A DNA stretch of 64,000 nt from Telluria mixta. Its GTDB lineage: Bacteria > Pseudomonadota > Gammaproteobacteria > Burkholderiales > Burkholderiaceae_D. Of the stretch, positions 1-64,000 are shown one piece after another. The stretch lies in contig NZ_CP119520.1 in NCBI RefSeq assembly GCF_029223865.1, forward strand, positions 310,001-374,000, read 5' to 3'. The translations under genes were made by a program, and so were the position numbers. Under the pieces are notes generated by a model. That model ran no database searches. It saw only the letters and a list, made by a program, of their open reading frames with translations, and had not been told where the DNA came from. Within the stretch, counting starts at the first letter, position 1; every line of letters starts with the position of its first letter.

Positions 1-1
1 C

Positions 2-40
2 GCCGCGCCGGCGCAGGTGGACCATGCGGCCCTCGAATAA
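2..40 (+). CDS. C-terminal tail of an upstream gene (partial)
   Basis: A frame open from the window edge encodes the residues AAPAQVDHAALE and stops with TAA at 38-40, overlapping the start of the next gene by 17 bases. The overlap and the polar, Ala-rich tail are what one expects of the last residues of an inner-membrane MFS drug pump (EmrB/DHA2 type), which normally accompanies the outer-membrane factor and HlyD adaptor that follow. The identity is inferred from context only; just 12 codons are visible. Confidence 0.35.
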   Translation, partial: AAPAQVDHAALE

Positions 41-1481
41 ACCGAAAGACCATCAAGTGCGACACTTCAGACTTTTACCCATCGCGGCGGCGGCATTGAC
101 CCTGCTATCCGGCTGCATCAGCGTCCCACCGGAAGCGAACAAGGCGCAAGGCCCCGACTTCGCAAAGGCCCAGCATGCGCCGGCGATCCAGCTGCCGGCC
201 GACGCCTGGCCCGCCGAACAATGGTGGCTCGACTACCACGACCCGCAACTGAACGCCCTCGTGGCCCGCGCCCTGCGCGACAATCCGGGCTTGAGCGTCG
301 CCGCCGCGCGCGTCGCGAGCGCCCGTGCCGCGTTCGGCGCGGAAGTGGCCAATGAAGGCGGCAAGGTCGATCTCGCGTCCGGCCTGAACCGCCAGCGCTA
401 TTCGTCGAACGGCTTCTTCCCGCCGCCGATCGGCGGGGCGTGGTTCAACGACGCGAGCGTGTCCCTGCGCGCCAGCTACGACGTCGACTGGTGGGGCAAG
501 CACCGCGCCCTCATCGCCGCCGCGCTGGGCGAGACGAATGCGTCGGCCGCGGAAAGCGCGCAGGTGCGCCAGATCCTGGCGGCCTCAGTCGTGCAAAGCT
601 ATCTGCGCCTGCAGATGCTGTGGGCGCGCCAGGACAACACGAACGCCCTCATCGCCGTGCAGCGCGACGTGATTGCCGGCCGCAAGGCCCGCATGGCCCA
701 CGGGCTCGTGAGTCTCGACAGCCTGCAAAGCGCGGAGCAGGATCTCGCGAGCCTGCAGGAACAGGCCGCGCGCTACGACACCGACGCCGCGCGCGAACGC
801 GAAGGCCTGCGCGCGCTGATCGGGGGCGATGCCGCTGCATTGACTGACCTCGCCCGCTTCCAGCCCGCACCGGCGATCGACGCGGTGCCGCGCGACCTGG
901 GCATGGAACTGCTCGCACGCCGTCCCGACCTGCAGGCCGCGCGCTGGCGCGTCGAGGCGCAGCTGGGCCGCGTGGCCGCCAGCGAAGCCGCGTTCCGGCC
1001 CGACATCAATCTCGCGGCCGCCATCGGCCTCGATGCGACGTCGCTCGGCAAGCTGCTGCGCTATCCGAGCCGCACGCCGCTGATCGGCGCCACGCTCGAC
1101 CTGCCCCTGTTCGACAGCGGCCGCCTGCACGCCCAGCTGGGCCAGGCGCGCAGCAGCCGCGACGAACTGCTGGCCGAGTACAACGAGGCCGTGCTGAATG
1201 CCGTGCGCGACGTCGCACGCGAAGCGGCCACCCTGCAAGGCATCGCGAAGGAGACGGCAGCGCATGCCGCGACTGACGAAGCGAGCCGCAAGCTGGCCGC
1301 GAACGCGGAAGCGCGCATGGCGCGCGGCCTCGCCGACCGCGCCGCCGTGCTGCAGGCGCGGCTGGCCGTGCTGCGCCAGCGCGACATCGACCTGCAGCTG
1401 ACGGATGCCCGCCTGCAGACGCAGGTCGCCCTCGTGAAGGCGCTCGGCGGCGGCTATCACACCCAATCGAACATCAGGTAA
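24..1481 (+). CDS. Efflux outer-membrane factor lipoprotein (NodT/OprM-like)
   Basis: Outer-membrane channel of a tripartite drug-efflux pump, 485 aa, the usual length for the NodT/OprM family. The N-terminus has a basic stretch, a hydrophobic segment (about residues 17-30) and a lipobox LLSGC with the lipidated cysteine at residue 31. Two long Ala/Leu/Arg-rich helical repeats with the family pattern (LARRPDLQAARWRVEA near 300, then APLFDSGR-like PLFDSGRLHAQ near 365) match the OEP fold. It is followed 4 bases later by the HlyD adaptor, so the two are co-transcribed. The start codon is preceded by AGGTGG at only 3 bases spacing, which is tight; it overlaps the preceding frame, suggesting translational coupling. 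Substrate unknown. Confidence 0.9.
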   Translation: MRPSNKPKDHQVRHFRLLPIAAAALTLLSGCISVPPEANKAQGPDFAKAQHAPAIQLPADAWPAEQWWLDYHDPQLNALVARALRDNPGLSVAAARVASARAAFGAEVANEGGKVDLASGLNRQRYSSNGFFPPPIGGAWFNDASVSLRASYDVDWWGKHRALIAAALGETNASAAESAQVRQILAASVVQSYLRLQMLWARQDNTNALIAVQRDVIAGRKARMAHGLVSLDSLQSAEQDLASLQEQAARYDTDAAREREGLRALIGGDAAALTDLARFQPAPAIDAVPRDLGMELLARRPDLQAARWRVEAQLGRVAASEAAFRPDINLAAAIGLDATSLGKLLRYPSRTPLIGATLDLPLFDSGRLHAQLGQARSSRDELLAEYNEAVLNAVRDVAREAATLQGIAKETAAHAATDEASRKLAANAEARMARGLADRAAVLQARLAVLRQRDIDLQLTDARLQTQVALVKALGGGYHTQSNIR

Positions 1482-1485
1482 AACC

Positions 1486-2640
1486 ATGAGCACCCAAGCC
1501 CAAGCCCCCACCAGCAACAAGCGCCGCGTCGTCCTGGCCGGCATCACCGTCGCCTTCCTCGCCGCCGGCGCGGCCTACGCGGCCTATTACGCGCTCGTGC
1601 TCTCCAAGCGCGTGGAGACGGACAACGCCTACGTCGGCGGCAATCTCGTGAACGTGTCGTCGCAGGTGACGGGCAGCGTCGTCGAGATCCGCGCCGACGA
1701 GACCCAGCTCGTGCAGGCGGGCACGGAGATCGTCCGCCTCGATCCGTCCGATGCGGAAGTCGCGCTGGCCCAGGCCGAGGCGAGACTGGGCACGGCCGTG
1801 CGCCAGCAGCGCGAACGCTACACGAACGTGGCGCAGTACGAAGCCCTCGTCGACCAGCGTCGCGTGGAACTGAAGGCGAAGCAGGAAGATCTCGCACGGC
1901 GCGCACCGCTGGCGGCCGACAACATCGTCTCCGGCGAGGACGTCGCGCATGCCCGCCGCGCCGTCGACGATGCGAAGGCCGCATTGGAAGTCGCGCAAAA
2001 GCAGCTGGCGGCCGCGCGCGTGACGGTGGCGGGCGTCTCCCCTGCCGAACACCCGAACGTGCTGGCCGCGAAGGCGGACTACCTGTCCGCATGGCTGGCC
2101 GCGCGCCGCAACGCGATCGTCGCGCCGGTGTCGGGCTATGTCGCCAAGCGCAGCGTGCAGGTCGGCAGCCGCATCGCGCCGGGCGCGCCGCTGCTGTCGA
2201 TCGTGCCGCTGGACCAGCTGTGGGTCGACGCCAACTTCAAGGAATCGGAACTGCGCGACATCCGCGTAGGCCAGGCGGCCACCATCGAGGCCGACATCTA
2301 CGGCAGCAAGGTCCTCTACCACGGCAAGGTCGTGGGCCTCGGCGCGGGCACCGGCAGCGCGTTCTCGCTGCTGCCGGCGCAGAACGCGACGGGCAACTGG
2401 ATCAAGGTCGTGCAGCGGGTGCCGGTGCGCATCTCGCTGGACCCGAAGGAACTGGCCGCGCATCCGCTGCGCGTGGGCCTGTCGGCCACCGTCGACGTGG
2501 ACATCGCACACAAGGAAGGCAATGCCCTCGGCACGGTGGCCACGCCTTCTCCGGCCTACGCCACCACGGTGCTGAACCAGCCGTTGCAGCAGGCGCAGGC
2601 GGCGACGGATGCCATCGTCGCCAGGAACATGGCGAATTAA
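1486..2640 (+). CDS. HlyD/EmrA-family membrane-fusion protein
   Basis: Periplasmic adaptor of the efflux pump, 384 aa. A short cytoplasmic N-terminus is followed by one membrane segment (about residues 15-36), a biotinyl-lipoyl-like domain (VSSQVTGSVVEIRADE around 58), a coiled-coil hairpin rich in Ala/Gln/Arg (about 90-190), a second lipoyl half and the HlyD motif region VDANFKESELRDIRVGQ (about 245-260). The motif TDNAYVGG after the membrane segment is typical of EmrA. AGGT lies 7 bases before the ATG. No EmrB-type pump follows, so this operon is probably ordered pump, outer-membrane factor, adaptor, with the pump before the window. Its stop codon overlaps that of the convergent dehydrogenase gene in a TTAA. 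Confidence 0.9.
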   Translation: MSTQAQAPTSNKRRVVLAGITVAFLAAGAAYAAYYALVLSKRVETDNAYVGGNLVNVSSQVTGSVVEIRADETQLVQAGTEIVRLDPSDAEVALAQAEARLGTAVRQQRERYTNVAQYEALVDQRRVELKAKQEDLARRAPLAADNIVSGEDVAHARRAVDDAKAALEVAQKQLAAARVTVAGVSPAEHPNVLAAKADYLSAWLAARRNAIVAPVSGYVAKRSVQVGSRIAPGAPLLSIVPLDQLWVDANFKESELRDIRVGQAATIEADIYGSKVLYHGKVVGLGAGTGSAFSLLPAQNATGNWIKVVQRVPVRISLDPKELAAHPLRVGLSATVDVDIAHKEGNALGTVATPSPAYATTVLNQPLQQAQAATDAIVARNMAN

Positions 2641-3575
2641 ACGGGTTCCACCGGCGGCTCGACGGGCGTCAATGCGCGGCCGCTGCGGAACCAGCTGCGC
2701 ACATTGTCCAGCATGAGCTGCGCCATCGCCGCGCGCGTCTCGTGCGTGGCGCTGCCCAGGTGCGGCGTCAGCATCACGTTGTCCAGGGCGAAGAAGCGCG
2801 GGTCGATGTCCGGCTCGTTGTCGAACACGTCCAGCGCGGCGCCGGCGATGGTGCCCTGCTCCAGCGCGGCGAGCAGTGCCGCCTCGTCGACGAGCGAGCC
2901 GCGCGCCACGTTCACGAGATAGCCATTCGGCCCCAGCGCTTCCAGAACGCGCGCATCGATCAGGTGCTTCGTCTCGGCCCCGCCGGGCGCCACGACGACC
3001 AGGATGTCGGAGTCGCGCGCGAGCGCGGCCAGGTCGGCCTCGTAGCGCCATCCGAGTTGCTGGTCCGTGCGGCCGTGGTAGGCGAGCGCCACGCCGAACA
3101 TCTCCAACCGGCGCGCGATCTCCTTGCCGATGCGGCCCATGCCGACGATGCCCACGTGCTTGCCCGCGAGGCTCGTCGCCAGCGGGAAGCCGGCCGCGTC
3201 CCAGCGCCCTTCGCGCACGTAGCGGTCGGCCTGCGGCAGTCGGCGCAGCAGCGCCAGCAGGGAGCCGATGCACAGCTCGGCAACGGCCGCGTTCAGCACG
3301 TCCGGCGTGTTGGCCACGACGATGCCCCGCTGGGCTGCCAGCGCGCGCGGAATGAGGTCGTAGCCGACGCCGCACGTCGCGATAATCTCCAGCATCGGCA
3401 GGCGCCGCACGACGTCTTCCGGTACTTCATGGTTGCTGCGCGTGACGATGGCGCTCACCTGCTCCGCCAGGCCGGGCTCGCGCTCGAGGTCCGCGAGATC
3501 CACGCAGCGGAATTCGGCGTCGAGCTGGGCCTGGATCTCGGGTGCGAAGCCGCCGATCTGCAGCACGACCCTCAT
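2637..3575 (-). CDS. D-isomer-specific 2-hydroxyacid dehydrogenase (GhrB-like)
   Basis: NAD(P)-dependent oxidoreductase that reduces 2-oxoacids such as glyoxylate or hydroxypyruvate, or oxidises D-2-hydroxyacids; 312 aa, cytoplasmic. The nucleotide-binding motif GMGRIG lies at residues 145-150, and the catalytic trio is visible: Arg225 in NVARG, Glu254 in DNEP and His272 in TPHLGSAT. Its start overlaps the stop of the upstream FAH-family gene (ATGA), so the two are translationally coupled and likely handle the same substrate pool. If the FAH enzyme releases a 2-oxoacid, this enzyme could reduce it; that link is inference. Substrate cannot be fixed from sequence. Confidence 0.85.
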   Translation of the reverse strand: MRVVLQIGGFAPEIQAQLDAEFRCVDLADLEREPGLAEQVSAIVTRSNHEVPEDVVRRLPMLEIIATCGVGYDLIPRALAAQRGIVVANTPDVLNAAVAELCIGSLLALLRRLPQADRYVREGRWDAAGFPLATSLAGKHVGIVGMGRIGKEIARRLEMFGVALAYHGRTDQQLGWRYEADLAALARDSDILVVVAPGGAETKHLIDARVLEALGPNGYLVNVARGSLVDEAALLAALEQGTIAGAALDVFDNEPDIDPRFFALDNVMLTPHLGSATHETRAAMAQLMLDNVRSWFRSGRALTPVEPPVEPV

Positions 3576-4270
3576 GCCGCCGGGCCGATCTCGAGTTCGA
3601 ACGTGGTCACGCCGTCGACGCCGCCGCGCACCTTGTCGCCCGGGTTCAACGCGTCGACACCCGCCGGCGTGCCCGTGTAGATCAGATCACCCGGCGCCAG
3701 CGCGACGAGGCGCGACAGGGCCGCGATCACGTCGGCCACGGGCCAGATCATCTCGTCCAGGTTGCCCTCCTGCTTCAGCTGGCCATTCACTTCGAGCCAG
3801 ATGCGGGCTTCCTGCGGGTGTCCCGTGCGCTCGACGGGGATGAGGGGACTGCACGGCGCGGAGGCATCGAAGCCCTTGGCCATGTCCCACGGGCGGCCAT
3901 CCTTCTTGGCGACGGCCTGCAGGTCGCGCCGCGTCAAGTCCAGGCCCACGCCATAGCCCCACACGAGGTCCAGCGCCTGTTCCGGCGCGATGTTCGTGCC
4001 GCCGCCTTTCAGCGCCACGACGAGTTCGACTTCGTGGTGCAGCTCGCGCGTGGACGACGGGTACGGCACGGTGCCGCTGGCCGGCACGACGGCGTCCGCC
4101 GGCTTGGTGAAGAAGAACGGCGGTTCGCGGTTCGGATCGGAACCCATCTCGCGCGCGTGGGCGGCGTAGTTGCGGCCGACGCAGAACACGCGGCGCAGCG
4201 GGAAAACCTGGTCGGAGCCGGCCACGGCGAGGGCCGGGACGGCGGGAGGCGTAATGACGAAGCCAGTCAT
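3572..4270 (-). CDS. Fumarylacetoacetate hydrolase family protein (acylpyruvase-like)
   Basis: Mg-dependent C-C hydrolase or decarboxylase of the FAH superfamily, 232 aa, the short FAHD1/fumarylpyruvate-hydrolase size class. The core motif FCVGRNYAAHAREMG (about residues 29-43), PPFFFTKPADAV, the metal-ligand stretch HHEVELVV and GVGLDLTRRDLQ are all present. I chose the ATG giving MTGFVITPP because an AAGGA box sits 7 bases upstream; a longer frame adds 22 unlikely residues. Candidate substrates are fumarylpyruvate, acylpyruvates or 2,4-diketo-3-deoxy sugar acids; the last would suit the neighbouring arabinose region (cleavage to pyruvate plus glycolate is known for related enzymes in Herbaspirillum), but this is speculation. 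Confidence 0.8.
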   Translation of the reverse strand: MTGFVITPPAVPALAVAGSDQVFPLRRVFCVGRNYAAHAREMGSDPNREPPFFFTKPADAVVPASGTVPYPSSTRELHHEVELVVALKGGGTNIAPEQALDLVWGYGVGLDLTRRDLQAVAKKDGRPWDMAKGFDASAPCSPLIPVERTGHPQEARIWLEVNGQLKQEGNLDEMIWPVADVIAALSRLVALAPGDLIYTGTPAGVDALNPGDKVRGGVDGVTTFELEIGPAA

Positions 4271-4374
4271 GCGTATCCTTGTAAAGACAGTGACGGTGCA
4301 GCGGCCCTGGGCCGGATGCACCGGACAGCCTATCACAATCGCAAGCTGGACGAAGGGGGCTCGCCGTCAGCGGC

Positions 4375-5316
4375 TCAATATATTTCCTTCGCCGCGGCCC
4401 GCACGGCGCGCAGCAGCAGGTCGGCGCCGGGCGACAGCAAATGGTCCTGGTGGCGGATGATGCCGAACGCATCCATCTTGCACGGAATCTCGATGGGCAG
4501 GATACGCATCACGTTCAGCGACGCGTAATACTGCGCCACCTCGATCGGCATCACGTGCAGCGAATCGGTCTGCTGCAGCAACGCCGTGATCATCAGCATC
4601 GCCGTCGTGTCGACGACGTTCGCGGGCGGTTCCAGGCCGGCGCGGCGGAACATCATGTCGAAGCGGTAGCGCAGGATACTGCCGTGCGGCGGCACGATCC
4701 ACGGCAGCGGCGCGATGTCCTGCAACGTGAGGTTCTTGCGCTCCAGCAGCGGATGGCCAGGGCGGACGACAGCGCAGGCCGGTTCTTCCGTCAGTTCTTC
4801 GTAGATCAGGCCGGACGTATCGCCCGTGTCGAAGATGCGGCCGATCATGAAGTCCAGCGTGCCATGCTGCAGCTTGTCCAGCAACAGGTTACTGGTTTCC
4901 AGTTGCACACCGATGCGCAGCAGCGGGGCTTCTTCCTTCACGCGGGCAATGGCGCGCGGGAGCAGCGCCATCGCGGGTGTCATGATCACGCCAACCTCGA
5001 CCTGGCCCGTGAGGCCGGCCTTCAGGGTCACGATGTCGTCGTGCGCCAGCGCCAGGCTCGTCAGGGCCATGCGCGCGTGACGGATCATCGTCTCGCCGTA
5101 GATTGTCGGCTCCATCCCGCGCGGCAGACGTTCGAACAGCTTAACGTCCAGCATTTCCTCCAGATCCTTGATCTGCTTGGAGGCCGCCGGCTGCGTCATG
5201 TGCAGCTCGTCCGCCGCGCGGTGGATGTTGCGGTAGTCGTCCAGCGCGATCAAGAGCAGCAGTTGACGCGTCTTGAGGCGGGCCTTGAGAAACCAGTTGG
5301 GATTGGTCGTGTCCAT
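4375..5316 (-). CDS. LysR-type regulator, GbpR-like
   Basis: DNA-binding activator, 313 aa. The winged helix-turn-helix spans about residues 15-75 (HRAADELHMTQPAASKQIKDLE), followed by the linker helix and a periplasmic-binding-like effector domain (about 95-310) with the HGSILRYRFD stretch seen in regulators near sugar transport genes. GbpR of Agrobacterium and Azospirillum, of this general type, responds to arabinose, galactose or fucose and controls a sugar-binding protein gene. Here the gene lies directly downstream of a GH43 gene and the YtfQ-type transporter operon, and a variant of the palindrome found in three arabinose-region promoters lies just before its start, so it is the best candidate regulator for arabinose use. 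No strong ribosome-binding site precedes the ATG. Confidence 0.85.
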   Translation of the reverse strand: MDTTNPNWFLKARLKTRQLLLLIALDDYRNIHRAADELHMTQPAASKQIKDLEEMLDVKLFERLPRGMEPTIYGETMIRHARMALTSLALAHDDIVTLKAGLTGQVEVGVIMTPAMALLPRAIARVKEEAPLLRIGVQLETSNLLLDKLQHGTLDFMIGRIFDTGDTSGLIYEELTEEPACAVVRPGHPLLERKNLTLQDIAPLPWIVPPHGSILRYRFDMMFRRAGLEPPANVVDTTAMLMITALLQQTDSLHVMPIEVAQYYASLNVMRILPIEIPCKMDAFGIIRHQDHLLSPGADLLLRAVRAAAKEIY

Positions 5317-5320
5317 CAGA

Positions 5321-5345
5321 CAATCATATCAGTATCGATATCGGT
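5321..5345 (-). promoter_or_regulatory. Variant of the arabinose-region regulator site before the LysR gene
   Basis: Contains CAATCA and TCGATATCGGT separated by 8 bases, against 14 bases in the three main copies (near 10.99, 22.85 and 30.03 kb). The palindromic core ATATCGATAT runs up to 10 bases before the LysR start codon, which would suit autoregulation. Different spacing makes it a weaker match. Confidence 0.45.
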
Positions 5346-5369
5346 ATTGCGTAGATTTACGCAAAACTT

Positions 5370-6323
5370 TTATCGCTTGCAGGCTGCCGACGGATTGGCG
5401 GCAGGACCTTTTTCCGTCTGCGGCACGGGCAGGATCTTGCCGTCCGGACCGTAGTGCAGTTCTTCCATGGCGACCGAACGGCGGTACTCGCCACCCGTCG
5501 GCAGCTTGCCGTTGTGATAAATAATGTAGGACTTGCCGTTGAAGTCGATGATCGCGTGGTGGATCGTGCCGACGTTTGTGTTCTTTTCCATGATCACGCC
5601 GCCGTACGACCATGGGCCGGTGGCCGTCGGCCCCGTCATGTACACGGTCTCTTCCGGGAACTTGCGCGAGTACGACAGGTAGTACTTGCCGGCGTGCTTG
5701 TGCAGGTAGGACGCTTCCGTGAACTGGTCCAGGCCGACCGTGTGGATCGGGCCGTCCAGTTCCGTCATGTTCGGCTTCAGTTTGGCGTACTTCATGACGG
5801 TATTGCCCCAGTACAGGTAGGCCTGGCCATCGTCGTCGACGAAGATCGCCGGGTCGATGTCGTCCCAGCTGATTTCCGTCTCGTGCGTCATGTCGTTCGT
5901 GATCAGGGCCGTGCCCCGCGCGTCGACGAACGGGCCCGTCGGGCTGTCCGACACGGCCACGCCGATCGCCTTGCCGGGGATGGTCTTGTGCTCGACCGTC
6001 ACGTACAGGTAGTACTTGCCGTTGCGCTTGGTGACGTCGCTCGCCCAGGCGTCCTTCGCCGCCCACTTGAACGTGGAAAACGGCACACCGGCCGGGTGCT
6101 CGGTCCAGTTCTGCATGTCGCAGCTGGAGAACACCTTCCACTCGTTCATCACGTAATCCTTGCCGCCCACGGGCGCTTCGTCGCGGCCCACGTACAGGTA
6201 GACGCGGCCGTTGTCGACGAGGGCCGCGGGGTCCGCGGTGAAGATCTTGCTGGTGAGGGGATTGGCGGCACCGGCGAGCGCCGTCGTCGCGAACAGCGTC
6301 GCGGCAAGCGTGGTCTTGAGCAT
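5370..6323 (-). CDS. Secreted glycoside hydrolase family 43 (arabinosidase/xylosidase type)
   Basis: Five-bladed beta-propeller glycosidase, 317 aa, probably releasing L-arabinofuranose or xylose from plant polysaccharide. A signal peptide (about residues 1-20, cleavage near AGA-AN) sends it to the periplasm or outside. The three GH43 catalytic carboxylates are visible: Asp31 (TADPAAL, base), Asp157 (DDIDPAIF, pKa modulator) and Glu203 (QFTEASYL, acid). GGAGA lies 4 bases before the ATG. It sits between the end of the transporter operon and the LysR gene on the same strand and may be the operon's penultimate gene. The exact subfamily and the arabinose versus xylose preference cannot be read from the sequence. 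Confidence 0.88.
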   Translation of the reverse strand: MLKTTLAATLFATTALAGAANPLTSKIFTADPAALVDNGRVYLYVGRDEAPVGGKDYVMNEWKVFSSCDMQNWTEHPAGVPFSTFKWAAKDAWASDVTKRNGKYYLYVTVEHKTIPGKAIGVAVSDSPTGPFVDARGTALITNDMTHETEISWDDIDPAIFVDDDGQAYLYWGNTVMKYAKLKPNMTELDGPIHTVGLDQFTEASYLHKHAGKYYLSYSRKFPEETVYMTGPTATGPWSYGGVIMEKNTNVGTIHHAIIDFNGKSYIIYHNGKLPTGGEYRRSVAMEELHYGPDGKILPVPQTEKGPAANPSAACKR

Positions 6324-6428
6324 GTAGTCTCCGTTGTTTTTTGTGGAATCACCGGCGTTGGCGGCGCCGGGTACAGCCGCGGCCGCGCCCGCCCCCGTGT
6401 GGCCGGGGGTCGGTGCGCGGGTCCGCCT

Positions 6429-7412
6429 TTATTGTTTCGAACGTCCGCCCATCACCCTCTGCACGACGCAGAAGACGAACAGCAGCGCGCCGATGACGAT
6501 CTTGGTCCACCACGAGCTGAGCGTGCCGTCGAAGGCGATCAGCGTCTGGATGGCGCCCAGCACGAGCACGCCCGACAATGCACCCGCGATGTAGCCGTAG
6601 CCGCCGGTGAGGAGTGTCCCGCCGATGACGACGGCGGCGATGGCATCGAGCTCCGTGCCCTGGCCGTGCAGGCCGTAGCCCGACAGCATGTAGAAAGCGA
6701 ACAGCACGCCGCCCAGCGCCGCGCAGAAGCCCGACAGCGCATACACGAGGACCTTGGTGCGGCCCACGTTCAGGCCCATCATCGCGGCCGACTGCTCGTT
6801 GCCGCCGACGGCGTACACGGCGCGGCCGAACGCGGTGAAGTGCGCGAGCCAGATGGCGACCAGCAGCACGACGAGCGCGATGATGGCGCCCGGCGACAGG
6901 AAGCCGCCGAGGATCGGCACCTGCGTCTGCGACATCGCCGTGAACACCGGGTCGTCGATCGTGATCGACTCGACGCTGATCAGGTAGCACAGGCCGCGGG
7001 CGAGGAACATGCCGGCCAGGGTGACGATGAACGGCTGCAGCTTGAACAGGTGGATGATCGCGCCCATCGCGCCGCCGAAGCACGCGCCCAGCAGCAGCAC
7101 GAGCGCGACGACGGCGACCGGCGGCCAGTGCGCATGCTGCAGCAGCCAGGCCGAGATCATCGTCGACAGCGCGAGCACGGAACCGACGGACAGGTCGATG
7201 CCGCCCGCCAGGATCACGAAGCCCATGCCCACCGCGATCACGAGCAGGAACGCGTTGTCGATCAGGAGGTTGAAGATCACCTGCAGCGACAGGAAGCCCG
7301 GGTACACCGACCCGCCGATGCCCAGCATCGCCACGAGAAGGACGACGGTAACGAGGGACGTGAACCACGGCGCCGACGTGACGCCGCGGGTACCGGTTGC
7401 GACCGCGCTCAT
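6429..7412 (-). CDS. yjfF: Sugar ABC transporter permease, YjfF-like
   Basis: Second inner-membrane permease of a YtfQRT-YjfF importer, 327 aa, with about eight to ten hydrophobic segments and the family signature GMGFVILAGGIDLSVGSVLAL (around residues 63-83, split by the membrane) plus GGNEQSAAMMGLNV in the coupling loop. In E. coli the complex imports galactofuranose; a role for L-arabinofuranose here is inferred from the surrounding arabinan genes. Its start overlaps the stop of the YtfT gene by 4 bases (ATGA), and the four transporter genes run bottom to top in the order binding protein, ATPase, permease, permease. Confidence 0.9.
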   Translation of the reverse strand: MSAVATGTRGVTSAPWFTSLVTVVLLVAMLGIGGSVYPGFLSLQVIFNLLIDNAFLLVIAVGMGFVILAGGIDLSVGSVLALSTMISAWLLQHAHWPPVAVVALVLLLGACFGGAMGAIIHLFKLQPFIVTLAGMFLARGLCYLISVESITIDDPVFTAMSQTQVPILGGFLSPGAIIALVVLLVAIWLAHFTAFGRAVYAVGGNEQSAAMMGLNVGRTKVLVYALSGFCAALGGVLFAFYMLSGYGLHGQGTELDAIAAVVIGGTLLTGGYGYIAGALSGVLVLGAIQTLIAFDGTLSSWWTKIVIGALLFVFCVVQRVMGGRSKQ

Positions 7413-8443
7413 GCGGACCTCCGCAGGATGTTCTTGAATTCGCTCGACTGCGAGATGCAGACGACGAAGACGACGATGGATTTGACGACCATGTTCACTT
7501 CGGGCGGCACGCCCAGCGAATAGATCGTGTAGGTCAGGGTCTGGATGATCAGCGCGCCGATCATGCTGCCCACCAGGCTAAATTTGCCGCCGGCGAGCGA
7601 CGTGCCGCCCAGGGTGACGGCGAGGATCGCGTCCAGCTCCAGCAGCAGGCCCGCGTTGTTCGCGTCCGCGCTCTTGATGTTCGACGTGATCAGCATGCCG
7701 GCCAGGCCCGCACAGGCGCTGCAGAACACGTACACGAAGGTGATCAGGGTGGCGGTGCGCAGGCCCGCGAGGCGCGCCGCGACCGGATTGATGCCGACCG
7801 CCTGGATGAACAGGCCGAGGGCCGTCTTCTTCACCAGCAGCAGGGTCACCGCGAACACGGCCGCGACGACGAACAGCGAGAACGGCAGGCCGGCCAGGTA
7901 GCCGCTGCCCAGGAAGAAGAACGGCTCGTAGTACACGGTGACGATCTGGCCGTCCGTCAGCAGCTGCGCGAGACCGCGCCCCGCCACCATCAGGATCAGC
8001 GTGGCGACGATCGGTTGCAGCTTGATGCCGGCGACGAGGACGCCGTTCCACAGGCCGCACAGCAGCGCGACCCCCAGCGAGGCCGCCAGCGCGAGCGCCA
8101 TCGGCGTGGTCGGCTCGCTGCCGCCGATCAGCATCGCGGACACGGTGCCGGACAGCGCGACGACGGCGCCCACGGAGATGTCGATACCGCGCGTGGCGAT
8201 GACGAGGGTCATGCCGAGCGCCGCCAGCATCAGCGGCGCGGCGCGGTTGAGGATGTCGATGATCGCGCCGTACAGGTGGCCTTCCTTGACTTCCAGGTGG
8301 AAGAAGCCGGGTACGAGGAACGCGTCGACGAGCAGCAGCGCGACGAGCGCGCCGAGCGGACGCACGAGCGGATGCTGCAGCAGTGCTGCGCGCGATGCCG
8401 CCGCCTGCGCGGACGGTTTGACGGTAGCGCCGGTCGTGCTCAT
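7409..8443 (-). CDS. ytfT: Sugar ABC transporter permease, YtfT-like
   Basis: First permease of the importer, 344 aa. Hydrophobic segments begin near residue 30 and the family signature GMTLVIATRGIDISVGAVVAL-type stretch lies around 80-100; the coupling loop reads AVGINPVAARLAGLRT. The extra 20-30 N-terminal residues (Thr/Ala/Lys-rich) are cytoplasmic. GGGGAGA precedes the ATG by about 4 bases and the start overlaps the ATPase gene stop (ATGA). Together with the adjacent YjfF-like permease it should form a heterodimeric channel, as in E. coli. Confidence 0.92.
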   Translation of the reverse strand: MSTTGATVKPSAQAAASRAALLQHPLVRPLGALVALLLVDAFLVPGFFHLEVKEGHLYGAIIDILNRAAPLMLAALGMTLVIATRGIDISVGAVVALSGTVSAMLIGGSEPTTPMALALAASLGVALLCGLWNGVLVAGIKLQPIVATLILMVAGRGLAQLLTDGQIVTVYYEPFFFLGSGYLAGLPFSLFVVAAVFAVTLLLVKKTALGLFIQAVGINPVAARLAGLRTATLITFVYVFCSACAGLAGMLITSNIKSADANNAGLLLELDAILAVTLGGTSLAGGKFSLVGSMIGALIIQTLTYTIYSLGVPPEVNMVVKSIVVFVVCISQSSEFKNILRRSA

Positions 8444-9957
8444 GCCGTCTCCCCTGCGATCACGTGCAGCACGGACGTCTCGTCCAGTTCACCGCGCTGG
8501 TACTCGCCGCAGGCCTTGCGGTCGCGCATGACGACCATGCGGTCTGACACGCGCAGCACTTCCGGCAGCTCGGACGAGATGAAGAGAATGGACATGCCCT
8601 TGCGGCACAGGTTACTGACGTAATCCATGATTTCCTGCTTGGCGCGCACGTCGATGCCGCGCGTCGGTTCGTCGAGGATCATCAGGCGCGGATCGGTCGC
8701 GAGCCAGCGCGCCAGCAAGACCTTCTGCTGGTTGCCGCCGGAGAGCGTGCCGATCGGCGTCTCGATGCTGGCCGTCTTGATGCCCAGCCACTTGACGTAG
8801 TCGGTCGCCAGCTGCTGCTGGCGCTTGAAAGGAATGGCGCGGAAGATGCCCTGTCTCGCCTGCAGCGCGAGGATCAGGTTTTCGCGCACGGACAGCGCGA
8901 GGATCGCGCCTTCGTGCTTGCGGTCTTCCGAGCAGAAGCCGATGCCCTGCGCGATGGCGTCGCGCGGGTTCGAGAAGCTCACCTGCTTGCCGTCGATGTC
9001 GAAACTGCCGCTGTCGGCTTTATCGGCGCCGAACAGCAGGCGTGCCGTCTCCGTGCGGCCGGAGCCCAGCAGGCCGGCGAGGCCCAGCAATTCGCCGCGG
9101 CGGATTTCCAGGTCCACCGGCGACAGGACGCCCTTGCGCGCGATGCCGCGGGCGCGCAGGAAGACTTCGCCGTGTTCGTTGACTTCACCGGCGCCCGCCG
9201 TCTCCGCCGCGTGTTCCGCGTCGGCCGGCGCGCCGATCATCTTGTTGACGAGGGCAAGCCGCGACAGGTCCGCGCACGCGTACTCGCCTTCGCGCTCGCC
9301 GTTGCGCATGACCGTGATGCGGTCGGAGATCGCATACGTCTGGTCGAGGAAGTGCGTGACGAACAGGATCGCCATGCCCTCTTCGCGCAGGCGGCGCAGC
9401 ACCGAGAACAGCATCTGCACTTCCGCCTCGTCCAGGCTGGACGTGGGCTCGTCGAGGATCAGCACGCGCGATTCCGTGTTCAGCGCACGGGCGATGGCAA
9501 CCATCTGCTGGATCGCGAGCGGATAATCGGCGAGCGGCTTGCTGACGTCGACGTGGATCTCCAGGCGCGCGAGCAGCGCCGTGGCCTGCGACCGCATCGA
9601 GCGCCAGTCGACCATGCCGAAGCGGCGCGGATAGCGGCCGATGAAGATGTTTTCCGCGACCGACAGGTTCGGGCACAGATTGACTTCCTGGTAGACGGTG
9701 CTGATGCCGAGGTTCTGCGCATCCTGCGTGGAGCGCGGCTGGATCGCCCGCCCTTCCAGCACGATACTGCCGGCGTCCGGCTGGTAGACGCCGGTGAGGA
9801 CCTTGATCAGCGTGGACTTGCCCGCGCCGTTCTGGCCCATCAGCGTGTGGACTTCGCCGGGGAACAGGCGCAGTCCGGCATCGGACAGCGCCTTCACGCC
9901 CGGGAAGGCTTTATGGATGCCGGTGACTTCCAGCACCGGCTTCTTCGAATCGATCAT
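8440..9957 (-). CDS. ytfR: Sugar ABC transporter ATPase, YtfR-like (two nucleotide-binding domains)
   Basis: Energy-coupling subunit, about 505 aa, containing two fused ATPase domains as usual for monosaccharide CUT2 transporters. The N-terminal half has Walker A GQNGAGKST and Walker B RVLILDEPTSSLD; the C-terminal half has the degenerate Walker A GSGRTE, signature LSGGNQQKV and LMILDEPTRGID. I place the start at the ATG giving MIDSKKPVLEV; an upstream in-frame TTG overlapping the YtfQ stop would add five residues, and neither start has a good ribosome-binding site. Located between the binding-protein gene and the two permeases. Confidence 0.92.
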   Translation of the reverse strand: MIDSKKPVLEVTGIHKAFPGVKALSDAGLRLFPGEVHTLMGQNGAGKSTLIKVLTGVYQPDAGSIVLEGRAIQPRSTQDAQNLGISTVYQEVNLCPNLSVAENIFIGRYPRRFGMVDWRSMRSQATALLARLEIHVDVSKPLADYPLAIQQMVAIARALNTESRVLILDEPTSSLDEAEVQMLFSVLRRLREEGMAILFVTHFLDQTYAISDRITVMRNGEREGEYACADLSRLALVNKMIGAPADAEHAAETAGAGEVNEHGEVFLRARGIARKGVLSPVDLEIRRGELLGLAGLLGSGRTETARLLFGADKADSGSFDIDGKQVSFSNPRDAIAQGIGFCSEDRKHEGAILALSVRENLILALQARQGIFRAIPFKRQQQLATDYVKWLGIKTASIETPIGTLSGGNQQKVLLARWLATDPRLMILDEPTRGIDVRAKQEIMDYVSNLCRKGMSILFISSELPEVLRVSDRMVVMRDRKACGEYQRGELDETSVLHVIAGETA

Positions 9958-9968
9958 GCTCGACCCGA

Positions 9969-10934
9969 TCAATACTTGCGGTTCGGGAGTTCCTTCGCCG
10001 CCACCTCAGCCGGGAACACGCCCTCGTTGACGACGATGCGCTTCGGGACCGGCTTGCCGGCCACGACGTCCTGCGCCGTCTGGATCAGCGTCGGACCAAG
10101 CAGCGGATTGCACTCGACCGTCACGTTCAGCTTACCGGCCTTCATGGCTTCGAACGCGCCTTTCACGCCATCGATCGAGATGATGATGATGTCCTTGCCC
10201 GGCTTCAGGCCCGCTTCCTCGATGGCCTGGATGGCGCCGATGGCCATGTCGTCATTGTGCGCGTACAGCACGTTGATCTTCTTGCCTTCCGACTTCAGGA
10301 AGGCCTCCATGACTTCCTTGCCCTTGGCGCGGGTGAAGTCGGCCGTCTGCGAGCGGATGACCTTCAGCTTCGGATTCGCGCCGATGACTTCGGCGAAACC
10401 GTTCTTGCGGTCGATCGCGGGCGCGGCACCGGTCGTGCCCTGCAGCTCGACGATGTTCAGCGGCTTGTCGCCGTTCTTCTTCGCGTACTCCAGCAGCCAG
10501 CGGCCGGCGCGGCGGCCCTCTTCCACGAAGTCGGAACCGATGAAGCTGACGTACAGCGACGGATCGGTGACCTTGACGGCGCGGTCGGTCAGGATCACGG
10601 GGATCTTGGCATTCTTCGCTTCGCGCAGCACGGTCTCCCAGCCGGTTTCCACGACAGGCGAGAACGCGATGACGTCGACGCGCTGGGCGATGAACGAGCG
10701 GATGGCCTTGACCTGGTTCTGCTGCTGTTGCTGGGCGTCGGCGAATTTCAGGTTGACGGCGGCCTTCTTGGCGGCGTCCTTGATCGAGGCGGTATTCGCG
10801 GTGCGCCATTCGCTTTCGGCGCCGACCTGCGAGAAGCCGATCGTGAGGGGTTTGGCGGCGAATGCCGGGATGGCGGCGGCGCACGCGATGGCGGCAGCTG
10901 CGCCCAGGAGGGTCCTGCGGGTGATGATCATCAC
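9969..10934 (-). CDS. ytfQ: Sugar-binding protein, YtfQ-like
   Basis: Periplasmic substrate-binding protein of the importer, 321 aa. Residues 1-27 are a signal sequence containing TRRTLLGAAAA, a twin-arginine-like pattern, so Tat export is possible, though an ordinary Sec signal cannot be excluded. The mature part closely follows E. coli YtfQ motif by motif: LTIGFSQVGAESEWR, QNQVKAIRSF, VVETGWE, VELQGTTGAAPAIDRK, DFTRAKGKEVMEAF and YAHNDDMAIGAIQAIEEAGLKPGKD. YtfQ binds galactofuranose and related furanoses; here L-arabinofuranose is the likely ligand by context. First gene of the transporter operon, with its own regulated promoter. Confidence 0.93.
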   Translation of the reverse strand: MMIITRRTLLGAAAAIACAAAIPAFAAKPLTIGFSQVGAESEWRTANTASIKDAAKKAAVNLKFADAQQQQQNQVKAIRSFIAQRVDVIAFSPVVETGWETVLREAKNAKIPVILTDRAVKVTDPSLYVSFIGSDFVEEGRRAGRWLLEYAKKNGDKPLNIVELQGTTGAAPAIDRKNGFAEVIGANPKLKVIRSQTADFTRAKGKEVMEAFLKSEGKKINVLYAHNDDMAIGAIQAIEEAGLKPGKDIIIISIDGVKGAFEAMKAGKLNVTVECNPLLGPTLIQTAQDVVAGKPVPKRIVVNEGVFPAEVAAKELPNRKY

Positions 10935-10960
10935 TTAGTCTCCGGAATTGTTGTGCATGG

Positions 10961-11019
10961 ATACTATGACAGAACTGACATATCTATCCAATCATTTTTT
11001 TGACGGTAGACATATCCAT
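10961..11019 (-). promoter_or_regulatory. Regulated promoter of the YtfQ transporter operon
   Basis: Read on the minus strand: a half-conserved GGATATG core, 14 bases, then TGATTGGAT whose TTGGAT acts as -35, then 19 bases and TAGTAT as -10 (plus-strand 10961-10966). The same layout with a better palindrome is found before the dehydratase operon and the TonB receptor. This copy keeps only ATATC of the palindrome. The leader to the YtfQ start is short (about 20 bases) with GGAG before the ATG. Confidence 0.55.
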
Positions 11020-11042
11020 TTTGGCATCAATACAAATGACGA

Positions 11043-11070
11043 TTGCATGGCGGCGGCGCCGCGTTATACT
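11043..11070 (+). promoter_or_regulatory. Sigma70-type promoter for the rsgA leader
   Basis: TTGCAT (11043-11048), 16 bases, TATACT (11065-11070). Transcription would start near 11077, giving a leader of about 205 bases before rsgA that contains a 12-codon frame and three hairpins. It diverges from the YtfQ promoter. Confidence 0.55.
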
Positions 11071-11102
11071 TGCCTTTTCATTCATTGACGAGGAGCGCCC
11101 CC

Positions 11103-11141
11103 ATGAACCAGCCGGATATTGCCCTCTCGTCGGCCGCCTGA
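11103..11141 (+). CDS. 12-codon leader peptide in the rsgA 5' region
   Basis: ATG to TGA encodes MNQPDIALSSAA. A strong ribosome-binding site GAGGAG (from 11090) lies about 7 bases upstream, the best in the whole 349-base gap between the YtfQ gene and rsgA. The frame starts about 25 bases after the predicted transcription start and ends 142 bases before the rsgA start. Its good translation signal, small size and position before alternative hairpins suggest a regulatory leader peptide whose translation influences rsgA expression. I do not recognise the peptide; it is not rich in one amino acid, so classical amino-acid attenuation is unlikely. Confidence 0.5.
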   Translation: MNQPDIALSSAA

Positions 11142-11176
11142 CCGCCTTCCTTCGCCGATCACCGTCGTTGTGAAAG

Positions 11177-11255
11177 GGCGCGCCAGCCGCGCCGACCATC
11201 CCTGACCGAATCCATCGTTGCCGCATTCGTATGCGGCGGCGTGCCCGCGCATACG
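11177..11255 (+). promoter_or_regulatory. Alternative hairpins in the rsgA leader
   Basis: Three stems: GGCGCG/CGCGCC (11177-11193, 5-base loop); GCCGCAT-TCGT-ATGCGGC (11220-11237, 7 perfect pairs); and CGTATGCG/CGCATACG (11228-11235 with 11248-11255, 8 perfect pairs). The last two share 11228-11235 and cannot form together. Neither is followed by a T-run, so control would be of translation, Rho access or RNA stability rather than a simple intrinsic terminator. The rsgA ribosome-binding site follows at about 11267. Confidence 0.45.
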
Positions 11256-11283
11256 CGCATTTCGCAACAGGAACACAACGACC

Positions 11284-12312
11284 ATGATCGACTTCGATAT
11301 CGCGGCACTGCGCCGCATCGGACTCACCAACCCTATCGCCGCACGCCTCGCCTCGCACGACCGCGGCCAGCCCGCACGCGTGGCGAGCGTGCACCGCACC
11401 GCGCTCGTCCTGCACGACGGCCAGCGTGAATTCCCTGCCCGGCCGCATCCATCCCTCGACGCGTCGCCCGCCGTCGGCGACTGGGTGCTGTTCGACCTTA
11501 ACGAGCAAAACGAAGCCTGGGTCCACACGCTCGTCGACCCGCTGAATGAACTGGTCCGGCGCGACGCCCACGGCACGCGCCAGCGGCTCGCGGCCAACGT
11601 CGACACGGCCCTGCTCGTGATGGGCCTCGACGGCGATTTCAATCTGCGCCGGCTGGAGCGCTACCTGATGGTGGCCAGGTCCTGCGACGTGGCGCCCGTA
11701 ATCGTGCTGACGAAGGGCGATCTCGTGCCCGATGCGGACGCGAAAGCGGCGCAAGTAGGCGCGCGCCTGCCGGCCACGGTGCCCGTCGTACGCGTGCATC
11801 CGCTGCGGGACAGCGCCGCCGGGGTGCTCGCGCCGTGGACCGGAGAAGGCCAGACGCTCGTCCTGCTCGGCACGTCCGGCGTGGGCAAGTCGACCCTCAC
11901 GAACACCTTGACCGGCGCGCACCAGGAGACGGGCGGCGTGCGCAAGGGCGACGACCGCGGCCGCCACACGACGACGTCACGCTCGCTGCACCTGTGCGCT
12001 GGCGGCGCCTGCGTGATCGATACGCCGGGACTGCGCAGCTGGCAGCCGGACGCGGACGAGGACGACGTCAACGCGGCGTTCGACGACATCGAGACGCTGG
12101 CCGCGCACTGCCGCTTCCACGACTGCTCGCACATCGAGGAGCCGGGATGCGCGGTGCGCGGGGCGGTGGATGCGGACCGCCTGCGCAACTACCACAAGCT
12201 GTTGCGCGAGGTGCGGCATGCGGCGGCGACGCCGCTGGACCGCATCGCGGAGCGGTCGAGGTGGAAGGTGCTGAACAGGATGGCCAGGGCGCGGGCGCAG
12301 GCGAAGCGCTAA
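11284..12312 (+). CDS. rsgA: Ribosome small-subunit-dependent GTPase RsgA
   Basis: Circularly permuted GTPase that checks late 30S ribosome assembly, 342 aa, cytoplasmic. An N-terminal OB-fold (about residues 30-90) is followed by the permuted G domain: G4-like LTKGD (142-146), G1 GTSGVGKST (196-204), the RHTT switch region (227-230) and G3 DTPGL (246-250). The C-terminal zinc knuckle is intact: Cys276, Cys281, His283 and Cys289 in the C-x4-C-x-H-x5-C pattern. I chose the ATG giving MIDFDIAALRR, with AGGAA 10 bases upstream; an upstream in-frame ATG adds 22 residues without support. It lies alone on the plus strand inside the arabinose region, with a long structured leader. Confidence 0.95.
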   Translation: MIDFDIAALRRIGLTNPIAARLASHDRGQPARVASVHRTALVLHDGQREFPARPHPSLDASPAVGDWVLFDLNEQNEAWVHTLVDPLNELVRRDAHGTRQRLAANVDTALLVMGLDGDFNLRRLERYLMVARSCDVAPVIVLTKGDLVPDADAKAAQVGARLPATVPVVRVHPLRDSAAGVLAPWTGEGQTLVLLGTSGVGKSTLTNTLTGAHQETGGVRKGDDRGRHTTTSRSLHLCAGGACVIDTPGLRSWQPDADEDDVNAAFDDIETLAAHCRFHDCSHIEEPGCAVRGAVDADRLRNYHKLLREVRHAAATPLDRIAERSRWKVLNRMARARAQAKR

Positions 12313-12314
12313 AA

Positions 12315-12440
12315 CGTCGTTCCCGCGAAAGCGGGAACCCATGCTGAAGTGCCGAAGTCGACCTGTTTGACAAACGCAGTATCGTCAAGTTACCGAATTC
12401 TGTGATTCAGTATGGATCCCCGCCTGCGCGGGGATGACGG
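12315..12440. repeat. Inverted pair of REP-like palindromes (REPIN-type)
   Basis: Two related units face each other across about 57 bases: hairpin 12319-12338 (GTTCCCGC-GAAA-GCGGGAAC) with tail CCATGCTGAA, and hairpin 12416-12435 (ATCCCCGC-CTGC-GCGGGGAT) whose inverted tail is CCATACTGAA. Both keep the CGTC head, the CCCGCG core and the CTGAA tail. The pair separates the convergent ends of rsgA and the GH127 gene and may also end or protect both transcripts; no T-run is present. Confidence 0.75.
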
Positions 12441-12445
12441 GTACC

Positions 12446-14797
12446 TCAGCGCATCAATCGCAGCCCGTACAGCCCACCCGCCATCGATCCCTCTTTCGCG
12501 ACGAATTTGACTTCCAGCTTGCCGTTCGCGCCCTGCACCAGCGCGGGCGGCAGCGCGAAGTCGCGCGTATAGAATTCCTGCGCCTCGCCGGCCGGCAATT
12601 CCACTTCGGCGATGCGCTGGCCGTCGACGACGATGTCGAATTTGCGGCCGGCGTCCCCGCGCGCGAACGTGAGGCGCAGCGCCTTCGCTTCGCGCTTGGC
12701 ATCGTTCAACTGGTAGCTGAACCACTTGGTCGCATGGCGCCAGTGGCGGCCGTTGTTCAGGCCCGCGTCCGCGCCCTCGCCCTTGAAGCCGTGGTCCGAT
12801 TCCGGCTGCTGCTCGCCCGGCGCCACCTGGTCGATGGTCTGCGCGTCCAGCGCGAGGCGCTCCGCTTCCTTCGCCGCGTTCTCTTCCTTCATGCGGGCGA
12901 ATTCGGCCGGGGTGCTCTGCTGCCAGTAGATCATGTAGCGCGAATCGTGCAGGCGGAAGAACGGGATGAACTCCGTCGACGCCCCCGCCCCGCCCTGCAC
13001 GACGCCGGGCGCCGTGAACGTGAGCGGCTTGCCTTTTACCGGCTTGAAGCGGCGCGTGAAATCCTTGCTGTCCGAGACGAAGGTCGGTGCGGCCTCCAGC
13101 GGGCACACCTGGCCGGACGGGCTGTGGCCCATGCGCGAGTCGTCCGCGAGGAAGTTCAGGTGCTCGGTCGGGAACGGGTTCGTCTTCGCGGCCAGCACGA
13201 CAGGGCCGTACAGCACCGCGTAGTAATTCGACTTGTCCGGCATCTGCTCGAGGCGCATCGTCATCGGCAGGCTCACGTCGACGCGGTCGCCCTTCTTCCA
13301 CGCGCGCTCGATGCTGACGTAGCTGCCCGGCTGCGCGTCGACCTTCACGGCCTTGCCGTTCACCTTCACGCCCAGCTTGCCCGGCGCGACCCAGGCCGGA
13401 TAGCGGATCTTCAGCGCAAACTTGGCATCGCCGTCAACGGTGATGCGCGTGCTGGCCTGGTCGGGGAAGTTGTTTGCCTGCGTGACCTTCACGTTCTTCT
13501 CGCGCCAGTCCACCGTGGACGGGATGAACAGGTTCACGAACAAGGCGTCGCCTTCATGCGCGTAAATGAATTCGCCGTACTTCGCGTGGCTCTCGATGCC
13601 GGAGCCCACGCAGCACCACATGCCCTTGTCCACCTGCGAATACACGCGGTACTGGTTCGGGCGCATCGGGGTGAAGTACACGAAGCCGCCCGTGCCGGGA
13701 CGTTCGGACGCGAGGATGTGGTTGTACAGCGCACGCTCGTAGTAGTCGGCGTAGGCGGCTTTGTCCGACGTTTCGAACAGCATCTCCGTCAGCTTGAGCA
13801 TGTTGTACGTGTTGCAGGTCTCCGGCCCCTCGACCTCGTTGATCATCGGGCTGAAGTCCTTGTCGTCATGGAAGTGTTCCCTGACGCTGTTGCCGCCGAT
13901 CGCCACCGTGCGGTGGTCGACGACGGTCTGCCAGAAGAACGCGGCGGCATCCGCCATGTCCTTGCGGCCCGTGAGTTCGCCGATGCGCTTGAAGCCGATG
14001 ACCTTCGGGATCTGCGTGTTCGCGTGCAGGCCGGAGAGCTTGTCCTCGTGCTTTTCCAGCGGCTGCAGGATGGCCTGGTGCGAGAACTTCAGCGCCAGGT
14101 CCATGTAGCGCGAATCTCCCGTCATCTGGGCGACGTCCGCCAGCACCTCGTTCATGCCGCCGTGTTCCGCCTTCAGCATCTGCTGCATCTGCTCGTCCGT
14201 CAGGCGGCTCGTCAGGCGCAGCGTCCAGTCGGCCATGGCGATCAGCATCGCCTTCGCATCCTCGTTGCCCGCATAGCGGTATGCGTCGCGCAGGCCCGCA
14301 TAGACCTTGTGCAGGTTGTACCACGGGACCCATTTGCCGTTGACGGAGAAGTTATCGGCATGGAGCTTGCCCGCCGCGACGTCACGCCACGCGGCGCGGC
14401 CGCCCGGCACGCCGCCGACATAGCCGTCGCCATTGGCCGTCTGCGCGCGCTTCAGCTCCGCGACGAAGTAGTCGAGGCGCTTCTTGACTTCCGCATCGCC
14501 GGTCGACGCATACATGAGCGCCAGCGCCGACAGGTAGTGCCCGCCCATGTGGCCATCGAGGCCCGACGATTCCCAGTTGCCGTAGCTGGGCTGCTTCGGC
14601 GTAAGCCCCGCTTCGCGCAGGAACGGCGCCAGCAGGCGGTCCGGCTCCATCGCCATCAGGTAGTTCAGGTCCGTCGTCTGGGCGTCGAGGAAGGGGCTGG
14701 CCCCCAGGCGGACGTCCTGCAGCGGGAACAGGTCGGCGGCCTGGGCGCACGTCGCGCCCAGGGTGAACAACAGCGCGGCGATGCGGATCGGCTTCAT
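12446..14797 (-). CDS. Secreted GH127 beta-L-arabinofuranosidase
   Basis: Retaining glycosidase of family GH127 (formerly DUF1680), 783 aa, removing beta-linked L-arabinofuranose. A signal peptide covers about residues 1-21 (CAQA-AD). The zinc-dependent catalytic site known from Bifidobacterium HypBA1 (Glu-x-Cys plus Cys-Cys, the first of the pair being the nucleophile) is visible as Glu326-Thr-Cys328 and Cys395-Cys396; Glu307 in SVREHF is the likely acid/base. An alpha/alpha barrel makes up roughly residues 30-430, followed by beta-sandwich domains. Its start overlaps the stop of the endo-arabinanase gene (ATGA). It is the last gene of the arabinan operon. Specificity beyond the family is inferred. 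Confidence 0.88.
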   Translation of the reverse strand: MKPIRIAALLFTLGATCAQAADLFPLQDVRLGASPFLDAQTTDLNYLMAMEPDRLLAPFLREAGLTPKQPSYGNWESSGLDGHMGGHYLSALALMYASTGDAEVKKRLDYFVAELKRAQTANGDGYVGGVPGGRAAWRDVAAGKLHADNFSVNGKWVPWYNLHKVYAGLRDAYRYAGNEDAKAMLIAMADWTLRLTSRLTDEQMQQMLKAEHGGMNEVLADVAQMTGDSRYMDLALKFSHQAILQPLEKHEDKLSGLHANTQIPKVIGFKRIGELTGRKDMADAAAFFWQTVVDHRTVAIGGNSVREHFHDDKDFSPMINEVEGPETCNTYNMLKLTEMLFETSDKAAYADYYERALYNHILASERPGTGGFVYFTPMRPNQYRVYSQVDKGMWCCVGSGIESHAKYGEFIYAHEGDALFVNLFIPSTVDWREKNVKVTQANNFPDQASTRITVDGDAKFALKIRYPAWVAPGKLGVKVNGKAVKVDAQPGSYVSIERAWKKGDRVDVSLPMTMRLEQMPDKSNYYAVLYGPVVLAAKTNPFPTEHLNFLADDSRMGHSPSGQVCPLEAAPTFVSDSKDFTRRFKPVKGKPLTFTAPGVVQGGAGASTEFIPFFRLHDSRYMIYWQQSTPAEFARMKEENAAKEAERLALDAQTIDQVAPGEQQPESDHGFKGEGADAGLNNGRHWRHATKWFSYQLNDAKREAKALRLTFARGDAGRKFDIVVDGQRIAEVELPAGEAQEFYTRDFALPPALVQGANGKLEVKFVAKEGSMAGGLYGLRLMR

Positions 14798-15795
14798 TTC
14801 AGTTCTTCGCTCACATACTTGTTGAGGTCTTTGGGGTCCACCGTGGGCCAGCCATCCTTGTCCCAGCGGATGTCCATCACTTTCAGCTTCTGCTTGTACT
14901 TGTCGGCCGTCTCGTAGGCGTGCAGCACGAGATAGTCCTTGCCGTCGAAGGTATAGGCGCTGTTGTGGCCCAGCCCCTTCCAGTCCCTGTCGCCCTTGAC
15001 GACGAGCGAGCCGCCGCCCTTGGCCATGTCCTTGCCCTGGCGGTCGAGGTACGGTCCCTTGACGTCACTGGCGCGGCCGACGACGACGTGGTACGTGCTC
15101 TTCGGCCCCTGGCAGCACAGGCCCCACGAGACGAACAGGTAGTAATAGCCGTTCTTCCTGAAGATGAACGGCCCTTCGATCTCGGCCGGTGCGGCGTCCT
15201 CGTCCGGCGTGAACGCGGGACGCTCGCGGCGCGCAATCGTGTGCCATTCCTGCGGTTCGGCGATCTTCGTCCAGCTGTCGTCCAGCTTCACGAGCTTGAT
15301 GCCGCCCCAGAACGAACCGAAGCTCATCCAGCCCTGCCCCTTGTCGTCCTCGACGACGTTGGGGTCGATGGCGTTCCACAGGTCGCGGCCCGGCACGGAC
15401 TGCACGACCATCCCCTGGTCTTCCCAGCGGTAGTTCGGCGAGCGCGGGTCGAGCGTCGCATTGGTCGTCACGCCGATGCCCGACGTGTTCTTGCCGAAGC
15501 CGGACACCGAGTAGTACAGCAGCCAGCGGCCGTTATGGTGCTGGACGTCCGGTGCCCAGATATGGTCGTTGAACGTCGGCGCGGCGCGCTTGGCCCACGC
15601 CGGCTCGCCCGCGAACACGCGGCCTTCCGGCTTCCAGTGCAGCATGTCGCGCGACGAGTAGAACGTGATGCCGGGGCCGGTGCTGTACAGGTAGTACGTG
15701 CTGCCGTCCTTCGCCATCACGGGATCGTGGACGCCCACCTGCGCGGCGTTGGCCGCCGCAGCCAGCAGCATCGTGGCTGCGAGCGGCGCCTTCAT
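14794..15795 (-). CDS. Secreted GH43 endo-alpha-1,5-L-arabinanase
   Basis: Cuts the alpha-1,5-linked backbone of arabinan; 333 aa, close to Cellvibrio Arb43A-type enzymes. Signal peptide residues 1-18 (ANA-AQ). The five-bladed propeller shows catalytic Asp24 (GVHDPVMA), Asp144 (NAIDPNVVED) and Glu207 (EIEGPFIF), and the arabinanase signatures FNDHIWAPDV, SFGSFWGGI and the calcium/propeller-centre region near GHNSAY. A Cys-Cys in WGLCCQG follows the acid residue, as in GH43 subfamily 5. It lies 3 bases after the GH51 gene and overlaps the GH127 gene, forming a tight three-enzyme unit for arabinan. Confidence 0.9.
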   Translation of the reverse strand: MKAPLAATMLLAAAANAAQVGVHDPVMAKDGSTYYLYSTGPGITFYSSRDMLHWKPEGRVFAGEPAWAKRAAPTFNDHIWAPDVQHHNGRWLLYYSVSGFGKNTSGIGVTTNATLDPRSPNYRWEDQGMVVQSVPGRDLWNAIDPNVVEDDKGQGWMSFGSFWGGIKLVKLDDSWTKIAEPQEWHTIARRERPAFTPDEDAAPAEIEGPFIFRKNGYYYLFVSWGLCCQGPKSTYHVVVGRASDVKGPYLDRQGKDMAKGGGSLVVKGDRDWKGLGHNSAYTFDGKDYLVLHAYETADKYKQKLKVMDIRWDKDGWPTVDPKDLNKYVSEELK

Positions 15796-15798
15796 GCC

Positions 15799-17352
15799 TC
15801 AGCCTTCCACGGCCACGACCAGCACCGACTTGGCCGGCACCTTGATCGTCAGCTTGCCGCCGCTGGCGTTGGCGCTGAACGGTACCGGCTTGACGGCATC
15901 CTTGCGCTCGAACGTGTTGTGGGCATCCATCGCGTCCGCGGTCAGCAGCTGGCCGCGCACGGCGCCGACGTTCTGGCCGGCGACGTTCAGGACGACGTCG
16001 GTGGCGTCATGCGGGTTGGTATTGACGAGGGCGACGTAGGTCTTGCCGTCCTTGGCCTTCGCAGCCGACGCGCTGATGCCCGGCACGCCCTGGCCGTTCG
16101 AGCCGTAGGTCGTGTTGTTCGACAGCGCCACCGGCAGCGACGTCGCGCCCTGGAACGGCACGTACATCTTGAAGGTGTAGTAGGTCGGCGTCAGCAGCAT
16201 CTTCTCGTTGTCGGTGATGATCATCGCCTGCAGCACGTTGACCATCTGCGCGATGTTCGTCATGCGCACGCGGTCGGCGTGGGCATGGAAGATGTTGAAG
16301 TTGAGCGCGGCCACGACGGCGTCGCGGATCGTATTACGCTGGAACAGGAAGCCCGGGTTGGTGCCCTTCTCCACGTCGTACCAGGTGCCCCACTCGTCCA
16401 CGTCGAAGCCGATCTTCTTCTCCGGGTCGTTCTTGTCGAGGATCGCGACGTTCTTGCGCACGAAGTCTTCCATGCGCAGCGTGTTGGTCATGGTCGAGAA
16501 CCATTCGGACTCGGGGAAGGCGGTGGCGGCGCCCTTCTTGTCCCAGTTGCCGGTCGGGAGCGTGTAATAGTGGAAGGTGATGCCTTCCGTGCGGCCCTTC
16601 AGGTCGCGCGACAGCACTTCGGTCCAGCTGGTGTCGTCGCCGTTGCCGCCGCTGGCGATCATCTTCGGACGCAGGTGCTGCGGCGCCTTCAGGAACGTGT
16701 GCCACTGGCGGTACAGGTCGGCGTAGTACTCGGGACGCATGTTGCCGCCGCAGCCCCACGACTCGTTACCGATGGCGAAGTAGGCGACCTTGAACGGCGC
16801 CGGGTGGCCGTTCTTCGCGCGCAGTTCGGCCAGGGTCGACTTGCCTTCCGACGTCATGTACTCGATCCACTCGGCCGCTTCCTGCGGCGTGCCGGTACCG
16901 AGGTTGCCGTTGACGTAGGCGTCCGCGCCCAGCATCTCGACGAGGTCGAAGAATTCATGCGTACCCACCGCATTGTTTTCCGGCACACCGCCCCAGTTCG
17001 TGTTGACCTTCACCGGACGCTTGTTGCGCGGGCCGATGCCTTCGCGCCAGTGGTATTCGTCGGCGAAGCAGCCGCCCGGCCAGCGGACCAGCGGCACGTG
17101 CATGTCCTTCAGCGCGCCGACGACGTCGTTGCGCCACCCTTTGGTATTCGGGATCTTCGAATCCGGGCCAACCCACAGGCCGCCGTAGATGCCGGTGCCG
17201 AGGTGCTCGGCGAACTGGCCGTAGACGTCCTTGTCGATCACCGCGCCCGGCTTGGACGCGTCGACGGTGACGTTCACCTGGGCGAACGCGGCGCCGGCGC
17301 AGAATGCGGCGGCAAGGCCGAGGGCGAGGATGGTGGGTTGGAATGCCTTCAT
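15799..17352 (-). CDS. abfA: Secreted GH51 alpha-L-arabinofuranosidase
   Basis: Exo-acting enzyme that removes alpha-L-arabinofuranose side chains or arabino-oligosaccharide ends; 517 aa. The TIM barrel carries acid/base Glu197 (AIGNESWGCGG) and nucleophile Glu320 (DVDEWGTWYDV), and RWPGGCFADEYHW near 90 shapes the subsite. A C-terminal jelly-roll domain covers about 400-517. Most GH51 enzymes are cytoplasmic, but this one has a clear signal peptide (residues 1-24, AAFA-QV), so cleavage is outside the inner membrane. GGAGA sits 4 bases before the ATG. A perfect 11-bp stem lies in the gap upstream, between it and the dehydrogenase gene. Confidence 0.93.
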   Translation of the reverse strand: MKAFQPTILALGLAAAFCAGAAFAQVNVTVDASKPGAVIDKDVYGQFAEHLGTGIYGGLWVGPDSKIPNTKGWRNDVVGALKDMHVPLVRWPGGCFADEYHWREGIGPRNKRPVKVNTNWGGVPENNAVGTHEFFDLVEMLGADAYVNGNLGTGTPQEAAEWIEYMTSEGKSTLAELRAKNGHPAPFKVAYFAIGNESWGCGGNMRPEYYADLYRQWHTFLKAPQHLRPKMIASGGNGDDTSWTEVLSRDLKGRTEGITFHYYTLPTGNWDKKGAATAFPESEWFSTMTNTLRMEDFVRKNVAILDKNDPEKKIGFDVDEWGTWYDVEKGTNPGFLFQRNTIRDAVVAALNFNIFHAHADRVRMTNIAQMVNVLQAMIITDNEKMLLTPTYYTFKMYVPFQGATSLPVALSNNTTYGSNGQGVPGISASAAKAKDGKTYVALVNTNPHDATDVVLNVAGQNVGAVRGQLLTADAMDAHNTFERKDAVKPVPFSANASGGKLTIKVPAKSVLVVAVEG

Positions 17353-17395
17353 GTGGTCTCCATTAGGGTGGTTGTATTGTTGTGAAGTGCAGAAT

Positions 17396-17430
17396 CCGTC
17401 AATCCCACAGGCTCGGGATTGACGGTTTTA
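17396..17430. other. Perfect 11-bp stem-loop between the SDR and GH51 genes
   Basis: CCGTCAATCCC (17396-17406), 8-base loop, GGGATTGACGG (17415-17425). On the plus strand it is followed by TTTTA, but no plus-strand gene leads into it; on the minus (operon) strand it is followed by ATTCTG, a poor U-tract. It is therefore more likely an RNA-processing or stability element in the operon than a full terminator. Confidence 0.5.
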
Positions 17431-17459
17431 GATGGGGAGGAAAAGGACAGGCGTCCTGG

Positions 17460-18227
17460 TCACACCCAGCCGGCATCGACGATGAATTCCTGGCCCGTGC
17501 ACATCTTGCTGTCGTCGGCGGACAGGAACAGCACCATCGCGGCGATATCCTCGGGCATCAGCTTGCCCGGCAGGCATTGCGAGCGCGCGATCTCGGCCTC
17601 GCCCGCCTCGTCCAGCCACAGGTCGATCTGGCGCTGGGTCATCACCCAGCCCGGCGTCACGGTGTTGACGCGGATGTTGAATTTGCCCAGGTCGCGCGCC
17701 AGGCAGCGCGTCAGGCCGATCACGGAGGCCTTCGTGGTCGCGTAGATCGGGTAGTTCGGATTCTTGGCGTGCCACGACATCGAACTGAAGTTGATGACGG
17801 AGCCGCCGCCGCGGCGCTTCATGCCTTCCAGCGCGGCCTGCACCGTGAAGAACATCGGACGCTGGTTGATATTGATGCGCTCGTCCCAGTATTCGACCGA
17901 CACCTCGCCGATCTGGTGGCGCTGGTCGTTGGCGGCGTTGTTGACGACGACGTCGAAGTCGCCCAGCTTCGCGGCCATCTCGGCCATCACGGCCTGCAGG
18001 CTCGGGATGTCGGTGATGTCGCAGTAGCGGTAGATCGGCGCCTTGTGGCCTGCTGCCGCCAGGCGTGCCACCAGCGCTTCGCTGGCATCGCGCATGATGT
18101 CGACGAAGCCGACCAGCGCGCCCTGCTCCACCAGCGCGGCGACGATCGCTTCACCGATCCCGCTGCCGCCGCCCGTCACGAATACCCGTTTGCCTTCGAG
18201 GCTACCGTACTTGGCTAAAGTACCCAT
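17460..18227 (-). CDS. SDR-family aldopentose 1-dehydrogenase (XylB/L-arabinose dehydrogenase type)
   Basis: NAD(P)-dependent oxidation of L-arabinose (or D-xylose) at C1 to the lactone, the first step of the non-phosphorylative pathway; 255 aa, cytoplasmic. Cofactor motif TGGGSGIG at residues 18-25, NNAAND at 96-101, Ser148/149 region and catalytic Tyr162-x3-Lys166 (YATTK). It tracks Caulobacter D-xylose dehydrogenase XylB closely, including YWDERININ and the CTGQEFIVDAGW ending. The surrounding enzymes favour L-arabinose as substrate. AAGGAG lies 6 bases before the ATG. An inverted-repeat element fills the gap upstream. Confidence 0.88.
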   Translation of the reverse strand: MGTLAKYGSLEGKRVFVTGGGSGIGEAIVAALVEQGALVGFVDIMRDASEALVARLAAAGHKAPIYRYCDITDIPSLQAVMAEMAAKLGDFDVVVNNAANDQRHQIGEVSVEYWDERININQRPMFFTVQAALEGMKRRGGGSVINFSSMSWHAKNPNYPIYATTKASVIGLTRCLARDLGKFNIRVNTVTPGWVMTQRQIDLWLDEAGEAEIARSQCLPGKLMPEDIAAMVLFLSADDSKMCTGQEFIVDAGWV

Positions 18228-18257
18228 CGTCGTCTCCTTACTCTTATTCTATGTGTA

Positions 18258-18326
18258 ACGCGTGGGCTCGGGGAGCCCACCCTACTGTCGCCGCTTGCGT
18301 AGGGTGGGCACCCTGTGCCCACGCGT
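18258..18326. repeat. Long palindromic repeat, copy 1 (GTAGGGTGGGC family)
   Basis: Left arm 18258-18284 (GCGTGGGCTCGGGGAGCCCA core) and right arm 18299-18326 (GTAGGGTGGGCACCCTGTGC core) are complementary, and each arm also folds on itself. A second copy at 20936-20998 has the same two arms but a different spacer. It occupies the gap between the semialdehyde dehydrogenase and SDR genes of one operon. Confidence 0.85.
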
Positions 18327-18349
18327 GACGTATGCGGCTTGTTGGCGTA

Positions 18350-19930
18350 TCAGTCCTTGCCCAGCGCGCCGTCGCGGCGGCGCCAGATGCCGCGCGGGTT
18401 CTCGTCGCGCAGCACCGCCGGCAGCAGTGCCTGCGGCAGGTTCTGGTACGCCACGGGGCGCAGGAAGCGGAAGATCGCGCCCGTGCCCACCGAGGTGCTG
18501 CGGCCGTCGGCCGTGGCCGGGAACGGACCGCCGTGCACCATCGCGTGCGTCACTTCCACGCCGGTGCCGAAGCCGTTGGCCAAGATGCGGCCGACCTTGC
18601 GCTCCAGCGTCGGCAGCAGGACCTGTGCCGCCGCGATATCGCCCTCTTCCAGGTGGATCGCGGCCGTCAGCTGGCCTTCCAGGTGCTCGACGATGGCGCG
18701 CATCTGCTCGACGTCCTTGCAAACGACCAGCAGCGAGGCCGGGCCGAACACTTCTTCATGCAGCTCCTTGCGGGCCAGGAAGGCGTCGCCTTCCACGCGG
18801 AACAGCGCGGCGTGGCCCTGGTTCTCTTCGTGCTCCAGGCGCAGCAGCGTGGTCACCGCTTCGTTGCTGCCCAGCGCGGCGACGCCGCGGCGGAAGCTCG
18901 ATGCGATACCGGCCGACAGCATCGTCGCCGGCTGCGTGTCGTTCAGCGCGGCCGTGGCCGACGCGCAGAACGTCGCCAGGCCCGGGCCGTCGATCGCCAG
19001 CACGAGGCCGGGGTTGGTGCAGAACTGGCCGACGCCCAAGGTCAGCGACGCGGCGAATTCGCGGCCGATGCGCTCGGCGTGCTGTTCCAGCGCCTGCGGC
19101 AGCAGGAACACCGGATTGATGCTGCTCATCTCGGCGTAGACCGGGATCGGCTGCTGGCGGCCCGCAGCGACGGCCATCAGGGCGGTGCCGCCCGAACGCG
19201 AACCGGTGAAGCCGACGGCCTGGATGGCCGGATGGGCGACGAGCGCCTGGCCGATGCCGTTGCCCGTGCCGGTCAGCAGCGCGAACGTGCCGGCCGGCAG
19301 GCCGCACAGTTCGACGGCTTTCACGACGGCGCGCGCCACCAGTTCCGACGTGCCCGGGTGGGCCGAGTGGGCCTTCAGCACGACCGGGCAGCCGGCCGCG
19401 AAGGCCGATGCCGTGTCGCCGCCGGCGACGGAGAATGCGAGCGGGAAGTTCGATGCGGCGAACACGGCGACGGGGCCGACGCCGATCAGGCGGCTGCGCA
19501 GGTCCGGACGCGGCGGCGTGCGCTGCGGCAGGGCCGGATCGATGCGCGGATCCTGCCACGACCCTTCACGCAGCAGGCTGGCGAACAGCTTCAGCTGGGT
19601 GCAGGTGCGGCCACGCTCGCCTTCGATGCGGCCGCGCGGCAGGCCGGTTTCAAGCATCGCGCGCTCGACCAGCGCATCGCCCAGGGCCATGATCTGCTCG
19701 GCGACGGTGTCGAGGAACGCGGCGCGCTCTTCGTCGGTCGTGTTGCGGAAGATGTCGAACGCCTTGCCGGCCAGGCTGCAGGCCTGGTCGATCTGGTCGA
19801 TGTCGACCATGTTGAACGCGGGTTCGATGTGCGTGCGTGCGCCCGGGTTCCAGGCCTTGAACGAGCCGCCGGCGCCGCGCTGCGCGACGCCGCCGATGAG
19901 GGCTTCGCCGGTGATTTGTGCGATGGTCAT
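18350..19930 (-). CDS. 2-oxoglutarate semialdehyde dehydrogenase (KGSADH)
   Basis: Oxidises 2,5-dioxopentanoate to 2-oxoglutarate, the last step of the pathway, with NAD(P); 526 aa, the long form typical of this ALDH group. Catalytic Cys304 (GQFCTNPG) and general base Glu267 (YAEMSSINP) are in place, with the Asn161 region AASNFPLAFS and Lys186 (VLKAHSAHPGTS) for cofactor binding. The HAMVHGGPFPATADGRSTSVGT stretch near the end is characteristic of KGSADH and related NADP aldehyde dehydrogenases. Its start overlaps the stop of the dehydratase gene before it (ATGA), so production of the labile semialdehyde and its oxidation are translationally coupled. Confidence 0.92.
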   Translation of the reverse strand: MTIAQITGEALIGGVAQRGAGGSFKAWNPGARTHIEPAFNMVDIDQIDQACSLAGKAFDIFRNTTDEERAAFLDTVAEQIMALGDALVERAMLETGLPRGRIEGERGRTCTQLKLFASLLREGSWQDPRIDPALPQRTPPRPDLRSRLIGVGPVAVFAASNFPLAFSVAGGDTASAFAAGCPVVLKAHSAHPGTSELVARAVVKAVELCGLPAGTFALLTGTGNGIGQALVAHPAIQAVGFTGSRSGGTALMAVAAGRQQPIPVYAEMSSINPVFLLPQALEQHAERIGREFAASLTLGVGQFCTNPGLVLAIDGPGLATFCASATAALNDTQPATMLSAGIASSFRRGVAALGSNEAVTTLLRLEHEENQGHAALFRVEGDAFLARKELHEEVFGPASLLVVCKDVEQMRAIVEHLEGQLTAAIHLEEGDIAAAQVLLPTLERKVGRILANGFGTGVEVTHAMVHGGPFPATADGRSTSVGTGAIFRFLRPVAYQNLPQALLPAVLRDENPRGIWRRRDGALGKD

Positions 19931-20919
19931 AAGGTCTTCACTTTCGCGAATTGAGTAGATTGTACGGCGAGCTTGTTACGCAGTGCGGGGCCGAATTGCG
20001 GCGATTCGACTTCGAAGGTCTCGCCGGCCTGTACGCTGATGTTGTCGGCGAAGCTCAGGGTCGCGGTACCGAAGAAGTGGATGTGCACGTCGCCCGGGCG
20101 GTTGAACAGGCCGTACTTGAAGTGGTGGTATTCCAGGTTGCCGATCGTGTGCGACATGTTCTGCTCGCCCGACACGAACGCCTTTTCCCAGCGCACGGAG
20201 CCGTCGGCGGCGCGGATGCGCGACACGCCTTCGACGTGGGCCGGCAGCTCGCCGACCAGCAGCGCCGGACCGATGCCGCAGTTGCGCAGCTTGGAGTGCG
20301 CGAGGTACAGGTAGTTCTGGCGTTCCGTCACGTGGTCCGAGAACTCGTTGCCGATCGCGAAACCGACGCGGTATGGCTGGCCGTCGTCGCCGATCACGTA
20401 CAGGCCGGCGATCTCCGGCTCTTCGCCGCCGTCCAGCGAGAAGTCCGGCATTTCCATGTCCTGGCCGCTGGCGCGCACGATCGAGCCGTCGCCCTTGTAG
20501 AACCATTCCGGCTGCACGCCGGCCTTGCCCGCTTCCGGCTTGCCGCCTTCGACGCCCATGCGGAACATCTTCATGGAGTCGGACAGCGTCTCGACGTCGC
20601 CGCCGATCTTCTTGTGCATGGCGTCGCGCGTGTCGGCGCTGCCCAGGTGCGTCAGGCCCGTGCCGGTGACGTAGGTGTGGGCGGCGTCCGGATGGTCGAG
20701 CGGGGCCAGCACGCGGCCTGCCTGCGCGATCGCTTCGTACGATTCGGTGTCGCCTTTGGCGGCGGCGTCTGCCAGGACGGCCAGGCCCTTGCCCTGCGCG
20801 ATGGCGGCCTGCGCGAGTTCCAAGGTGGTGGCGTAGCCGGTGATGGCGGTGACGGTGTCACCGTTCAGGATGCCGACGCGGCGGTCGCCGGTGGCGGATT
20901 TGTATTGGATGAGCAGCAT
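19927..20919 (-). CDS. AraD1/GguC-family 2-keto-3-deoxy-pentonate dehydratase
   Basis: FAH-superfamily protein of the AraD1/GguC family, 330 aa, expected to dehydrate 2-keto-3-deoxy-L-arabinonate to 2-oxoglutarate semialdehyde. This substitutes for the aldolase-fold AraD of Azospirillum. An N-terminal 60-70 residue domain precedes the FAH fold; motifs include YVTGTGLTHLGSA, EWFYKGDG, the acidic metal site GGEEPEIAGLYVI and IGNEFSDHVTE. Position directly between the L-arabinonate dehydratase and KGSADH genes, and coupling to the latter, support the role. Reaction assigned from family knowledge and context. Confidence 0.85.
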   Translation of the reverse strand: MLLIQYKSATGDRRVGILNGDTVTAITGYATTLELAQAAIAQGKGLAVLADAAAKGDTESYEAIAQAGRVLAPLDHPDAAHTYVTGTGLTHLGSADTRDAMHKKIGGDVETLSDSMKMFRMGVEGGKPEAGKAGVQPEWFYKGDGSIVRASGQDMEMPDFSLDGGEEPEIAGLYVIGDDGQPYRVGFAIGNEFSDHVTERQNYLYLAHSKLRNCGIGPALLVGELPAHVEGVSRIRAADGSVRWEKAFVSGEQNMSHTIGNLEYHHFKYGLFNRPGDVHIHFFGTATLSFADNISVQAGETFEVESPQFGPALRNKLAVQSTQFAKVKTL

Positions 20920-20935
20920 AGTGGGATCTCAAATA

Positions 20936-20998
20936 GCGCGTGGGCTCGGAGAGCCCACCCTACGCAACACGGTAGGGTGGGCACCCCGTGCCCACGCG
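20936..20998. repeat. Long palindromic repeat, copy 2 (GTAGGGTGGGC family)
   Basis: Left arm 20936-20963 (GCGTGGGCTCGGAGAGCCCA core) pairs with right arm 20972-20998 (GTAGGGTGGGCACCCCGTGC core). The arms match copy 1 at 18258-18326 with one or two changes; the spacers differ (8 bases here against 14). It lies between the L-arabinonate dehydratase and AraD1-family genes. Confidence 0.85.
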
Positions 20999-21008
20999 AA
21001 TGCCAACA

Positions 21009-22751
21009 TTAATGGGAATGCTTGGGCACGGCCGAACCGCGGCAGCCGACGAGGAAGTCGAAGTCGCAGCCCTCGTCCGCCTGCAGCACGTGATCCAGGT
21101 ACAGGCCGGCGTAACCGGTGCGCGGCGCTTCCTTCTGGTTCTCGGCGCGGTCCGCGAGACGGGTCTTGATCTCGTCTTCCGGCACGTCCAGGTGCAGGCG
21201 GCCGGCCTTGCAATCGAGTTCGATGAAGTCGCCGTCCTTGACGATGCCCAGCGGGCCGCCGGCCATCGCTTCCGGTGCAACGTGCAGCACGACGGTGCCG
21301 TAGGCGGTGCCGCTCATGCGCGCATCCGAGATGCGGACCATGTCGGTGATCCCCTTCGCCAGCAGCTTCGGCGGGAGCCCCATATTGCCCACTTCGGCCA
21401 TGCCCGGGTAGCCCTTCGGACCGCAGTTCTTCATCACGAGGATGGAGTTCTCGTCGACGTCCAGGTCCGGATCGACGATGCGCGCCTTGTAGTGGTCGAA
21501 GTCTTCGAACACGACGGCCTTGCCGCGGTGCTTCATCAGGTGCGGCGATGCGGCCGACGGTTTCAGCACGGCGCCGCGCGGGGCCAGGTTGCCGCGCAGG
21601 ATGCAGATGCCGCCGTCGTCGATCAGCGGGTTGTCGATCTTGCGGATCACTTCGTCGTTGTAGATCGGCGCGTCCTGGACGTTTTCCCAGATCGTCTTGC
21701 CGTTCACGGTCAACGCGTCCTTGTGCGGCAGCAGGTTGCTTTCGCCCAGGCGGCGCAGCACGCCCGGCAGGCCGCCGGCGTAGTAAAACTCTTCCATCAG
21801 GAAGCGGCCCGAAGGCAGCAGGTCGACGATGGTCGGGGTGCCCTTGCCGATAGCGGTCCAGTCTTCCAGTTCCAGCGGCACGCCCATGCGGCCGGCGATG
21901 GCTTTCAGGTGGATCACGGCGTTGGTCGAACCGCCGATGGCGGCATTCGTGCGGATCGCGTTCTCGAAGTTCTCGCGCTTGAGGATCTTCGACAGTTTCA
22001 GGTCTTCGTTGACCATCTCGACGATGCGGATGCCGGACATGTGCGCCAGCACGTAGCGGCGCGCGTCGACGGCGGGGATCGCGGCGTTGTGCGGCAGCGA
22101 GACGCCCAGCGATTCGGCCATGCAGGCCATCGTCGACGCGGTGCCCATCGTGTTGCAGGTACCGGCCGAGCGGGAGTGGCCCGCTTCGGCGGCGAGGAAG
22201 TCGTGCATCGAGATCTGGCCGCCCTTGGCCTGCTCGTGCAGCTGCCAGACGGCGGTGCCGGAACCGATGTCCTTGCCGTTCAGCTTACCGTTCAGCATCG
22301 GGCCGCCGGTGACGACGATGGCCGGAATGTCGACGCTGGCCGCGCCCATCAGCAGGGCCGGCGTGGTCTTGTCGCAGCCGACCAGCAGGACGACGCCGTC
22401 CATCGGATTGCCGCGAATGGATTCTTCGACGTCCATGCTGGCCAGGTTACGGGTCAGCATGGCGGTCGGACGCAGGTTCGATTCGCCGTTCGAGAACACG
22501 GGGAATTCGACCGGGAAGCCGCCCGCCTCCAGGATGCCGCGCTTGACGTGCTCGGCGAGCTTGCGGAAGTGGGCGTTACAGGGGGTCAATTCGGACCAGG
22601 TGTTGCAGATGCCGATGATCGGCTTGCCCTGGAATTCATGATCGGGGATACCCTGGTTCTTCATCCAGCTCCGGTACATGAAGCCGTTCTTGTCCTGGGT
22701 ACCGAACCACGCTGCGGAACGCAGGGTGGGCTTCTTTTTTGTCTCGGACAT
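21009..22751 (-). CDS. araC: L-arabinonate dehydratase (IlvD/Edd family)
   Basis: Dehydrates L-arabinonate (or D-xylonate/D-fuconate) to the 2-keto-3-deoxy acid; 580 aa. The three [2Fe-2S] cysteine ligands known from Rhizobium L-arabinonate dehydratase are present at nearly identical positions: Cys58 (ELTPCNAH), Cys126 (VGCDKTTPA) and Cys199 (AGTCNTMG). NEDLKLSKIL and SDARMSGTAYGT complete the family pattern. A strong GGAGG lies 6 bases before the ATG. It is the first gene behind its own regulated promoter and heads the catabolic operon of dehydratase, AraD1, KGSADH and SDR, with the secreted arabinan hydrolases downstream. The symbol follows Azospirillum usage and is unrelated to the E. coli AraC regulator. 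Confidence 0.9.
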   Translation of the reverse strand: MSETKKKPTLRSAAWFGTQDKNGFMYRSWMKNQGIPDHEFQGKPIIGICNTWSELTPCNAHFRKLAEHVKRGILEAGGFPVEFPVFSNGESNLRPTAMLTRNLASMDVEESIRGNPMDGVVLLVGCDKTTPALLMGAASVDIPAIVVTGGPMLNGKLNGKDIGSGTAVWQLHEQAKGGQISMHDFLAAEAGHSRSAGTCNTMGTASTMACMAESLGVSLPHNAAIPAVDARRYVLAHMSGIRIVEMVNEDLKLSKILKRENFENAIRTNAAIGGSTNAVIHLKAIAGRMGVPLELEDWTAIGKGTPTIVDLLPSGRFLMEEFYYAGGLPGVLRRLGESNLLPHKDALTVNGKTIWENVQDAPIYNDEVIRKIDNPLIDDGGICILRGNLAPRGAVLKPSAASPHLMKHRGKAVVFEDFDHYKARIVDPDLDVDENSILVMKNCGPKGYPGMAEVGNMGLPPKLLAKGITDMVRISDARMSGTAYGTVVLHVAPEAMAGGPLGIVKDGDFIELDCKAGRLHLDVPEDEIKTRLADRAENQKEAPRTGYAGLYLDHVLQADEGCDFDFLVGCRGSAVPKHSH

Positions 22752-22814
22752 TCTTCCTCCGTCGTTTTTGTAATCTGAGCGACCCTTGTCGTCGTCCAGC
22801 TCAGCGATGAAGGA

Positions 22815-22872
22815 AGTCTAAAGGCCGATAAGATAACTTTCCAATCAATTTTTAGCAGCAATCGATATCGTT
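22815..22872 (-). promoter_or_regulatory. Regulated promoter of the L-arabinonate dehydratase operon
   Basis: Minus strand: AACGATATCGA (22862-22872), 14 bases, TGATTGGAA with TTGGAA as -35 (22839-22844), 18 bases, TAGACT as -10 (22815-22820). The palindrome CGATATCG would centre about 60 bases before the start of transcription, where LysR-type activators bind. Same sequence and spacing as at 29989-30046. Confidence 0.65.
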
Positions 22873-22891
22873 ATCGGCATCGCTGTTACCG

Positions 22892-23779
22892 CTATCGGCG
22901 CCGACCAGCGAATTTCACCTCTGCCAAGCCCTTAACTGGTAGCAATTTTGCAAATACGCCGCCCGATTTTGGTGCATCTGCCAGCTGGCCGGCCTGCAGG
23001 CCGACTGTTGCGGAAGTGACATACAAGACGTCCAGGCCGGGTCCGCCGAACGCCGGACACGTCGGTTGCGGGGCGGGCAGCGTCAATACGCGATCGACGG
23101 CGCCGTCCGGGGCGAAGCGCACGACCTGCCCCGCGCCCCAGCGCGTGCTCCACAGATAGCCGTCCGCGTCGATGGTCGAGCCGTCCGGATCGCCCGGCGC
23201 CGCGTCGGCCGCCGCGAATTCGCGCAGGTTGGCAATGGCGCCCGTGTCCGGATCATAGTCGCAGCAGCGGATCTCGCGCGTGCCCGAATCCGCGTAATAC
23301 ATCGTGCGGCCGTCGGGGCTGAAGCAGATGCTGTTGGCGATGGCGACGCCGCCCAGCGGCAGGCGCTCCAGCGACAGGTCGTGATTCAGCCGGTAGAAAC
23401 CGCCGATGGGATCCTTCGGGTTCTCGGCCTGGTTGAACACGCCGAACACGAAGCGGCCCTGGCGGTCGGTGCGGCCGTCATTGAGACGCGTGGTGGGCAG
23501 GTGCGCCTCGACGTCGCAGATGCGGTCGAGTTCTCCGCTGGCCAGGTCGAAGAACGCGAGACCCGACGCGAGACCCAGCAGCAGGCGGCCGTCGTCGTGC
23601 GTCAGCGCCATGGAGCACAGGCGCTCGGGCAGCGGCCAGCGCTGCAGCGCGCCCGTTGCGGGTGCGTGCGACCACAGTTCGCTGCCTTCGATGTCGGTCC
23701 AGAACAGGCGTGCGCCCTTGTCGTCCCAGATGATCCCCTCGCCGAGCACGTGCCGGCCATCCACCACCAGTTCCATCAT
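22892..23779 (-). CDS. SMP-30/gluconolactonase family L-arabinolactonase
   Basis: Opens L-arabino-gamma-lactone to L-arabinonate, the second pathway step; about 295 aa, cytoplasmic, six-bladed beta-propeller with a divalent metal. Motifs: HVLGEGIIWDD (metal Glu), TRLNDGRTDRQGRFVFGVF, GVAIANSICFSPDGRTMYYADS, DPDGSTIDADGYLWSTRWGAGQV and the final PTCPAFGGPGLDVLYVTSA. I start at the first of two adjacent ATGs, with GGAGA about 8 bases upstream; the open frame extends 21 residues further but those look non-coding. It follows the mutarotase gene by 22 bases. Confidence 0.9.
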   Translation of the reverse strand: MMELVVDGRHVLGEGIIWDDKGARLFWTDIEGSELWSHAPATGALQRWPLPERLCSMALTHDDGRLLLGLASGLAFFDLASGELDRICDVEAHLPTTRLNDGRTDRQGRFVFGVFNQAENPKDPIGGFYRLNHDLSLERLPLGGVAIANSICFSPDGRTMYYADSGTREIRCCDYDPDTGAIANLREFAAADAAPGDPDGSTIDADGYLWSTRWGAGQVVRFAPDGAVDRVLTLPAPQPTCPAFGGPGLDVLYVTSATVGLQAGQLADAPKSGGVFAKLLPVKGLAEVKFAGRRR

Positions 23780-23801
23780 CGATTTTTCTCCAGTCTCCTG
23801 A

Positions 23802-24860
23802 TTACTGCGCCACCGAGAAGCGGAAGCGCGATTCCGTTTCATAGACTTCGCCCGGACGCAGGATCGTGTTCGGGTACGCCGGCTGGTTGGGCGAATCCGG
23901 GTAGTGCTCCGGCTCGATGCAGAAGCCGCTGCGGAAAATCCAGGGATGGCCCTTGCCGCTCAGCGAGCCGTCGAGGAAGTTACCGCTATAGAACTGCACG
24001 CCCGGTTCCTGGGTGAACAGTTCCAGCACGCGGCCCGACGTCGGTTCGCACACGTGGACGGCACGCTTCAGGCCGCGCTCGCCGAGATTGCGGTTCAGCA
24101 CCCAGCAATGGTCGTAACCGGTGCCGTGGCGCAGTTGCTTGTCCGGTTGTTCGATGCGCTCGCCGATGGTGCGCGGCTTGCGGAAATCGAATGGCGTACC
24201 GGTCACGGGGGCCAGTTCGCCGAACGGGATCGATTCCGCGTCGATGGGCACGAACTTGTCGGCGTCGATCGTCATCTCGTGGGCCAGGACGTCGCCCTGC
24301 CCTGCGCCGGCCAGGTTGAAATAGCTGTGCTGGGTCAGGTTGACGGGCGTCGGCTGGTCGGTCACGGCGTGGAAGCGCACGACGATCTCGTTATCGTCGG
24401 TCAGCAGATACGTGGCGGTGGCATCGAGGTTGCCGGGATAGCCCTGCTCGCCGTCCGGGCTGTGGTAGCGCAGGACGAGGCCGTCGCCTTCGACGGCGGC
24501 CGTCCACAACACCTTGTCGTAGCCCGGATCGCCGCCGTGCAGGTGGTTGTTGCCGTTGTTGGTCGTCAGCTGGTACTGCTTGCCGTCGAGCGTGAAGCGA
24601 CCCTTGCCGATGCGGTTGCCGTAGCGGCCGATCAGGGCGCCGAAATACGGGCTGTCCTTGATGTAGGGCTCGAGCGTCTCGAAGCCGAGTGCGACGTCGG
24701 CAAAGACGCCGTCGCGGTCCGGGACGTGGATCTCGGTGATGATACCGCCGAAATCCAGCACCTTCACGACCATGCCGTTGTTGTTCTTGAGCGTGTACTG
24801 CGACACTTGCCGACCGTCGGGCAAAGTCCCGAACGGCGCCTGGGTAATTCCGTTTTGCAC
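23802..24860 (-). CDS. Aldose 1-epimerase (galactose mutarotase family)
   Basis: Interconverts sugar anomers, speeding supply of the right form of L-arabinose to the dehydrogenase; 352 aa. No signal peptide, so cytoplasmic. The core residues of the GalM family are visible: the NRIGKGRF stretch, NNGNNHLHGG (His), the catalytic His in LTQHSYFNLAG, and Glu in the GVQFYSGNFLDG / PEHYPDSPNQP region. It lies between the cytoplasmic GH43 gene and the lactonase gene with 12-22 base gaps, consistent with one transcript. Confidence 0.93.
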   Translation of the reverse strand: MQNGITQAPFGTLPDGRQVSQYTLKNNNGMVVKVLDFGGIITEIHVPDRDGVFADVALGFETLEPYIKDSPYFGALIGRYGNRIGKGRFTLDGKQYQLTTNNGNNHLHGGDPGYDKVLWTAAVEGDGLVLRYHSPDGEQGYPGNLDATATYLLTDDNEIVVRFHAVTDQPTPVNLTQHSYFNLAGAGQGDVLAHEMTIDADKFVPIDAESIPFGELAPVTGTPFDFRKPRTIGERIEQPDKQLRHGTGYDHCWVLNRNLGERGLKRAVHVCEPTSGRVLELFTQEPGVQFYSGNFLDGSLSGKGHPWIFRSGFCIEPEHYPDSPNQPAYPNTILRPGEVYETESRFRFSVAQ

Positions 24861-24872
24861 GTTGTTATATCC

Positions 24873-25823
24873 TCAGAGGGTGGATGGCCGCCCGAATACC
24901 GGCATGCCGTTCTCGTCCCAGCGCAGCGGTTTGACGAAGGTATGGCGGTCCGGGTTCCACAACGGATCGCCGACGATTTCCGTATAAGTGCGCGCGTGGT
25001 AGACGAGCATGACGGTGTCGCCATCTTCAGCATAGGTAAAGCTGTTGTGGCCGGGTCCGTAGATGCCGTGATCGTAGCATGTACGGAACACGGGCTCACG
25101 CGACTTTGTCCACACGGCCGGATCGAGCAGGTCCGCATTCTCGTCGGCCCACAGCAGGCCCATCGCGTAATTCTCGTCGGTGGCGCTGGCGGAATACGAG
25201 ATGAAGATCTTGCCGTTGCGGCGCAGGACGGACGGACCTTCGTTGACCCAGAAGCCGCGGATTTCCCAGTCGTACTCGGGCTTCGAAAGCAGCACGGGCT
25301 TGCCTTCGATCTGCCACGGCGTCTTCATCTTCGCGATGTACAGGTTCGAATTGCCTTCGATCTCGTTGTCCTTCTGCGCCCACAGGTAGTACAGCACGCC
25401 GTTGTGGTTGAACGTGGTCGCGTCCAGGCAAAAAGTGTCGATGCCCGTGTCGACCTGGCCCATGAATTCCCACGTGCCTTCGAGCGGATTCGCGTTCGTG
25501 TTACGGATCGCGTACATGCGGTGCTGGAACAGCTTGTACTTGATCTCGCGGCTCGGCGCGGCGGCGAAATAGACGTACCACGCGCCCATGTTGAAGTGCA
25601 TTTCCGGTGCCCAGATCAGCTCGCTGTAAGGGCCCGTGTCCGGCTTCACCCACGCATCGACGGTGGGCGCGGTGGCCAGCCCGGCGATCGTCTTCGCGCG
25701 GCGCAGTTCGATGCGGTCGTATTGCGGGACCGAGGCGGTGAAATAGTAATAGCCGTCCGTATGCTTGTAGATGTACGGGTCGGCACGTTGTTCGATAAGG
25801 GGTTTCAGGACGGTGTCTTGCAT
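24873..25823 (-). CDS. Cytoplasmic GH43 (exo-acting arabinofuranosidase type)
   Basis: GH43 beta-propeller enzyme, 316 aa, with no signal peptide; expected to finish hydrolysis of arabino-oligosaccharides after import. Catalytic Asp15 (EQRADPYIY) is near the N-terminus; the later Asp in DTFCLDATTF and Glu in WVNEGPSVL fit the other two catalytic positions. IWAPEMHFNMGAWYVYFAA and YGPGHNSFTYAEDG are family signatures. It follows the GPH symporter gene by 18 bases and precedes the mutarotase, which supports an oligosaccharide import, cut and catabolise order. Exact linkage preference unknown. Confidence 0.88.
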   Translation of the reverse strand: MQDTVLKPLIEQRADPYIYKHTDGYYYFTASVPQYDRIELRRAKTIAGLATAPTVDAWVKPDTGPYSELIWAPEMHFNMGAWYVYFAAAPSREIKYKLFQHRMYAIRNTNANPLEGTWEFMGQVDTGIDTFCLDATTFNHNGVLYYLWAQKDNEIEGNSNLYIAKMKTPWQIEGKPVLLSKPEYDWEIRGFWVNEGPSVLRRNGKIFISYSASATDENYAMGLLWADENADLLDPAVWTKSREPVFRTCYDHGIYGPGHNSFTYAEDGDTVMLVYHARTYTEIVGDPLWNPDRHTFVKPLRWDENGMPVFGRPSTL

Positions 25824-25841
25824 GTTGTTCTCGCTAGTGAA

Positions 25842-27182
25842 TCACGCGCTGGCGCGGAGGTCTTCCTTGACTGTCGAATAGTATTCATCGCTGATGCGGT
25901 ACTTGAACATCAGCGCGCCCATCAGGAAATGGAAGAAGCCGGGAATCACGGACAGCATCAGCGCGATGCCCTGCAGCGCCAGCGCGCTCTGTTCCTGGTT
26001 CGGCTGGTAGTGGAAATAATTCAGCAGCAGGCCGACCATGCCGCCCGCGAGTCCCATGCCCGCCTTCTGCGCGACCGAGATGCCGCCGAACGCGAAGCCC
26101 GACACGCGCTTGCCCGTCTTGACCTGGCCATAGTCGATGGTCTCGGCGATCGCGGACCAGAATACCGGCGCGTGCAGGTCGACGACGAGCGACAGCAGGA
26201 AGTACAGGACGAAGGCCAGTGCCGTGTCGCCCGGCTTGACCAGGAAATAAATCATCACTGACAGCACCGCCACCATCAGCTGCGTGTAGCGGAACAGTTT
26301 GACTTTGCAATAGAACTTGGTCACCCACGTCGACACGACCATCGCGATGATCGCGGCCGCGACGCCTGTCGACAGGAACGCGGACACGGTCTCGGTGTCG
26401 CCGTGCAGATAATACTTGGCGTAATAGATCGCGACGGAGCCGCGGATCACGTAGCCGATGGTGCCCGTCACGCACACGGCGCACAGGATCAGCCACTGGT
26501 CGTTCTGTGCCAGCACCGCGATCTGTTCCATCAGCGGCTGGCGCTTCGTCTTGTAGACGACTCTTTCCGTCGTCGTGAAGAAGGTGAACAGGAACAGCAC
26601 GACACCCAGCAGCGCCATCAGGGCCATCGCCGCCTGGTAGCCGGCGGCCTGGTTGCCGTTGCCCCAGCGCTGCGCGAGGATCGGCACGACGATGGTGACC
26701 ATGAACGCGCCGACCTTCGCCAGGAACAGCCGGTAGCCGTTGGCGGACAGGCGCTCCTGCGGGTCGCTCGTCAGGCCGCTGATCAGCGAGATGTACGGCA
26801 CGCCCACGCCCGACGTCATGAGGGTCATCAGGATGTACGTGGAATAGGCCCACACGAGCTTGGCGTCATAGTTCCAGTCCGGCGTGCTGAACACGGCGTA
26901 CACCGACAGGCCGTACGGGATCGCGAGGAACAGGAAATACGGCCGATAGCGGCCCCAGCGGGAGAGGAAGGTGTCCGTCATCTGGCCGACGATCAGGTCG
27001 GAAATGGCGCCCACGATCTTGACGAGCACGAACAGCAGCGCGAGGTCGGTCGTCTTGAGGCCATAGACGTCCGTATAAAAGAAAGTGATGATCAGCATCA
27101 TCGATGAGATCACCACGTTGAGCGCCATGTCGCCGGCGCCGAAGCCCACTTTTTCGAGAGTGGAAAGTTTCTGGGTTTGCAT
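25842..27182 (-). CDS. GPH-family sugar:cation symporter
   Basis: Inner-membrane transporter of the glycoside-pentoside-hexuronide family (MelB/XynB-like), 446 aa, 12 predicted membrane segments. Family features: FGAGDMALNVV near the start, DLIVGQMTDTFLSRWGRYRPY in the loop between segments 2 and 3, SGVGVPYISLISGLTSDPQERLSANGYR and the long central cytoplasmic loop near 210. Placed between the TonB receptor and a cytoplasmic GH43, it most likely moves arabino-oligosaccharides from the periplasm to the cytoplasm with H+ or Na+. Substrate is inferred from neighbours. Confidence 0.9.
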   Translation of the reverse strand: MQTQKLSTLEKVGFGAGDMALNVVISSMMLIITFFYTDVYGLKTTDLALLFVLVKIVGAISDLIVGQMTDTFLSRWGRYRPYFLFLAIPYGLSVYAVFSTPDWNYDAKLVWAYSTYILMTLMTSGVGVPYISLISGLTSDPQERLSANGYRLFLAKVGAFMVTIVVPILAQRWGNGNQAAGYQAAMALMALLGVVLFLFTFFTTTERVVYKTKRQPLMEQIAVLAQNDQWLILCAVCVTGTIGYVIRGSVAIYYAKYYLHGDTETVSAFLSTGVAAAIIAMVVSTWVTKFYCKVKLFRYTQLMVAVLSVMIYFLVKPGDTALAFVLYFLLSLVVDLHAPVFWSAIAETIDYGQVKTGKRVSGFAFGGISVAQKAGMGLAGGMVGLLLNYFHYQPNQEQSALALQGIALMLSVIPGFFHFLMGALMFKYRISDEYYSTVKEDLRASA

Positions 27183-27204
27183 AGGGACGTCCTTCCAAAC
27201 GACG

Positions 27205-27247
27205 AGGGTGCTACCCGGATTTTCCGCGCAGCACCCTGATTATTGCC
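27205..27247 (-). other. Stem-loop between TonB receptor and symporter genes
   Basis: AGGGTGCT (27205-27212) pairs with AGCACCCT (27240-27247) across 27 bases in the 84-base gap. No U-tract follows on the minus strand. It could partly end or stabilise the receptor message, giving more receptor than symporter. Confidence 0.4.
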
Positions 27248-27266
27248 TAACGATTAGAAACCTGGA

Positions 27267-29909
27267 TCAGTGTTTCCAACGGAGGGCAAAGCCGACGACA
27301 CGGTCATAACGGCGCACGTCACGGGGCAGCAGCGGGGTACCGTGGTAATCGTGGTACTCCTGGTCCAGCAGGTTGCTGCCGTCCAGCGTCGCCGTCAGGT
27401 TGTCCGTGATCTTGTACGAGATCGAGGCATCCAGCGTCTTGATCGGGTCCACGACCAGGTTCAGGCCGAGGCCGCGGTAGTTGTACGTGTCCACGAACTT
27501 GTCGCGCCAGTTGTAGGCCAGGCGCGCCGACCACGGGCCGCGCTCGTACAGGCCGACCAGGTTGTAGGCCCGCTTGGACATGCCCGGGAACGTGTTGCGG
27601 GTGCCGTCCGGCTCCGTCATGCCGCCGTTCATGTACGTGAAGTTCGCCTGCATGCCCAGGCCGCTCAGCCAGCCCGGCAGGAACGAGAAGAACTGCTGGT
27701 ACGCCGCTTCGAAGCCGTACAGCTTGGCCGTGTCCGTGTTGTACGGACGGTCCATCAGGTAGGCCTGGCCGTTGATCGTTTCCGTCGTCGTCTTGTGGCG
27801 GATGAAGTTCTTGAAGTCGTGCTGGAATGCCGTACCGGTCAGCGAACCGTCCTTCGAGAAATACCACTCCAGCGAGACGTCCAGGTTGCGGGCTTCCTGC
27901 GGCTTCAGGTTCGGGTTGCCGCCTGCACCGCCCGGCGGATTGCCGTTGGTCGTGGTGACGGAACCGAGCACGACGCCGGGGTTGTAGTCGCCGAACGCGG
28001 CGCGCTCGATCGCCTTGCCGTAGACGACGCGGCCGACCAGGTCGTTGCGGAAGTTGGCGCGCACGTTCAGGCTCGGCAGCACGTCCGTATTGCTGGTCGA
28101 GACCGACACCGGCGTGACGGGACCCGTCCCGCTGCGCGAGTTGCCGTTGACGCTCTGCTTGGTGTTCACGACGCGCACGCCGGCCGTCGCATCGATCGGC
28201 ACGCCGAAGGCGTCGAAGCCGAGCTTGGCCTTGCCGTAGATGGCTTGCGACGTTTCGCGGTCCGTGTAGAGCGACAGCGGATCGTCCGGCAGGCCGTTCG
28301 GCGTGCCGAGGATGGCCTGGCGCACGACGGAGGTATTATCCAGCAGGAACTTGTAGCAGGCGGCGTAGTACTGGTTCAGGCCATAGTTGCCGTGGGTCTC
28401 CGGGCTCAGGCACGACAGGCCGGGGACGCTGCCCGGATTCTGGCCAGTGATCGTCGCCGGACGGTAGTTGCCCAGTTCGTGCGCATACGAGGCGTCGCGT
28501 TGCGCCCAGCGCAGGCCGCCGCTCAATTCCTTCAGCAGACCGTCGTTTTCCGGGGTCCACGTCACGTCGCCGCGCCAGTCGTTGGACGCGCCGTTCGCGT
28601 GGTTGTGGTTGTCGTACAGCGCGATCATGGTCCACTTGGACGGATCGGTCAGGTCCGTGCCCGGATAATCGACATAGCCGCCGCCGTCGCGGGTGCCGCC
28701 GACGACCGCATGGGGCGCCGTATAGATCGAGTCGAGGATCGGGTTTTCCTGGCGGTAGGTCGAGACCGTGCGTACGGCCTCGGTCGACAGGCGGATCGTC
28801 GGCGTCGCGTCCCACGTGCCGCCGAGGGCCAGCTGGCTGCCCTTCGACCAGTCGCGGCGCGCCTGCGTCGAGCTCAGCACCAGCGACGTGTCGCTCGGAT
28901 TGCTGATGCTGTCCAGGTAGTTCTTGCCGTTCTCGGTGATCGTCTTGATCGTCGACGTCGGGCTGTTCACGGGGAAACCGCCGACGAAGAACACGCTCTG
29001 CGCGTCATGGTCGATCTTGGTGCCGAAGCCTTCCGCATAGAACTGCATGTCGCGGTTCGGGCGCCACTGGGCCGCGAAGTTCAGGGCCAGGCGCTTGCGG
29101 TCGCCCGTCGTCATCACGCGGCCGTTGCCGTCCGCGCCCTGCACGGTCTGGCCGTTGGCCTGGTACGTGGCCGGCTGGCCGGCCCATGCCACTTCGTCGC
29201 TGTAGCGGCCGCGCTGGTACGACAGGCCGCCCAGCAGGCCGACTTCGCCGATGTCGGTCTTCCAGCGGTTCGACCACAGGCCGCCGACCTGCGGATCGGT
29301 CTTGCCGGCCTTGTCGCGGTTTTCGGCGCGGGCGTTGATGGCGACCTGCGAACCCTTGAAGTCGAACGGACGGAAGGTGCGCACGTCGATGGTGCCCGCG
29401 GTGCCGCCTTCGACCATGTCGGCGCCCTGCGATTTATAGACATCCACGCGCTGCAGCATCGAGACCGGCACGTCGGCCAGGGCCAACGAACGGCTGGCGG
29501 CGGTGAACATCTCGCGGCCATTGAACAGCGTCTTCGCGCCACCCAGGCCGCGGACCACGACCGTGCTGGCTTCGCCGGCACCGCGCAGGACCTGCACGCC
29601 GGTGACGCGGGCCAGGATCTCGGCCACGTTCTTGTCCGGGAATTTACCGATGTCGTCGGCGACGATCGAATCGAGGACCTGGTCCGCGTTTTTCTTGATC
29701 GTCTGGGCGCTCTGCGCCGCCTGGCGCTGGCCGCTGACGACCACGACGTTGCTGCCGTTGGCCTGGTTGGCGTCCTGGGAGGCGCCGGCGTCCTGGGCGC
29801 GGACGGAAACACTCGTCAACAGGCCAATGCCCATGAGTGCGGCCACCGTGCCGCGCAGTGCGAAGGCGCGCGAAGCGGGTGCAAAACGACCCGATGCGAT
29901 GGGTTCCAT
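27267..29909 (-). CDS. TonB-dependent receptor (Caulobacter type), likely arabino-oligosaccharide uptake
   Basis: Outer-membrane gated porin, 880 aa. A signal peptide (about residues 1-38, SVRA-QD), then a plug domain with KFPDKNVAEILARVTGVQVLR- and VVVRGLGGAKTLFNGRE-type motifs (about 75-240), and a 22-strand barrel ending in the aromatic pattern VGFALRWKH (final aromatic-x pattern with H, slightly atypical). A TonB box candidate VVVVSGQ lies near residue 55. AGGAG sits 4 bases before the ATG. It heads the import operon with the GPH symporter and cytoplasmic GH43 and has a strong regulated promoter. Ligand assigned by context. Confidence 0.9.
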   Translation of the reverse strand: MEPIASGRFAPASRAFALRGTVAALMGIGLLTSVSVRAQDAGASQDANQANGSNVVVVSGQRQAAQSAQTIKKNADQVLDSIVADDIGKFPDKNVAEILARVTGVQVLRGAGEASTVVVRGLGGAKTLFNGREMFTAASRSLALADVPVSMLQRVDVYKSQGADMVEGGTAGTIDVRTFRPFDFKGSQVAINARAENRDKAGKTDPQVGGLWSNRWKTDIGEVGLLGGLSYQRGRYSDEVAWAGQPATYQANGQTVQGADGNGRVMTTGDRKRLALNFAAQWRPNRDMQFYAEGFGTKIDHDAQSVFFVGGFPVNSPTSTIKTITENGKNYLDSISNPSDTSLVLSSTQARRDWSKGSQLALGGTWDATPTIRLSTEAVRTVSTYRQENPILDSIYTAPHAVVGGTRDGGGYVDYPGTDLTDPSKWTMIALYDNHNHANGASNDWRGDVTWTPENDGLLKELSGGLRWAQRDASYAHELGNYRPATITGQNPGSVPGLSCLSPETHGNYGLNQYYAACYKFLLDNTSVVRQAILGTPNGLPDDPLSLYTDRETSQAIYGKAKLGFDAFGVPIDATAGVRVVNTKQSVNGNSRSGTGPVTPVSVSTSNTDVLPSLNVRANFRNDLVGRVVYGKAIERAAFGDYNPGVVLGSVTTTNGNPPGGAGGNPNLKPQEARNLDVSLEWYFSKDGSLTGTAFQHDFKNFIRHKTTTETINGQAYLMDRPYNTDTAKLYGFEAAYQQFFSFLPGWLSGLGMQANFTYMNGGMTEPDGTRNTFPGMSKRAYNLVGLYERGPWSARLAYNWRDKFVDTYNYRGLGLNLVVDPIKTLDASISYKITDNLTATLDGSNLLDQEYHDYHGTPLLPRDVRRYDRVVGFALRWKH

Positions 29910-29988
29910 ACGTCTCCTATTGCTATGTAAGTATTGTTATGTTTCAGAAAGCCTAGAAACGCTTTCAGAACTGGCATGCTTATCGGTA

Positions 29989-30046
29989 ATGTTAGGCGCA
30001 ACATCGAGAACGATCCAATCAAATTTTCGGCAACTTCGATATCGTT
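29989..30046 (-). promoter_or_regulatory. Regulated promoter of the TonB receptor operon
   Basis: Minus strand: AACGATATCGA (30036-30046), 14 bases, TGATTGGAT with TTGGAT as -35 (30013-30018), 18 bases, TAACAT as -10 (29989-29994). Sequence and spacing match the dehydratase-operon promoter. In the leader, TTCAGAAAGC (29943-29952) and GCTTTCAGAA (29961-29970) form an imperfect inverted repeat that could be a second operator or a hairpin. Confidence 0.65.
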
Positions 30047-30092
30047 TTTTGTATGTGTAAAACCAGGTAAAGACACGTGACAACGATTTCAC

Positions 30093-30917
30093 ATGGCACA
30101 ATCCGAGGAATTCGAACTTTTTACGATTTTCATGCTGGCTACCTTTCCCGCGTTCCGCGACCTCATCCTGGACACCGATCCGGACCTCGTGAACACGCCC
30201 GCGCAGATCCCCGATGGCTTCCTGCTGGTACGCGCAGGGACCATCAGCGCCCACTACATCCCGTTCGATTATGTGAACCACGCGGCGCGGCTCGTCCTCG
30301 TCGGCATCTCGCCCGGTTTCGTGCAATGGAAGAACGCCGTGCGCGAGGCGCGGCGGCGGCTGGCACTCGGCGCGGCGCAGGAGGAGCTGCTGCGCGCAGC
30401 CAAGTACACCGGCGCGTTTTCCGGCGCGATCCGCCCGAACCTCGTCGCCCTGCTCGACCACGTGGGCCTGCAGCGCTGGCTCGGCATTGCCAGTTGCGCG
30501 TCGCTGTTCGGCGAACACGCGCACCTGATGCACGTGACGGCCGTGCTGCGCCATCCGGTATTCGTCAACGAAAAGAACTACAACGGCGCATCGCCGAACA
30601 TGCTGACGACGCCGCTGCTGCAGGCCCAGCTGCTCGACTATTTCGCGGCCGAGGCGCGCTTGCTGCCCGATGCCGTGTACGTGCCGCTGGGCCCGAAGGT
30701 CGGCCTGGCGCTCGACTGGCTCGCGGCACGCGGCGTGCTGGCCGCCGACCGCATCCTGCACGGCATTCCGCATCCGTCCGGCGCCAATGCCGAGCGCATC
30801 GCCTACTTCCTCGGCCGCAAGGATAAGGCCGCGCTGTCGCGCCAGACGAACGGCGCGCAGATCGATGCGGACCGGCTGGCGCTACGGGCGAAAATGGCGG
30901 CGCTGGGCGTGGATTGA
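30093..30917 (+). CDS. Uracil-DNA-glycosylase-superfamily-like protein
   Basis: 274 aa, no signal peptide. I do not recognise a named family, but two stretches resemble the UDG superfamily: LVLVGISPG (about residues 67-75, like the GxxPG motif after the first strand) and GIPHPSGANAERI (about 226-238, like the HPSPxN motif that holds DNA). Between them lies a mixed alpha/beta region. If correct it would be a base-excision glycosylase or a relative that lost catalysis; no catalytic Asp or Asn is obvious beside the first motif. No clear ribosome-binding site precedes the ATG; an internal ATG 13 codons in is an alternative. It is divergent from the TonB receptor. Confidence 0.6.
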   Translation: MAQSEEFELFTIFMLATFPAFRDLILDTDPDLVNTPAQIPDGFLLVRAGTISAHYIPFDYVNHAARLVLVGISPGFVQWKNAVREARRRLALGAAQEELLRAAKYTGAFSGAIRPNLVALLDHVGLQRWLGIASCASLFGEHAHLMHVTAVLRHPVFVNEKNYNGASPNMLTTPLLQAQLLDYFAAEARLLPDAVYVPLGPKVGLALDWLAARGVLAADRILHGIPHPSGANAERIAYFLGRKDKAALSRQTNGAQIDADRLALRAKMAALGVD

Positions 30918-31026
30918 ACCGGTCCCATCCCAGAGGCAACAACATGCGGACACAGCTGTCTTTCGTGCTGCATGCCGGCCTCAGGCGGCGTTACACTGAT
31001 AACGTCCAGCGCCAAGGTAGACGATC

Positions 31027-33144
31027 ATGCAGAATTGTTCTCCTGAAGAAGTCCGCTCCCTCCTCGACAAGATCGAACAGTTGCCAGTGCCGTTCTTCAA
31101 GCGACTGATCGAGGCGAGCAACACGGGCATCATCATTTCCGACGCCAGCCTGCCGGACAATCCCATTGCCTACGTCAACCCCGCGTTCGAGAGGATGACG
31201 GGTTACGCCTTGTACGAAGTTGTCGGCCGCAACTGCCGCTTCCTGCAGCGCGACGACCGCGACCAGCCCGAGATCGCGCTGATCCGCCACTGCGTGGAAA
31301 ACGCCGAGGTCTGCACGGCGCTGCTGCGCAACTACCGCAAGGATGGCAGCCCGTTCTGGAGCCGCATGCACCTGTTTCCCGTGCACGAGAACGGCAGCGC
31401 GCCCACCCACTTCGTCGCCTTCCTGCAGGACGTGACGGAAGTGGTCGAAGCCCAGCAGGCCGCCGTGCAGGCACGCGAACGCCTGAGCACCGTCCTGGAA
31501 AGCATCTCCGACGGCTGCGTGTCGCTCGACCGCGAGTGGCGCTTCACGTACGTCAACGCGCGCGGCGCGGCGTGGATAGACCGCGCGCCGGAAGACCTGA
31601 TCGGGAAGAACATGTGGGACGAGTTCCCGGAAGCCGTCGGCGGCCCGTTCTACGAGGCGTACCAGCACGCGATGCACGACCGCGAAGTCGCCCGGTGCGA
31701 GAACTTCTACGCGCCGCTGGGGATCTGGCTGGAACTGCGGGTGTACCCGTCGCGCGAAGGCGTCACCGCGTTCTTCGCCGACGTCACCGAGCGCAAGGAA
31801 GCGGAGACGCGGCTCCTGCACATGGCCACGCACGACAGCATGACGGGTCTGCACAACCGCTTCAGCTGCCTGCGCGCGCTCGACGAAGCGCTGGCCCGTT
31901 CCGTCGAGGACGAGCGCCCGGTGGGCGTACTGTTCGTCGATCTCGACCACTTCAAGGAAGTCAACGACGCCCACGGCCACCGCGCGGGCGACAACGCGCT
32001 GCAGGAAATCGGCCGTCGCCTGGGCAGCCTCGCCGGCGCCGGCATCACGGTCGCGCGCATCAGCGGCGACGAATTCGTGGTCGTCCTCGAAGGCATGGAC
32101 ACCGAAGGCGCGAAGGGCGTGGCCGCGGCCGTCCTGCAGCACCTTGCCACGCCGATTCCCGTCGACGGCCATTACGTGTCGGTCGGCGGCAGCATCGGCA
32201 TCGCGATCGGCACGGGCCGCGACTACTCGGCCGACGAGCTGCTCAACAACGCGGACGCGGCCATGTACGAAGCGAAGGACAACGGCCGCCACACGTTCGC
32301 CGTGTTCTCGACGACGGCGCGCCACCTGCTCAAGCAGCGGCTGGAGCTGCGCCAGGACGTGTTCTCGGCCCTCGAACGGCGCCAGTTCGTGCTGTTCTAC
32401 CAGCCGCAGGTCAGCGCCGCGAACGGCGCCGTCGTGGGCGCGGAGGCGCTGCTGCGCTGGGAACATCCGCGCCTCGGCCTGCTCGCCCCCGACCTGTTCC
32501 TGCCGATGCTGGAAGGCTCGCCCGCCATCACGGCCGTCGGCGCCTGGGTGTGCGAGGAGGCGTGCCGCCAGGCGCGCGAATGGGAATTGCTGGGCTACCG
32601 GCTGCGCATGGCGGTGAACGTCTCGCCGCGCCAGCTGATGGACGAGAACCTGCCGCCGCTGCTGACGAACATCGTCACCCATTACGACCTCGACCCCGAG
32701 TGCATCAAGCTGGAAGTCACCGAGAGCATGCTGATGCAGGACATCGACAAGGCCGCGGCGGTGCTGCGGCTGTTGCAGCGCGACGGCTTCCGCATCGCGC
32801 TCGACGACTTCGGCACGGGCTACTCGAACCTCTCGTACCTGCGCACCTTGCCGATTACCGCGATCAAGATCGACCGCTCGTTCGTGCGCGAGATCGAGCA
32901 GGACCGGCGCTGCCTGGACATCGTCAACGGCGTGATCGCCTTCGCCAAGTCGCTCAAGCTGGACGTCATCTGCGAAGGCATCGAGACGGAGCTGCAGAAG
33001 GAAGCGATCCGCTCGACGGGATGCGACGTCCTGCAGGGTTACCTGATCGGCAAGCCGATGCGGGCGGAGGATTTCAGGGCGCTGCTGCTGGCGCAGAAGG
33101 CCGAGCCGACGCAAGCCGACCCGGGTTGCCAGCCTACGCCGTGA
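31027..33144 (+). CDS. LOV-PAS-GGDEF-EAL blue-light and cyclic-di-GMP signalling protein
   Basis: Cytoplasmic, 705 aa. Domains: LOV-type PAS (about 28-140) with the flavin motif GRNCRFLQ, whose Cys70 can form the light-induced adduct, plus Asn102 and Gln134; a second PAS (about 150-258) with FTYVNARGAAW; GGDEF (265-430) with the variant SGDEF (346-350) and VDLDHFKEVND; EAL (445-700) with GAEALLRW (Glu473) and DDFGTGYSNLSYL. A second conserved LOV Asn is replaced by Ser112 (FWS). EAL motifs look intact, so phosphodiesterase output is likely; SGDEF may be active, weak or regulatory. No upstream membrane segment. Its 3' end overlaps the convergent MFS gene by 11 bases. Confidence 0.9.
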   Translation: MQNCSPEEVRSLLDKIEQLPVPFFKRLIEASNTGIIISDASLPDNPIAYVNPAFERMTGYALYEVVGRNCRFLQRDDRDQPEIALIRHCVENAEVCTALLRNYRKDGSPFWSRMHLFPVHENGSAPTHFVAFLQDVTEVVEAQQAAVQARERLSTVLESISDGCVSLDREWRFTYVNARGAAWIDRAPEDLIGKNMWDEFPEAVGGPFYEAYQHAMHDREVARCENFYAPLGIWLELRVYPSREGVTAFFADVTERKEAETRLLHMATHDSMTGLHNRFSCLRALDEALARSVEDERPVGVLFVDLDHFKEVNDAHGHRAGDNALQEIGRRLGSLAGAGITVARISGDEFVVVLEGMDTEGAKGVAAAVLQHLATPIPVDGHYVSVGGSIGIAIGTGRDYSADELLNNADAAMYEAKDNGRHTFAVFSTTARHLLKQRLELRQDVFSALERRQFVLFYQPQVSAANGAVVGAEALLRWEHPRLGLLAPDLFLPMLEGSPAITAVGAWVCEEACRQAREWELLGYRLRMAVNVSPRQLMDENLPPLLTNIVTHYDLDPECIKLEVTESMLMQDIDKAAAVLRLLQRDGFRIALDDFGTGYSNLSYLRTLPITAIKIDRSFVREIEQDRRCLDIVNGVIAFAKSLKLDVICEGIETELQKEAIRSTGCDVLQGYLIGKPMRAEDFRALLLAQKAEPTQADPGCQPTP

Positions 33145-34384
33145 CGACCGCTTCGGCCGGGCTCTTCTCCACCTGCCGCTTGAACCCATACAGGCTGCCC
33201 ACCATCAGCACGATCGGCACGAGCGTCAGGTAGAACGCGAAATGCCCGTTCACGTGCCCGAACACATACCCCGTGATCAAGGACCCCGTGGTGCCGCCGA
33301 GCGCCGAAAAGATCACGAGCAGCCCCGTCATCGGCGCGTGCTGGTGGCGCGGCAGGGAGCTCAGCATCACGGAATTGATGCCCGGGTAGATCGGCGCCAT
33401 GAACAGGCCGATGAGCGGGAACAGGAACGCGGCCACCGGCGCCGTCGCCCACGTCACGTTCGGATCGTGAGCGATGCCGTGCGTGAGCGGCAGCGACAGC
33501 AGCACCGTCGCGCCCATCGCCAGCATGCACACGGTCAGCACGGGATACCAGTTCAGGCGGCGCATCACGACACCCGCCAGCAGCCGCCCCACCGCGAGGC
33601 AGCCCGCGAAGATGCTCGTGACCTGCACGCTCATCGTGGCCGGCAGCATCAGGATCTCGTTGTTGAACGTGGGGAGCCACGAACCGATCGCCTGCTCGAC
33701 GAGGACGGACAGGAATGCCGTCAGCACGAACACGTACACGAGCGGCCGCACGAACAGGCGCAGCATCTCGATGAAGTCGGCGGCCGGCCCGCGGCTGTCC
33801 GGCGGCGCGGCGCCGTATTCGTCGAACGACGTCACCAGCACGAGCAGGAACGTCGCTGCGCACAGGCCCGAGAGCAGCCAGTAGACGTTCAGCCAGCTCG
33901 TCGATGCAGGATCGTCCGCATCGATGAAGAAGCCGAAGATCCAGTACGCCGACAGCACGCCGACCATGAAGAAGCCCTCCAGCATGTTCGTGATGCCCGC
34001 ATGGTGCTTGCGGTCGCGCGCGACCAGGCCGATGGTCGAGTACACGGACACCTTCACCAACGCGAACGCGACGCCCACGCACAGGAACAGCAGTTTCGCT
34101 GTCGCGAATGCCGGGATCATCGGCATCGCCAGCGTGGCGGCGGTAACGATCGCCAGCGCCACCAGCATCGCCTTCTTGTAGCCGAAGCGCGGCAGGGTCG
34201 ACGCGACGAAGAACGACACGATCGCGATCGGCAGGTCCTTGAACCCTTCCAGCACGCTCGCCGCGCCCTTGTCGACGCCATAGGTGTGAATCACCTGCAG
34301 GATCACCGTGCCCACGCTGTTGAGCAGGATGGCGAACACGAAGTAAATCATGAACAGGGCGAGCATGATGCGTCGTTGGTTCAT
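33134..34384 (-). CDS. MFS transporter of the disaccharide locus
   Basis: Inner-membrane carrier, 416 aa, 12 predicted segments starting at residue 7, resembling FucP-like sugar MFS proteins (for example GFKDLPIAIVSF, FGYKKAM between segments 2 and 3, NMLEGFFMVGVL). GGAGA precedes the ATG by 4 bases; a longer open frame upstream is not needed. It is the last gene behind the phosphorylase and phosphoglucomutase genes, so it probably imports the disaccharide that GH65 splits. Substrate is inferred. Confidence 0.88.
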   Translation of the reverse strand: MNQRRIMLALFMIYFVFAILLNSVGTVILQVIHTYGVDKGAASVLEGFKDLPIAIVSFFVASTLPRFGYKKAMLVALAIVTAATLAMPMIPAFATAKLLFLCVGVAFALVKVSVYSTIGLVARDRKHHAGITNMLEGFFMVGVLSAYWIFGFFIDADDPASTSWLNVYWLLSGLCAATFLLVLVTSFDEYGAAPPDSRGPAADFIEMLRLFVRPLVYVFVLTAFLSVLVEQAIGSWLPTFNNEILMLPATMSVQVTSIFAGCLAVGRLLAGVVMRRLNWYPVLTVCMLAMGATVLLSLPLTHGIAHDPNVTWATAPVAAFLFPLIGLFMAPIYPGINSVMLSSLPRHQHAPMTGLLVIFSALGGTTGSLITGYVFGHVNGHFAFYLTLVPIVLMVGSLYGFKRQVEKSPAEAVVTA

Positions 34385-34413
34385 GTTGTCTCCAATATTT
34401 TTATGGTTATGTT

Positions 34414-35058
34414 TTAGTAGTCTTCGAGCCGGAACGCTGCCATCGACGGTATCACACGGTCCGCGCGCTGCAGCACCTCCGGACTGCCGACACCGACGGC
34501 GAACATGCCCGCATCCTTGATCGACGCGACGCCCGCGACGGCATCTTCCACGCCCAGGCAATCCTGCGGGTCGACGCCCAGGTGCGCCGCGGCGGTGAGG
34601 AAGATCTCCGGATCCGGCTTGCCGTTGACGACGGTCGCGGCATCGACGACGTCGTCGAAGCGGTCGCGGATGCCCAGGCGGTCCAGCACCGTGAACGCGT
34701 TGCGGCTGACCGACGCGAGGCCGATCTTCAATCCGGCCGCGCGCACGTCTTCCAGCGCGCGCAGGGCGCCGGGCAGCAAATCGTCCGGGGTCATCGTCGC
34801 GATCAGTTCCTGGTAATGCGCGTTCTTCTTGTCGGCCAGCGCACGCTTATCTTCAGGCGTGTACGTGCGCGGCGCGCGTGCGAGGATCAGTTCCAGGGAA
34901 CCCATGCGGTCGACGCCCTTCAGCTGTTCGTTGAAGGCTTCGTCGAACGGGGCTTCGACGCTGTCCGCGAGGCGCTTCCACGCCAGGTAGTGGTAGTGGG
35001 CCGTGTCGGTGATGACGCCGTCGAGGTCGAAGATCACGGCTTTGAATCTTGAAGTCAT
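34414..35058 (-). CDS. pgmB: Beta-phosphoglucomutase (HAD family)
   Basis: Converts beta-D-glucose 1-phosphate, the product of an inverting GH65 phosphorylase, to glucose 6-phosphate; 214 aa. HAD motif I FDLDGVITDT has nucleophile Asp11 and acid/base Asp13; the cap has KGVDRMGSLELIL; motif II SVSRN (about 117) and motif IV LGVEDAVAGV (about 169-178, with Glu/Asp metal ligands) follow, with KPDPEIFL in between. Its ATG shares one base with the TAA of the GH65 gene, so production is coupled and roughly equimolar. Confidence 0.94.
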   Translation of the reverse strand: MTSRFKAVIFDLDGVITDTAHYHYLAWKRLADSVEAPFDEAFNEQLKGVDRMGSLELILARAPRTYTPEDKRALADKKNAHYQELIATMTPDDLLPGALRALEDVRAAGLKIGLASVSRNAFTVLDRLGIRDRFDDVVDAATVVNGKPDPEIFLTAAAHLGVDPQDCLGVEDAVAGVASIKDAGMFAVGVGSPEVLQRADRVIPSMAAFRLEDY

Positions 35059-37394
35059 TATTTGTTCTCCATGCGGATGTGGGTGCGCTGTGCATTCAGT
35101 TCGACCGTCTTGCCGGCGTGCGCGAAGACCAGCACGTCGCCGCGCAGCAGGCGGTAGTCGGTGCCGGTGGCGTCGACCGACACCTCGAGCAGCGTGTCCC
35201 GGACCTGCGCCTTGAAGCGGTAGCCCGTCCACTGGTCGGGGAGCGTCGGCGCGAAACGCATGCCCGCTTCGTCGAGGCGCATGCCGGCGAAGCCGTAGGC
35301 GACACCGAGCCACGTGCCGGCCATCGCGGCCGTGTGCACGCCGTACTGCGTGTTCGCGTGCGTGTTGTCCAGGTCCAGGCGCGCGGTCTCCATGAAATAG
35401 CTGTACGCCTTGTCGCGGTAGCCGATCTCGCTCGCGACGATGCTGAAGATGCAGGACGACAGCGAGGAATCGTGCGTCGTCACGCGTTCGTAGAAATCGA
35501 AGTCGCGGCGCTTGTCGTCGAGCGAAAACTGGTTCGACAGCAGGAGCAGCGCCAGCACGACGTCCGCCTGCTTGCACACCTGGTGGCGATAAATCACCAG
35601 CGGGTGGTAGTGCAGCAGCAGCGGGTAATTCTCTGTCGGCGTGTTCGCGAAATCCCAGGGCTTCTTGGACAGAAAGCTGTCGTCCTGCTCGTGGATGCCG
35701 AGGGCGTCGTCGTACGGCAGATACATCGCGGCGCTGGCGGCGCGCCACGCCTTGATCTCGGCATCGTCCAGGCCGATGGCTTGCGCCACGCGCGCGTAGT
35801 CGGCGGGACGCTCGGCACGCAGGCGCTCGGCGACATCCGCCGCGAACGTCATGTGCATGCGCGCCATCGCGTTCGTGTAGTAGTTGTTGTTGACGATGGC
35901 CGTGTATTCGTCCGGCCCCGTCACCGTGTTGATGCAGAAGCGGTGCTGCCGGTCGTAGCTGCCGATGCCGGTCCAGATGCGCGCCGTCTCCAGCACGATC
36001 TCGGCGCCCTGCTCTGCCATGAAGTCGAAGTCGCCGGTGGCCAGCAGGTATAAACGGATCGAGTAGGCGACGTCCGCATTGATGTGGTATTGCGCCGTGC
36101 CGGCCGGGAAGTACGCGGAGCATTCCTCGCCCGCGATCGTGCGCCACGGGTACAGCGCGCCCTTGTCGTGCGCCATCTGGCGTGCGCGCTCGCGTGCCTT
36201 CGGCAGGCCGTTGTAGCGGTACTGCAGCAGCGCGCGCGCGATCTCGGGACGGGAATACAGGAAGAACGGGAACACATAGATTTCCGTGTCCCAGAAATAG
36301 TGGCCTTCGTAGCCCTCGCCCGTCACGCCCTTGGCCGCGATGTTCGTCTTGCCGTCGCGGCCGACGGATTGCAGCAGGTGGAACTGGTTGAAGTGCACGC
36401 CCTGCTGCAGGGCGTCGTCGCCGGCGATGGCCACGTCGGCGTCTTCCCAGAAGCGGGACAGATAGTCGGCCTGCTCAAGCGCCAACGCATCGAAACCGGC
36501 CGCACGGGCCTGCGCCAGCTCGGCGCGTGCGTGCGGGCCGACGGCGTCCTGCGCCATGTCGCGCGAGCTCGCGTAGGCGACGTATTTGTGCACGGTGAAC
36601 GTGGCGCCCTGCTCCACGTCCGCGTCGAACGCGTGGCCCAGTCCGGCCTGCTCGACGCGGGCAGCGCCCGACGCCACGGCATGCGTCGCGGTGGCCAGCG
36701 TGAAACCGCTGTGGCGCGTGCGCTGCAGCAGCAGCACATCGTGCGCGCCCGCTTCGCTGCCCACCTCGCGTTGCGCCTCGATCAGCGAGGCTCCCGTCAG
36801 CGCGGAACCGACGCGCGGGTCGTCGCCGGCCTGCAAATTCGTCACATCCGCATCGATGTCCGCGACGATGCGCACGGCCCCCGAAAAATTCAGCGGCGTG
36901 ACGGCGTATTCGATCGCGGCGACGTGCTTGTGCACGAGGGAGACAAGACGGCGGCTCGCGATGCGCAGGCGCTTGCCTGTCGTGGTCTCCCACTCGACCG
37001 TGCGCACGAGCAGACCGGTGCGGAAGTCCAGCGTGCGTTCCCACGCGAGGACCTTGCCGCCGTCGAGAGAAAACCGTTCGCCGTCGATGACCGCCGCGAT
37101 GCGCTTCGCGTTCGGCACGTTCAGCATGAATTCATTGATGCGCGCGAGGCCGTAGGCGTTTTCCGGATAGCGGATCGCTTCCGTGTCGTGGAAGCCGTTC
37201 AGGTAGGTGCCTTCCAGCGTCTGGCCGGCGCGCTTGAGCGTCCCTTCGTCCGGCGTGCCGCGCATGCCGATCCAGCCATTCCCCAGGGTGAACAGGGTCT
37301 CGTGCAGGAAAGCGCGCGCCGGGTCGAGCGCGTCTTCGCGGATGCACCACGCTTCGGCGGCGATGGCGCTATTGTTATCGATGTCATTTTCCAC
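35058..37394 (-). CDS. GH65 disaccharide phosphorylase (maltose/kojibiose/trehalose type)
   Basis: Cytoplasmic inverting phosphorylase, 778 aa, splitting an alpha-glucoside with phosphate to beta-glucose 1-phosphate. The catalytic acid is Glu496 in VTGPDEYT; the phosphate site is TTHDSSLSS (about 640-650) and the barrel entrance is GEGYEGHYFWDTE (about 360-371). A beta-sandwich N-terminal domain covers about 1-280. Start is GTG: GAGGA lies 7 bases before it, and the first in-frame ATG is too far. A LacI operator overlaps the start region. Which disaccharide is used cannot be decided; maltose is the commonest partner of a LacI-TonB receptor-pgmB set. Confidence 0.9.
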   Translation of the reverse strand: MENDIDNNSAIAAEAWCIREDALDPARAFLHETLFTLGNGWIGMRGTPDEGTLKRAGQTLEGTYLNGFHDTEAIRYPENAYGLARINEFMLNVPNAKRIAAVIDGERFSLDGGKVLAWERTLDFRTGLLVRTVEWETTTGKRLRIASRRLVSLVHKHVAAIEYAVTPLNFSGAVRIVADIDADVTNLQAGDDPRVGSALTGASLIEAQREVGSEAGAHDVLLLQRTRHSGFTLATATHAVASGAARVEQAGLGHAFDADVEQGATFTVHKYVAYASSRDMAQDAVGPHARAELAQARAAGFDALALEQADYLSRFWEDADVAIAGDDALQQGVHFNQFHLLQSVGRDGKTNIAAKGVTGEGYEGHYFWDTEIYVFPFFLYSRPEIARALLQYRYNGLPKARERARQMAHDKGALYPWRTIAGEECSAYFPAGTAQYHINADVAYSIRLYLLATGDFDFMAEQGAEIVLETARIWTGIGSYDRQHRFCINTVTGPDEYTAIVNNNYYTNAMARMHMTFAADVAERLRAERPADYARVAQAIGLDDAEIKAWRAASAAMYLPYDDALGIHEQDDSFLSKKPWDFANTPTENYPLLLHYHPLVIYRHQVCKQADVVLALLLLSNQFSLDDKRRDFDFYERVTTHDSSLSSCIFSIVASEIGYRDKAYSYFMETARLDLDNTHANTQYGVHTAAMAGTWLGVAYGFAGMRLDEAGMRFAPTLPDQWTGYRFKAQVRDTLLEVSVDATGTDYRLLRGDVLVFAHAGKTVELNAQRTHIRMENK
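37373..37386 (-). promoter_or_regulatory. LacI-type operator at the GH65 start
   Basis: Minus-strand TGACATCGATAACA, centred on ATCGAT, inside the first codons of the phosphorylase gene. It matches the two operators before the TonB receptor at 38550-38563 and 38571-38584. Binding here would block entry into the phosphorylase operon. Confidence 0.6.
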
Positions 37395-37450
37395 TTCAGT
37401 TTCCTCGTCTCGTGCGCGGGGCGCGTTTTCAAGCTTTTATGGTGGTGCGA

Positions 37451-38458
37451 TCAGGTGTGGCGGACGATCAGCGTCGTCGGCAGCATTTCCGAATGCGCCG
37501 GCTGGCCTTCGATCATGGCCAGCATTTTTTTCGCGAGCAGCACGCCGCCGTCGCGCAGGTATTGGTGGACGCTCGTGAGCGGCGGCACGAAGCTGGCGGC
37601 GCCCGGCGTATCGTCGTAGCCGATCACGGAAATATCGTCGGGCACGCGCAGGCCCGCTTCCGTCAGCGCTCGGATGGCGCCCATCGCCAGCAGGTCGCTG
37701 GCGGCGAACAGGCCGTCGATGCTGTGGCCGTTCTTCTTTTTCAAGATCGACGTCACGCAATCGAAGCCCGCTTCGAACGTGAACGCCTTCGGACGCAGGA
37801 TGTGCACGGTGGCGCGGCCGGACAGCGCGTCGATGAAGCCGGCGCAGCGCTCCTGTACCTCGGCATGGTCGACGTCGCCCACGAAGATCAGCTTGCGCCG
37901 GCCCTGCTCCAGGAAGCGCTCGGCGACGCTGGCGCCGCCCTTGCGGTTGTCCGAACCGACGACCGTGTACGTGGCCCCCTCTTCCGGCGCGCCCCAGACG
38001 ACGAGCGGCAAGGTCGTCTGCTGCAAGGCTTTCACGGCCTCGCCGTGCGAGCCCTGGCCCAGCAGGATCAGGCCGTCGGCGCCCTGCACCGGGGCCGTGT
38101 CGAGCAATTGTTTGGACGTGAGCACGACGCTGTAGCCGGCGGTGGTGAGTTCCTGCGTGATGCCGCCCAGCAGTTCGAGCGGATACGGGTCCGACATCGG
38201 CCGGCCCTTCACGGGCGTCATCTCGACGACGACGGCGACGGAATACGACCGGCGCATGCGCAGGTTGCGGGCGCTGATGTTGAAGCGGTAGCCCTGCTCC
38301 TGCGCGATCTTGCGGATCTTTTCCCGCGTGTTTTCGGTCACGAGCGGACTGTCGCGCAATGCCCGCGACACCGTGATCGTGGAGACGCCGGCGATCTTCG
38401 CCAGGTCTTCCATCGTCACGGCGCTGTCGCCGGCCAGTGTTTTCTTCGCTTGCGCCAT
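37451..38458 (-). CDS. LacI-family repressor of the disaccharide locus
   Basis: 335 aa. The helix-turn-helix at about residues 15-36 (MEDLAKIAGVSTITVSRAL) is followed by the hinge helix (ISARNLRMRRS) that inserts into the minor groove at a central CG, and by a sugar-binding dimerisation domain with DGLILLGQG, FVGDVDHAEVQ, DGLFAASDLLAMGAI and ISVIGYDDTPG. The gene lies between the phosphorylase operon and the divergent TonB receptor, both of which carry its probable operator TGACATCGATGTCA. It has its own promoter overlapped by another palindrome, suggesting autoregulation. Confidence 0.9.
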   Translation of the reverse strand: MAQAKKTLAGDSAVTMEDLAKIAGVSTITVSRALRDSPLVTENTREKIRKIAQEQGYRFNISARNLRMRRSYSVAVVVEMTPVKGRPMSDPYPLELLGGITQELTTAGYSVVLTSKQLLDTAPVQGADGLILLGQGSHGEAVKALQQTTLPLVVWGAPEEGATYTVVGSDNRKGGASVAERFLEQGRRKLIFVGDVDHAEVQERCAGFIDALSGRATVHILRPKAFTFEAGFDCVTSILKKKNGHSIDGLFAASDLLAMGAIRALTEAGLRVPDDISVIGYDDTPGAASFVPPLTSVHQYLRDGGVLLAKKMLAMIEGQPAHSEMLPTTLIVRHT

Positions 38459-38514
38459 AGTCTTGTGAGCAATAAATCTTGGGGTATCGGTAACAGATTA
38501 CTTGAGCGGGATGG

Positions 38515-38545
38515 ATTATGACAGATTTTTTTGTCGTGTCGACAA
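38515..38545 (-). promoter_or_regulatory. Promoter of the LacI gene with overlapping palindrome
   Basis: Minus strand TCGACA (38537-38542), 16 bases, CATAAT (38515-38520). The -35 box lies inside the palindrome TTGTCG-TGT-CGACAA (38531-38545), so a protein bound there would block the promoter. Confidence 0.5.
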
Positions 38546-38549
38546 AAAA

Positions 38550-38584
38550 TGACATCGATAGCATTTTGATTGACATCGATGTCA
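38550..38584 (+). promoter_or_regulatory. Two LacI-type operators before the TonB receptor
   Basis: TGACATCGATAGCA (38550-38563) and the perfect 14-bp palindrome TGACATCGATGTCA (38571-38584). Their starts are 21 bases apart, exactly two helical turns, so two repressor dimers would sit on the same face of DNA. They lie about 110-140 bases before the receptor start. Confidence 0.75.
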
Positions 38585-38689
38585 ATCCGATGTTTCAATG
38601 GCCGCAGTTTCCTTGTCGAACCATCAATCGCGAGGAAAACCGGGGAGGAGACGCCCCGCAGCCGGTTCCCAATCACAAGAGAGCACAAA

Positions 38690-41134
38690 ATGAAAAACAC
38701 CATGCAGTTTCCGCAACTGTCGGCAGTTGCCCTCGCTGTCCTCGCACTCGTCGCCCAGTCCCAGGCCATCGCTCAGGACAATGTTCAGAAAGAAATCCAG
38801 CAAGTCGTCGTGACCGGTACGGCATCGGCCTCCGGTACGCGCAAGATCGACACGAGCTTCTCGATCACGACCGCGACCGAAGAACAACTGAAGCAGGCGG
38901 CGCCGTCCAGCACGGCCGACGTGCTGAAGATCGTTCCAGGCGTGTACGCCGAAGCGACGGGCGGCCAGTCCGGCGCCAACATCGAGGTGCGCGGCTTCCC
39001 GTCGGGCAGCGACTCGCCGTTCGTCTCCGTGCAGATGAACGGCAACCCGATCTTCCCGGTCCCGGTGCTGTCGTTCTTCGAAGGCTCGTCCGCGTTCCGC
39101 CTGGATGACACGATCGAGCGCGTGGAAGTGCTGCGCGGCGGTCCGAGCACGATTTATTCGAGCGGCCAGCCGGGCGCCACGATGAACTTCATCATGAAGA
39201 AAGGCGGCGACACGCCGGAAGGCAGCCTGCGCTTCACGACGGGCACCGGCAGCCTGCGCCGCTTCGACGGCGTCTACAGCGGCAAGATCGCCGACGGGTG
39301 GTACGGCATGATCGGCGGCTTCTACCGCACGACGAACGGCGTGCGCGACGCCGGCTTCCCGGCCGACGACGGCGGCCAGCTGTCCGCGTCCCTCACCCGC
39401 AAGCTGGACCAGGGCGAGCTGACCGTCTACGCCCGCTCGACGTCCGACAAGAACGCGTTCTACACGGGCGTGCCGCTGATCTCGTCGAACAACGGCCACA
39501 CGATCTCGTCATTCCCCGGCTTCGACCCGCTGCGCGGCACCCTGATGAGCAACGAGATGCGCAACTTCACGGTGGAAGCCGGTCCGGGCAAGACGCTCAC
39601 GTACGACCTGGGCGACGGCCGCGGCCTCTCGTCGAACGTGGTCGGCGCGGAGTTCCAGCAAAAGCTGAACGGCTGGGACGTGTCGAACAAGTTCAACTAC
39701 TTCAAGGGCGACCTGAACACGATCGCCATGTTCACGGGTAACAACCCGCTGAGCGCGGCCGACTACGTGAGCCAGGCCATCTCCTCCGCCAACGGCAATG
39801 CCGCCGTGCTGGCGGCGGCAGGCGGCACGGCGGCCACGAGCGGCGCGATTACGTACACGAACGGCGGCGGCACCGTCGCGGGCAACCAGCAGGTGGTGCA
39901 GGCCGGCCTGTGGGCCGTCGAGAAGAAGCTGCGCTCGTTCACCGACGAATTCCGCGTCAGCAAGGACATCGGCTACAACAACACGATCACGGCCGGCGCC
40001 TACGTGGCGAACTATTCGTCGCACGACGTCTGGTACCTCGGCAACAGCCACCTGATGACCGCGACGCCGAACGCGCGCCTCATCGACGTCAAGCTGAACA
40101 ACGGCGCCGTCGTCTCCAAGAACGGCACGGACGGCAACGTGTTCTACGCGCCGATCGCCTCGTACGACGGCCGCAACACGGCGGTGTTCGTCGCCGACGA
40201 ATGGCGCATCAACGACCGCATCAAGGTCGACGCCGGCATGCGCCACGAGAAGCAGCACATCTCGGGCTCGATCTCGAACCTGGCATCCAGCGACACGGAC
40301 AACAATGCGCTGACCGTCTACAACAACGGCACGTCGCAGCCCACGGGCAGCTTCACGGGCCTGTCGCGCGACGACACCGCGAACTCGTTCACCGCGGGCG
40401 GCCTGTACAAGCTGACCAAGGATTCCAGCGTGTTCGTGCGCGCCAACCAGGGTCACACGTTCATCTACTTCGACGACCTGCGCAACGCCGGCACGCAGGA
40501 CGTCGTGAACGACCGCAACCGCGTCCCGACGCCGAAAGTCACGCAGTACGAGATCGGCTACAAGACCGCGACGCCGTTGTACAGCGCCTACGTGAACGCG
40601 TTCTTCACGGACTTCACGGGCATCTCGTTCCAGCAGATCACGACGTCGGGCGTACTGTATTCGGTGAGCGGCTCGCACGGCAAGGGCGTGGAATTCGAAT
40701 TGGCCGTGCGCCCGATCGCGGGCCTGCAACTGCAGCTGACGGGCGACTGGCAGGATTCGACGTACAAGGACAATCCGACCATCGCCGGCAACCAGGTGCA
40801 GCGCCAGCCGAAGTTCCAGTACCGCTTCTCGCCGAGCTACCGCCTGCCGGTGGGCGACTACGCACTGCGCTTCTACGGCACCTACTCGCACATCGGCGCG
40901 CGCTGGGCGGACCAGCAGAACACCCAGTACCTGCCGTCGTATAACACGCTGGACCTGGGCATCCTGGCCGAGCTGTCGGACAAGCTGGAATTCCGTGTCA
41001 CGGGCACCAACGTGAACAATTCGCTGGGCCTGACGGAAGGTAACTCGCGCCTTGTCGGCGCCAGCACCGGCCCGATCAACGCCCGTCCGATCTTCGGCCG
41101 CGCGTGGGAAGCGTCGCTCACCTACCGCTTCTGA
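38690..41134 (+). CDS. TonB-dependent receptor (FecA-like fold), disaccharide locus
   Basis: Outer-membrane receptor, 814 aa. Signal peptide about residues 1-28 (AIA-QD); TonB-box-like QQVVVTGTA near 40; plug with SSTADVLKIVPGVYAE and ERVEVLRGGPSTIYSSGQPGATMNF; barrel ending in EASLTYRF with terminal Phe. The fold class is that of siderophore receptors, but the divergent LacI gene, its operators in this promoter and the phosphorylase operon point to an alpha-glucoside ligand. The ATG giving MKNTMQF was chosen because the residues before it do not look like a signal sequence. A strong terminator follows. Confidence 0.88.
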   Translation: MKNTMQFPQLSAVALAVLALVAQSQAIAQDNVQKEIQQVVVTGTASASGTRKIDTSFSITTATEEQLKQAAPSSTADVLKIVPGVYAEATGGQSGANIEVRGFPSGSDSPFVSVQMNGNPIFPVPVLSFFEGSSAFRLDDTIERVEVLRGGPSTIYSSGQPGATMNFIMKKGGDTPEGSLRFTTGTGSLRRFDGVYSGKIADGWYGMIGGFYRTTNGVRDAGFPADDGGQLSASLTRKLDQGELTVYARSTSDKNAFYTGVPLISSNNGHTISSFPGFDPLRGTLMSNEMRNFTVEAGPGKTLTYDLGDGRGLSSNVVGAEFQQKLNGWDVSNKFNYFKGDLNTIAMFTGNNPLSAADYVSQAISSANGNAAVLAAAGGTAATSGAITYTNGGGTVAGNQQVVQAGLWAVEKKLRSFTDEFRVSKDIGYNNTITAGAYVANYSSHDVWYLGNSHLMTATPNARLIDVKLNNGAVVSKNGTDGNVFYAPIASYDGRNTAVFVADEWRINDRIKVDAGMRHEKQHISGSISNLASSDTDNNALTVYNNGTSQPTGSFTGLSRDDTANSFTAGGLYKLTKDSSVFVRANQGHTFIYFDDLRNAGTQDVVNDRNRVPTPKVTQYEIGYKTATPLYSAYVNAFFTDFTGISFQQITTSGVLYSVSGSHGKGVEFELAVRPIAGLQLQLTGDWQDSTYKDNPTIAGNQVQRQPKFQYRFSPSYRLPVGDYALRFYGTYSHIGARWADQQNTQYLPSYNTLDLGILAELSDKLEFRVTGTNVNNSLGLTEGNSRLVGASTGPINARPIFGRAWEASLTYRF

Positions 41135-41171
41135 TGTAACGCTTTACCTCCTCTTCTGCTGTACCCTCTTG

Positions 41172-41197
41172 GCGGGACTTCGGTCCCGCTTTTTTTT
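41172..41197 (+). terminator. Intrinsic terminator after the TonB receptor
   Basis: GCGGGAC-TTCG-GTCCCGC (7 perfect pairs, stable TTCG tetraloop) at 41172-41189 followed by eight T. The clearest intrinsic terminator in the window. Confidence 0.95.
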
Positions 41198-41214
41198 CTT
41201 TCAGAAGCTGACTT

Positions 41215-41559
41215 TCAAATCGGCCGATCAAAAGGGCGAAGGTCAGTGCTTTCATGGCTATCTGCTATTAAAATGTGAGCACACGTGCTCGCCATTTCTT
41301 CCTGCCCCGAACCGTCCTGCTGACCGTATTCGTACCTGACAAGCGTCACTTTCCCGCCTCCCGCCAACATCATCTCGGCGGCAGTGCCCGACGTTACCGT
41401 CGGACTCGCCACGGGTAGCGCAGATTGCGCCTCAAAGGCGCCGGATGCGAGCCGATGCATCATGAGCGTCAAATCGAATTCACTGTTATTCAGAAGTAAA
41501 GCGCGCTCTTGTTCGGATACCGCAAACCTGAAACAGTTTCGCTTGGTTTTTGCGAACAT
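41215..41559 (-). CDS. Possible small hypothetical protein
   Basis: A 114-residue frame (starting MFAKTKRNCFRF, ending RPFDRPI) in the otherwise gene-free 41198-41652. I do not recognise it. Codon use is much less G/C-biased at third positions than in neighbours, and there is no good ribosome-binding site, so it may be a foreign or decaying gene or chance. One Gly-rich stretch (LAGGGKVTLVRYEYG) and polar ends are all that stand out; no signal peptide or membrane segment. Apart from this frame and the terminator I see nothing coding between 41135 and 41652. Confidence 0.3.
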   Translation of the reverse strand: MFAKTKRNCFRFAVSEQERALLLNNSEFDLTLMMHRLASGAFEAQSALPVASPTVTSGTAAEMMLAGGGKVTLVRYEYGQQDGSGQEEMASTCAHILIADSHESTDLRPFDRPI

Positions 41560-41652
41560 GGTATATCAGCGGTATCGCTCGAAGCCCATTCCATCGTCGT
41601 TCAACGTACTACTCACCCATGCCACCTTTCGACTTGAGTGAGTATAGAAAGT

Positions 41653-42465
41653 TCACTTAACGCCGTTGCCTACGTTAATGAACGGCACCGCCCCACCCGA
41701 CACGCTCGGCAGCTTGCCATCCCACTTCTCGATGGCCGCGCGCTGGTTTTCCATTTCGCGCAGGCGGATCAGTTCCGGCGTCACCTGCTGGCGCTGCACG
41801 GCCAGCGATTCGGCTTCGGCCTTGGCCTGGGCCACCCGCTGTTTCGCTTCCACCTCGATGCGCTGCAGGTCGCGTTCCGCCTTCAGCTTGAGCTGCTCGG
41901 CCGTCGTCTTCGCTTCGATCGCCTCATTGAACGAGCGCGAGAAATTGAAGTTCACGATCGAGAACTCGTCCACCACGATGCCGTGGCGTGCCAGCCTTTC
42001 ACGCAGCTGGGTGACGATCTGGTCGCGCACGTCGGTACGCTTGGCGATCAGCTCCTCGGCCGTGAAGCGCGCCGTGACGGCCTTCACCGCTTCCTGCACG
42101 GCCGGGATGATGATGCGCTGGCCCGGCTCGTTGCCCAGGTCGCGGAACACCGTCATCGCGGCATCCGGGCGGACGTGGTAGTTCAGCGCCACGCGGGTGT
42201 GCACGGTCTGCAGGTCGCGCGAGGCGGCGTCGCCGTCGCCTTCGCCCTTCTGGATCGACACGTTGACGAGGTTGAGCTTTTGCGCCAGCGGTATGCGGAA
42301 GTGGATGCCCTCGCTCAGCACCTGGTCGCTCGGGCTGCCGAACGTCGTCATCACGCCGCGGTAGCCGGCCGGCACCGTCCCGAACGGTGCCAGCGCGAAC
42401 AGCAGGATCAGCACGACCACGGCGAGGACGAGCTTCACGCCCACGTTCAACGACACTCGATTCAT
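41653..42465 (-). CDS. Prohibitin/SPFH-domain membrane protein
   Basis: 270 aa. One N-terminal membrane anchor (about residues 10-28), then the SPFH/prohibitin domain (about 30-200; PAGYRGVMTTFGSPSDQVLSEG, RHGIVVDEFSIVNFNFSRSFNEAIEAK) and a coiled coil (about 195-245, Glu/Lys/Ala/Gln-rich). Such proteins assemble into large rings in the inner membrane and often restrain FtsH-type proteases; no protease or NfeD gene is adjacent. It appears monocistronic, with an inverted repeat in its promoter. Confidence 0.92.
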   Translation of the reverse strand: MNRVSLNVGVKLVLAVVVLILLFALAPFGTVPAGYRGVMTTFGSPSDQVLSEGIHFRIPLAQKLNLVNVSIQKGEGDGDAASRDLQTVHTRVALNYHVRPDAAMTVFRDLGNEPGQRIIIPAVQEAVKAVTARFTAEELIAKRTDVRDQIVTQLRERLARHGIVVDEFSIVNFNFSRSFNEAIEAKTTAEQLKLKAERDLQRIEVEAKQRVAQAKAEAESLAVQRQQVTPELIRLREMENQRAAIEKWDGKLPSVSGGAVPFINVGNGVK

Positions 42466-42488
42466 TTCGATTCCCTTTCAGTTATTGT

Positions 42489-42516
42489 TGACAGCGAACA
42501 AAGTGTATAGCTGTCA
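42489..42516 (-). promoter_or_regulatory. Inverted repeat in the prohibitin-gene promoter
   Basis: TGACAGC (42489-42495) and GCTGTCA (42510-42516) flank 14 bases; the minus-strand TATACA inside is a candidate -10. A regulator binding this repeat would cover the promoter. Confidence 0.4.
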
Positions 42517-42577
42517 GGGCAACAAGAGAATCAGAAATATCGGAAGCAGAAGTTCGGGAAAGCCGAAGCGCCTGGGT

Positions 42578-43444
42578 TCAGGCAGCGGCGATGGCAGCGG
42601 CGAATGCGCGATACGTGCGCAGCGGACGCCCCAGCAGCGCAGTCAGGCGTGCGACGTCGCCGGCTTCCGGCACCATGCCGTCGGTGACGAAGCGCTCGCT
42701 CATCAAACGCATGTCGTACGCCATCCAGGCCGGCATGAACTGGCGCAGGTTCTGTTCGAAGCCGGCCGTGTCGTCGTCGCCGTAGGCGATGGGACGCCCC
42801 AGCACGTCGGACCAGATGGCCGCGACGTCGTTGCCCGTCAGCGTGTCCGGCCCGACGAGATTGATGCGCTCGAGCGGCAGCGGCTGCGCGGCATCGTGGC
42901 GGCGGACCAGTTCGATGGCGGCGACCTCGGCGATGTCGCGCGCATCGACCATCGCGAGGCCCTTGCCGCCGACCGGCATCGGATACACGCCGTAGCCGAG
43001 CACCACGTCCTTGATCGTGACGTCGTTGTCCATGAAATAGGCCGGGCGCAGGATGGTGGCGGCAAAGCCCATCCGTTCGATCATCCGCTCGACGCCAAAT
43101 TTACCGGCGAAGTGCGGCACGTTCACATACAGGTCGCTATGGATGACGGAGAGATAAACGATGCGCTGCACGCTCGCTTCCCGCGCCACGTTGAGCGTCA
43201 CGAGCGCCTGCGTGAATTCGTCGGGCACGACGGCATTCAGCAGGAACAGGGTCGACACGCCGTCGAACGCGCGGCGCAGGGCATCCACGTCGAGCAGGTC
43301 GCCCTGGACGACGTCGACGCCGGCGGGGAAATCCGCCTTGGCGGGATTGCGGACGAGTGCGCGCACGGGGGCGCCGCGCTGCACGAGCTGGTTGACGACG
43401 TGGTGGCCGATGTTGCCGGTGGCGCCGGTGACGAGAATGGTCAT
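42578..43444 (-). CDS. NmrA-like NAD(P)-binding oxidoreductase
   Basis: Atypical SDR, 288 aa, cytoplasmic. Dinucleotide motif TGATGNIG at residues 6-13; RNPAKADF (about 32-39) fits NADP binding; the Tyr-x3-Lys motif is missing, as in NmrA and quinone-oxidoreductase-2-like proteins. Conserved LRPAYFMDN lies near 150. It is divergent from a LysR gene, the common layout in which the regulator controls the reductase in response to an oxidant or quinone. Substrate unknown; could be a redox sensor rather than an enzyme. Confidence 0.85.
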   Translation of the reverse strand: MTILVTGATGNIGHHVVNQLVQRGAPVRALVRNPAKADFPAGVDVVQGDLLDVDALRRAFDGVSTLFLLNAVVPDEFTQALVTLNVAREASVQRIVYLSVIHSDLYVNVPHFAGKFGVERMIERMGFAATILRPAYFMDNDVTIKDVVLGYGVYPMPVGGKGLAMVDARDIAEVAAIELVRRHDAAQPLPLERINLVGPDTLTGNDVAAIWSDVLGRPIAYGDDDTAGFEQNLRQFMPAWMAYDMRLMSERFVTDGMVPEAGDVARLTALLGRPLRTYRAFAAAIAAA

Positions 43445-43557
43445 GATGTGCTCCTGGGTTGGGTTCGAAAGTGTCGGTTGACGCTTAACAGCTTAGTCAT
43501 CCCACAGGCGGACCGATAGACGGTAATATTGGACATCCCGTCTCACAGGTGGAACAC

Positions 43558-44439
43558 ATGGACTTGCTCGCCCTCGCCGATTTCAACCTTGTCGCCCGCC
43601 ACGGCGGCTTCGGCCGCGCTGCACGCGAAACCGGCCGGCCGAAGGCGACCTTGTCGCGCCGCGTCGCGGAGCTGGAAGCGGATCTGGGCCTACGCCTGTT
43701 CGAGCGAGGCGCGCGCGTGCTGAAGCTCACGCAGGAAGGTCGCGCGCTGTACGAGCGCACGGGGGCGCTCCTCGCGGAGATCGACGAGACGGCGGCGGCC
43801 CTCGCCTCGGGCGGCGACCGGCCGCGCGGCCGCTTGCGCATCAGTGCGCCGCTGCTGTTCTCGCAGACGGCGATGGGCACGCTGGCCGCCGGGTTCGCGC
43901 GGGCGTATCCCGACGTGCGGCTGGAAGTGACGACGGAAGACCGGCCCGTGGACATGGTCGAGGAAGGCTACGACCTCGTCATCCGCGTCAATCCCGATCC
44001 GGACGAAAGCCTCGTGGGCCGCATCTTCCTGCGCGACCGGCTCGTCGTCGTGGCGGCGCCGGGACGCCAGCAGCCGGCGGATGGCGCACCCGTGCCCGCC
44101 GTCGTAAGCCGCGTCGCCGACCAGGCGACATGGAAAGTCACGGGACAGCCAGACATCGCGATCGACCCGGTGCTCCGCCTGTCCTCGCTCGTGATGGTGC
44201 GCGACGCGGTGCGGGCGGGTGTCGGCGCGGGCTGTCTGCCGGCGTCGGTGGTCAGCCACGATCTCGCGGCGGGGCGGCTGGTGCGGTGGGGCGACGTGGC
44301 CGGGCCCGAGATCGCGCTGTGGGCGCTGTACCCGTCGCGGCGGCTGCTCAGCGCGCGCGTATCCGCCTTCCTCGATTATTTGAAGGCGGCGTTTCCGAAG
44401 GGGACGCCGGACGAGCTGGCGGCCTACCTCGCGCCGTGA
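43558..44439 (+). CDS. LysR-type regulator, divergent to the NmrA-like gene
   Basis: 293 aa. HTH about residues 5-60 (FNLVARHGGFGRAARETGRPKATLSRRVAELE), then an effector domain similar to the CrgA/DsdC-like group (GRLRISAPLLFSQTAMG, EDRPVDMVEEGYDLVIRV). The ATG giving MDLLAL has AGGTGG 6 bases upstream; an in-frame GTG three codons earlier is less likely. It probably regulates the NmrA-like gene and itself from the shared 113-base gap. Its TGA abuts the stop of the convergent GH43 gene in TGATCA. Confidence 0.88.
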   Translation: MDLLALADFNLVARHGGFGRAARETGRPKATLSRRVAELEADLGLRLFERGARVLKLTQEGRALYERTGALLAEIDETAAALASGGDRPRGRLRISAPLLFSQTAMGTLAAGFARAYPDVRLEVTTEDRPVDMVEEGYDLVIRVNPDPDESLVGRIFLRDRLVVVAAPGRQQPADGAPVPAVVSRVADQATWKVTGQPDIAIDPVLRLSSLVMVRDAVRAGVGAGCLPASVVSHDLAAGRLVRWGDVAGPEIALWALYPSRRLLSARVSAFLDYLKAAFPKGTPDELAAYLAP

Positions 44440-45477
44440 TCAGCGCACAAGCCGCGGCGCGACGCCCTCGTTCGTCATGACCACGGGCCGGATCGTGCCG
44501 TCGTCGTTGAAGTAGAGCCGGTCGACGGCCAGCTCGCGATGGTTGCCGTCGGTCTCGCCCAGCGGGCGGCGGTGATAGGCGATGTACCACTCGTCGGTGC
44601 CGGGCACGTTGACGATCGAGTGGTGGCCGGCGCCGCGCGCGATGCGGCCATCCTGCGCGAGGATCGTGCCGATACGTTTGAAAGGGCCGAACGGCGACGG
44701 GCCCATCGCATACGCGACGCGGTAATCCGGCCCCGTCCACTCCCCTTCCGACCACATGAAGTAGTACACCCCCTTCCGCTTGGCCATGAACGGGCCTTCC
44801 ACGTAGGCCGGGTCGGGCGTGATCTCCTTGTACGTCGTCCCGTCGGGGAACGGCACGACGCTCAGCAGGTCCGGCGCGAGCTTGACGACGTTGGCGTGCT
44901 TCCAGCCGCCATAGAGCATGTACGCCTGGCCGTCGTCGTCCTTGAACACCATCTGGTCGATCGGCTGCGCGCCGTTGTGGACTTGTCCGATCAACGGCTT
45001 GCCGAGCGCATCCTTGAACGGGCCTTCCGGACGGTCGCCGACGGCCACGCCGATGCCGCCCAGCTGGCCGTTGCCCTTGATGTCGTTCGCGCCGAAGAAC
45101 AGGTAGTACTTGTCGCCGTGCGCGATGGCCGACGGCGCCCACACCGCGTACGCGGCCCAGGCCACGTCGGCGACGTCGAGCACGCGCTCGTGCCGCGTCC
45201 AGTGCACGAGGTCGCGCGACGAGAACGCGTCGAGGAACGTCTGCTTCAGGAACGGCGCCCAGATCAGGTCGGAGCGGGCCCGCATGCGCTGCTGGTCCGG
45301 CGTGAAGACCGATGGCCTGGCTGGCTTGTCGGCGTCGGCGGAATACGTCGGATAGATCCAGTACGTGTCGCCATAGACGCGGATTTCCGGATCGGCGTAC
45401 CAGCCCTTGACGATCGGGTTGGCCGCCTGCGCTTGCAGCGCGACGGCGGCGGCAACGGCCAGCAAGGCGCGCTTCAT
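44440..45477 (-). CDS. Secreted GH43 glycosidase, second locus
   Basis: 345 aa with a signal peptide (about residues 1-18, AQA-AN). Catalytic candidates: Asp29 (KGWYADPEI), Asp in QPIDQMVFKDDDG and Glu in YVEGPFMAKRKG; SDLIWAPFLKQ, APSAIAHGDKYYLFFGAND and GAGHHSIVN are propeller signatures. Family activities are beta-xylosidase, arabinofuranosidase or galactosidase; the sequence does not settle which. It is away from the arabinose operons, has none of their promoter sites nearby and is translationally coupled (ATGA) to an unknown protein, so it may answer to a different signal. Confidence 0.85.
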   Translation of the reverse strand: MKRALLAVAAAVALQAQAANPIVKGWYADPEIRVYGDTYWIYPTYSADADKPARPSVFTPDQQRMRARSDLIWAPFLKQTFLDAFSSRDLVHWTRHERVLDVADVAWAAYAVWAPSAIAHGDKYYLFFGANDIKGNGQLGGIGVAVGDRPEGPFKDALGKPLIGQVHNGAQPIDQMVFKDDDGQAYMLYGGWKHANVVKLAPDLLSVVPFPDGTTYKEITPDPAYVEGPFMAKRKGVYYFMWSEGEWTGPDYRVAYAMGPSPFGPFKRIGTILAQDGRIARGAGHHSIVNVPGTDEWYIAYHRRPLGETDGNHRELAVDRLYFNDDGTIRPVVMTNEGVAPRLVR

Positions 45478-46175
45478 CGTGCGAGCGTGAAGCGGAACGT
45501 GGGTTCGATGCCGCGCGCGTGCAGGACGCGGACGATGTCTTCCAGGGTGGCGTCTTTCAGCAGCAGGCCAGCGGCGGCGGGAGGCGGCGGTGCCGCGACA
45601 GGTGCCGCCGGGGCGTCGAGCCGCGCCAGCGCGTCGCTGAACTGGCCGGGTGCGATGCTGTCGAGGTGTTCCAGGAACGCGACCTGCCCCGCCGCGGGCG
45701 GTGCCATGTCGAGCCCGGACTCGTCCGCGAACGACGCGCCCATGCCCGGATGGATGAACGCGGCCCACGTCCCCGTCGCCGTGTTCGGGCACGGCGGCAG
45801 TTCGACGGGCTGGCCGATGGTGTCGGCGGGCGGCAGCGTGTCCGGCCACAACCGGCCCAGGCCGGCGACGAAGCGGCGCGCATCCGCGACCGGCACGGGG
45901 GCCTCGAGCGACAGCCACAGCATGAAGCCGCCCGTGCTGGCGACGCTCACCGCCGGGGCCGGAAAGCCGAAGTCGGCCTGCAGGCCGTTCGCGACGGTGC
46001 ACAGGCGTTCCCAGTGCTGCGCGTCTTCACCGCGCACCTTGCGGAACGGGATCGCGATGGCGCGCGTAACACCCGCGGCGGAGACGAGGTCCGCGACCGG
46101 GCCGGGGCCGCCCTGCGCGGCCGGGCTGTCCGGCAGCAGGTACAGGCGGTTCAATTCATAGAGCAGTTTTTCCAT
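45474..46175 (-). CDS. Unknown protein coupled to GH43
   Basis: 233 aa, cytoplasmic by sequence (no signal or membrane segment). I do not recognise a family. Visible: an N-terminal ELNRLYLLPDS region, a strand-rich core with VSVASTGGFMLWLSL (about residues 91-105), NTATGTWAAFIHPGMGAS (about 133-150), a Pro/Ala linker near 200 and a C-terminal region LKDATLEDIVRVLHARGIEPTFRF. The middle stretch faintly recalls the G-G-F/H-hydrophobic-W pattern of archaeo-eukaryotic primase-like folds, but the catalytic Asp and His are absent. Its stop overlaps the GH43 start, an odd pairing of a cytoplasmic protein with a secreted hydrolase. Confidence 0.6.
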   Translation of the reverse strand: MEKLLYELNRLYLLPDSPAAQGGPGPVADLVSAAGVTRAIAIPFRKVRGEDAQHWERLCTVANGLQADFGFPAPAVSVASTGGFMLWLSLEAPVPVADARRFVAGLGRLWPDTLPPADTIGQPVELPPCPNTATGTWAAFIHPGMGASFADESGLDMAPPAAGQVAFLEHLDSIAPGQFSDALARLDAPAAPVAAPPPPAAAGLLLKDATLEDIVRVLHARGIEPTFRFTLAR

Positions 46176-46196
46176 GCCCGTGATTGTGACACAGGC

Positions 46197-46850
46197 TCAA
46201 AAACCCATCTTGAACTTGGCCTGCAGGCCGGAGTTGTTGGTGTCGCTGCCCCACTTCTTCGCGCTGTTGCCGTACTGTTCGTAGCCGGCGGAGACGGATG
46301 CTTTCTCGTTCACCTTGTAGCGCGCGCCCATGCCCACGTATGCGCCCACGTCGGTATCCGACACGGTGTTGCGGAGCGTCTTGTCGTGGGTCACACGCTC
46401 GCTAACGGCGACGCCCAGCTTGCCGTAGGCGGCGAGCTGGTCGTTGACGGGCACGTTCAGCCGCGCCGCCAGGTAGCTGTTAACCCCCTTGGTGCCGAGC
46501 GCCCCGTTCACCTCGTCGGGACGGGCATAATCGGCGAAATGGAAGCCGCGCGTGTATAGGTTCGCGTAGCCCGTCTCGATGGCGAAGTTCGGCGCCAGGT
46601 TGACGCCGGCGAACAGCTTGGGATCGGACACGTAGACGCCGAACGCGCTCTTGTCCTGGTAGCGCAGGCCGCCCGTTTCCGCCTCATTGCCCATGTACGT
46701 GCGTGGGACGGGCTGGATCTTCGCGAACGCCGGGGACAGCGTGCGGGTGGCAGACAGGTCCTTCGTCGCGGCCGCATTGTCCAGCAACTGCGCGTGCGCG
46801 GCGCCGGCCACCGACAGCCCGGCGGCCAATGCGACGTGGATGGTGTTCAT
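46197..46850 (-). CDS. Outer-membrane beta-barrel protein (OmpA/OmpW-like)
   Basis: 217 aa. Signal peptide about residues 1-20 (GAAHA-QL). The mature part alternates hydrophobic residues in about eight strands (FGVYVSDPKLFAGVNLA, SYLAARLNVPV, AYGKLGVAVSER, VGAYVGMGARYKV, ASVSAGYEQYG) and ends LQAKFKMGF with terminal Phe, the outer-membrane insertion signal. Sized as a small 8-stranded barrel; function unknown. AAGGGG lies about 5 bases before the chosen ATG. It lies downstream of the OhrR-type gene on the same strand, 98 bases apart. Confidence 0.82.
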   Translation of the reverse strand: MNTIHVALAAGLSVAGAAHAQLLDNAAATKDLSATRTLSPAFAKIQPVPRTYMGNEAETGGLRYQDKSAFGVYVSDPKLFAGVNLAPNFAIETGYANLYTRGFHFADYARPDEVNGALGTKGVNSYLAARLNVPVNDQLAAYGKLGVAVSERVTHDKTLRNTVSDTDVGAYVGMGARYKVNEKASVSAGYEQYGNSAKKWGSDTNNSGLQAKFKMGF

Positions 46851-46948
46851 GCGTTTCCCCTTTGTCATGGATGCCTTTCATTACGATAGCAGTCCGTGTT
46901 CAAAATCGCATCATCCCGCACGTAAGCGTCTGTAACTAAAAATATGCA

Positions 46949-47419
46949 TTAATGGTCAGCCAGTTTGCCGCGCAACATGTCCAGCTGTCCCTTGAGCGCA
47001 GCCAGGTCGGACGGCGCGCACCCGGTGGCGCACAGCACGCCGTCGTAGATCGCGGCCGCTTCCTGCTCCAGCGCGCGGCCGGCCGGGCTCAGGGCCACGA
47101 CAACCTGCCGTTCGTCGGCGGCGGACCGGGTCCGGCTCACCAGGCCGGCCGCCTCCAGCCGCTTGAGCAGCGGTGTCAGCGTGGCCGAGTCCAGGAACAG
47201 CCGGGCGCCGATCTCGGACACCGTCTGCTCGTCCTTTTCCCACAACACCAGCATGACGAGGTATTGCGGGTAAGTCAGGTCCAGCTTGCGCAGCAGCTTG
47301 CGGTACACCTTGTTCATCGCCAGACCGGTCGAGTACAGCGCGAAACACAACTGGTCGTCGAGCAGCGGGGTCCGCTTGCCTTGCTTGGTCGATGTGTTGT
47401 TCGCTTCCATGGTTTGCAT
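46949..47419 (-). CDS. ohrR: MarR-family regulator, OhrR type
   Basis: About 156 aa winged-helix repressor. The OhrR hallmark [13 protein letters not shown] carries the peroxide-sensing Cys25, and C-terminal cysteines in VLCATGCAP match the two-cysteine class (Xanthomonas OhrR), where a disulphide forms on reaction with organic hydroperoxide. The recognition region [26 protein letters not shown] and wing ADERQVVV are typical. No ohr peroxidase gene is adjacent; the next gene downstream is an outer-membrane barrel. Start uncertain: ATG at this position, another ATG three codons in, or an upstream GTG. Confidence 0.85.
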
Positions 47420-47481
47420 CCCGGTTCGCGAGGCGGCCTCCACACCAGTGTAGACCTTTTATCGCCGACCAGCGCACGACA

Positions 47482-49071
47482 TCACACCGCCGCCTCGTGT
47501 CCCTCGCGCGCGACGACGCGGTTGCGGCCGGCATCCTTGGCCTCGTACAGCAGCCGGTCGGCCACGTCGACCCAGGCCAGCGGATCGTCGCGCTCGGCCA
47601 GCGCCGGGTGACCGACGTACAGGCCCATGCTGAGGGTGACGCGGCCGGCCGGGTTGTCCGCATGGGGCAGGTCCAGGGCCGCCACGGCCTCGCGGATCGT
47701 GTCGGCCACCGCGTTGGCGCCGGTGAGATCGGTATCGGCCAGGATGACGGCGAATTCCTCGCCGCCGTAGCGCGCGGCCAGGTCGCCCGGCCGGCGCGCG
47801 CCGGATTCGATGGCGCCGGCCACCTTGCGCAGGCAATCGTCGCCGGCCGGGTGGCCGTAGTGGTCGTTGAATTTCTTGAAGTGGTCGACGTCGGCCATGA
47901 TAAGGGCGAACTGCGCCCCATTGCGGCGTGCACGCTCGTATTCGCTCACGAGGCGGTCTTCGAACAGGCGGCGGTTGGCCAGGCCCGTCAGCGCGTCGCT
48001 GTCGGCCAGGTTCTGCAGCGAGGCGTTGTGGCGCCTGAGCGAGACGCCCACGCGGCGCAGGTCGCGCTCGAGCCGCTCGCGGATGCGGATCTGGCGCACG
48101 AGGACCACGCCGCCGCACGCCAGCAGGATCATCGCCGCCGCGCCCAGCACGGCCGTCTGCATCGTGGTCCGGCGCCATCCGGCGAAGATCTCTTCCGTCG
48201 CCTGGCCGCTGGCGACGAACAGCGGAAAGCCCTGCAGATGCCGGTAGCTGTACAGCCGCTCGATGTTGTCGATGCGGGGCGCTTCCACGACCGAGCCGAC
48301 GTAGCCGTCACGCTGGATCCGTTGCCAGATGCTGCCGTTGCGTATGTCCATGCCGACCTGGTCGTCGCGGAACGGCCGGCGGTAGATCAGGGTGCCGTTG
48401 TCGAGCGCGAGCAGGATCGTGCCCTTCTTCCCGACGTCGAAACTCTCGTAGAAGCGCCCGAACCACGCGAGGTTCAGCGTGGCCAGCGCCACACCCGCGA
48501 ATTTGCCGTCGGGCCCGTCGATGCGGCGCGAGAGCGGCAGTATCCACGCACCGGTCGACCGGCTGCGCACGGGCACGCCCACGTGCGTCGCGCGCCCGCT
48601 GTGCAGCAGGTGGAACTGGAAGTACTCGCGGTCGAAATTATTGCCCTGCATGGGGCGCGGCAGCGACGACGTCAGCCACTTGCCGTCCGGCCCGTACACG
48701 AACAGGCCGTGCAGTTCGCCGACGTCGTGCGTGAGGTCGCGCAGCCGTCCCGTCAGGCGCGCCGTGGCGGCCTCGCCGAGGCCGTCGTGCTCGATGCGCT
48801 CGACCATCTCGGCCAGCACCGCATCGCCCAGCTTGATCGACGTCTCCGCATGCGACGCGAGCGCGCGCGCCATGTTGGTCGTGGCGACGCGGCTGTCCTC
48901 CCGGATGGCCTGCCAGGCATGCCAGGCGCTCCAGCCCTGCAGGCCGGCCAGCAGCAGGCAAAAGCCGGCGATCAGCCCGACGGCCAGCGCGACCAGCGGG
49001 CGGCGCTGGCCGTCGAGCGCAGACAATCCGTGGCCGTCCCTGTCGGCGGCGCTGTGGTCGGCATCGTGCAT
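47482..49071 (-). CDS. Membrane diguanylate cyclase with periplasmic sensor
   Basis: 529 aa. Membrane segments at about residues 27-48 and 305-327 enclose a periplasmic dCache-like sensor domain (about 60-295; DREYFQFHLLHSGRATHVGVPVRSR-type and GQATEEIFAGWR stretch before the second segment). The GGDEF domain follows a short helix: DALTGLANRR, DVDHFKKFND and active-site GGEEF at 436-440, a fully canonical cyclase signature, so it should make cyclic di-GMP. An inhibitory-site RxxD is present (ARRPGD at 425-430). Ligand unknown. Monocistronic by spacing. Confidence 0.93.
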   Translation of the reverse strand: MHDADHSAADRDGHGLSALDGQRRPLVALAVGLIAGFCLLLAGLQGWSAWHAWQAIREDSRVATTNMARALASHAETSIKLGDAVLAEMVERIEHDGLGEAATARLTGRLRDLTHDVGELHGLFVYGPDGKWLTSSLPRPMQGNNFDREYFQFHLLHSGRATHVGVPVRSRSTGAWILPLSRRIDGPDGKFAGVALATLNLAWFGRFYESFDVGKKGTILLALDNGTLIYRRPFRDDQVGMDIRNGSIWQRIQRDGYVGSVVEAPRIDNIERLYSYRHLQGFPLFVASGQATEEIFAGWRRTTMQTAVLGAAAMILLACGGVVLVRQIRIRERLERDLRRVGVSLRRHNASLQNLADSDALTGLANRRLFEDRLVSEYERARRNGAQFALIMADVDHFKKFNDHYGHPAGDDCLRKVAGAIESGARRPGDLAARYGGEEFAVILADTDLTGANAVADTIREAVAALDLPHADNPAGRVTLSMGLYVGHPALAERDDPLAWVDVADRLLYEAKDAGRNRVVAREGHEAAV

Positions 49072-49143
49072 GTGGCGGCATCCCCTCCGCCTCCAGCTTA
49101 TCCGCGTCGGAGGCCGCCGTCCACATTCGCACGAGCGGCGCCG

Positions 49144-51015
49144 CTAGATTTCCACCTGCGTTCCCAGCTCGATGACCCGATTAGTGGGAATGCGGTAGTA
49201 GTCGGCCGCGTCGCGGGCGTTGCGCTGCATCGCGACGAACAGGTGCTCGCGCCACGGCGCCATGCCCCCGCCCGGTGTCGAGATCACGGTCTGGCGCGCG
49301 ACGAAGAACGAGGTCTGCATCATGTCGAAGGCCAGCCCGTGCGCCGCGCACTGGCCGAGGATGCCGGGGATGTCCGGCTCGTCCTTGAAGCCGAACCGCA
49401 CGTCGACCTGGTGGCAGCCGTGGCCAAGACCGGTGATGCGGATGCGGGATGCCGCGTCGACATAGGGCTCGTCCGCGATGTGCACGGTGAGAAACACGAC
49501 GCGCTCGTGCAGCACCTTGTTATGCAGCAGGTTGTGCAGCATCGCATGGGGCACGCCATCGCTTTCGCCGCGCAGGAAGATGGCCGTGCCGGCAACCCGC
49601 GTCGGCGGCGCAATGAACAGTGACTCAAGGAAAGCGTCGAGCGGGATCGCGTGCTTCTGCAGGTTCTCGAACACCTGCGCGCGGCCGCGGCGCCACGTGA
49701 GCATCAAGGTGAACAGCAGCACGCCCAGGGCCAGCGGGAACCAGCCGCCATGCAGGATCTTGAGGACGTTCGCCGAAAAGAACGCCGCGTCGATCACGAA
49801 GAAGAACCCGGTCGCCCCCAGGCACAGCAGCAGATTCAGGCGCCAGCGGTAGCGGATCACGAAGTAGGTCAGGATCGTCGTCGCCAGCATCGTCGCCGTG
49901 ACCGCGATGCCGTAGGCGGATGCCAGCGCGTCGGACGAGCCGAACCCGACTACGGCCAGCAGCACGGCGATCAGCTGCAGCCAGTTGATGACGGGCAGGT
50001 AGACCTGGCCGATCTCGCGCTCCGACGTGTGCACGGTGCGCATGCGCGGCAGGAAGCCGAGCGCGATCGCTTCCTTCGTCATCGAGAACGTGCCGGAAAT
50101 CGTCGCCTGCGACGCGATGACGGTGGCGATGGTGGACAGCACGACGAGCGGATAGACGCTCCAGCTGCCCAACTGCTGGTAGAACGGATTCGCGATCGCG
50201 TCCGGCCGCGCCAGCAGCAGCCCGCCCTGCCCCAGATAGTTCAGCGCGAGCGCCGGAAACGCGACGGCGAACCACGCGAGCCGGATCGGCTTGCGGCCGA
50301 AGTGGCCCATGTCGGCATACAGCGCCTCGGCGCCCGTGAAGGCCAGCACGATCGCGCCCAGCGCCAGGAAGGCGATGCCGCGGTTGTCGAGGAAGAAGCG
50401 CAGCGCATGCCACGGATTCAGGGCCACGAGGATGCCGGGACTGCGCACGATGTTCAGCACGCCCATCGCCGCCAGCGCCGCGAACCACACGAGCATGACC
50501 GGACCGAACCAGCGGCCGATGCCGGCCGTGCCGTGGCGCTGCGCCGCGTACAGGCACACGAGGATGACGATCGTCAGCGGAACGACGTACGCTTCCATTG
50601 CCGGGGTCGCGACCTCGAGGCCCTCGACGGCGGACAGGACCGAGATCGCGGGCGTGATCACGCTGTCGCCGTAGAACAGCGACGCGCCGAACACCCCGAT
50701 CAGCAGCAGCCCGAGGTGCATGCGCCGGCGGTCGCCGACGGCGCCCAGCGCGAGCGCCAGCAGCGCCATGATGCCGCCCTCGCCGCGGTTGTCGGCGCGT
50801 AGCACGAGCGTGACGTACTTGAACGAGACGATGACGGACAGGCCCCAGAAGATCAGCGACACGACGCCGACCAGGTTGGCCGGCGTGAGGGGCAGTCCGT
50901 GCGCGGGATCGAAGACGGTCTTCAGCGAATACAGCGGGCTCGTGCCGATGTCGCCGTACACGATGCCGATGGCGGCCAGCGCGAGGCCGGCCATGTTCTT
51001 GTTGTCGGTGTCCAA
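49144..51015 (-). CDS. kup: Low-affinity potassium transporter Kup
   Basis: Potassium/proton symporter of the inner membrane, 624 aa, the family norm of about 620. Twelve membrane segments begin at GLALAAIGIVYGDIGTSPLYSLK, the KUP signature; GDSVITPAISVLSAVEGL and ALNYLGQGGLLLA follow, and a C-terminal cytoplasmic domain (about 455-624) is present. The start is TTG giving MDTDNKNMAG: GGAGAA lies 5 bases upstream, whereas the first ATG, seven codons later, has no such site and the frame upstream is non-coding. No neighbouring gene is functionally linked. Confidence 0.94.
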   Translation of the reverse strand: MDTDNKNMAGLALAAIGIVYGDIGTSPLYSLKTVFDPAHGLPLTPANLVGVVSLIFWGLSVIVSFKYVTLVLRADNRGEGGIMALLALALGAVGDRRRMHLGLLLIGVFGASLFYGDSVITPAISVLSAVEGLEVATPAMEAYVVPLTIVILVCLYAAQRHGTAGIGRWFGPVMLVWFAALAAMGVLNIVRSPGILVALNPWHALRFFLDNRGIAFLALGAIVLAFTGAEALYADMGHFGRKPIRLAWFAVAFPALALNYLGQGGLLLARPDAIANPFYQQLGSWSVYPLVVLSTIATVIASQATISGTFSMTKEAIALGFLPRMRTVHTSEREIGQVYLPVINWLQLIAVLLAVVGFGSSDALASAYGIAVTATMLATTILTYFVIRYRWRLNLLLCLGATGFFFVIDAAFFSANVLKILHGGWFPLALGVLLFTLMLTWRRGRAQVFENLQKHAIPLDAFLESLFIAPPTRVAGTAIFLRGESDGVPHAMLHNLLHNKVLHERVVFLTVHIADEPYVDAASRIRITGLGHGCHQVDVRFGFKDEPDIPGILGQCAAHGLAFDMMQTSFFVARQTVISTPGGGMAPWREHLFVAMQRNARDAADYYRIPTNRVIELGTQVEI

Positions 51016-51088
51016 CCAGGTTCTCCAGCAATGATCGTGGCTGGTATCGTACTGGCGGGGCCGTAAAGATTTTGTAAAAAGGTGGTGG

Positions 51089-52933
51089 TCAGTTGCCCAC
51101 GACGAGCACGCACACCGTGTCGCGCCCGGCATGCTTGGACCGGTACAACCCGTCGTCCGCCGCATGGGCCATTGCGGCCTGCTCCGGACGCGCGCTCCAC
51201 GCGATGCCGATGCTGCTCGTGACCGCCAGCGTATGCCCGTCCACCGCGAACGGCGTGCGGATCGCGTCGAGCAGCTTGGCGGCGACGCGTTCGCATTCCA
51301 GCGGCGAGCCGACCTGCTCCAGCACGATGACGAATTCGTCGCCGGCCAGGCGTGCCACCGTGTCCGTGGCGCGCACCGTGGCGCCGAGGCGGCGCGCGAA
51401 CTCGCGCAGTACGGCGTCGCCCACCGCGTGGCCGAGGCTGTCGTTGATCTGCTTGAAGTGGTCGACGTCGAGGTAGGCCAGCGCCAGCGGCGTCGCGCCG
51501 CGGCGGGCGCGCGCGACGGCCTGCGCGAAGCGCTCCTCGTAGCTGCGCCGGTTCGGCAGGCCGGTCAGGTGGTCGGAGTGGGCGAGCGCATGCAGCTGGC
51601 GCTCGTATTCGCGCGCGGACGTCGCATCCGTCGACAGCACGTAGATGCCCTGCACGATGCCGTCGCGGATGTGCGGCAGATACGTGGAGCTGATGACGCG
51701 CGTGCGGCCGCGGCGCTGTTCCTCGATCTCGAGGTGCGACGCGTGTCCGCCCAGGCAGCGCTCGAGCGCGGCGCGGCGCGGGGCGTAGAACCCGTCGCCC
51801 ATCGCGTCCAGCACGGTCTTGCCGACCATGTCGGCGGGCTTCACGCCGAACCATTCGCGATAGCGCTCGTTGGCGAAGCGGTAGCGCAGGTCCGTGTCGA
51901 CGTAGGCGATCAGCGCCGGCACGTTGTCGGCGATGGTGCGCAGCCATTCGCCGCTCTCGGCCAGGCGGGCGCGCGACGCGTCCAGTTCCGTCACGTCCTT
52001 CATCGCGACGACGGCGCCCAGCGGCTCGCCGGCCGTCCCGTGCAGCGCGCGGCCGCTCGCCAGCAGGCGGCGCGTCGGCTCGCCCGGCACGTGGATCGTC
52101 ATGCCGGCGTCGATCACGCGCTCGCCGCGCAGCGCGCGCACGAGCGGGATGTCGGCGGGCGCCAGCGGCGTGAGGCCGTCCTCGCCATATAGATCGTAGT
52201 GCGCGGGCCAGTCGGCCTGCGGCAGCGCGCTGTCCGCGTCGAGGCCGTGGAAGGCGCGCGCCGCGCGGTTGAACAGCATCAGGTGGCCGTCGGCGTCGCA
52301 GGCGACCACGCCCACGTCCACGGTTTCCAGCACGGCGTCCAGCAATTCCTGCTTCTGGCGCAAGGCCTGCTCGGCTGCCTCGCGCATGCGCATCGTCAGT
52401 TCGAGCGTGGCGTTCTTGTCCTGCAGCTCGCGCGTGCGCGCGGCGACCAGCACGTCGCGGTTCAACTCGTCCTGCACCAGTTGCGCGAGGTCGCACAGCA
52501 TGCGGCGGTCGGCGTCGCCGAACGTGCGCGGGGCCGTGTCGATGATGCACAGGGTGCCGAGCGGCTGGCCATCCACGCTGTGCAGCGGCTGGCCGGCATA
52601 GAAGCGGATGCCCGGCGCGCCCGTCACGTGCGGATGCGCGACGAAGCGTTCGTCGGCCAGCGTGTCGGGCACGACCAGCATGTCGTCGAGGGCGATGGCG
52701 TGGCTGCAGAAGGCGAGCGGGCGCGGTGTCTCGCGGTAATCGAGGCCGGCGTGCGACTTGAACCATTGGCGCTCGCGGTCGACGAGCGACACGAGCGCGA
52801 TGGGGACGTGGAACGCGGCCAGGGCGAGGCGGGTGAACCGGTCGAACCGGTCTTCGCGGGGCGTATCGAGCAACCCCAGCGCGTGCAAGGCCTGGAGGCG
52901 TGCTTCTTCTGCGAGATCTTGTTGACTGAGCAT
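51089..52933 (-). CDS. GAF-PAS-PAS-GGDEF protein
   Basis: Cytoplasmic, 614 aa. GAF (about residues 15-165; QWFKSHAGLDYRETPR, FYAGQPLHSVDGQPLGTLCIID), a coiled coil, PAS (about 205-320), PAS (about 330-450; PALIAYVDTDLRYRFANERYREWFG) and GGDEF (about 450-614) with DHLTGLPNRRSYEERF, DVDHFKQINDSLGHA and the variant AGDEF at 530-534. Position one of GGDEF tolerates Ala in some active cyclases, so activity is possible. AAGGA lies 5 bases before the chosen ATG; another ATG two codons earlier sits too close to it. Confidence 0.9.
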   Translation of the reverse strand: MLSQQDLAEEARLQALHALGLLDTPREDRFDRFTRLALAAFHVPIALVSLVDRERQWFKSHAGLDYRETPRPLAFCSHAIALDDMLVVPDTLADERFVAHPHVTGAPGIRFYAGQPLHSVDGQPLGTLCIIDTAPRTFGDADRRMLCDLAQLVQDELNRDVLVAARTRELQDKNATLELTMRMREAAEQALRQKQELLDAVLETVDVGVVACDADGHLMLFNRAARAFHGLDADSALPQADWPAHYDLYGEDGLTPLAPADIPLVRALRGERVIDAGMTIHVPGEPTRRLLASGRALHGTAGEPLGAVVAMKDVTELDASRARLAESGEWLRTIADNVPALIAYVDTDLRYRFANERYREWFGVKPADMVGKTVLDAMGDGFYAPRRAALERCLGGHASHLEIEEQRRGRTRVISSTYLPHIRDGIVQGIYVLSTDATSAREYERQLHALAHSDHLTGLPNRRSYEERFAQAVARARRGATPLALAYLDVDHFKQINDSLGHAVGDAVLREFARRLGATVRATDTVARLAGDEFVIVLEQVGSPLECERVAAKLLDAIRTPFAVDGHTLAVTSSIGIAWSARPEQAAMAHAADDGLYRSKHAGRDTVCVLVVGN

Positions 52934-53137
52934 GAGCATCCTTGCCTGGACGGGGCGCCCTGACGCCGCAACCGTTGCATTACGGTTACATCCCGTGCCG
53001 TTGTAAAACTTTGAAAACATTCTACTTCGAAATAATTGATGAGAATTCACCTTTTATGCGAAAACCATGCGGACTGCTGCACAAATGACACACTGCGTTG
53101 CCAGATCGATCACATTGTGTGTGTGACCTAACCGAAC

Positions 53138-53187
53138 GGCCGTCCCTGGAACCGTAAGGTGAGGGCTTTGCCCCGACAAGGACGGCC
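53138..53187 (+). promoter_or_regulatory. Hairpin covering the ribosome-binding site of the aldehyde oxidoreductase operon
   Basis: GGCCGTCC (53138-53145) is perfectly complementary to GGACGGCC (53180-53187), which directly abuts the ATG and includes most of the AAGGA site (53178-53182). The 34-base loop holds a small GGGC-TTT-GCCC hairpin. When folded, the ribosome site would be hidden. Confidence 0.5.
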
Positions 53188-53667
53188 ATGGACGCTTACC
53201 GGCAGTACCCCATCCGCCTGCGCATCAACGGCGAGGACCGCGCATTCGCCGTCGAATCCACGGTGACGCTGCTCGACCTGCTGCGCGAACGCGCCGGCCT
53301 CACAGGCACCAAGAAGGGCTGCGACCACGGCCAGTGCGGCGCCTGCACGGTGCTGCTGGACGGGCGCCGCATCAACGCCTGCCTCACCCTCGCCGTCATG
53401 CAGAACGGCCACGAGGTCACGACGATCGAGGGCCTGGCCGATGGCGACACGCTGCATCCGCTGCAGCAGGCCTTCATCGACCACGATGCCTTCCAGTGCG
53501 GCTACTGCACGCCGGGCCAGATCTGTTCGGCGGCCGGCCTCGTCGCCGAGGGCCAGGCGAAGACGGTCGACGACGTGCGCGAACTGATGAGCGGGAACGT
53601 GTGCCGCTGCGGCGCCTATCCGCAGATCGCGCAGGCCGTCTGCGACGTGATGGAGATCGAAAAATGA
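53188..53667 (+). CDS. paoA: Aldehyde oxidoreductase iron-sulfur subunit (PaoA-like)
   Basis: Small electron-transfer subunit of a molybdenum enzyme of the xanthine oxidase family, 159 aa. Two [2Fe-2S] sites: plant-ferredoxin type [18 protein letters not shown] with a later Cys (INACLT), and the helical type QCGYCTPGQ with [10 protein letters not shown]. coli PaoA has a long twin-arginine signal; here none exists, and an in-frame stop (TAA at 53155) excludes an upstream extension, so this complex should be cytoplasmic. Its stop overlaps the start of the next subunit gene (ATGA). Confidence 0.92.
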
Positions 53668-54674
53668 ATCCGTTCGACTTCCAGCAGCCCGCCGACGTGG
53701 ACGCCGCGCTGGCCGCCCTCGCCGCCCCGGGCGCGCGTCCCATCGCCGGCGGCACGAACCTGCTCGACCTGATCAAGGAGGGTGTGATGAAGCCCTCCGG
53801 CCTCGTCGACATCAACCCGATCGCGGGCCTCGCCGCCATCGCGGAAGACGGCACGGGCCTGCGCCTGGGCGCCCTCGCCCGCAACGCGGACACGGCGTAT
53901 CACCCGCTCGTGCGGGAGCGCTATCCGCTGCTGGCGGCCGCGATCCTGGCCGGCGCGTCGCCCCAGTTGCGCAACATGGCGACGAACGGCGGCAACCTGC
54001 TGCAGCGCACCCGCTGCGTCTATTTCTACGACGTGGGCACGCCGTGCAACAAGCGCGGGCCGGGCACGGGCTGCCCCGCCAAGGCCGGCCTCAACCGCCA
54101 GCTCGCGATCCTCGGCACGAGCCCGCAGTGCATCGCCACCCATCCGTCCGATATGTGCGTGGCCCTGCGCGCGCTCGATGCGACCGTGCACGTGCGCGCG
54201 GCGAACGGTGAACGCTCGATTCCGTTCGCCGACTTCCACCGCCTGCCGGGCGACACGCCGGACGTGGACAGCACCCTGCAGCCCGGTGAACTGATCACGC
54301 ACATCACCTTGCCCGACGCGCGCCGCTTCGCGCAGCGCTTCGAGTACGTGAAGGTGCGCGACCGGCTGTCGTACGCGTTCGCGCTCGTGTCGGTGGCCGC
54401 CGCGCTCGACCTCGCCGCGGACGGCACCGTGCGCGCGGCCCGCATCGCGCTGGGCGGCGTGGCGCACAAGCCATGGCGGGTCGAGGAAGCGGAAGAGCTG
54501 CTCACCGGCCGGCCCGCCGGCGAGACCGCGTTCGAACAGGCGGCCGAGCGCATCCTGCGCGGCGCGCGCGGCTACGGCCAGAACGATTTCAAGATACCGC
54601 TGGCGAAGAATGCCATCGTCCAGGCATTGACGAACGCCGTGCAGAAGAACGAACTGAGGGGAGCCCCGCGATGA
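53664..54674 (+). CDS. paoB: Aldehyde oxidoreductase FAD subunit (PaoB-like)
   Basis: FAD-binding middle subunit, 336 aa. FAD loop [16 protein letters not shown] (about residues 26-41), [20 protein letters not shown] with the second FAD contact, and the Cys-rich insertion around [20 protein letters not shown] (about 113-135) that in PaoB carries an extra [4Fe-4S] cluster, an unusual feature of this subfamily. The C-terminal CO-dehydrogenase flavoprotein domain ends near LTNAVQ. ATGA overlaps on both sides show tight coupling with the small and large subunits. Confidence 0.93.
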
Positions 54675-56971
54675 CCGACCTGATCCCCGACCTGCGCACC
54701 CCGACGGCACCCGACGGCACGGGCCGCGTGCACAGCGGCATGGCCGTGTCGCGCATCGACGGCCGCGCCAAGGTGACGGGCACGGCGCACTACGCGGCCG
54801 AGATCCCGGCGCCGGACCTGGCATACGGCGTCGTCGTCAGCGGCACCGTCGCACGCGGCCGCATCAAGACCATCGATACCGAAGCCGCCCGTGGCGTGCC
54901 CGGCGTGATCGACGTGATCACGCACGAGAACCGGCCGAAGATGCGCGGCAACGACCTCGCGTACAAGGACATGACGGCACCCGGCGGCTCGCCGTTCCGC
55001 CCCCTCTTCTCGGATCGCGTGTTCTGGAGCGGCCAGCCGGTGGCACTCGTCGTGGCCGAGACGTTCGAAGCCGCGCGCTACGCGGCCAGCCTCGTGCGCC
55101 TCACGTACGACATCGAGGAACACGACACGAATCTCCTTTCGACGTTGAACAGGGCCTACAAGCCGCGTCCGATGAAGGCGGGTTTCACGCCGCCGGGCAG
55201 CAAGGGCGATGCGGACCAGGCGTTCGACGCGGCGCCCGTCAAAATCGAGGCGGAGTACTACAACGCCGTCGAGCACCACAATCCGATGGAGATGTTCGCC
55301 TCGACCGTCGTCTACGGCGAGGACGGCCACCTGACGATCTACGACAAGACCCAGAGCTCGCAGAACAGCCGCTGGTACGTGTCGCACGTGTTCGGGCTCT
55401 CCAAGAACAAGGTCACTGTGCGCAACCCGTACGTGGGCGGCGCGTTCGGGTCCGGGCTGCGTCCGCAGTATCAACTGCCGCTCGCCGTGATGGGCGCGCT
55501 GAAGCTGAAGCGCTCCGTGCGCGTCGTGCTCACGCGCCAGCAGATGTTCAGCTTCGGCCACCGGCCCGAGACGTGGCACAAGATAAAACTGGCGGCCGAC
55601 AGGGACGGCAAGTTGCAGGCCGTGTGGCACGAGGCGATCCAGGAGACGTCGCGCCTGGAAGACTACGTGGAAGTCGTCGTCAACTGGTCCGGGCAGATGT
55701 ACGCGTGCGACAACATCCACCTCGGCTACCAGCTCGTCGAGCAGGACCGCGCGACGCCCATCGACATGCGCGCGCCGGGCGCCGCGCACGGCGTGCATGC
55801 GCTGGAAGTCGCGATGGACGAACTGGCGTACGCGCTGCGCATGGACCCGCTCGAGTTCCGCCTGAAGAACTACGCGGAGCACAACCACCTGGAAGACAAG
55901 CCGTTCTCCAGCAAGGAACTGCGCCAGTGCTACCGGCTCGGCGCGGAGCGCTTCGGCTGGAAGGACCGGCCCGTCGAACCCCGTTCGATGAAGGACGGCG
56001 ACGAGTTGATCGGCTGGGGCATGGCGACGGGCATCTGGGATTCGCTCGTGATGATCGCGCGCGTGTCCGCCGTACTGCATGCGGACGGGCGCCTCGTCGT
56101 GTCGAGTGCCGCGTCCGACATCGGCACCGGCACGTACACCGTCATGGCGATGATCGCGGCCGAGCGCCTCGGCCTGCCGCTCGAAAAAGTCACGTTCCAG
56201 CTGGGCGATTCCACCCTGCCGCTGGCGCCTGTGGAAGGCGGCTCGTCGCACGTGACGACGGTGGGCGGCGGCGTGGCCGGCGCCTGCGACAAGCTGAAGG
56301 CCACGCTGCTGAAACTCGCGCACAAGCATCCGGCCTTCAAGGGCCTCAAGGTCAAGGACGTGGAATTCGCCGACGGCCGCATCCAGCCTCACGGGCAGCC
56401 GGACCAGGGCATCCCGCTGACAAGCCTGCTGGCGCAGGCGGGGCGCGAGCGCATCGAGGAGAAATACCTGATGACGCCGCAGATGCTCAAGCAGCGCAAG
56501 TTTTCGCGCGCCGTGCACTCGGCCGTGTTCGTGGAGGTGCGCGTCAACGAGCGGCTCGGCATGGTACGTGTGACGCGGGCCGTGTCCGCCGTCGCGGCCG
56601 GCCGCATCATCAATGCGAAGACGGCCGCGAGCCAGGTCAGCGGCGCCGTCGTATGGGGCATCAGCCAGGCGCTGCACGAAGAAACGTTCACGGACCATCG
56701 CCTCGGCCGCTTCATGAACCACAATTACGCCGAGTACCACGTGGCGGTCAACAAGGATATCCACGCCATCGACGTGATCTTCGCCGACGAGGAAGACCGC
56801 ATCGTCAGCAAGCAGCTCGGTGCCAAGGGCGTCGGCGAGATCGGCATCGTGGGCGTGGCGGCGGCCGTCGCCAACGCCGTGTTCCACGCCACCGGCAAGC
56901 GCCTGCGCACGACGCCCATCACACCCGACAAGGTGCTGCTGGGCGACCACGAAGTGCCTGTCGGCAAGTAA
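54671..56971 (+). CDS. paoC: Aldehyde oxidoreductase molybdopterin subunit (PaoC-like)
   Basis: Catalytic subunit binding the molybdenum cofactor (MCD form in PaoC), 766 aa. Motifs: [13 protein letters not shown] near the start, [17 protein letters not shown] (about 193-209), [13 protein letters not shown] (about 256-268), [10 protein letters not shown] (about 365) and the active-site Glu723 in GVGEIGIVG. Oxidises aldehydes, probably aromatic or lipid-derived, to acids. The start overlaps the FAD-subunit stop. No XdhC/PaoD-type cofactor-insertion chaperone gene is adjacent; it may lie elsewhere. Confidence 0.94.
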
Positions 56972-57135
56972 AGATTTTCCACCCGGAATTTGAATCGTCG
57001 CATCGGCAACACTGACCAAATGAAATATCACTAAAACTCATTTTTCGCTTGCCCTGCAAAACGATCTAAACCTATTCTTCTCGTTCGCGGCTCAGCCGCG
57101 CAGAGTCTGCCCGGAATAACAACGGACGAGAAGAC

Positions 57136-60100
57136 ATGACGCATAACGACACGGGCAATGTCGAGGTGACCCTCGACGAAGTCTTGATCACGCACGAACT
57201 CGCGCGCCGCCCTGCGCGCGCGCCCGACCACCGCGCGGAGAGCCGCGCCCTCACGCTGCTCAGCCAGGAGCTCGTGACCCATCCGCGCGGCGTGTTGCAG
57301 CGGCTCGCCGAACTCGCGCTGCAACTGTGCCGCGCCGGCACGGCCGGCGTCAGCATTCTCGAACATGGCGCGAAGGGCGACGTGTTCCGCTGGCACGCGA
57401 TGGCCGGCGCACACGCCGCCGCGCTGGGCGCCACGGTGCCGCGCGGGGACAGCCCGTGCGGCGTCGTCATCGAACGCAATACGACGCTGCTGTTCGACGG
57501 GCCGGCGCGCCGCTTCGCCCCGCTGCGCTGCGGCGGTCCCGCCCTGCTCGAATGCCTGCTCGTGCCCTGGACGATCGACGAGCAGCCGATCGGCACCGTC
57601 TGGGTCATCGCCCACGATCCCGAGCGGCAGTTCGATGCCGAGGATGCGCGCCTGCTGGCGGAACTGTCGTCCTTCGCGGCCGCCGCGCACCGGGTCGTGA
57701 AGGCGCTGGACGACGCGCAGTCCGCCTCCCACGTCGACCGTCATCTCGCGACGCTGCGCCATCACGTCGAAACGCGCACCAGCGGCACCGCCGAAGCCGC
57801 GCTGCTGGCCAGCCCCGCCATCCTGCGTCCGCTGCTCGAACTGCACGTGGCGCCGCCCGGCCAGGCCGACCTGCCCGCGGCGCTGGCCCCGGTGCTGAAC
57901 CGCGCCTGCGCACTGGCCGGCGCCGCCTACGGCCGCATCGAACTGGCCGCCGGGCCGGATGCCGGGCGCGCCATCGTGGCCCAGCGTACGCACGGCGCCG
58001 CGGCCGGCTACCGCAACGACGTCGTGCCCATCGCCCGCGCCACGACCACGGATGCGCCGTACGCCCTTCCCCTGTCGGCCCACGACGGCACCGTGCTGGG
58101 CACGCTGCGCCTTGCCCTCGCGCGGCCGCCGGCGGCGGACAGCACCGGCCTGCTCGACCTGCTCGCGCGCACGGCGGCCGGCGCCATCGAACGCCACCGC
58201 AGCCATGCGGCCCGGCGCGACGACGAGCGGCGCCAGGCGTTCCTGCTGCGCCTGAACGACACGCTGCGGCCGCTGGCCGACCCGCGCCGTATCCAGGAGG
58301 AAGCCGCGCGCGTGCTGCGCGACCATCTCGGCATCGACCGCACCGGCTACGCGGCCGACTGCGGCGACGGCGAGCACCTGATCGTCACCCATGCCGACGG
58401 CACGAGCGCGTCCGCCTTCGGCAGCAAGCTGCGCTACGCCGACTATGGCCCCGGCCTGCTGGCCGCGCTGCGCATGGGCCGGCCCATCGTGCGACCGGAC
58501 GTGCAGAACGATCCGGACCTGGATGCCGCCGCGCGGGCCGCGCATGCCGTGCTCGGCGCCGCCTCCGTGGCCGACGTGCCGCTCGTGAAGGATGGCCGCC
58601 TCGTCGCCATCCTGTTCGCGCACCACGGCCGCGCGCGCGCATGGAGCAATGCGGACCTGGCGTTGATGCAGGAGACGGCCGAGCGCACCTGGGCCGCCGT
58701 CGAGCGCGCGCAGGCGCAGGCCGAGCGCGAAGCCGCCCACGTGGAACTGATGCGCCAGTCGCGCTTCGTCGCGACGACGATGGATGCGCTGCCCGACTTC
58801 GTGTACGCATTCGACCGCTCGCACCGCTTCGTCTACGTCAACCGCGCGATGGAAGAACTGTACGGGATGGCCGCCGGGGACCTCGTGGGCCGCGGCTTCG
58901 CCGACCTGGACTTCCCGTCGGACCTGGCCGCACGCCTGGACGGCCACCTCGACACCATCTTCCGCACCGGCGTCACCATCCAGGACGAGATCTACTTCAC
59001 GAGCCCGACCGGCACGAGCGCCTATTTCCAGTTCCGCTGGGGCCCCGTGCTGGCCGAGGACGGATCGGTCGAGCAGGTCGTGGGTGTCTCGCGCGACACG
59101 ACCGGCCGGCGCATGCTGGAAGCGCGCCTGCGCGAGAGCGAGGAACGGGCGGCGTTCCTGCTGCGCCTGTCCGACGCGATGCGCTCGCTGGACGATGCCG
59201 ACGCGATCGAGACGACGGCCACGCGCATGGTCGCCGCGCACCTCGGCGCGAGCCGCGTGCTGATCGGCGAATTCGAGGAAGACCGGATCCGCATCCGGCG
59301 CGACCACGTGGAAGGCGTCGCGTCGCTGGCCGGCACGTATCCGATGCCCGCGCTGGGCATGCGGGCGCTCGCCGCGTTCGAGCGGGGCGAGCCGTTCGTC
59401 GTCGAGGATACGGCGCGCGACCCGCACACGGACAGCACCACGCGCGCCGGCTGGATCAGCGTCGGCATCGCGTCGCACGTGGGCGTGGGGCTGTATTCCG
59501 GCGGGCGCGTCGCCGGCGTGTTCTGCGTGCATCACGCGGCGCCGCGGCACTGGAACGCGGCCGAGGTGAACCTCGTGCGCGAGGCCGGCGAACGGACGTG
59601 GGCCGCGATCGAGCGCGTGCGCGCGGAGCAGGCGCTGAAGGAAGCGGACCGGCGCAAGGACGAATTCCTCGCCACCCTGGCGCACGAGCTGCGCAACCCG
59701 CTCGCGCCGATCAGCAACGCGATCCAGCTGATGCGCCGCACCGACAACCGGGACGCGACGGACCGCCTCACGGGCATCGTCGAGCGCCAGGTGCGGCAGA
59801 TCGTCAAGCTCGTCGACGACCTGATGGAAATCGCCCGCATCTCGCGCGGCAAGATCGAACTGGACCGGCGCGCACTGGCCCTGGCCGACGTCGTGCGCGA
59901 CGCCGTCGAGGCGAGCCGCCCGCAGGTCGAACGCGCCGGCCACGTCCTCGACGTGACGGTGCAGGACGACTCTCTTGTCGTGGATGGCGACGCCGTGCGA
60001 CTTACGCAGGTCCTCACGAACCTGGTCAACAACGCCGCCAAGTACACCGGCCCGGGCGGCCGCATCGAACTGCTCGCCCGGCGCGAAGGCCCCGCCGTCG

Positions 60101-60729
60101 TGCTGCGGGTGCGCGACAACGGCCGCGGCATCCCGGCCGCCCAGCTGCCGCACGTGTTCGAAATGTTCGCGCAGCCGCACCTGGGCGACCGGGGCTGCGG
60201 CGACGGCCTGGGCATCGGTCTCGCCATCGTGCGCAAGCTCGTCGACATGCACGGCGGGACCGTGGAAGCACACAGCGCGGGACCGGGCTGCGGCAGCGAA
60301 TTCGTCGTACGGTTACCCCTGCTGCACGGCACGGCGCCGGACGGCGAGGCGGGGACGACGTGTGCGGCGCTGGCCGGTCACCGCGTGCTCGTCGTGGACG
60401 ACAATGCCGACGCGGCCGACACGCTGGCCCTGCTGCTGGACACGCACGGGGCACGGGCACGGGCCGTGTACGGCGGCCCGGCCGCGCTGGCGTCGCTGCC
60501 CGGGTTCGCGCCCAGCGTCGTGCTGCTCGACCTGGGCATGCCGGAGATGGACGGCTTCGACGTCGCGCGGGCCATCCGCGCCGAAGGCCACGCGCACGTG
60601 CGTATCGTGGCCCTCACGGGCTGGGGCCAGCAGGCCGACCGCGAGCGCACGCGCGCGGCCGGGTTCGATCATCATATGACCAAGCCGGTGGACCTGGGCG
60701 CACTCGCCGCGTGGCTAGCGAACGGCTAG
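57136..60729 (+). CDS. Hybrid sensor histidine kinase (GAF/PAS/HK/receiver)
   Basis: Cytoplasmic, 1197 aa. Several GAF-like modules (about residues 30-190, 220-350, 375-530 and 690-830) surround a PAS domain (about 540-680; DALPDFVYAFDRSHRFVYVNRAMEELYG). The kinase core has phospho-acceptor His850 (LATLAHELRNPL), the N box NLVNNAAKYT and G box GDGLGIGLAIVRKL; a receiver domain closes the protein with phospho-acceptor Asp1132 (VVLLDLGMPEMDG) and conserved KPVDL. No membrane segments, so it senses internal cues such as redox, light or small ligands through GAF/PAS. No partner regulator is adjacent. Its last 15 bases overlap the convergent phosphatase gene. Confidence 0.93.
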   Translation: MTHNDTGNVEVTLDEVLITHELARRPARAPDHRAESRALTLLSQELVTHPRGVLQRLAELALQLCRAGTAGVSILEHGAKGDVFRWHAMAGAHAAALGATVPRGDSPCGVVIERNTTLLFDGPARRFAPLRCGGPALLECLLVPWTIDEQPIGTVWVIAHDPERQFDAEDARLLAELSSFAAAAHRVVKALDDAQSASHVDRHLATLRHHVETRTSGTAEAALLASPAILRPLLELHVAPPGQADLPAALAPVLNRACALAGAAYGRIELAAGPDAGRAIVAQRTHGAAAGYRNDVVPIARATTTDAPYALPLSAHDGTVLGTLRLALARPPAADSTGLLDLLARTAAGAIERHRSHAARRDDERRQAFLLRLNDTLRPLADPRRIQEEAARVLRDHLGIDRTGYAADCGDGEHLIVTHADGTSASAFGSKLRYADYGPGLLAALRMGRPIVRPDVQNDPDLDAAARAAHAVLGAASVADVPLVKDGRLVAILFAHHGRARAWSNADLALMQETAERTWAAVERAQAQAEREAAHVELMRQSRFVATTMDALPDFVYAFDRSHRFVYVNRAMEELYGMAAGDLVGRGFADLDFPSDLAARLDGHLDTIFRTGVTIQDEIYFTSPTGTSAYFQFRWGPVLAEDGSVEQVVGVSRDTTGRRMLEARLRESEERAAFLLRLSDAMRSLDDADAIETTATRMVAAHLGASRVLIGEFEEDRIRIRRDHVEGVASLAGTYPMPALGMRALAAFERGEPFVVEDTARDPHTDSTTRAGWISVGIASHVGVGLYSGGRVAGVFCVHHAAPRHWNAAEVNLVREAGERTWAAIERVRAEQALKEADRRKDEFLATLAHELRNPLAPISNAIQLMRRTDNRDATDRLTGIVERQVRQIVKLVDDLMEIARISRGKIELDRRALALADVVRDAVEASRPQVERAGHVLDVTVQDDSLVVDGDAVRLTQVLTNLVNNAAKYTGPGGRIELLARREGPAVVLRVRDNGRGIPAAQLPHVFEMFAQPHLGDRGCGDGLGIGLAIVRKLVDMHGGTVEAHSAGPGCGSEFVVRLPLLHGTAPDGEAGTTCAALAGHRVLVVDDNADAADTLALLLDTHGARARAVYGGPAALASLPGFAPSVVLLDLGMPEMDGFDVARAIRAEGHAHVRIVALTGWGQQADRERTRAAGFDHHMTKPVDLGALAAWLANG

Positions 60730-61497
60730 ATCGCGCACCAGCTGCGCGTGCAGGCGCCGGTCGCCGCATGCCAGCACCGTGCCGCCATGCTGCACGTCGC
60801 CGCCATCCCACGCCGTGATCACGCCGCCCGCCCCTTCGATGATGGGCACCAGTGCCTGCACGTCCCACGGCTGCAGGCCCGCCTCGATGACGGCGTCGAC
60901 GAGGCCGGACGCCAGCATGCAGTAGGCGTAGCAGTCGCCGCCATAGCGCAGCAGCCGCGCGCGGCCCGCGACGGCGTCGAACGCGATGCGCTGCACGGGA
61001 TCGAAAATGTCGGGCGACGTGCACATCACGTGCGCGTCCGCCAGCTGCGCGCACGGGCGCGTGTGCAGCACGTGGCCGCCGTTCCAGGCGCAGTGCGCCG
61101 TGCCGACGAAGCGCTCGCGCGTAAAAGGCTGGTTCATCAGGCCCAGTACCGGGCGCGTGCCGTCGTTCAGCGCGATCAGCGTGCCCCACAGCGGCAGGCC
61201 GAGGAGGAAGGCCTTGGTGCCGTCGATGGGGTCGAGCACCCACGTCAAGCCCTCGCCCGCCTGGGCCCCCTCCTCTTCGCCGAGGATGCCGTGGTGAGGG
61301 TAGCGGGCACGGATCAGCGCCCGCATCACGCGCTCGGCGCCGCGGTCGGCCGCCGTCACGGGATCGAAGCCGTGCGCGCTCTTGTTCTCGGCGCCGCTGC
61401 CGGCGCGGAAGTGCGGCAGGATGGCGCCGGCGGCCGCGTCGGCCAGCTCGTTGGCGAACTGCAGGTACTCGTCGAATTCGGTGGCATCGATGGGCAT
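60715..61497 (-). CDS. hisN: Histidinol-phosphatase / inositol-monophosphatase family protein
   Basis: Mg-dependent, Li-sensitive type phosphomonoesterase, 260 aa, of the HisN branch. Metal ligands are visible: GEEEG (Glu74-76), DPIDGTKAF (Asp89, Asp92) and WDVQALVPIIEGAGG (Asp at about 213). DPIDGTKAFLLGLPLWGTLIAL and GGDCYAY are typical of histidinol-phosphatases of this fold, so histidine synthesis is the likely role, though no other his gene is here. It stands alone. Confidence 0.88.
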   Translation of the reverse strand: MPIDATEFDEYLQFANELADAAAGAILPHFRAGSGAENKSAHGFDPVTAADRGAERVMRALIRARYPHHGILGEEEGAQAGEGLTWVLDPIDGTKAFLLGLPLWGTLIALNDGTRPVLGLMNQPFTRERFVGTAHCAWNGGHVLHTRPCAQLADAHVMCTSPDIFDPVQRIAFDAVAGRARLLRYGGDCYAYCMLASGLVDAVIEAGLQPWDVQALVPIIEGAGGVITAWDGGDVQHGGTVLACGDRRLHAQLVRDLAVR

Positions 61498-61540
61498 CGG
61501 CTATCTCGCAGGAAGACGGCACGGCGCCGTCTTCCGCATA

Positions 61541-62341
61541 CTACCGCGAAGCCGTGGCGATTTGGGTGAACATGCACGCCTCGCCGTCGTCGGGTACGAG
61601 CACCCGCGCCGCCAGCGCCTGCGTATCCACCCACGCCCGCAGCTCGGCCCGCGTCAGCATGCAATGGTTCACCGCTTCCAGGTGGCTCGCGACGATCGTC
61701 GCCCGCGGCGCCGCCTTCACCACGCTGGCCACGTCGTCCAGGTCCATGATGATGGGGCCCAGGCCCGGCACCTGCGCATCGCCGCAGTTCAGCACGACGA
61801 CGTCCGGGTCGTACGTCTCCAGCGCCCCCGCCACGTGCACGTTCCACACCGTGTCGCCGGCGATGTACAAGGTCGGCTCGTCCGGATGGCGCAGCACGAG
61901 GCCGCTCACCTCGCCCATGCGCGCGCCGATCACGGCCATGACGCTGTCGCTGCCGTGCTGGCCGCGCGTCTGGGCGATGCGGATGCCGTCGAACAGCGTG
62001 TCGCCTTGTGCGCCGAGCGTGCGCACGTCGGTGAACCCGTCGGCGCGGATGGCCTGCGCGTCGGCGTCGTTCTGCGCGAACACGGGCAGCAAACGGGGCA
62101 GCGTGCGCCGCGCGGCCTCGTCCCAGTGGTCGGCGTGCAGGTGCGTGACGAGCACGGCGTCCACGTCGAACAGTGTTTCCAGCGGCACGGGCAGGTCGAC
62201 GAGCGGATTGGCCAGGTGGCTGTTGGCCGTGCCGGCAAAGCCGGGGTAGGCGCCCTTGTCGGCCAGCAGCGGATCGACGAGGAAGGTCTTGCCGGCGTAC
62301 TCGATGAGCAGGGTGGCGTTGCGGATCTGGGTCACTTGCAT
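61541..62341 (-). CDS. Metallo-beta-lactamase-fold hydrolase (UlaG/YcbK-like)
   Basis: 266 aa, cytoplasmic. The zinc motif THLHADHWD supplies His67, His69, Asp71 and His72; GDTVWN carries the bridging Asp (about 170) and ASHLEAVNH the last His. This subgroup (L-ascorbate lactonase-like and N-acyl ethanolamine hydrolase-like enzymes) acts on lactones, amides or phosphoesters; the true substrate is unknown. The ATG giving MQVTQI has AAGGAG 8 bases upstream. It is divergent from the GlxA-type regulator gene, its likely controller. Confidence 0.87.
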   Translation of the reverse strand: MQVTQIRNATLLIEYAGKTFLVDPLLADKGAYPGFAGTANSHLANPLVDLPVPLETLFDVDAVLVTHLHADHWDEAARRTLPRLLPVFAQNDADAQAIRADGFTDVRTLGAQGDTLFDGIRIAQTRGQHGSDSVMAVIGARMGEVSGLVLRHPDEPTLYIAGDTVWNVHVAGALETYDPDVVVLNCGDAQVPGLGPIIMDLDDVASVVKAAPRATIVASHLEAVNHCMLTRAELRAWVDTQALAARVLVPDDGEACMFTQIATASR

Positions 62342-62421
62342 GGTGTCTCTCCTTGGTGTGTGTGACGCCATTGTCGCGGTGCGGCCGGTTCGCCGACAGC
62401 GGCCCGCAGGACATCCTTCGA

Positions 62422-62427
62422 TATAAT
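62422..62427 (+). promoter_or_regulatory. -10 box implying a leaderless GlxA-type message
   Basis: A perfect TATAAT ends 6 bases before the ATG of the regulator gene, so transcription would begin at or next to the A of ATG. No Shine-Dalgarno sequence precedes the ATG. The -35 region is poor. Confidence 0.5.
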
Positions 62428-62433
62428 CGGGCC

Positions 62434-63426
62434 ATGACCCAAAATCATCCCTCCACCTGGCGCGTGGCCGTCATCGCCTTCGACGGCATGACGCCCTTCC
62501 ACCTGTCCGTGCCCTGCCTCGTGTTCAGCGGCCGTCCCGGCGCGGATGCGCGCTCCCGCTTCGCGCTGACCGTGTGCGGCGCCGACCCGGACGCCCCGCT
62601 GGCCACGAGCGCCGGCTTCGGCATCGTGCCCGGCCACGGCCTGGAGGCGCTCCTCGATGCCGACATCGTCGTCATGCCCGCCTGGTACGACGATTGCCGC
62701 CCCGCCCCGCCCGCGCTGCTGGACGCGCTGCGCGCGGCGCATGCACGCGGCGCCTGCATCGTCGCGCTGTGCCTCGGCGCGTTCCCGGTGGCCGAGGCGG
62801 GCCTGCTGGACGGCCGCACGGTGGCCACGCACTGGGCGCTCGCCGCCGAGCTGGCGCGCCGCCACCCGCGCGTGAAAGTGGATCCTGACGTGCTGTACGT
62901 GGACGACGGCGACGTGCTGACGTCGGCGGGCGTGGCGGCCGGCATCGACTGCTGCCTGCACCTGATGCGCCGGCTGTGCGGCGCGGACGCGGCGAACCAC
63001 GTGGCGCGCATGCTCGTCGTCGCGCCGCACCGGCAAGGGGGGCAAGCCCAGTTCATCGAACGGCCGCTGCCCGTGTCGCCCAGCGACGGCCGGCTGTCCG
63101 CCGTGCTGGACTGGGTGACGCGCCACCTCGCCGAGGAGCATGGCATCGACGACCTGGCGCAGCGCGCTGCCATGAGCCGGCGTAACTTCACGCGCCACTT
63201 CCGCCAGGCGACGGGCACGTCGTTCAAGCAATGGCTGCTGGCCCAGCGGCTGGCGCACGCGCGCTGGATGCTGGAGACATCCGATGCGGCCGTCGAGGTG
63301 GTGGCGCAGGAGGCCGGCTTCGGCTCGGCGTTGTCGCTGCGCCAGCACTTCCGCGCCGCGCTGCAGACGTCGCCGGCGGCCTACCGCAAGGCGTTCCGTC
63401 AGCAGGCACCGCAGTTCGCGGCCTGA
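62434..63426 (+). CDS. GlxA-family AraC-type regulator (DJ-1/PfpI domain plus HTH)
   Basis: 330 aa. The N-terminal DJ-1/PfpI-like domain (about residues 10-175) includes the elbow IVALCLGAFPVAEAG with a Cys at the usual nucleophile position; in GlxA-type regulators it binds ligand rather than acting as an amidase. The C-terminal AraC domain (about 215-325) has two HTH motifs (GIDDLAQRAAMSRRNFTRHF and VEVVAQEAGFGSALSLRQHF). It probably controls the divergent metallo-hydrolase gene. The ATG was chosen because the frame upstream (27 codons) covers a promoter -10 box. Confidence 0.9.
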   Translation: MTQNHPSTWRVAVIAFDGMTPFHLSVPCLVFSGRPGADARSRFALTVCGADPDAPLATSAGFGIVPGHGLEALLDADIVVMPAWYDDCRPAPPALLDALRAAHARGACIVALCLGAFPVAEAGLLDGRTVATHWALAAELARRHPRVKVDPDVLYVDDGDVLTSAGVAAGIDCCLHLMRRLCGADAANHVARMLVVAPHRQGGQAQFIERPLPVSPSDGRLSAVLDWVTRHLAEEHGIDDLAQRAAMSRRNFTRHFRQATGTSFKQWLLAQRLAHARWMLETSDAAVEVVAQEAGFGSALSLRQHFRAALQTSPAAYRKAFRQQAPQFAA

Positions 63427-64000
63427 GTACACGGCCGCGGCGACCGGTTCGACACCGCCATCCCGGTCGCGATGACGGCATGCCGAGGGCGTGGTACGCC
63501 TGCAGCGCCTCGCCCAGCAGCAGCGCCGCCAGCAGCGCGCCGAACACCGGGATCAGGTGCAGGAACAATCCGGCGCGGGCCGCGCCCACGCGTGCCACGC
63601 CGGCCATGTACAACAGCGGCGCAAGCAGCGACGCACCCAGCGCGACGTACAGCACGGCCCCGAGTGCGGCCGGGGCGGGGTGCGCCTGCAGGCCACGGCC
63701 CCACTCCCATGCGGCGAACGGCAGCAGGCCGACCGCCGCCACGCCCAGTTGCGCGGCCAGCACGCCGATGCGGTCGACGCCGGCCGGCAGGTCGCGCAGC
63801 CACAGCGAGTACAGCGCAAAGCCGCCCATCGCCGCGAACGCGAGCAGGTCGCCGCGGGCGAAGCGCAGTTGCGCGATGCGCGCCGGGTCGCCGTGGCCGA
63901 TGATGAGCAGGACACCGGCGCAGGACAGGAGCATGCCTGCGACCTGCTGCCGCGTCGGCGCGCCGCGGCCCAGCACGGCGCCGAACAGCACGATCAGCAC
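63399..64000 (-). pseudogene. EamA/DMT transporter, frameshifted near its end and cut by the window edge
   Basis: Second half of a drug/metabolite transporter of the inner membrane; the first EamA domain lies beyond the window. Membrane segments such as GMLLSCAGVLLIIGHG, GVAAVGLLPFAAW, YVALGASLLAPLLYMAGVAR and LHLIPVFGALLAALLLGE are normal, and the family ending should follow EALQAYHALGM. Instead the frame becomes Arg/Pro-rich; shifting by one base near 63480 restores AVIATGMAVSNR, a standard EamA last helix, and a stop at 63399. One base is therefore missing (ATGCCG where ATGGCCG is expected). This could be a true mutation or a sequencing error. The repaired end overlaps the regulator gene by 28 bases. 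Confidence 0.75.

What the first reader, a model, noticed from the sequence alone, without database searches (positions are those of the whole stretch)
5321..30046. A shared LysR-type regulatory element unites the arabinose promoters
Three minus-strand promoters (transporter operon at 10961-11019, dehydratase operon at 22815-22872, TonB receptor operon at 29989-30046) have the same layout: a CGATATCG palindrome, exactly 14 bases, TGATTGGA(T/A) containing a -35 TTGGAT/TTGGAA, then a -10 at 18-19 bases. Two copies are near-identical; the transporter copy keeps only ATATC. A spacing variant lies before the LysR gene itself. Centred near -60, the palindrome is where LysR activators bind. This predicts a local regulon run by the GbpR-like protein and gives a motif to search for elsewhere in the genome.
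Basis: partly seen in the sequence, partly recalled or inferred. Interest (0 to 1): 0.72.

Follow-up and report, generated by a model that had tools for sequence, protein, structure and literature searches.

The report
LysR operator of a Massilia arabinose regulon
A roughly 50-base DNA switch, most likely bound by one LysR-type regulator, sits before the three arabinose operons of this soil bacterium and before about nine more plant-sugar and receptor genes scattered round its chromosome, and related versions occur before sugar genes in distant proteobacteria; it makes a little-defined sugar regulator directly testable.

Summary
Corrections: the CGATATCG-TGATTGGA gap is 15 nt; the transporter copy keeps GATAT. 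The palindrome is only one arm of an 18-bp dyad (GATA-N10-TATC) centred near -65; TGATTGG belongs to a second site over the -35: the LysR recognition/activation layout. The regulon is not local: nine further promoters elsewhere precede TonB-receptor and glycoside-hydrolase genes, and a -10 box lies at 18-19 nt in 11 of all 12. The element precedes 39 of 39 orthologous dehydratase genes in 62 same-genus genomes and 0 of 3 paralogues; 46 of 55 LysR loci not used for the model hold it; it stands before chvE in Azospirillum and Rhizobium. The linked LysR gene is the best-supported regulator (phyletic match, divergent arrangement in other genera, half-site at its own start). Binding, inducer and direction of control are untested. 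A known kind of regulator, with a wide regulon that I found described in no paper searched.

The parts
4375..5316 (-). LysR-type regulator gene (313 aa), last gene of the transporter operon; predicted regulator
   Evidence: Pfam HTH_1 + LysR_substrate; below the cut-off of each of the 25 NCBIfam models shown of 55; 82-100% orthologue in 38 of 62 same-genus genomes plus a partial one in G023
5325..5342 (-). Recognition half-site GATATCGATACTGATATG at -26 to -9 of the LysR start codon, no activation half; proposed autoregulatory operator
   Evidence: score 24.4 vs 99th percentile 9.3 of background; 48 of 80 LysR loci above that percentile on either strand, 44 on the forward strand; coordinates
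10979..11028 (-). Composite operator of the transporter operon: recognition site 11011-11028, activation site 10979-10993
   Evidence: (score 66.9)
10961..10991 (-). Core promoter of transporter operon: -35 TTGGAT 10986-10991, 19 nt, -10 TAGTAT 10961-10966
4375..10934 (-). Transporter operon: YtfQ-like binding protein 9969-10934, ATPase 8440-9972, permeases 7409-8443 and 6429-7412, GH43 5370-6323, LysR 4375-5316
   Evidence: operon membership inferred from co-direction and short gaps
22832..22881 (-). Composite operator of the dehydratase operon: recognition site 22864-22881, activation site 22832-22846
   Evidence: (score 72.8); present before 39 of 39 orthologues
22815..22844 (-). Core promoter of dehydratase operon: -35 TTGGAA 22839-22844, 18 nt, -10 TAGACT 22815-22820
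12446..22751 (-). Dehydratase operon: L-arabinonate dehydratase type 21009-22751, AraD1 19927-20919, aldehyde dehydrogenase 18350-19930, SDR sugar dehydrogenase 17460-18227, arabinofuranosidase ArfA-like 15799-17352, GH43 AbnA-like 14794-15795, GH127 12446-14797
   Evidence: operon membership inferred
30006..30055 (-). Composite operator of the TonB-receptor operon: recognition site 30038-30055, activation site 30006-30020
   Evidence: (score 65.8)
29989..30018 (-). Core promoter of TonB-receptor operon: -35 TTGGAT 30013-30018, 18 nt, -10 TAACAT 29989-29994
22892..29909 (-). TonB-receptor operon: receptor 27267-29909, GPH symporter 25842-27182, GH43 24873-25823, GalM-type epimerase 23802-24860, SMP-30/lactonase 22892-23842
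   Evidence: operon membership inferred

Best explanation
The element is a bipartite LysR-type operator of fixed geometry, used by the regulator encoded at 4375-5316. A dimer of the tetramer sits on the recognition site (GATA-N10-TATC, centre about -65); when the sugar inducer (L-arabinose or a close relative such as D-galactose, inferred) binds, the other dimer is placed on the activation site (GATTGG-N5-TATC type, centre about -32, overlapping a poor -35 TTGGnn) and recruits RNA polymerase. It switches on uptake, oxidative breakdown and polymer-cleaving genes at about twelve promoters genome-wide. Because the LysR gene is the last gene of one target operon, induction should raise its own level, while a recognition-only site at its start gives a local brake. 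Shown: element, geometry, conservation, target genes, phyletic match. Inferred: that this protein binds it, the inducer, activation rather than repression, and the feedback.
For: Own genome: 12 promoters, all 12 before glycoside-hydrolase, TonB-receptor, sugar-binding-protein or dehydratase genes; 11 score >=21.9 and the weak twelfth -1.9; TANNNT at 18-19 nt in 11 of 12, though -10 was not used for selection. Recognition-site centre to the end of -10 is 58-59 nt, so about -65. Genus: 65 of 104 pattern matches have exactly N17 (reversed-pattern control 13 matches over the same 62 genomes); 63 of those 65, but 23 of 39 off-spacing ones, are in the 39 genomes with the LysR orthologue. 48 of 62 N17 sites lie before cluster homologues against 2 of 35 off-spacing matches, both homologues under 37% identity. 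39 of 39 dehydratase orthologues vs 0 of 3 paralogues. 46 of 55 LysR loci outside the matrix's source contigs, column-shuffled matrix 0 in 40 shuffles. In other genera the element lies in the LysR divergent spacer. LysR start carries the recognition half in 48 of 80 loci. Distant homologues: the best site beats all 60 shuffles in 10 of 12 hand-picked loci, including the A. brasilense and R. leguminosarum chvE promoters. No LysR-like gene at 1e-6 beside the distal own sites.
Against: G013 has dehydratase and element but no LysR orthologue. 9 of 55 held-out loci and 4 of 17 other-genus loci (L130, L140, L142, L143) show no site. 32 of 80 LysR starts lack a clear half-site. Strict T-N11-A is not met by the symmetric arms. 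Halomonas (15 of 60 shuffles reach it) and A. thermophilum (4 of 60) are not significant. The GH43 site at 5441611 lacks the left arm and one TonB receptor site (5421379) lacks a TANNNT -10. No binding, expression or inducer data.
Confidence: 0.87

Rival explanations
1. Another regulator binds the element, for instance the paralogous LysR protein about 40% identical at genome position 5551977-5552885, and the linked LysR gene is a bystander.
For: The paralogue is the second-best match in the genome; LysR paralogues can share half-sites; G013 has element and dehydratase without the orthologue.
Against: Eight same-genus genomes have the 38-40% paralogue without the orthologue (G006, G011, G032, G034, G046, G048, G049, G050) and none has an N17 site, whereas 13 genomes with the orthologue and no paralogue listed have arm-bearing sites (one search scored at most 36 candidates a genome, so a paralogue could be missed). 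The element lies in the divergent spacer of the orthologue in several genera.
Confidence: 0.06
2. The conserved stretch is only a promoter (or an UP-like A-tract promoter) shared by related operons, with no LysR operator.
For: It contains -35, A-tract and -10 at regular spacing.
Against: A GATA/TATC dyad at about -65 is conserved, is found alone at the LysR start codon, and the element's presence tracks the LysR gene.
Confidence: 0.03
3. The element is a LysR operator but works mainly as a repressor site, with the sugar relieving repression.
For: The activation-type site overlaps the -35; LysR proteins repress at some promoters (PMC8407307, passages read).
Against: The -35 boxes (TTGGnn) are weak matches to TTGACA (recalled consensus), as expected for activator-dependent promoters; GbpR is described as regulating chvE in the presence of sugars (PMC4086400, one passage).
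Confidence: 0.1

Closest known systems
GbpR-chvE/sbpA of Agrobacterium and Azospirillum (LysR galactose-binding-protein regulator)
   Same: Homologous regulator (42.8% to the A. brasilense chvE-linked LysR; 35% to the chvE-linked R. leguminosarum one); an element of the same layout before chvE in both; GbpR regulates chvE in the presence of sugars (PMC4086400, one passage).
   Different: There the regulator sits beside chvE, and I looked for elements only within about 9 kb of it; here it would control about twelve scattered promoters including TonB receptors and glycoside hydrolases. That the A. brasilense protein is GbpR rests on its chvE neighbour and recalled literature; the record says only LysR family.
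gbpR cluster of Roseobacter litoralis (PMC3141670, one passage)
   Same: gbpR listed next to a sugar-binding protein, ABC transporter, L-arabonate dehydratase and a galactose dehydrogenase.
   Different: Only a gene list was seen; no operator.
AraR (LysR family) of Halomonas, oxidative L-arabinose pathway (PMC5507952, passages)
   Same: LysR protein predicted, with a DNA motif, to control a divergent operon with mutarotase, ABC transporter and arabinonate dehydratase.
   Different: Predicted to control only that divergent operon and itself; its motif is in a supplement I could not read; the Halomonas homologue locus I fetched (another strain) has the layout by eye but is not significant under my matrix.
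PcaQ (LysR regulator of protocatechuate genes)
   Same: Best NCBIfam model hit, 183.1 bits.
   Different: Far below its 303.8-bit cut-off, and the neighbourhood is arabinose, not aromatic.

Membership tests
LysR-type transcriptional regulator (protein) | N-terminal HTH_1 and C-terminal LysR substrate-binding domain | tested here: met
   PF00126 1.1e-19 and PF03466 3.7e-35, both above curated cut-offs
LysR-type operator | Dyad recognition site centred near -65 | tested here: met
   GATA-N10-TATC centre 58-59 nt before the end of -10 in the 11 own promoters with a -10; start sites themselves not mapped
LysR-type operator | Activation site overlapping the -35 | tested here: met
   GATTGG-N5-TATC stretch contains the -35 TTGGnn; at that place TATC in 25 and ATC in 31 of 65 genus sites, so the right arm is looser than the recognition dyad
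LysR-type operator | T-N11-A box within the dyad | tested here: not met
   Symmetric arms give T-N12-A in the recognition site and T-N9-A in the activation site (read); variants N9 and N10 are on record (PMC8407307 passage), N12 I saw in no passage
LysR-type operator | Regulator divergent from, or next to, a target, with autoregulatory site | tested here: met
   Divergent in other genera; recognition half at LysR start in 48 of 80 loci
LysR-type operator | Protein binds it; inducer changes binding | not testable with these tools
   needs purified protein
GbpR/AraR group | Homologous regulator with sugar-oxidation and ABC-transporter neighbourhood | tested here: met
   best match tested in one direction over a whole genome only
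GbpR/AraR group | Response to L-arabinose/D-galactose/D-fucose | not testable with these tools
   PMC4042000 passage names these sugars for SbpA chemotaxis; inducers of GbpR recalled
PcaQ | NCBIfam TIGR02424 above cut-off | tested here: not met
   183.1 vs 303.8 bits

The most novel reading that the evidence does not exclude
This is one ancestral operator with fixed spacing, kept by a single LysR clade (GbpR/AraR) from Rhizobium and Azospirillum to Burkholderiales, which in Massilia has come to stand in front of scattered TonB receptors and glycoside hydrolases to build a genome-wide arabinan/arabinogalactan scavenging regulon; the regulator gene sits at the end of a target operon, giving positive feedback with a recognition-only brake at its own start.
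Probability: 0.6. Interest if true: 0.62.

Novelty: new member of a known kind. Interest (0 to 1): 0.52.

Why it matters
It turns a three-promoter guess into a sharp, falsifiable map: one regulator, one 50-bp operator, about twelve promoters, including five TonB receptors whose substrates can now be guessed as arabinose-containing glycans. It also offers an operator for GbpR-type regulators of plant-associated bacteria, for which I saw no binding site in the listings and passages of ten paper searches (subscription papers are not in that library), and a route to assign function to unknown receptors and hydrolases in related genomes by the same motif.

Tried and rejected
A loose family-wide pattern search was of no use: 260 of 294 genomes have a match, and only part of the matches was listed. 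One search failed to turn minus-strand loci and was redone. One search assigned some identical strings to the wrong genome; it was redone as (N17 sites; off-spacing sites), which under equal rules gives 2 of 35, not the 1 of 35. One search used a pattern one base short and was redone. The candidate at 6623225 (score 24.4) was dropped after the fact: no TTGG, no -10, and no Pfam family in the two reading frames it faces that I gave; a GH43 gene lies on its other side. Considered and rejected: PcaQ as name (below cut-off); a local regulon (nine distal promoters). AraC-type or other control was not searched for systematically; no such family appeared among the hits shown for the window proteins I scanned. 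Rows not examined: 4 of 39 off-spacing matches (G048, G059, G060, G061) were not fetched, 9 of 55 held-out loci had no site >=25 (L280, L283, L284, L286, L292, L296, L298, L299, L301), some on short contigs; the 55 were set apart from the training genus by me from LysR identity and contig lengths, not by a taxonomy call, 32 of 80 LysR starts are not above background; the 12 distant loci were picked by hand from the rows listed (40 of 128 records; 44). Of six N17 sites without the left arm, three downstream frames were given to Pfam and none was a sugar gene. GATAT and TGATTGG are fixed by the pattern, so their conservation in that set is no evidence; the left arm, the -10, the gene context and the 39 dehydratase promoters are.
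Full report
WHAT WAS CHECKED. The three promoters were read on the minus strand and the motif located by script. All three carry TGATTGGA, at 10987-10994, 22840-22847 and 30014-30021, and it occurs nowhere else in the window. Upstream, two copies have CGATATCG with 15 nt before TGATTGGA; the transporter copy has GGATATGT in register. In the whole 7.44 Mb genome GATAT-N14..20-TGATTGGA has three matches, exactly these, and the reversed pattern none.

ANATOMY. Comparison with relatives shows that the palindrome is one arm of a larger dyad. In the 65 N17 sites of the genus (62 plus 3 own), GAT stands exactly 12 nt before GATAT in 49 and AT one base on in 59; at every other offset GAT is rare except for 14 at -6. 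That arm was not used to find these sites. In the 39 dehydratase promoters, found through the protein and then aligned by the motif, TATC is kept in all 39, GATATC in 26, GGTATC in 12, AGTATC in 1, the full CGATATCG in only 17, and the left arm reads GATA, GATG, AATA or CATA in all. So the unit is GATA-N10-TATC. Downstream, GATTGG-N5-TATC overlaps the -35 TTGGnn. A -10 of the form TANNNT lies at 18 or 19 nt in 55 of 59 genus sites with the left arm (own three included) and in 11 of 12 own sites. The dyad centre is 58-59 nt before the end of -10, hence about -65, with the second site at about -32: the recognition/activation layout described for LysR proteins (PMC8407307, passages). The strict T-N11-A box is not met; the arms give T-N12-A and T-N9-A.

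CHANCE. A 56-column weight matrix from 55 unique genus sites scores the three window sites 65.8-72.8. Sixty dinucleotide shuffles of the window reach at most 0.5; the best score in 35 fetched control loci is 5.3. The own sites are in the training set, so the fair tests are the next ones.

OWN GENOME. A first relaxed search (up to 3 mismatches, control 0) gave eight sites: the three plus five, and all five face glycoside-hydrolase or TonB-receptor genes (Pfam). A fuller pattern including the left arm (24 hits, control 1) splits cleanly: 12 score 21.9 or more, 12 score -1.9 or less. Dropping 6623225 (24.4, no -35 or -10), the set is: binding protein 320988, dehydratase 332841, TonB receptor 340015 (window); arabinofuranosidase PF09206 702313, TonB receptor 888671, GH39 1219829, GH3 3545065, TonB receptor 5421379, melibiase-type (alpha-galactosidase, GH27 by recall) 5615030, TonB receptors 6279005 and 6631218; plus a weak GH43 member, 5441611 (-1.9), which lacks the left arm but has -35 and -10. 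Of the 11 remaining chance hits I tested five by Pfam; none had a sugar-related family downstream, and none of the 11 has both TTGG and a TANNNT at 18-19 nt. No LysR-like gene is found at 1e-6 in the 14-19 kb fetched round each distal site, so control would be in trans. Other regulator families were not looked for there.

RELATIVES. In 62 same-genus genomes 65 of 104 matches have N17 and the other six spacings share 39; the reversed pattern has 13 matches in all. 63 of the 65 are in the 39 genomes with the LysR orthologue (38 full at 82% or more, one partial), against 23 of the 39 off-spacing ones. Of 62 non-own N17 sites, 48 lie before homologues of the binding protein (9), dehydratase (25), TonB receptor (7), symporter (6) or epimerase (1). 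Of the other 14, eight have the left arm: seven face GH39, two GH43, a TonB receptor, two melibiases and an MFS transporter, and one (G045, L185) had no Pfam hit in the frame I gave, though another frame translates to a protein like the G002 GH43 (by eye). The six without the arm look like chance. Off-spacing matches under the same rule: 2 of 35 fetched, both remote homologues under 37% identity. The LysR orthologue and the dehydratase co-occur in 38 genomes; G023 has a partial LysR only, and G013 the dehydratase only. All 39 dehydratase orthologues have the element (lowest score 51.3), none of three paralogues (best -6.7). The dehydratase orthologues are related by descent, so they are not 39 independent events.

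OTHER GENERA. Of 17 other-genus LysR loci fetched, 13 have a site of 30 or more (L130, L140, L142, L143 have none); it lies before the binding protein or dehydratase in some and in the LysR divergent spacer in G260, G136, G081, G172, G206, G208 and G126, of genera g6, g15, g21, g26, g28 and g40. Among 80 named LysR loci (Massilia, Janthinobacterium, Pseudoduganella, Duganella, Undibacterium, Rugamonas, Roseateles and others) 55 are not from contigs that supplied the matrix; 46 have a site of 25 or more, 39 of 35 or more, and column-shuffled matrices none in 40 trials. Many are close relatives. Farther out, 12 loci of homologues (35-59% identical where measured) were picked by hand: in 10 the best site beats all 60 shuffles, namely B. 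multivorans, Paraburkholderia, Caballeronia, Diaphorobacter, a comamonad, two Azospirillum, Pseudoroseomonas, Shinella and R. leguminosarum; Halomonas and A. thermophilum fail. In A. brasilense three elements (23.3, 22.5, 5.7) stand before chvE, before ytfQ and in the LysR/lactonase spacer; in R. leguminosarum one (11.4) stands before chvE.

REGULATOR. The LysR gene is the only LysR-like gene in the window (1e-6). Its own start carries the recognition half alone; in 48 of 80 loci, among them all 15 named Janthinobacterium, the LysR start exceeds the 99th percentile of background. It is the best match in this genome of the A. brasilense chvE-linked LysR (252 bits against 210 for the next). The paralogue at 5551977 is not a good rival: eight genomes with it and without the orthologue have no N17 site.

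MECHANISM. Shown by sequence: geometry, conservation, targets. Inferred: binding, activation, inducer. The LysR gene is the last gene of the transporter operon, so activation should feed back on it; the half-site at its start could damp this. The organism is a Massilia by LysR identity (100% to Massilia sp. Root133, M. phosphatilytica and M. kyonggiensis).

KNOWN. GbpR is reported to regulate chvE with sugars (PMC4086400, one passage); a LysR AraR with a motif was predicted for Halomonas, controlling the divergent operon (PMC5507952, passages). The listings and passages of ten searches of the open library showed no GbpR operator and no Massilia arabinose regulon; subscription papers and supplements were not available. 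Verdict: an ordinary kind of regulator with an unusually well-defined and wide regulon; the finding is right at its core and understates the extent.

Noticed in passing
L147 (G013, contig C9), locus 12898-12953: A full-scoring element (70.7) stands before the dehydratase in a genome where no LysR orthologue was found (best 29%); either a lost regulator, an assembly gap or another regulator.
   Followed up: partly
L149 about 631-729 and L185 about 624-729 (G002, G045): Back-to-back composite elements on opposite strands between the symporter operon and, in G002, a GH43 gene: a divergent double operator.
   Followed up: partly
5325-5342: Recognition half-site alone at the LysR start codon, conserved at about -26 in many related loci though the gene lies at the end of the operon.
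   Followed up: partly
L352 (genome 5412000-5431000), 4344-8347: An aldehyde dehydrogenase 57% identical to the cluster enzyme and a lactonase homologue lie about 1-5 kb from the distal TonB receptor operator, perhaps a second sugar-acid cluster.
   Followed up: no
31027-33144 +: PAS-GGDEF-EAL protein just outside the arabinose cluster, on the opposite strand.
   Followed up: no
L343 / L353 (genome 5441611): GH43 promoter with A-tract, ATTGG and -10 in place but no left dyad arm; may be a decayed or weak operator.
   Followed up: partly
L345, 4226-4266 (genome 6623225): An arm-bearing dyad without -35 or -10 near a GH43 gene on the other strand, 8 kb from the TonB receptor operator at 6631218.
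   Followed up: partly
2637-3575 -: D-2-hydroxyacid dehydrogenase gene downstream of the LysR gene on the same strand.
   Followed up: no
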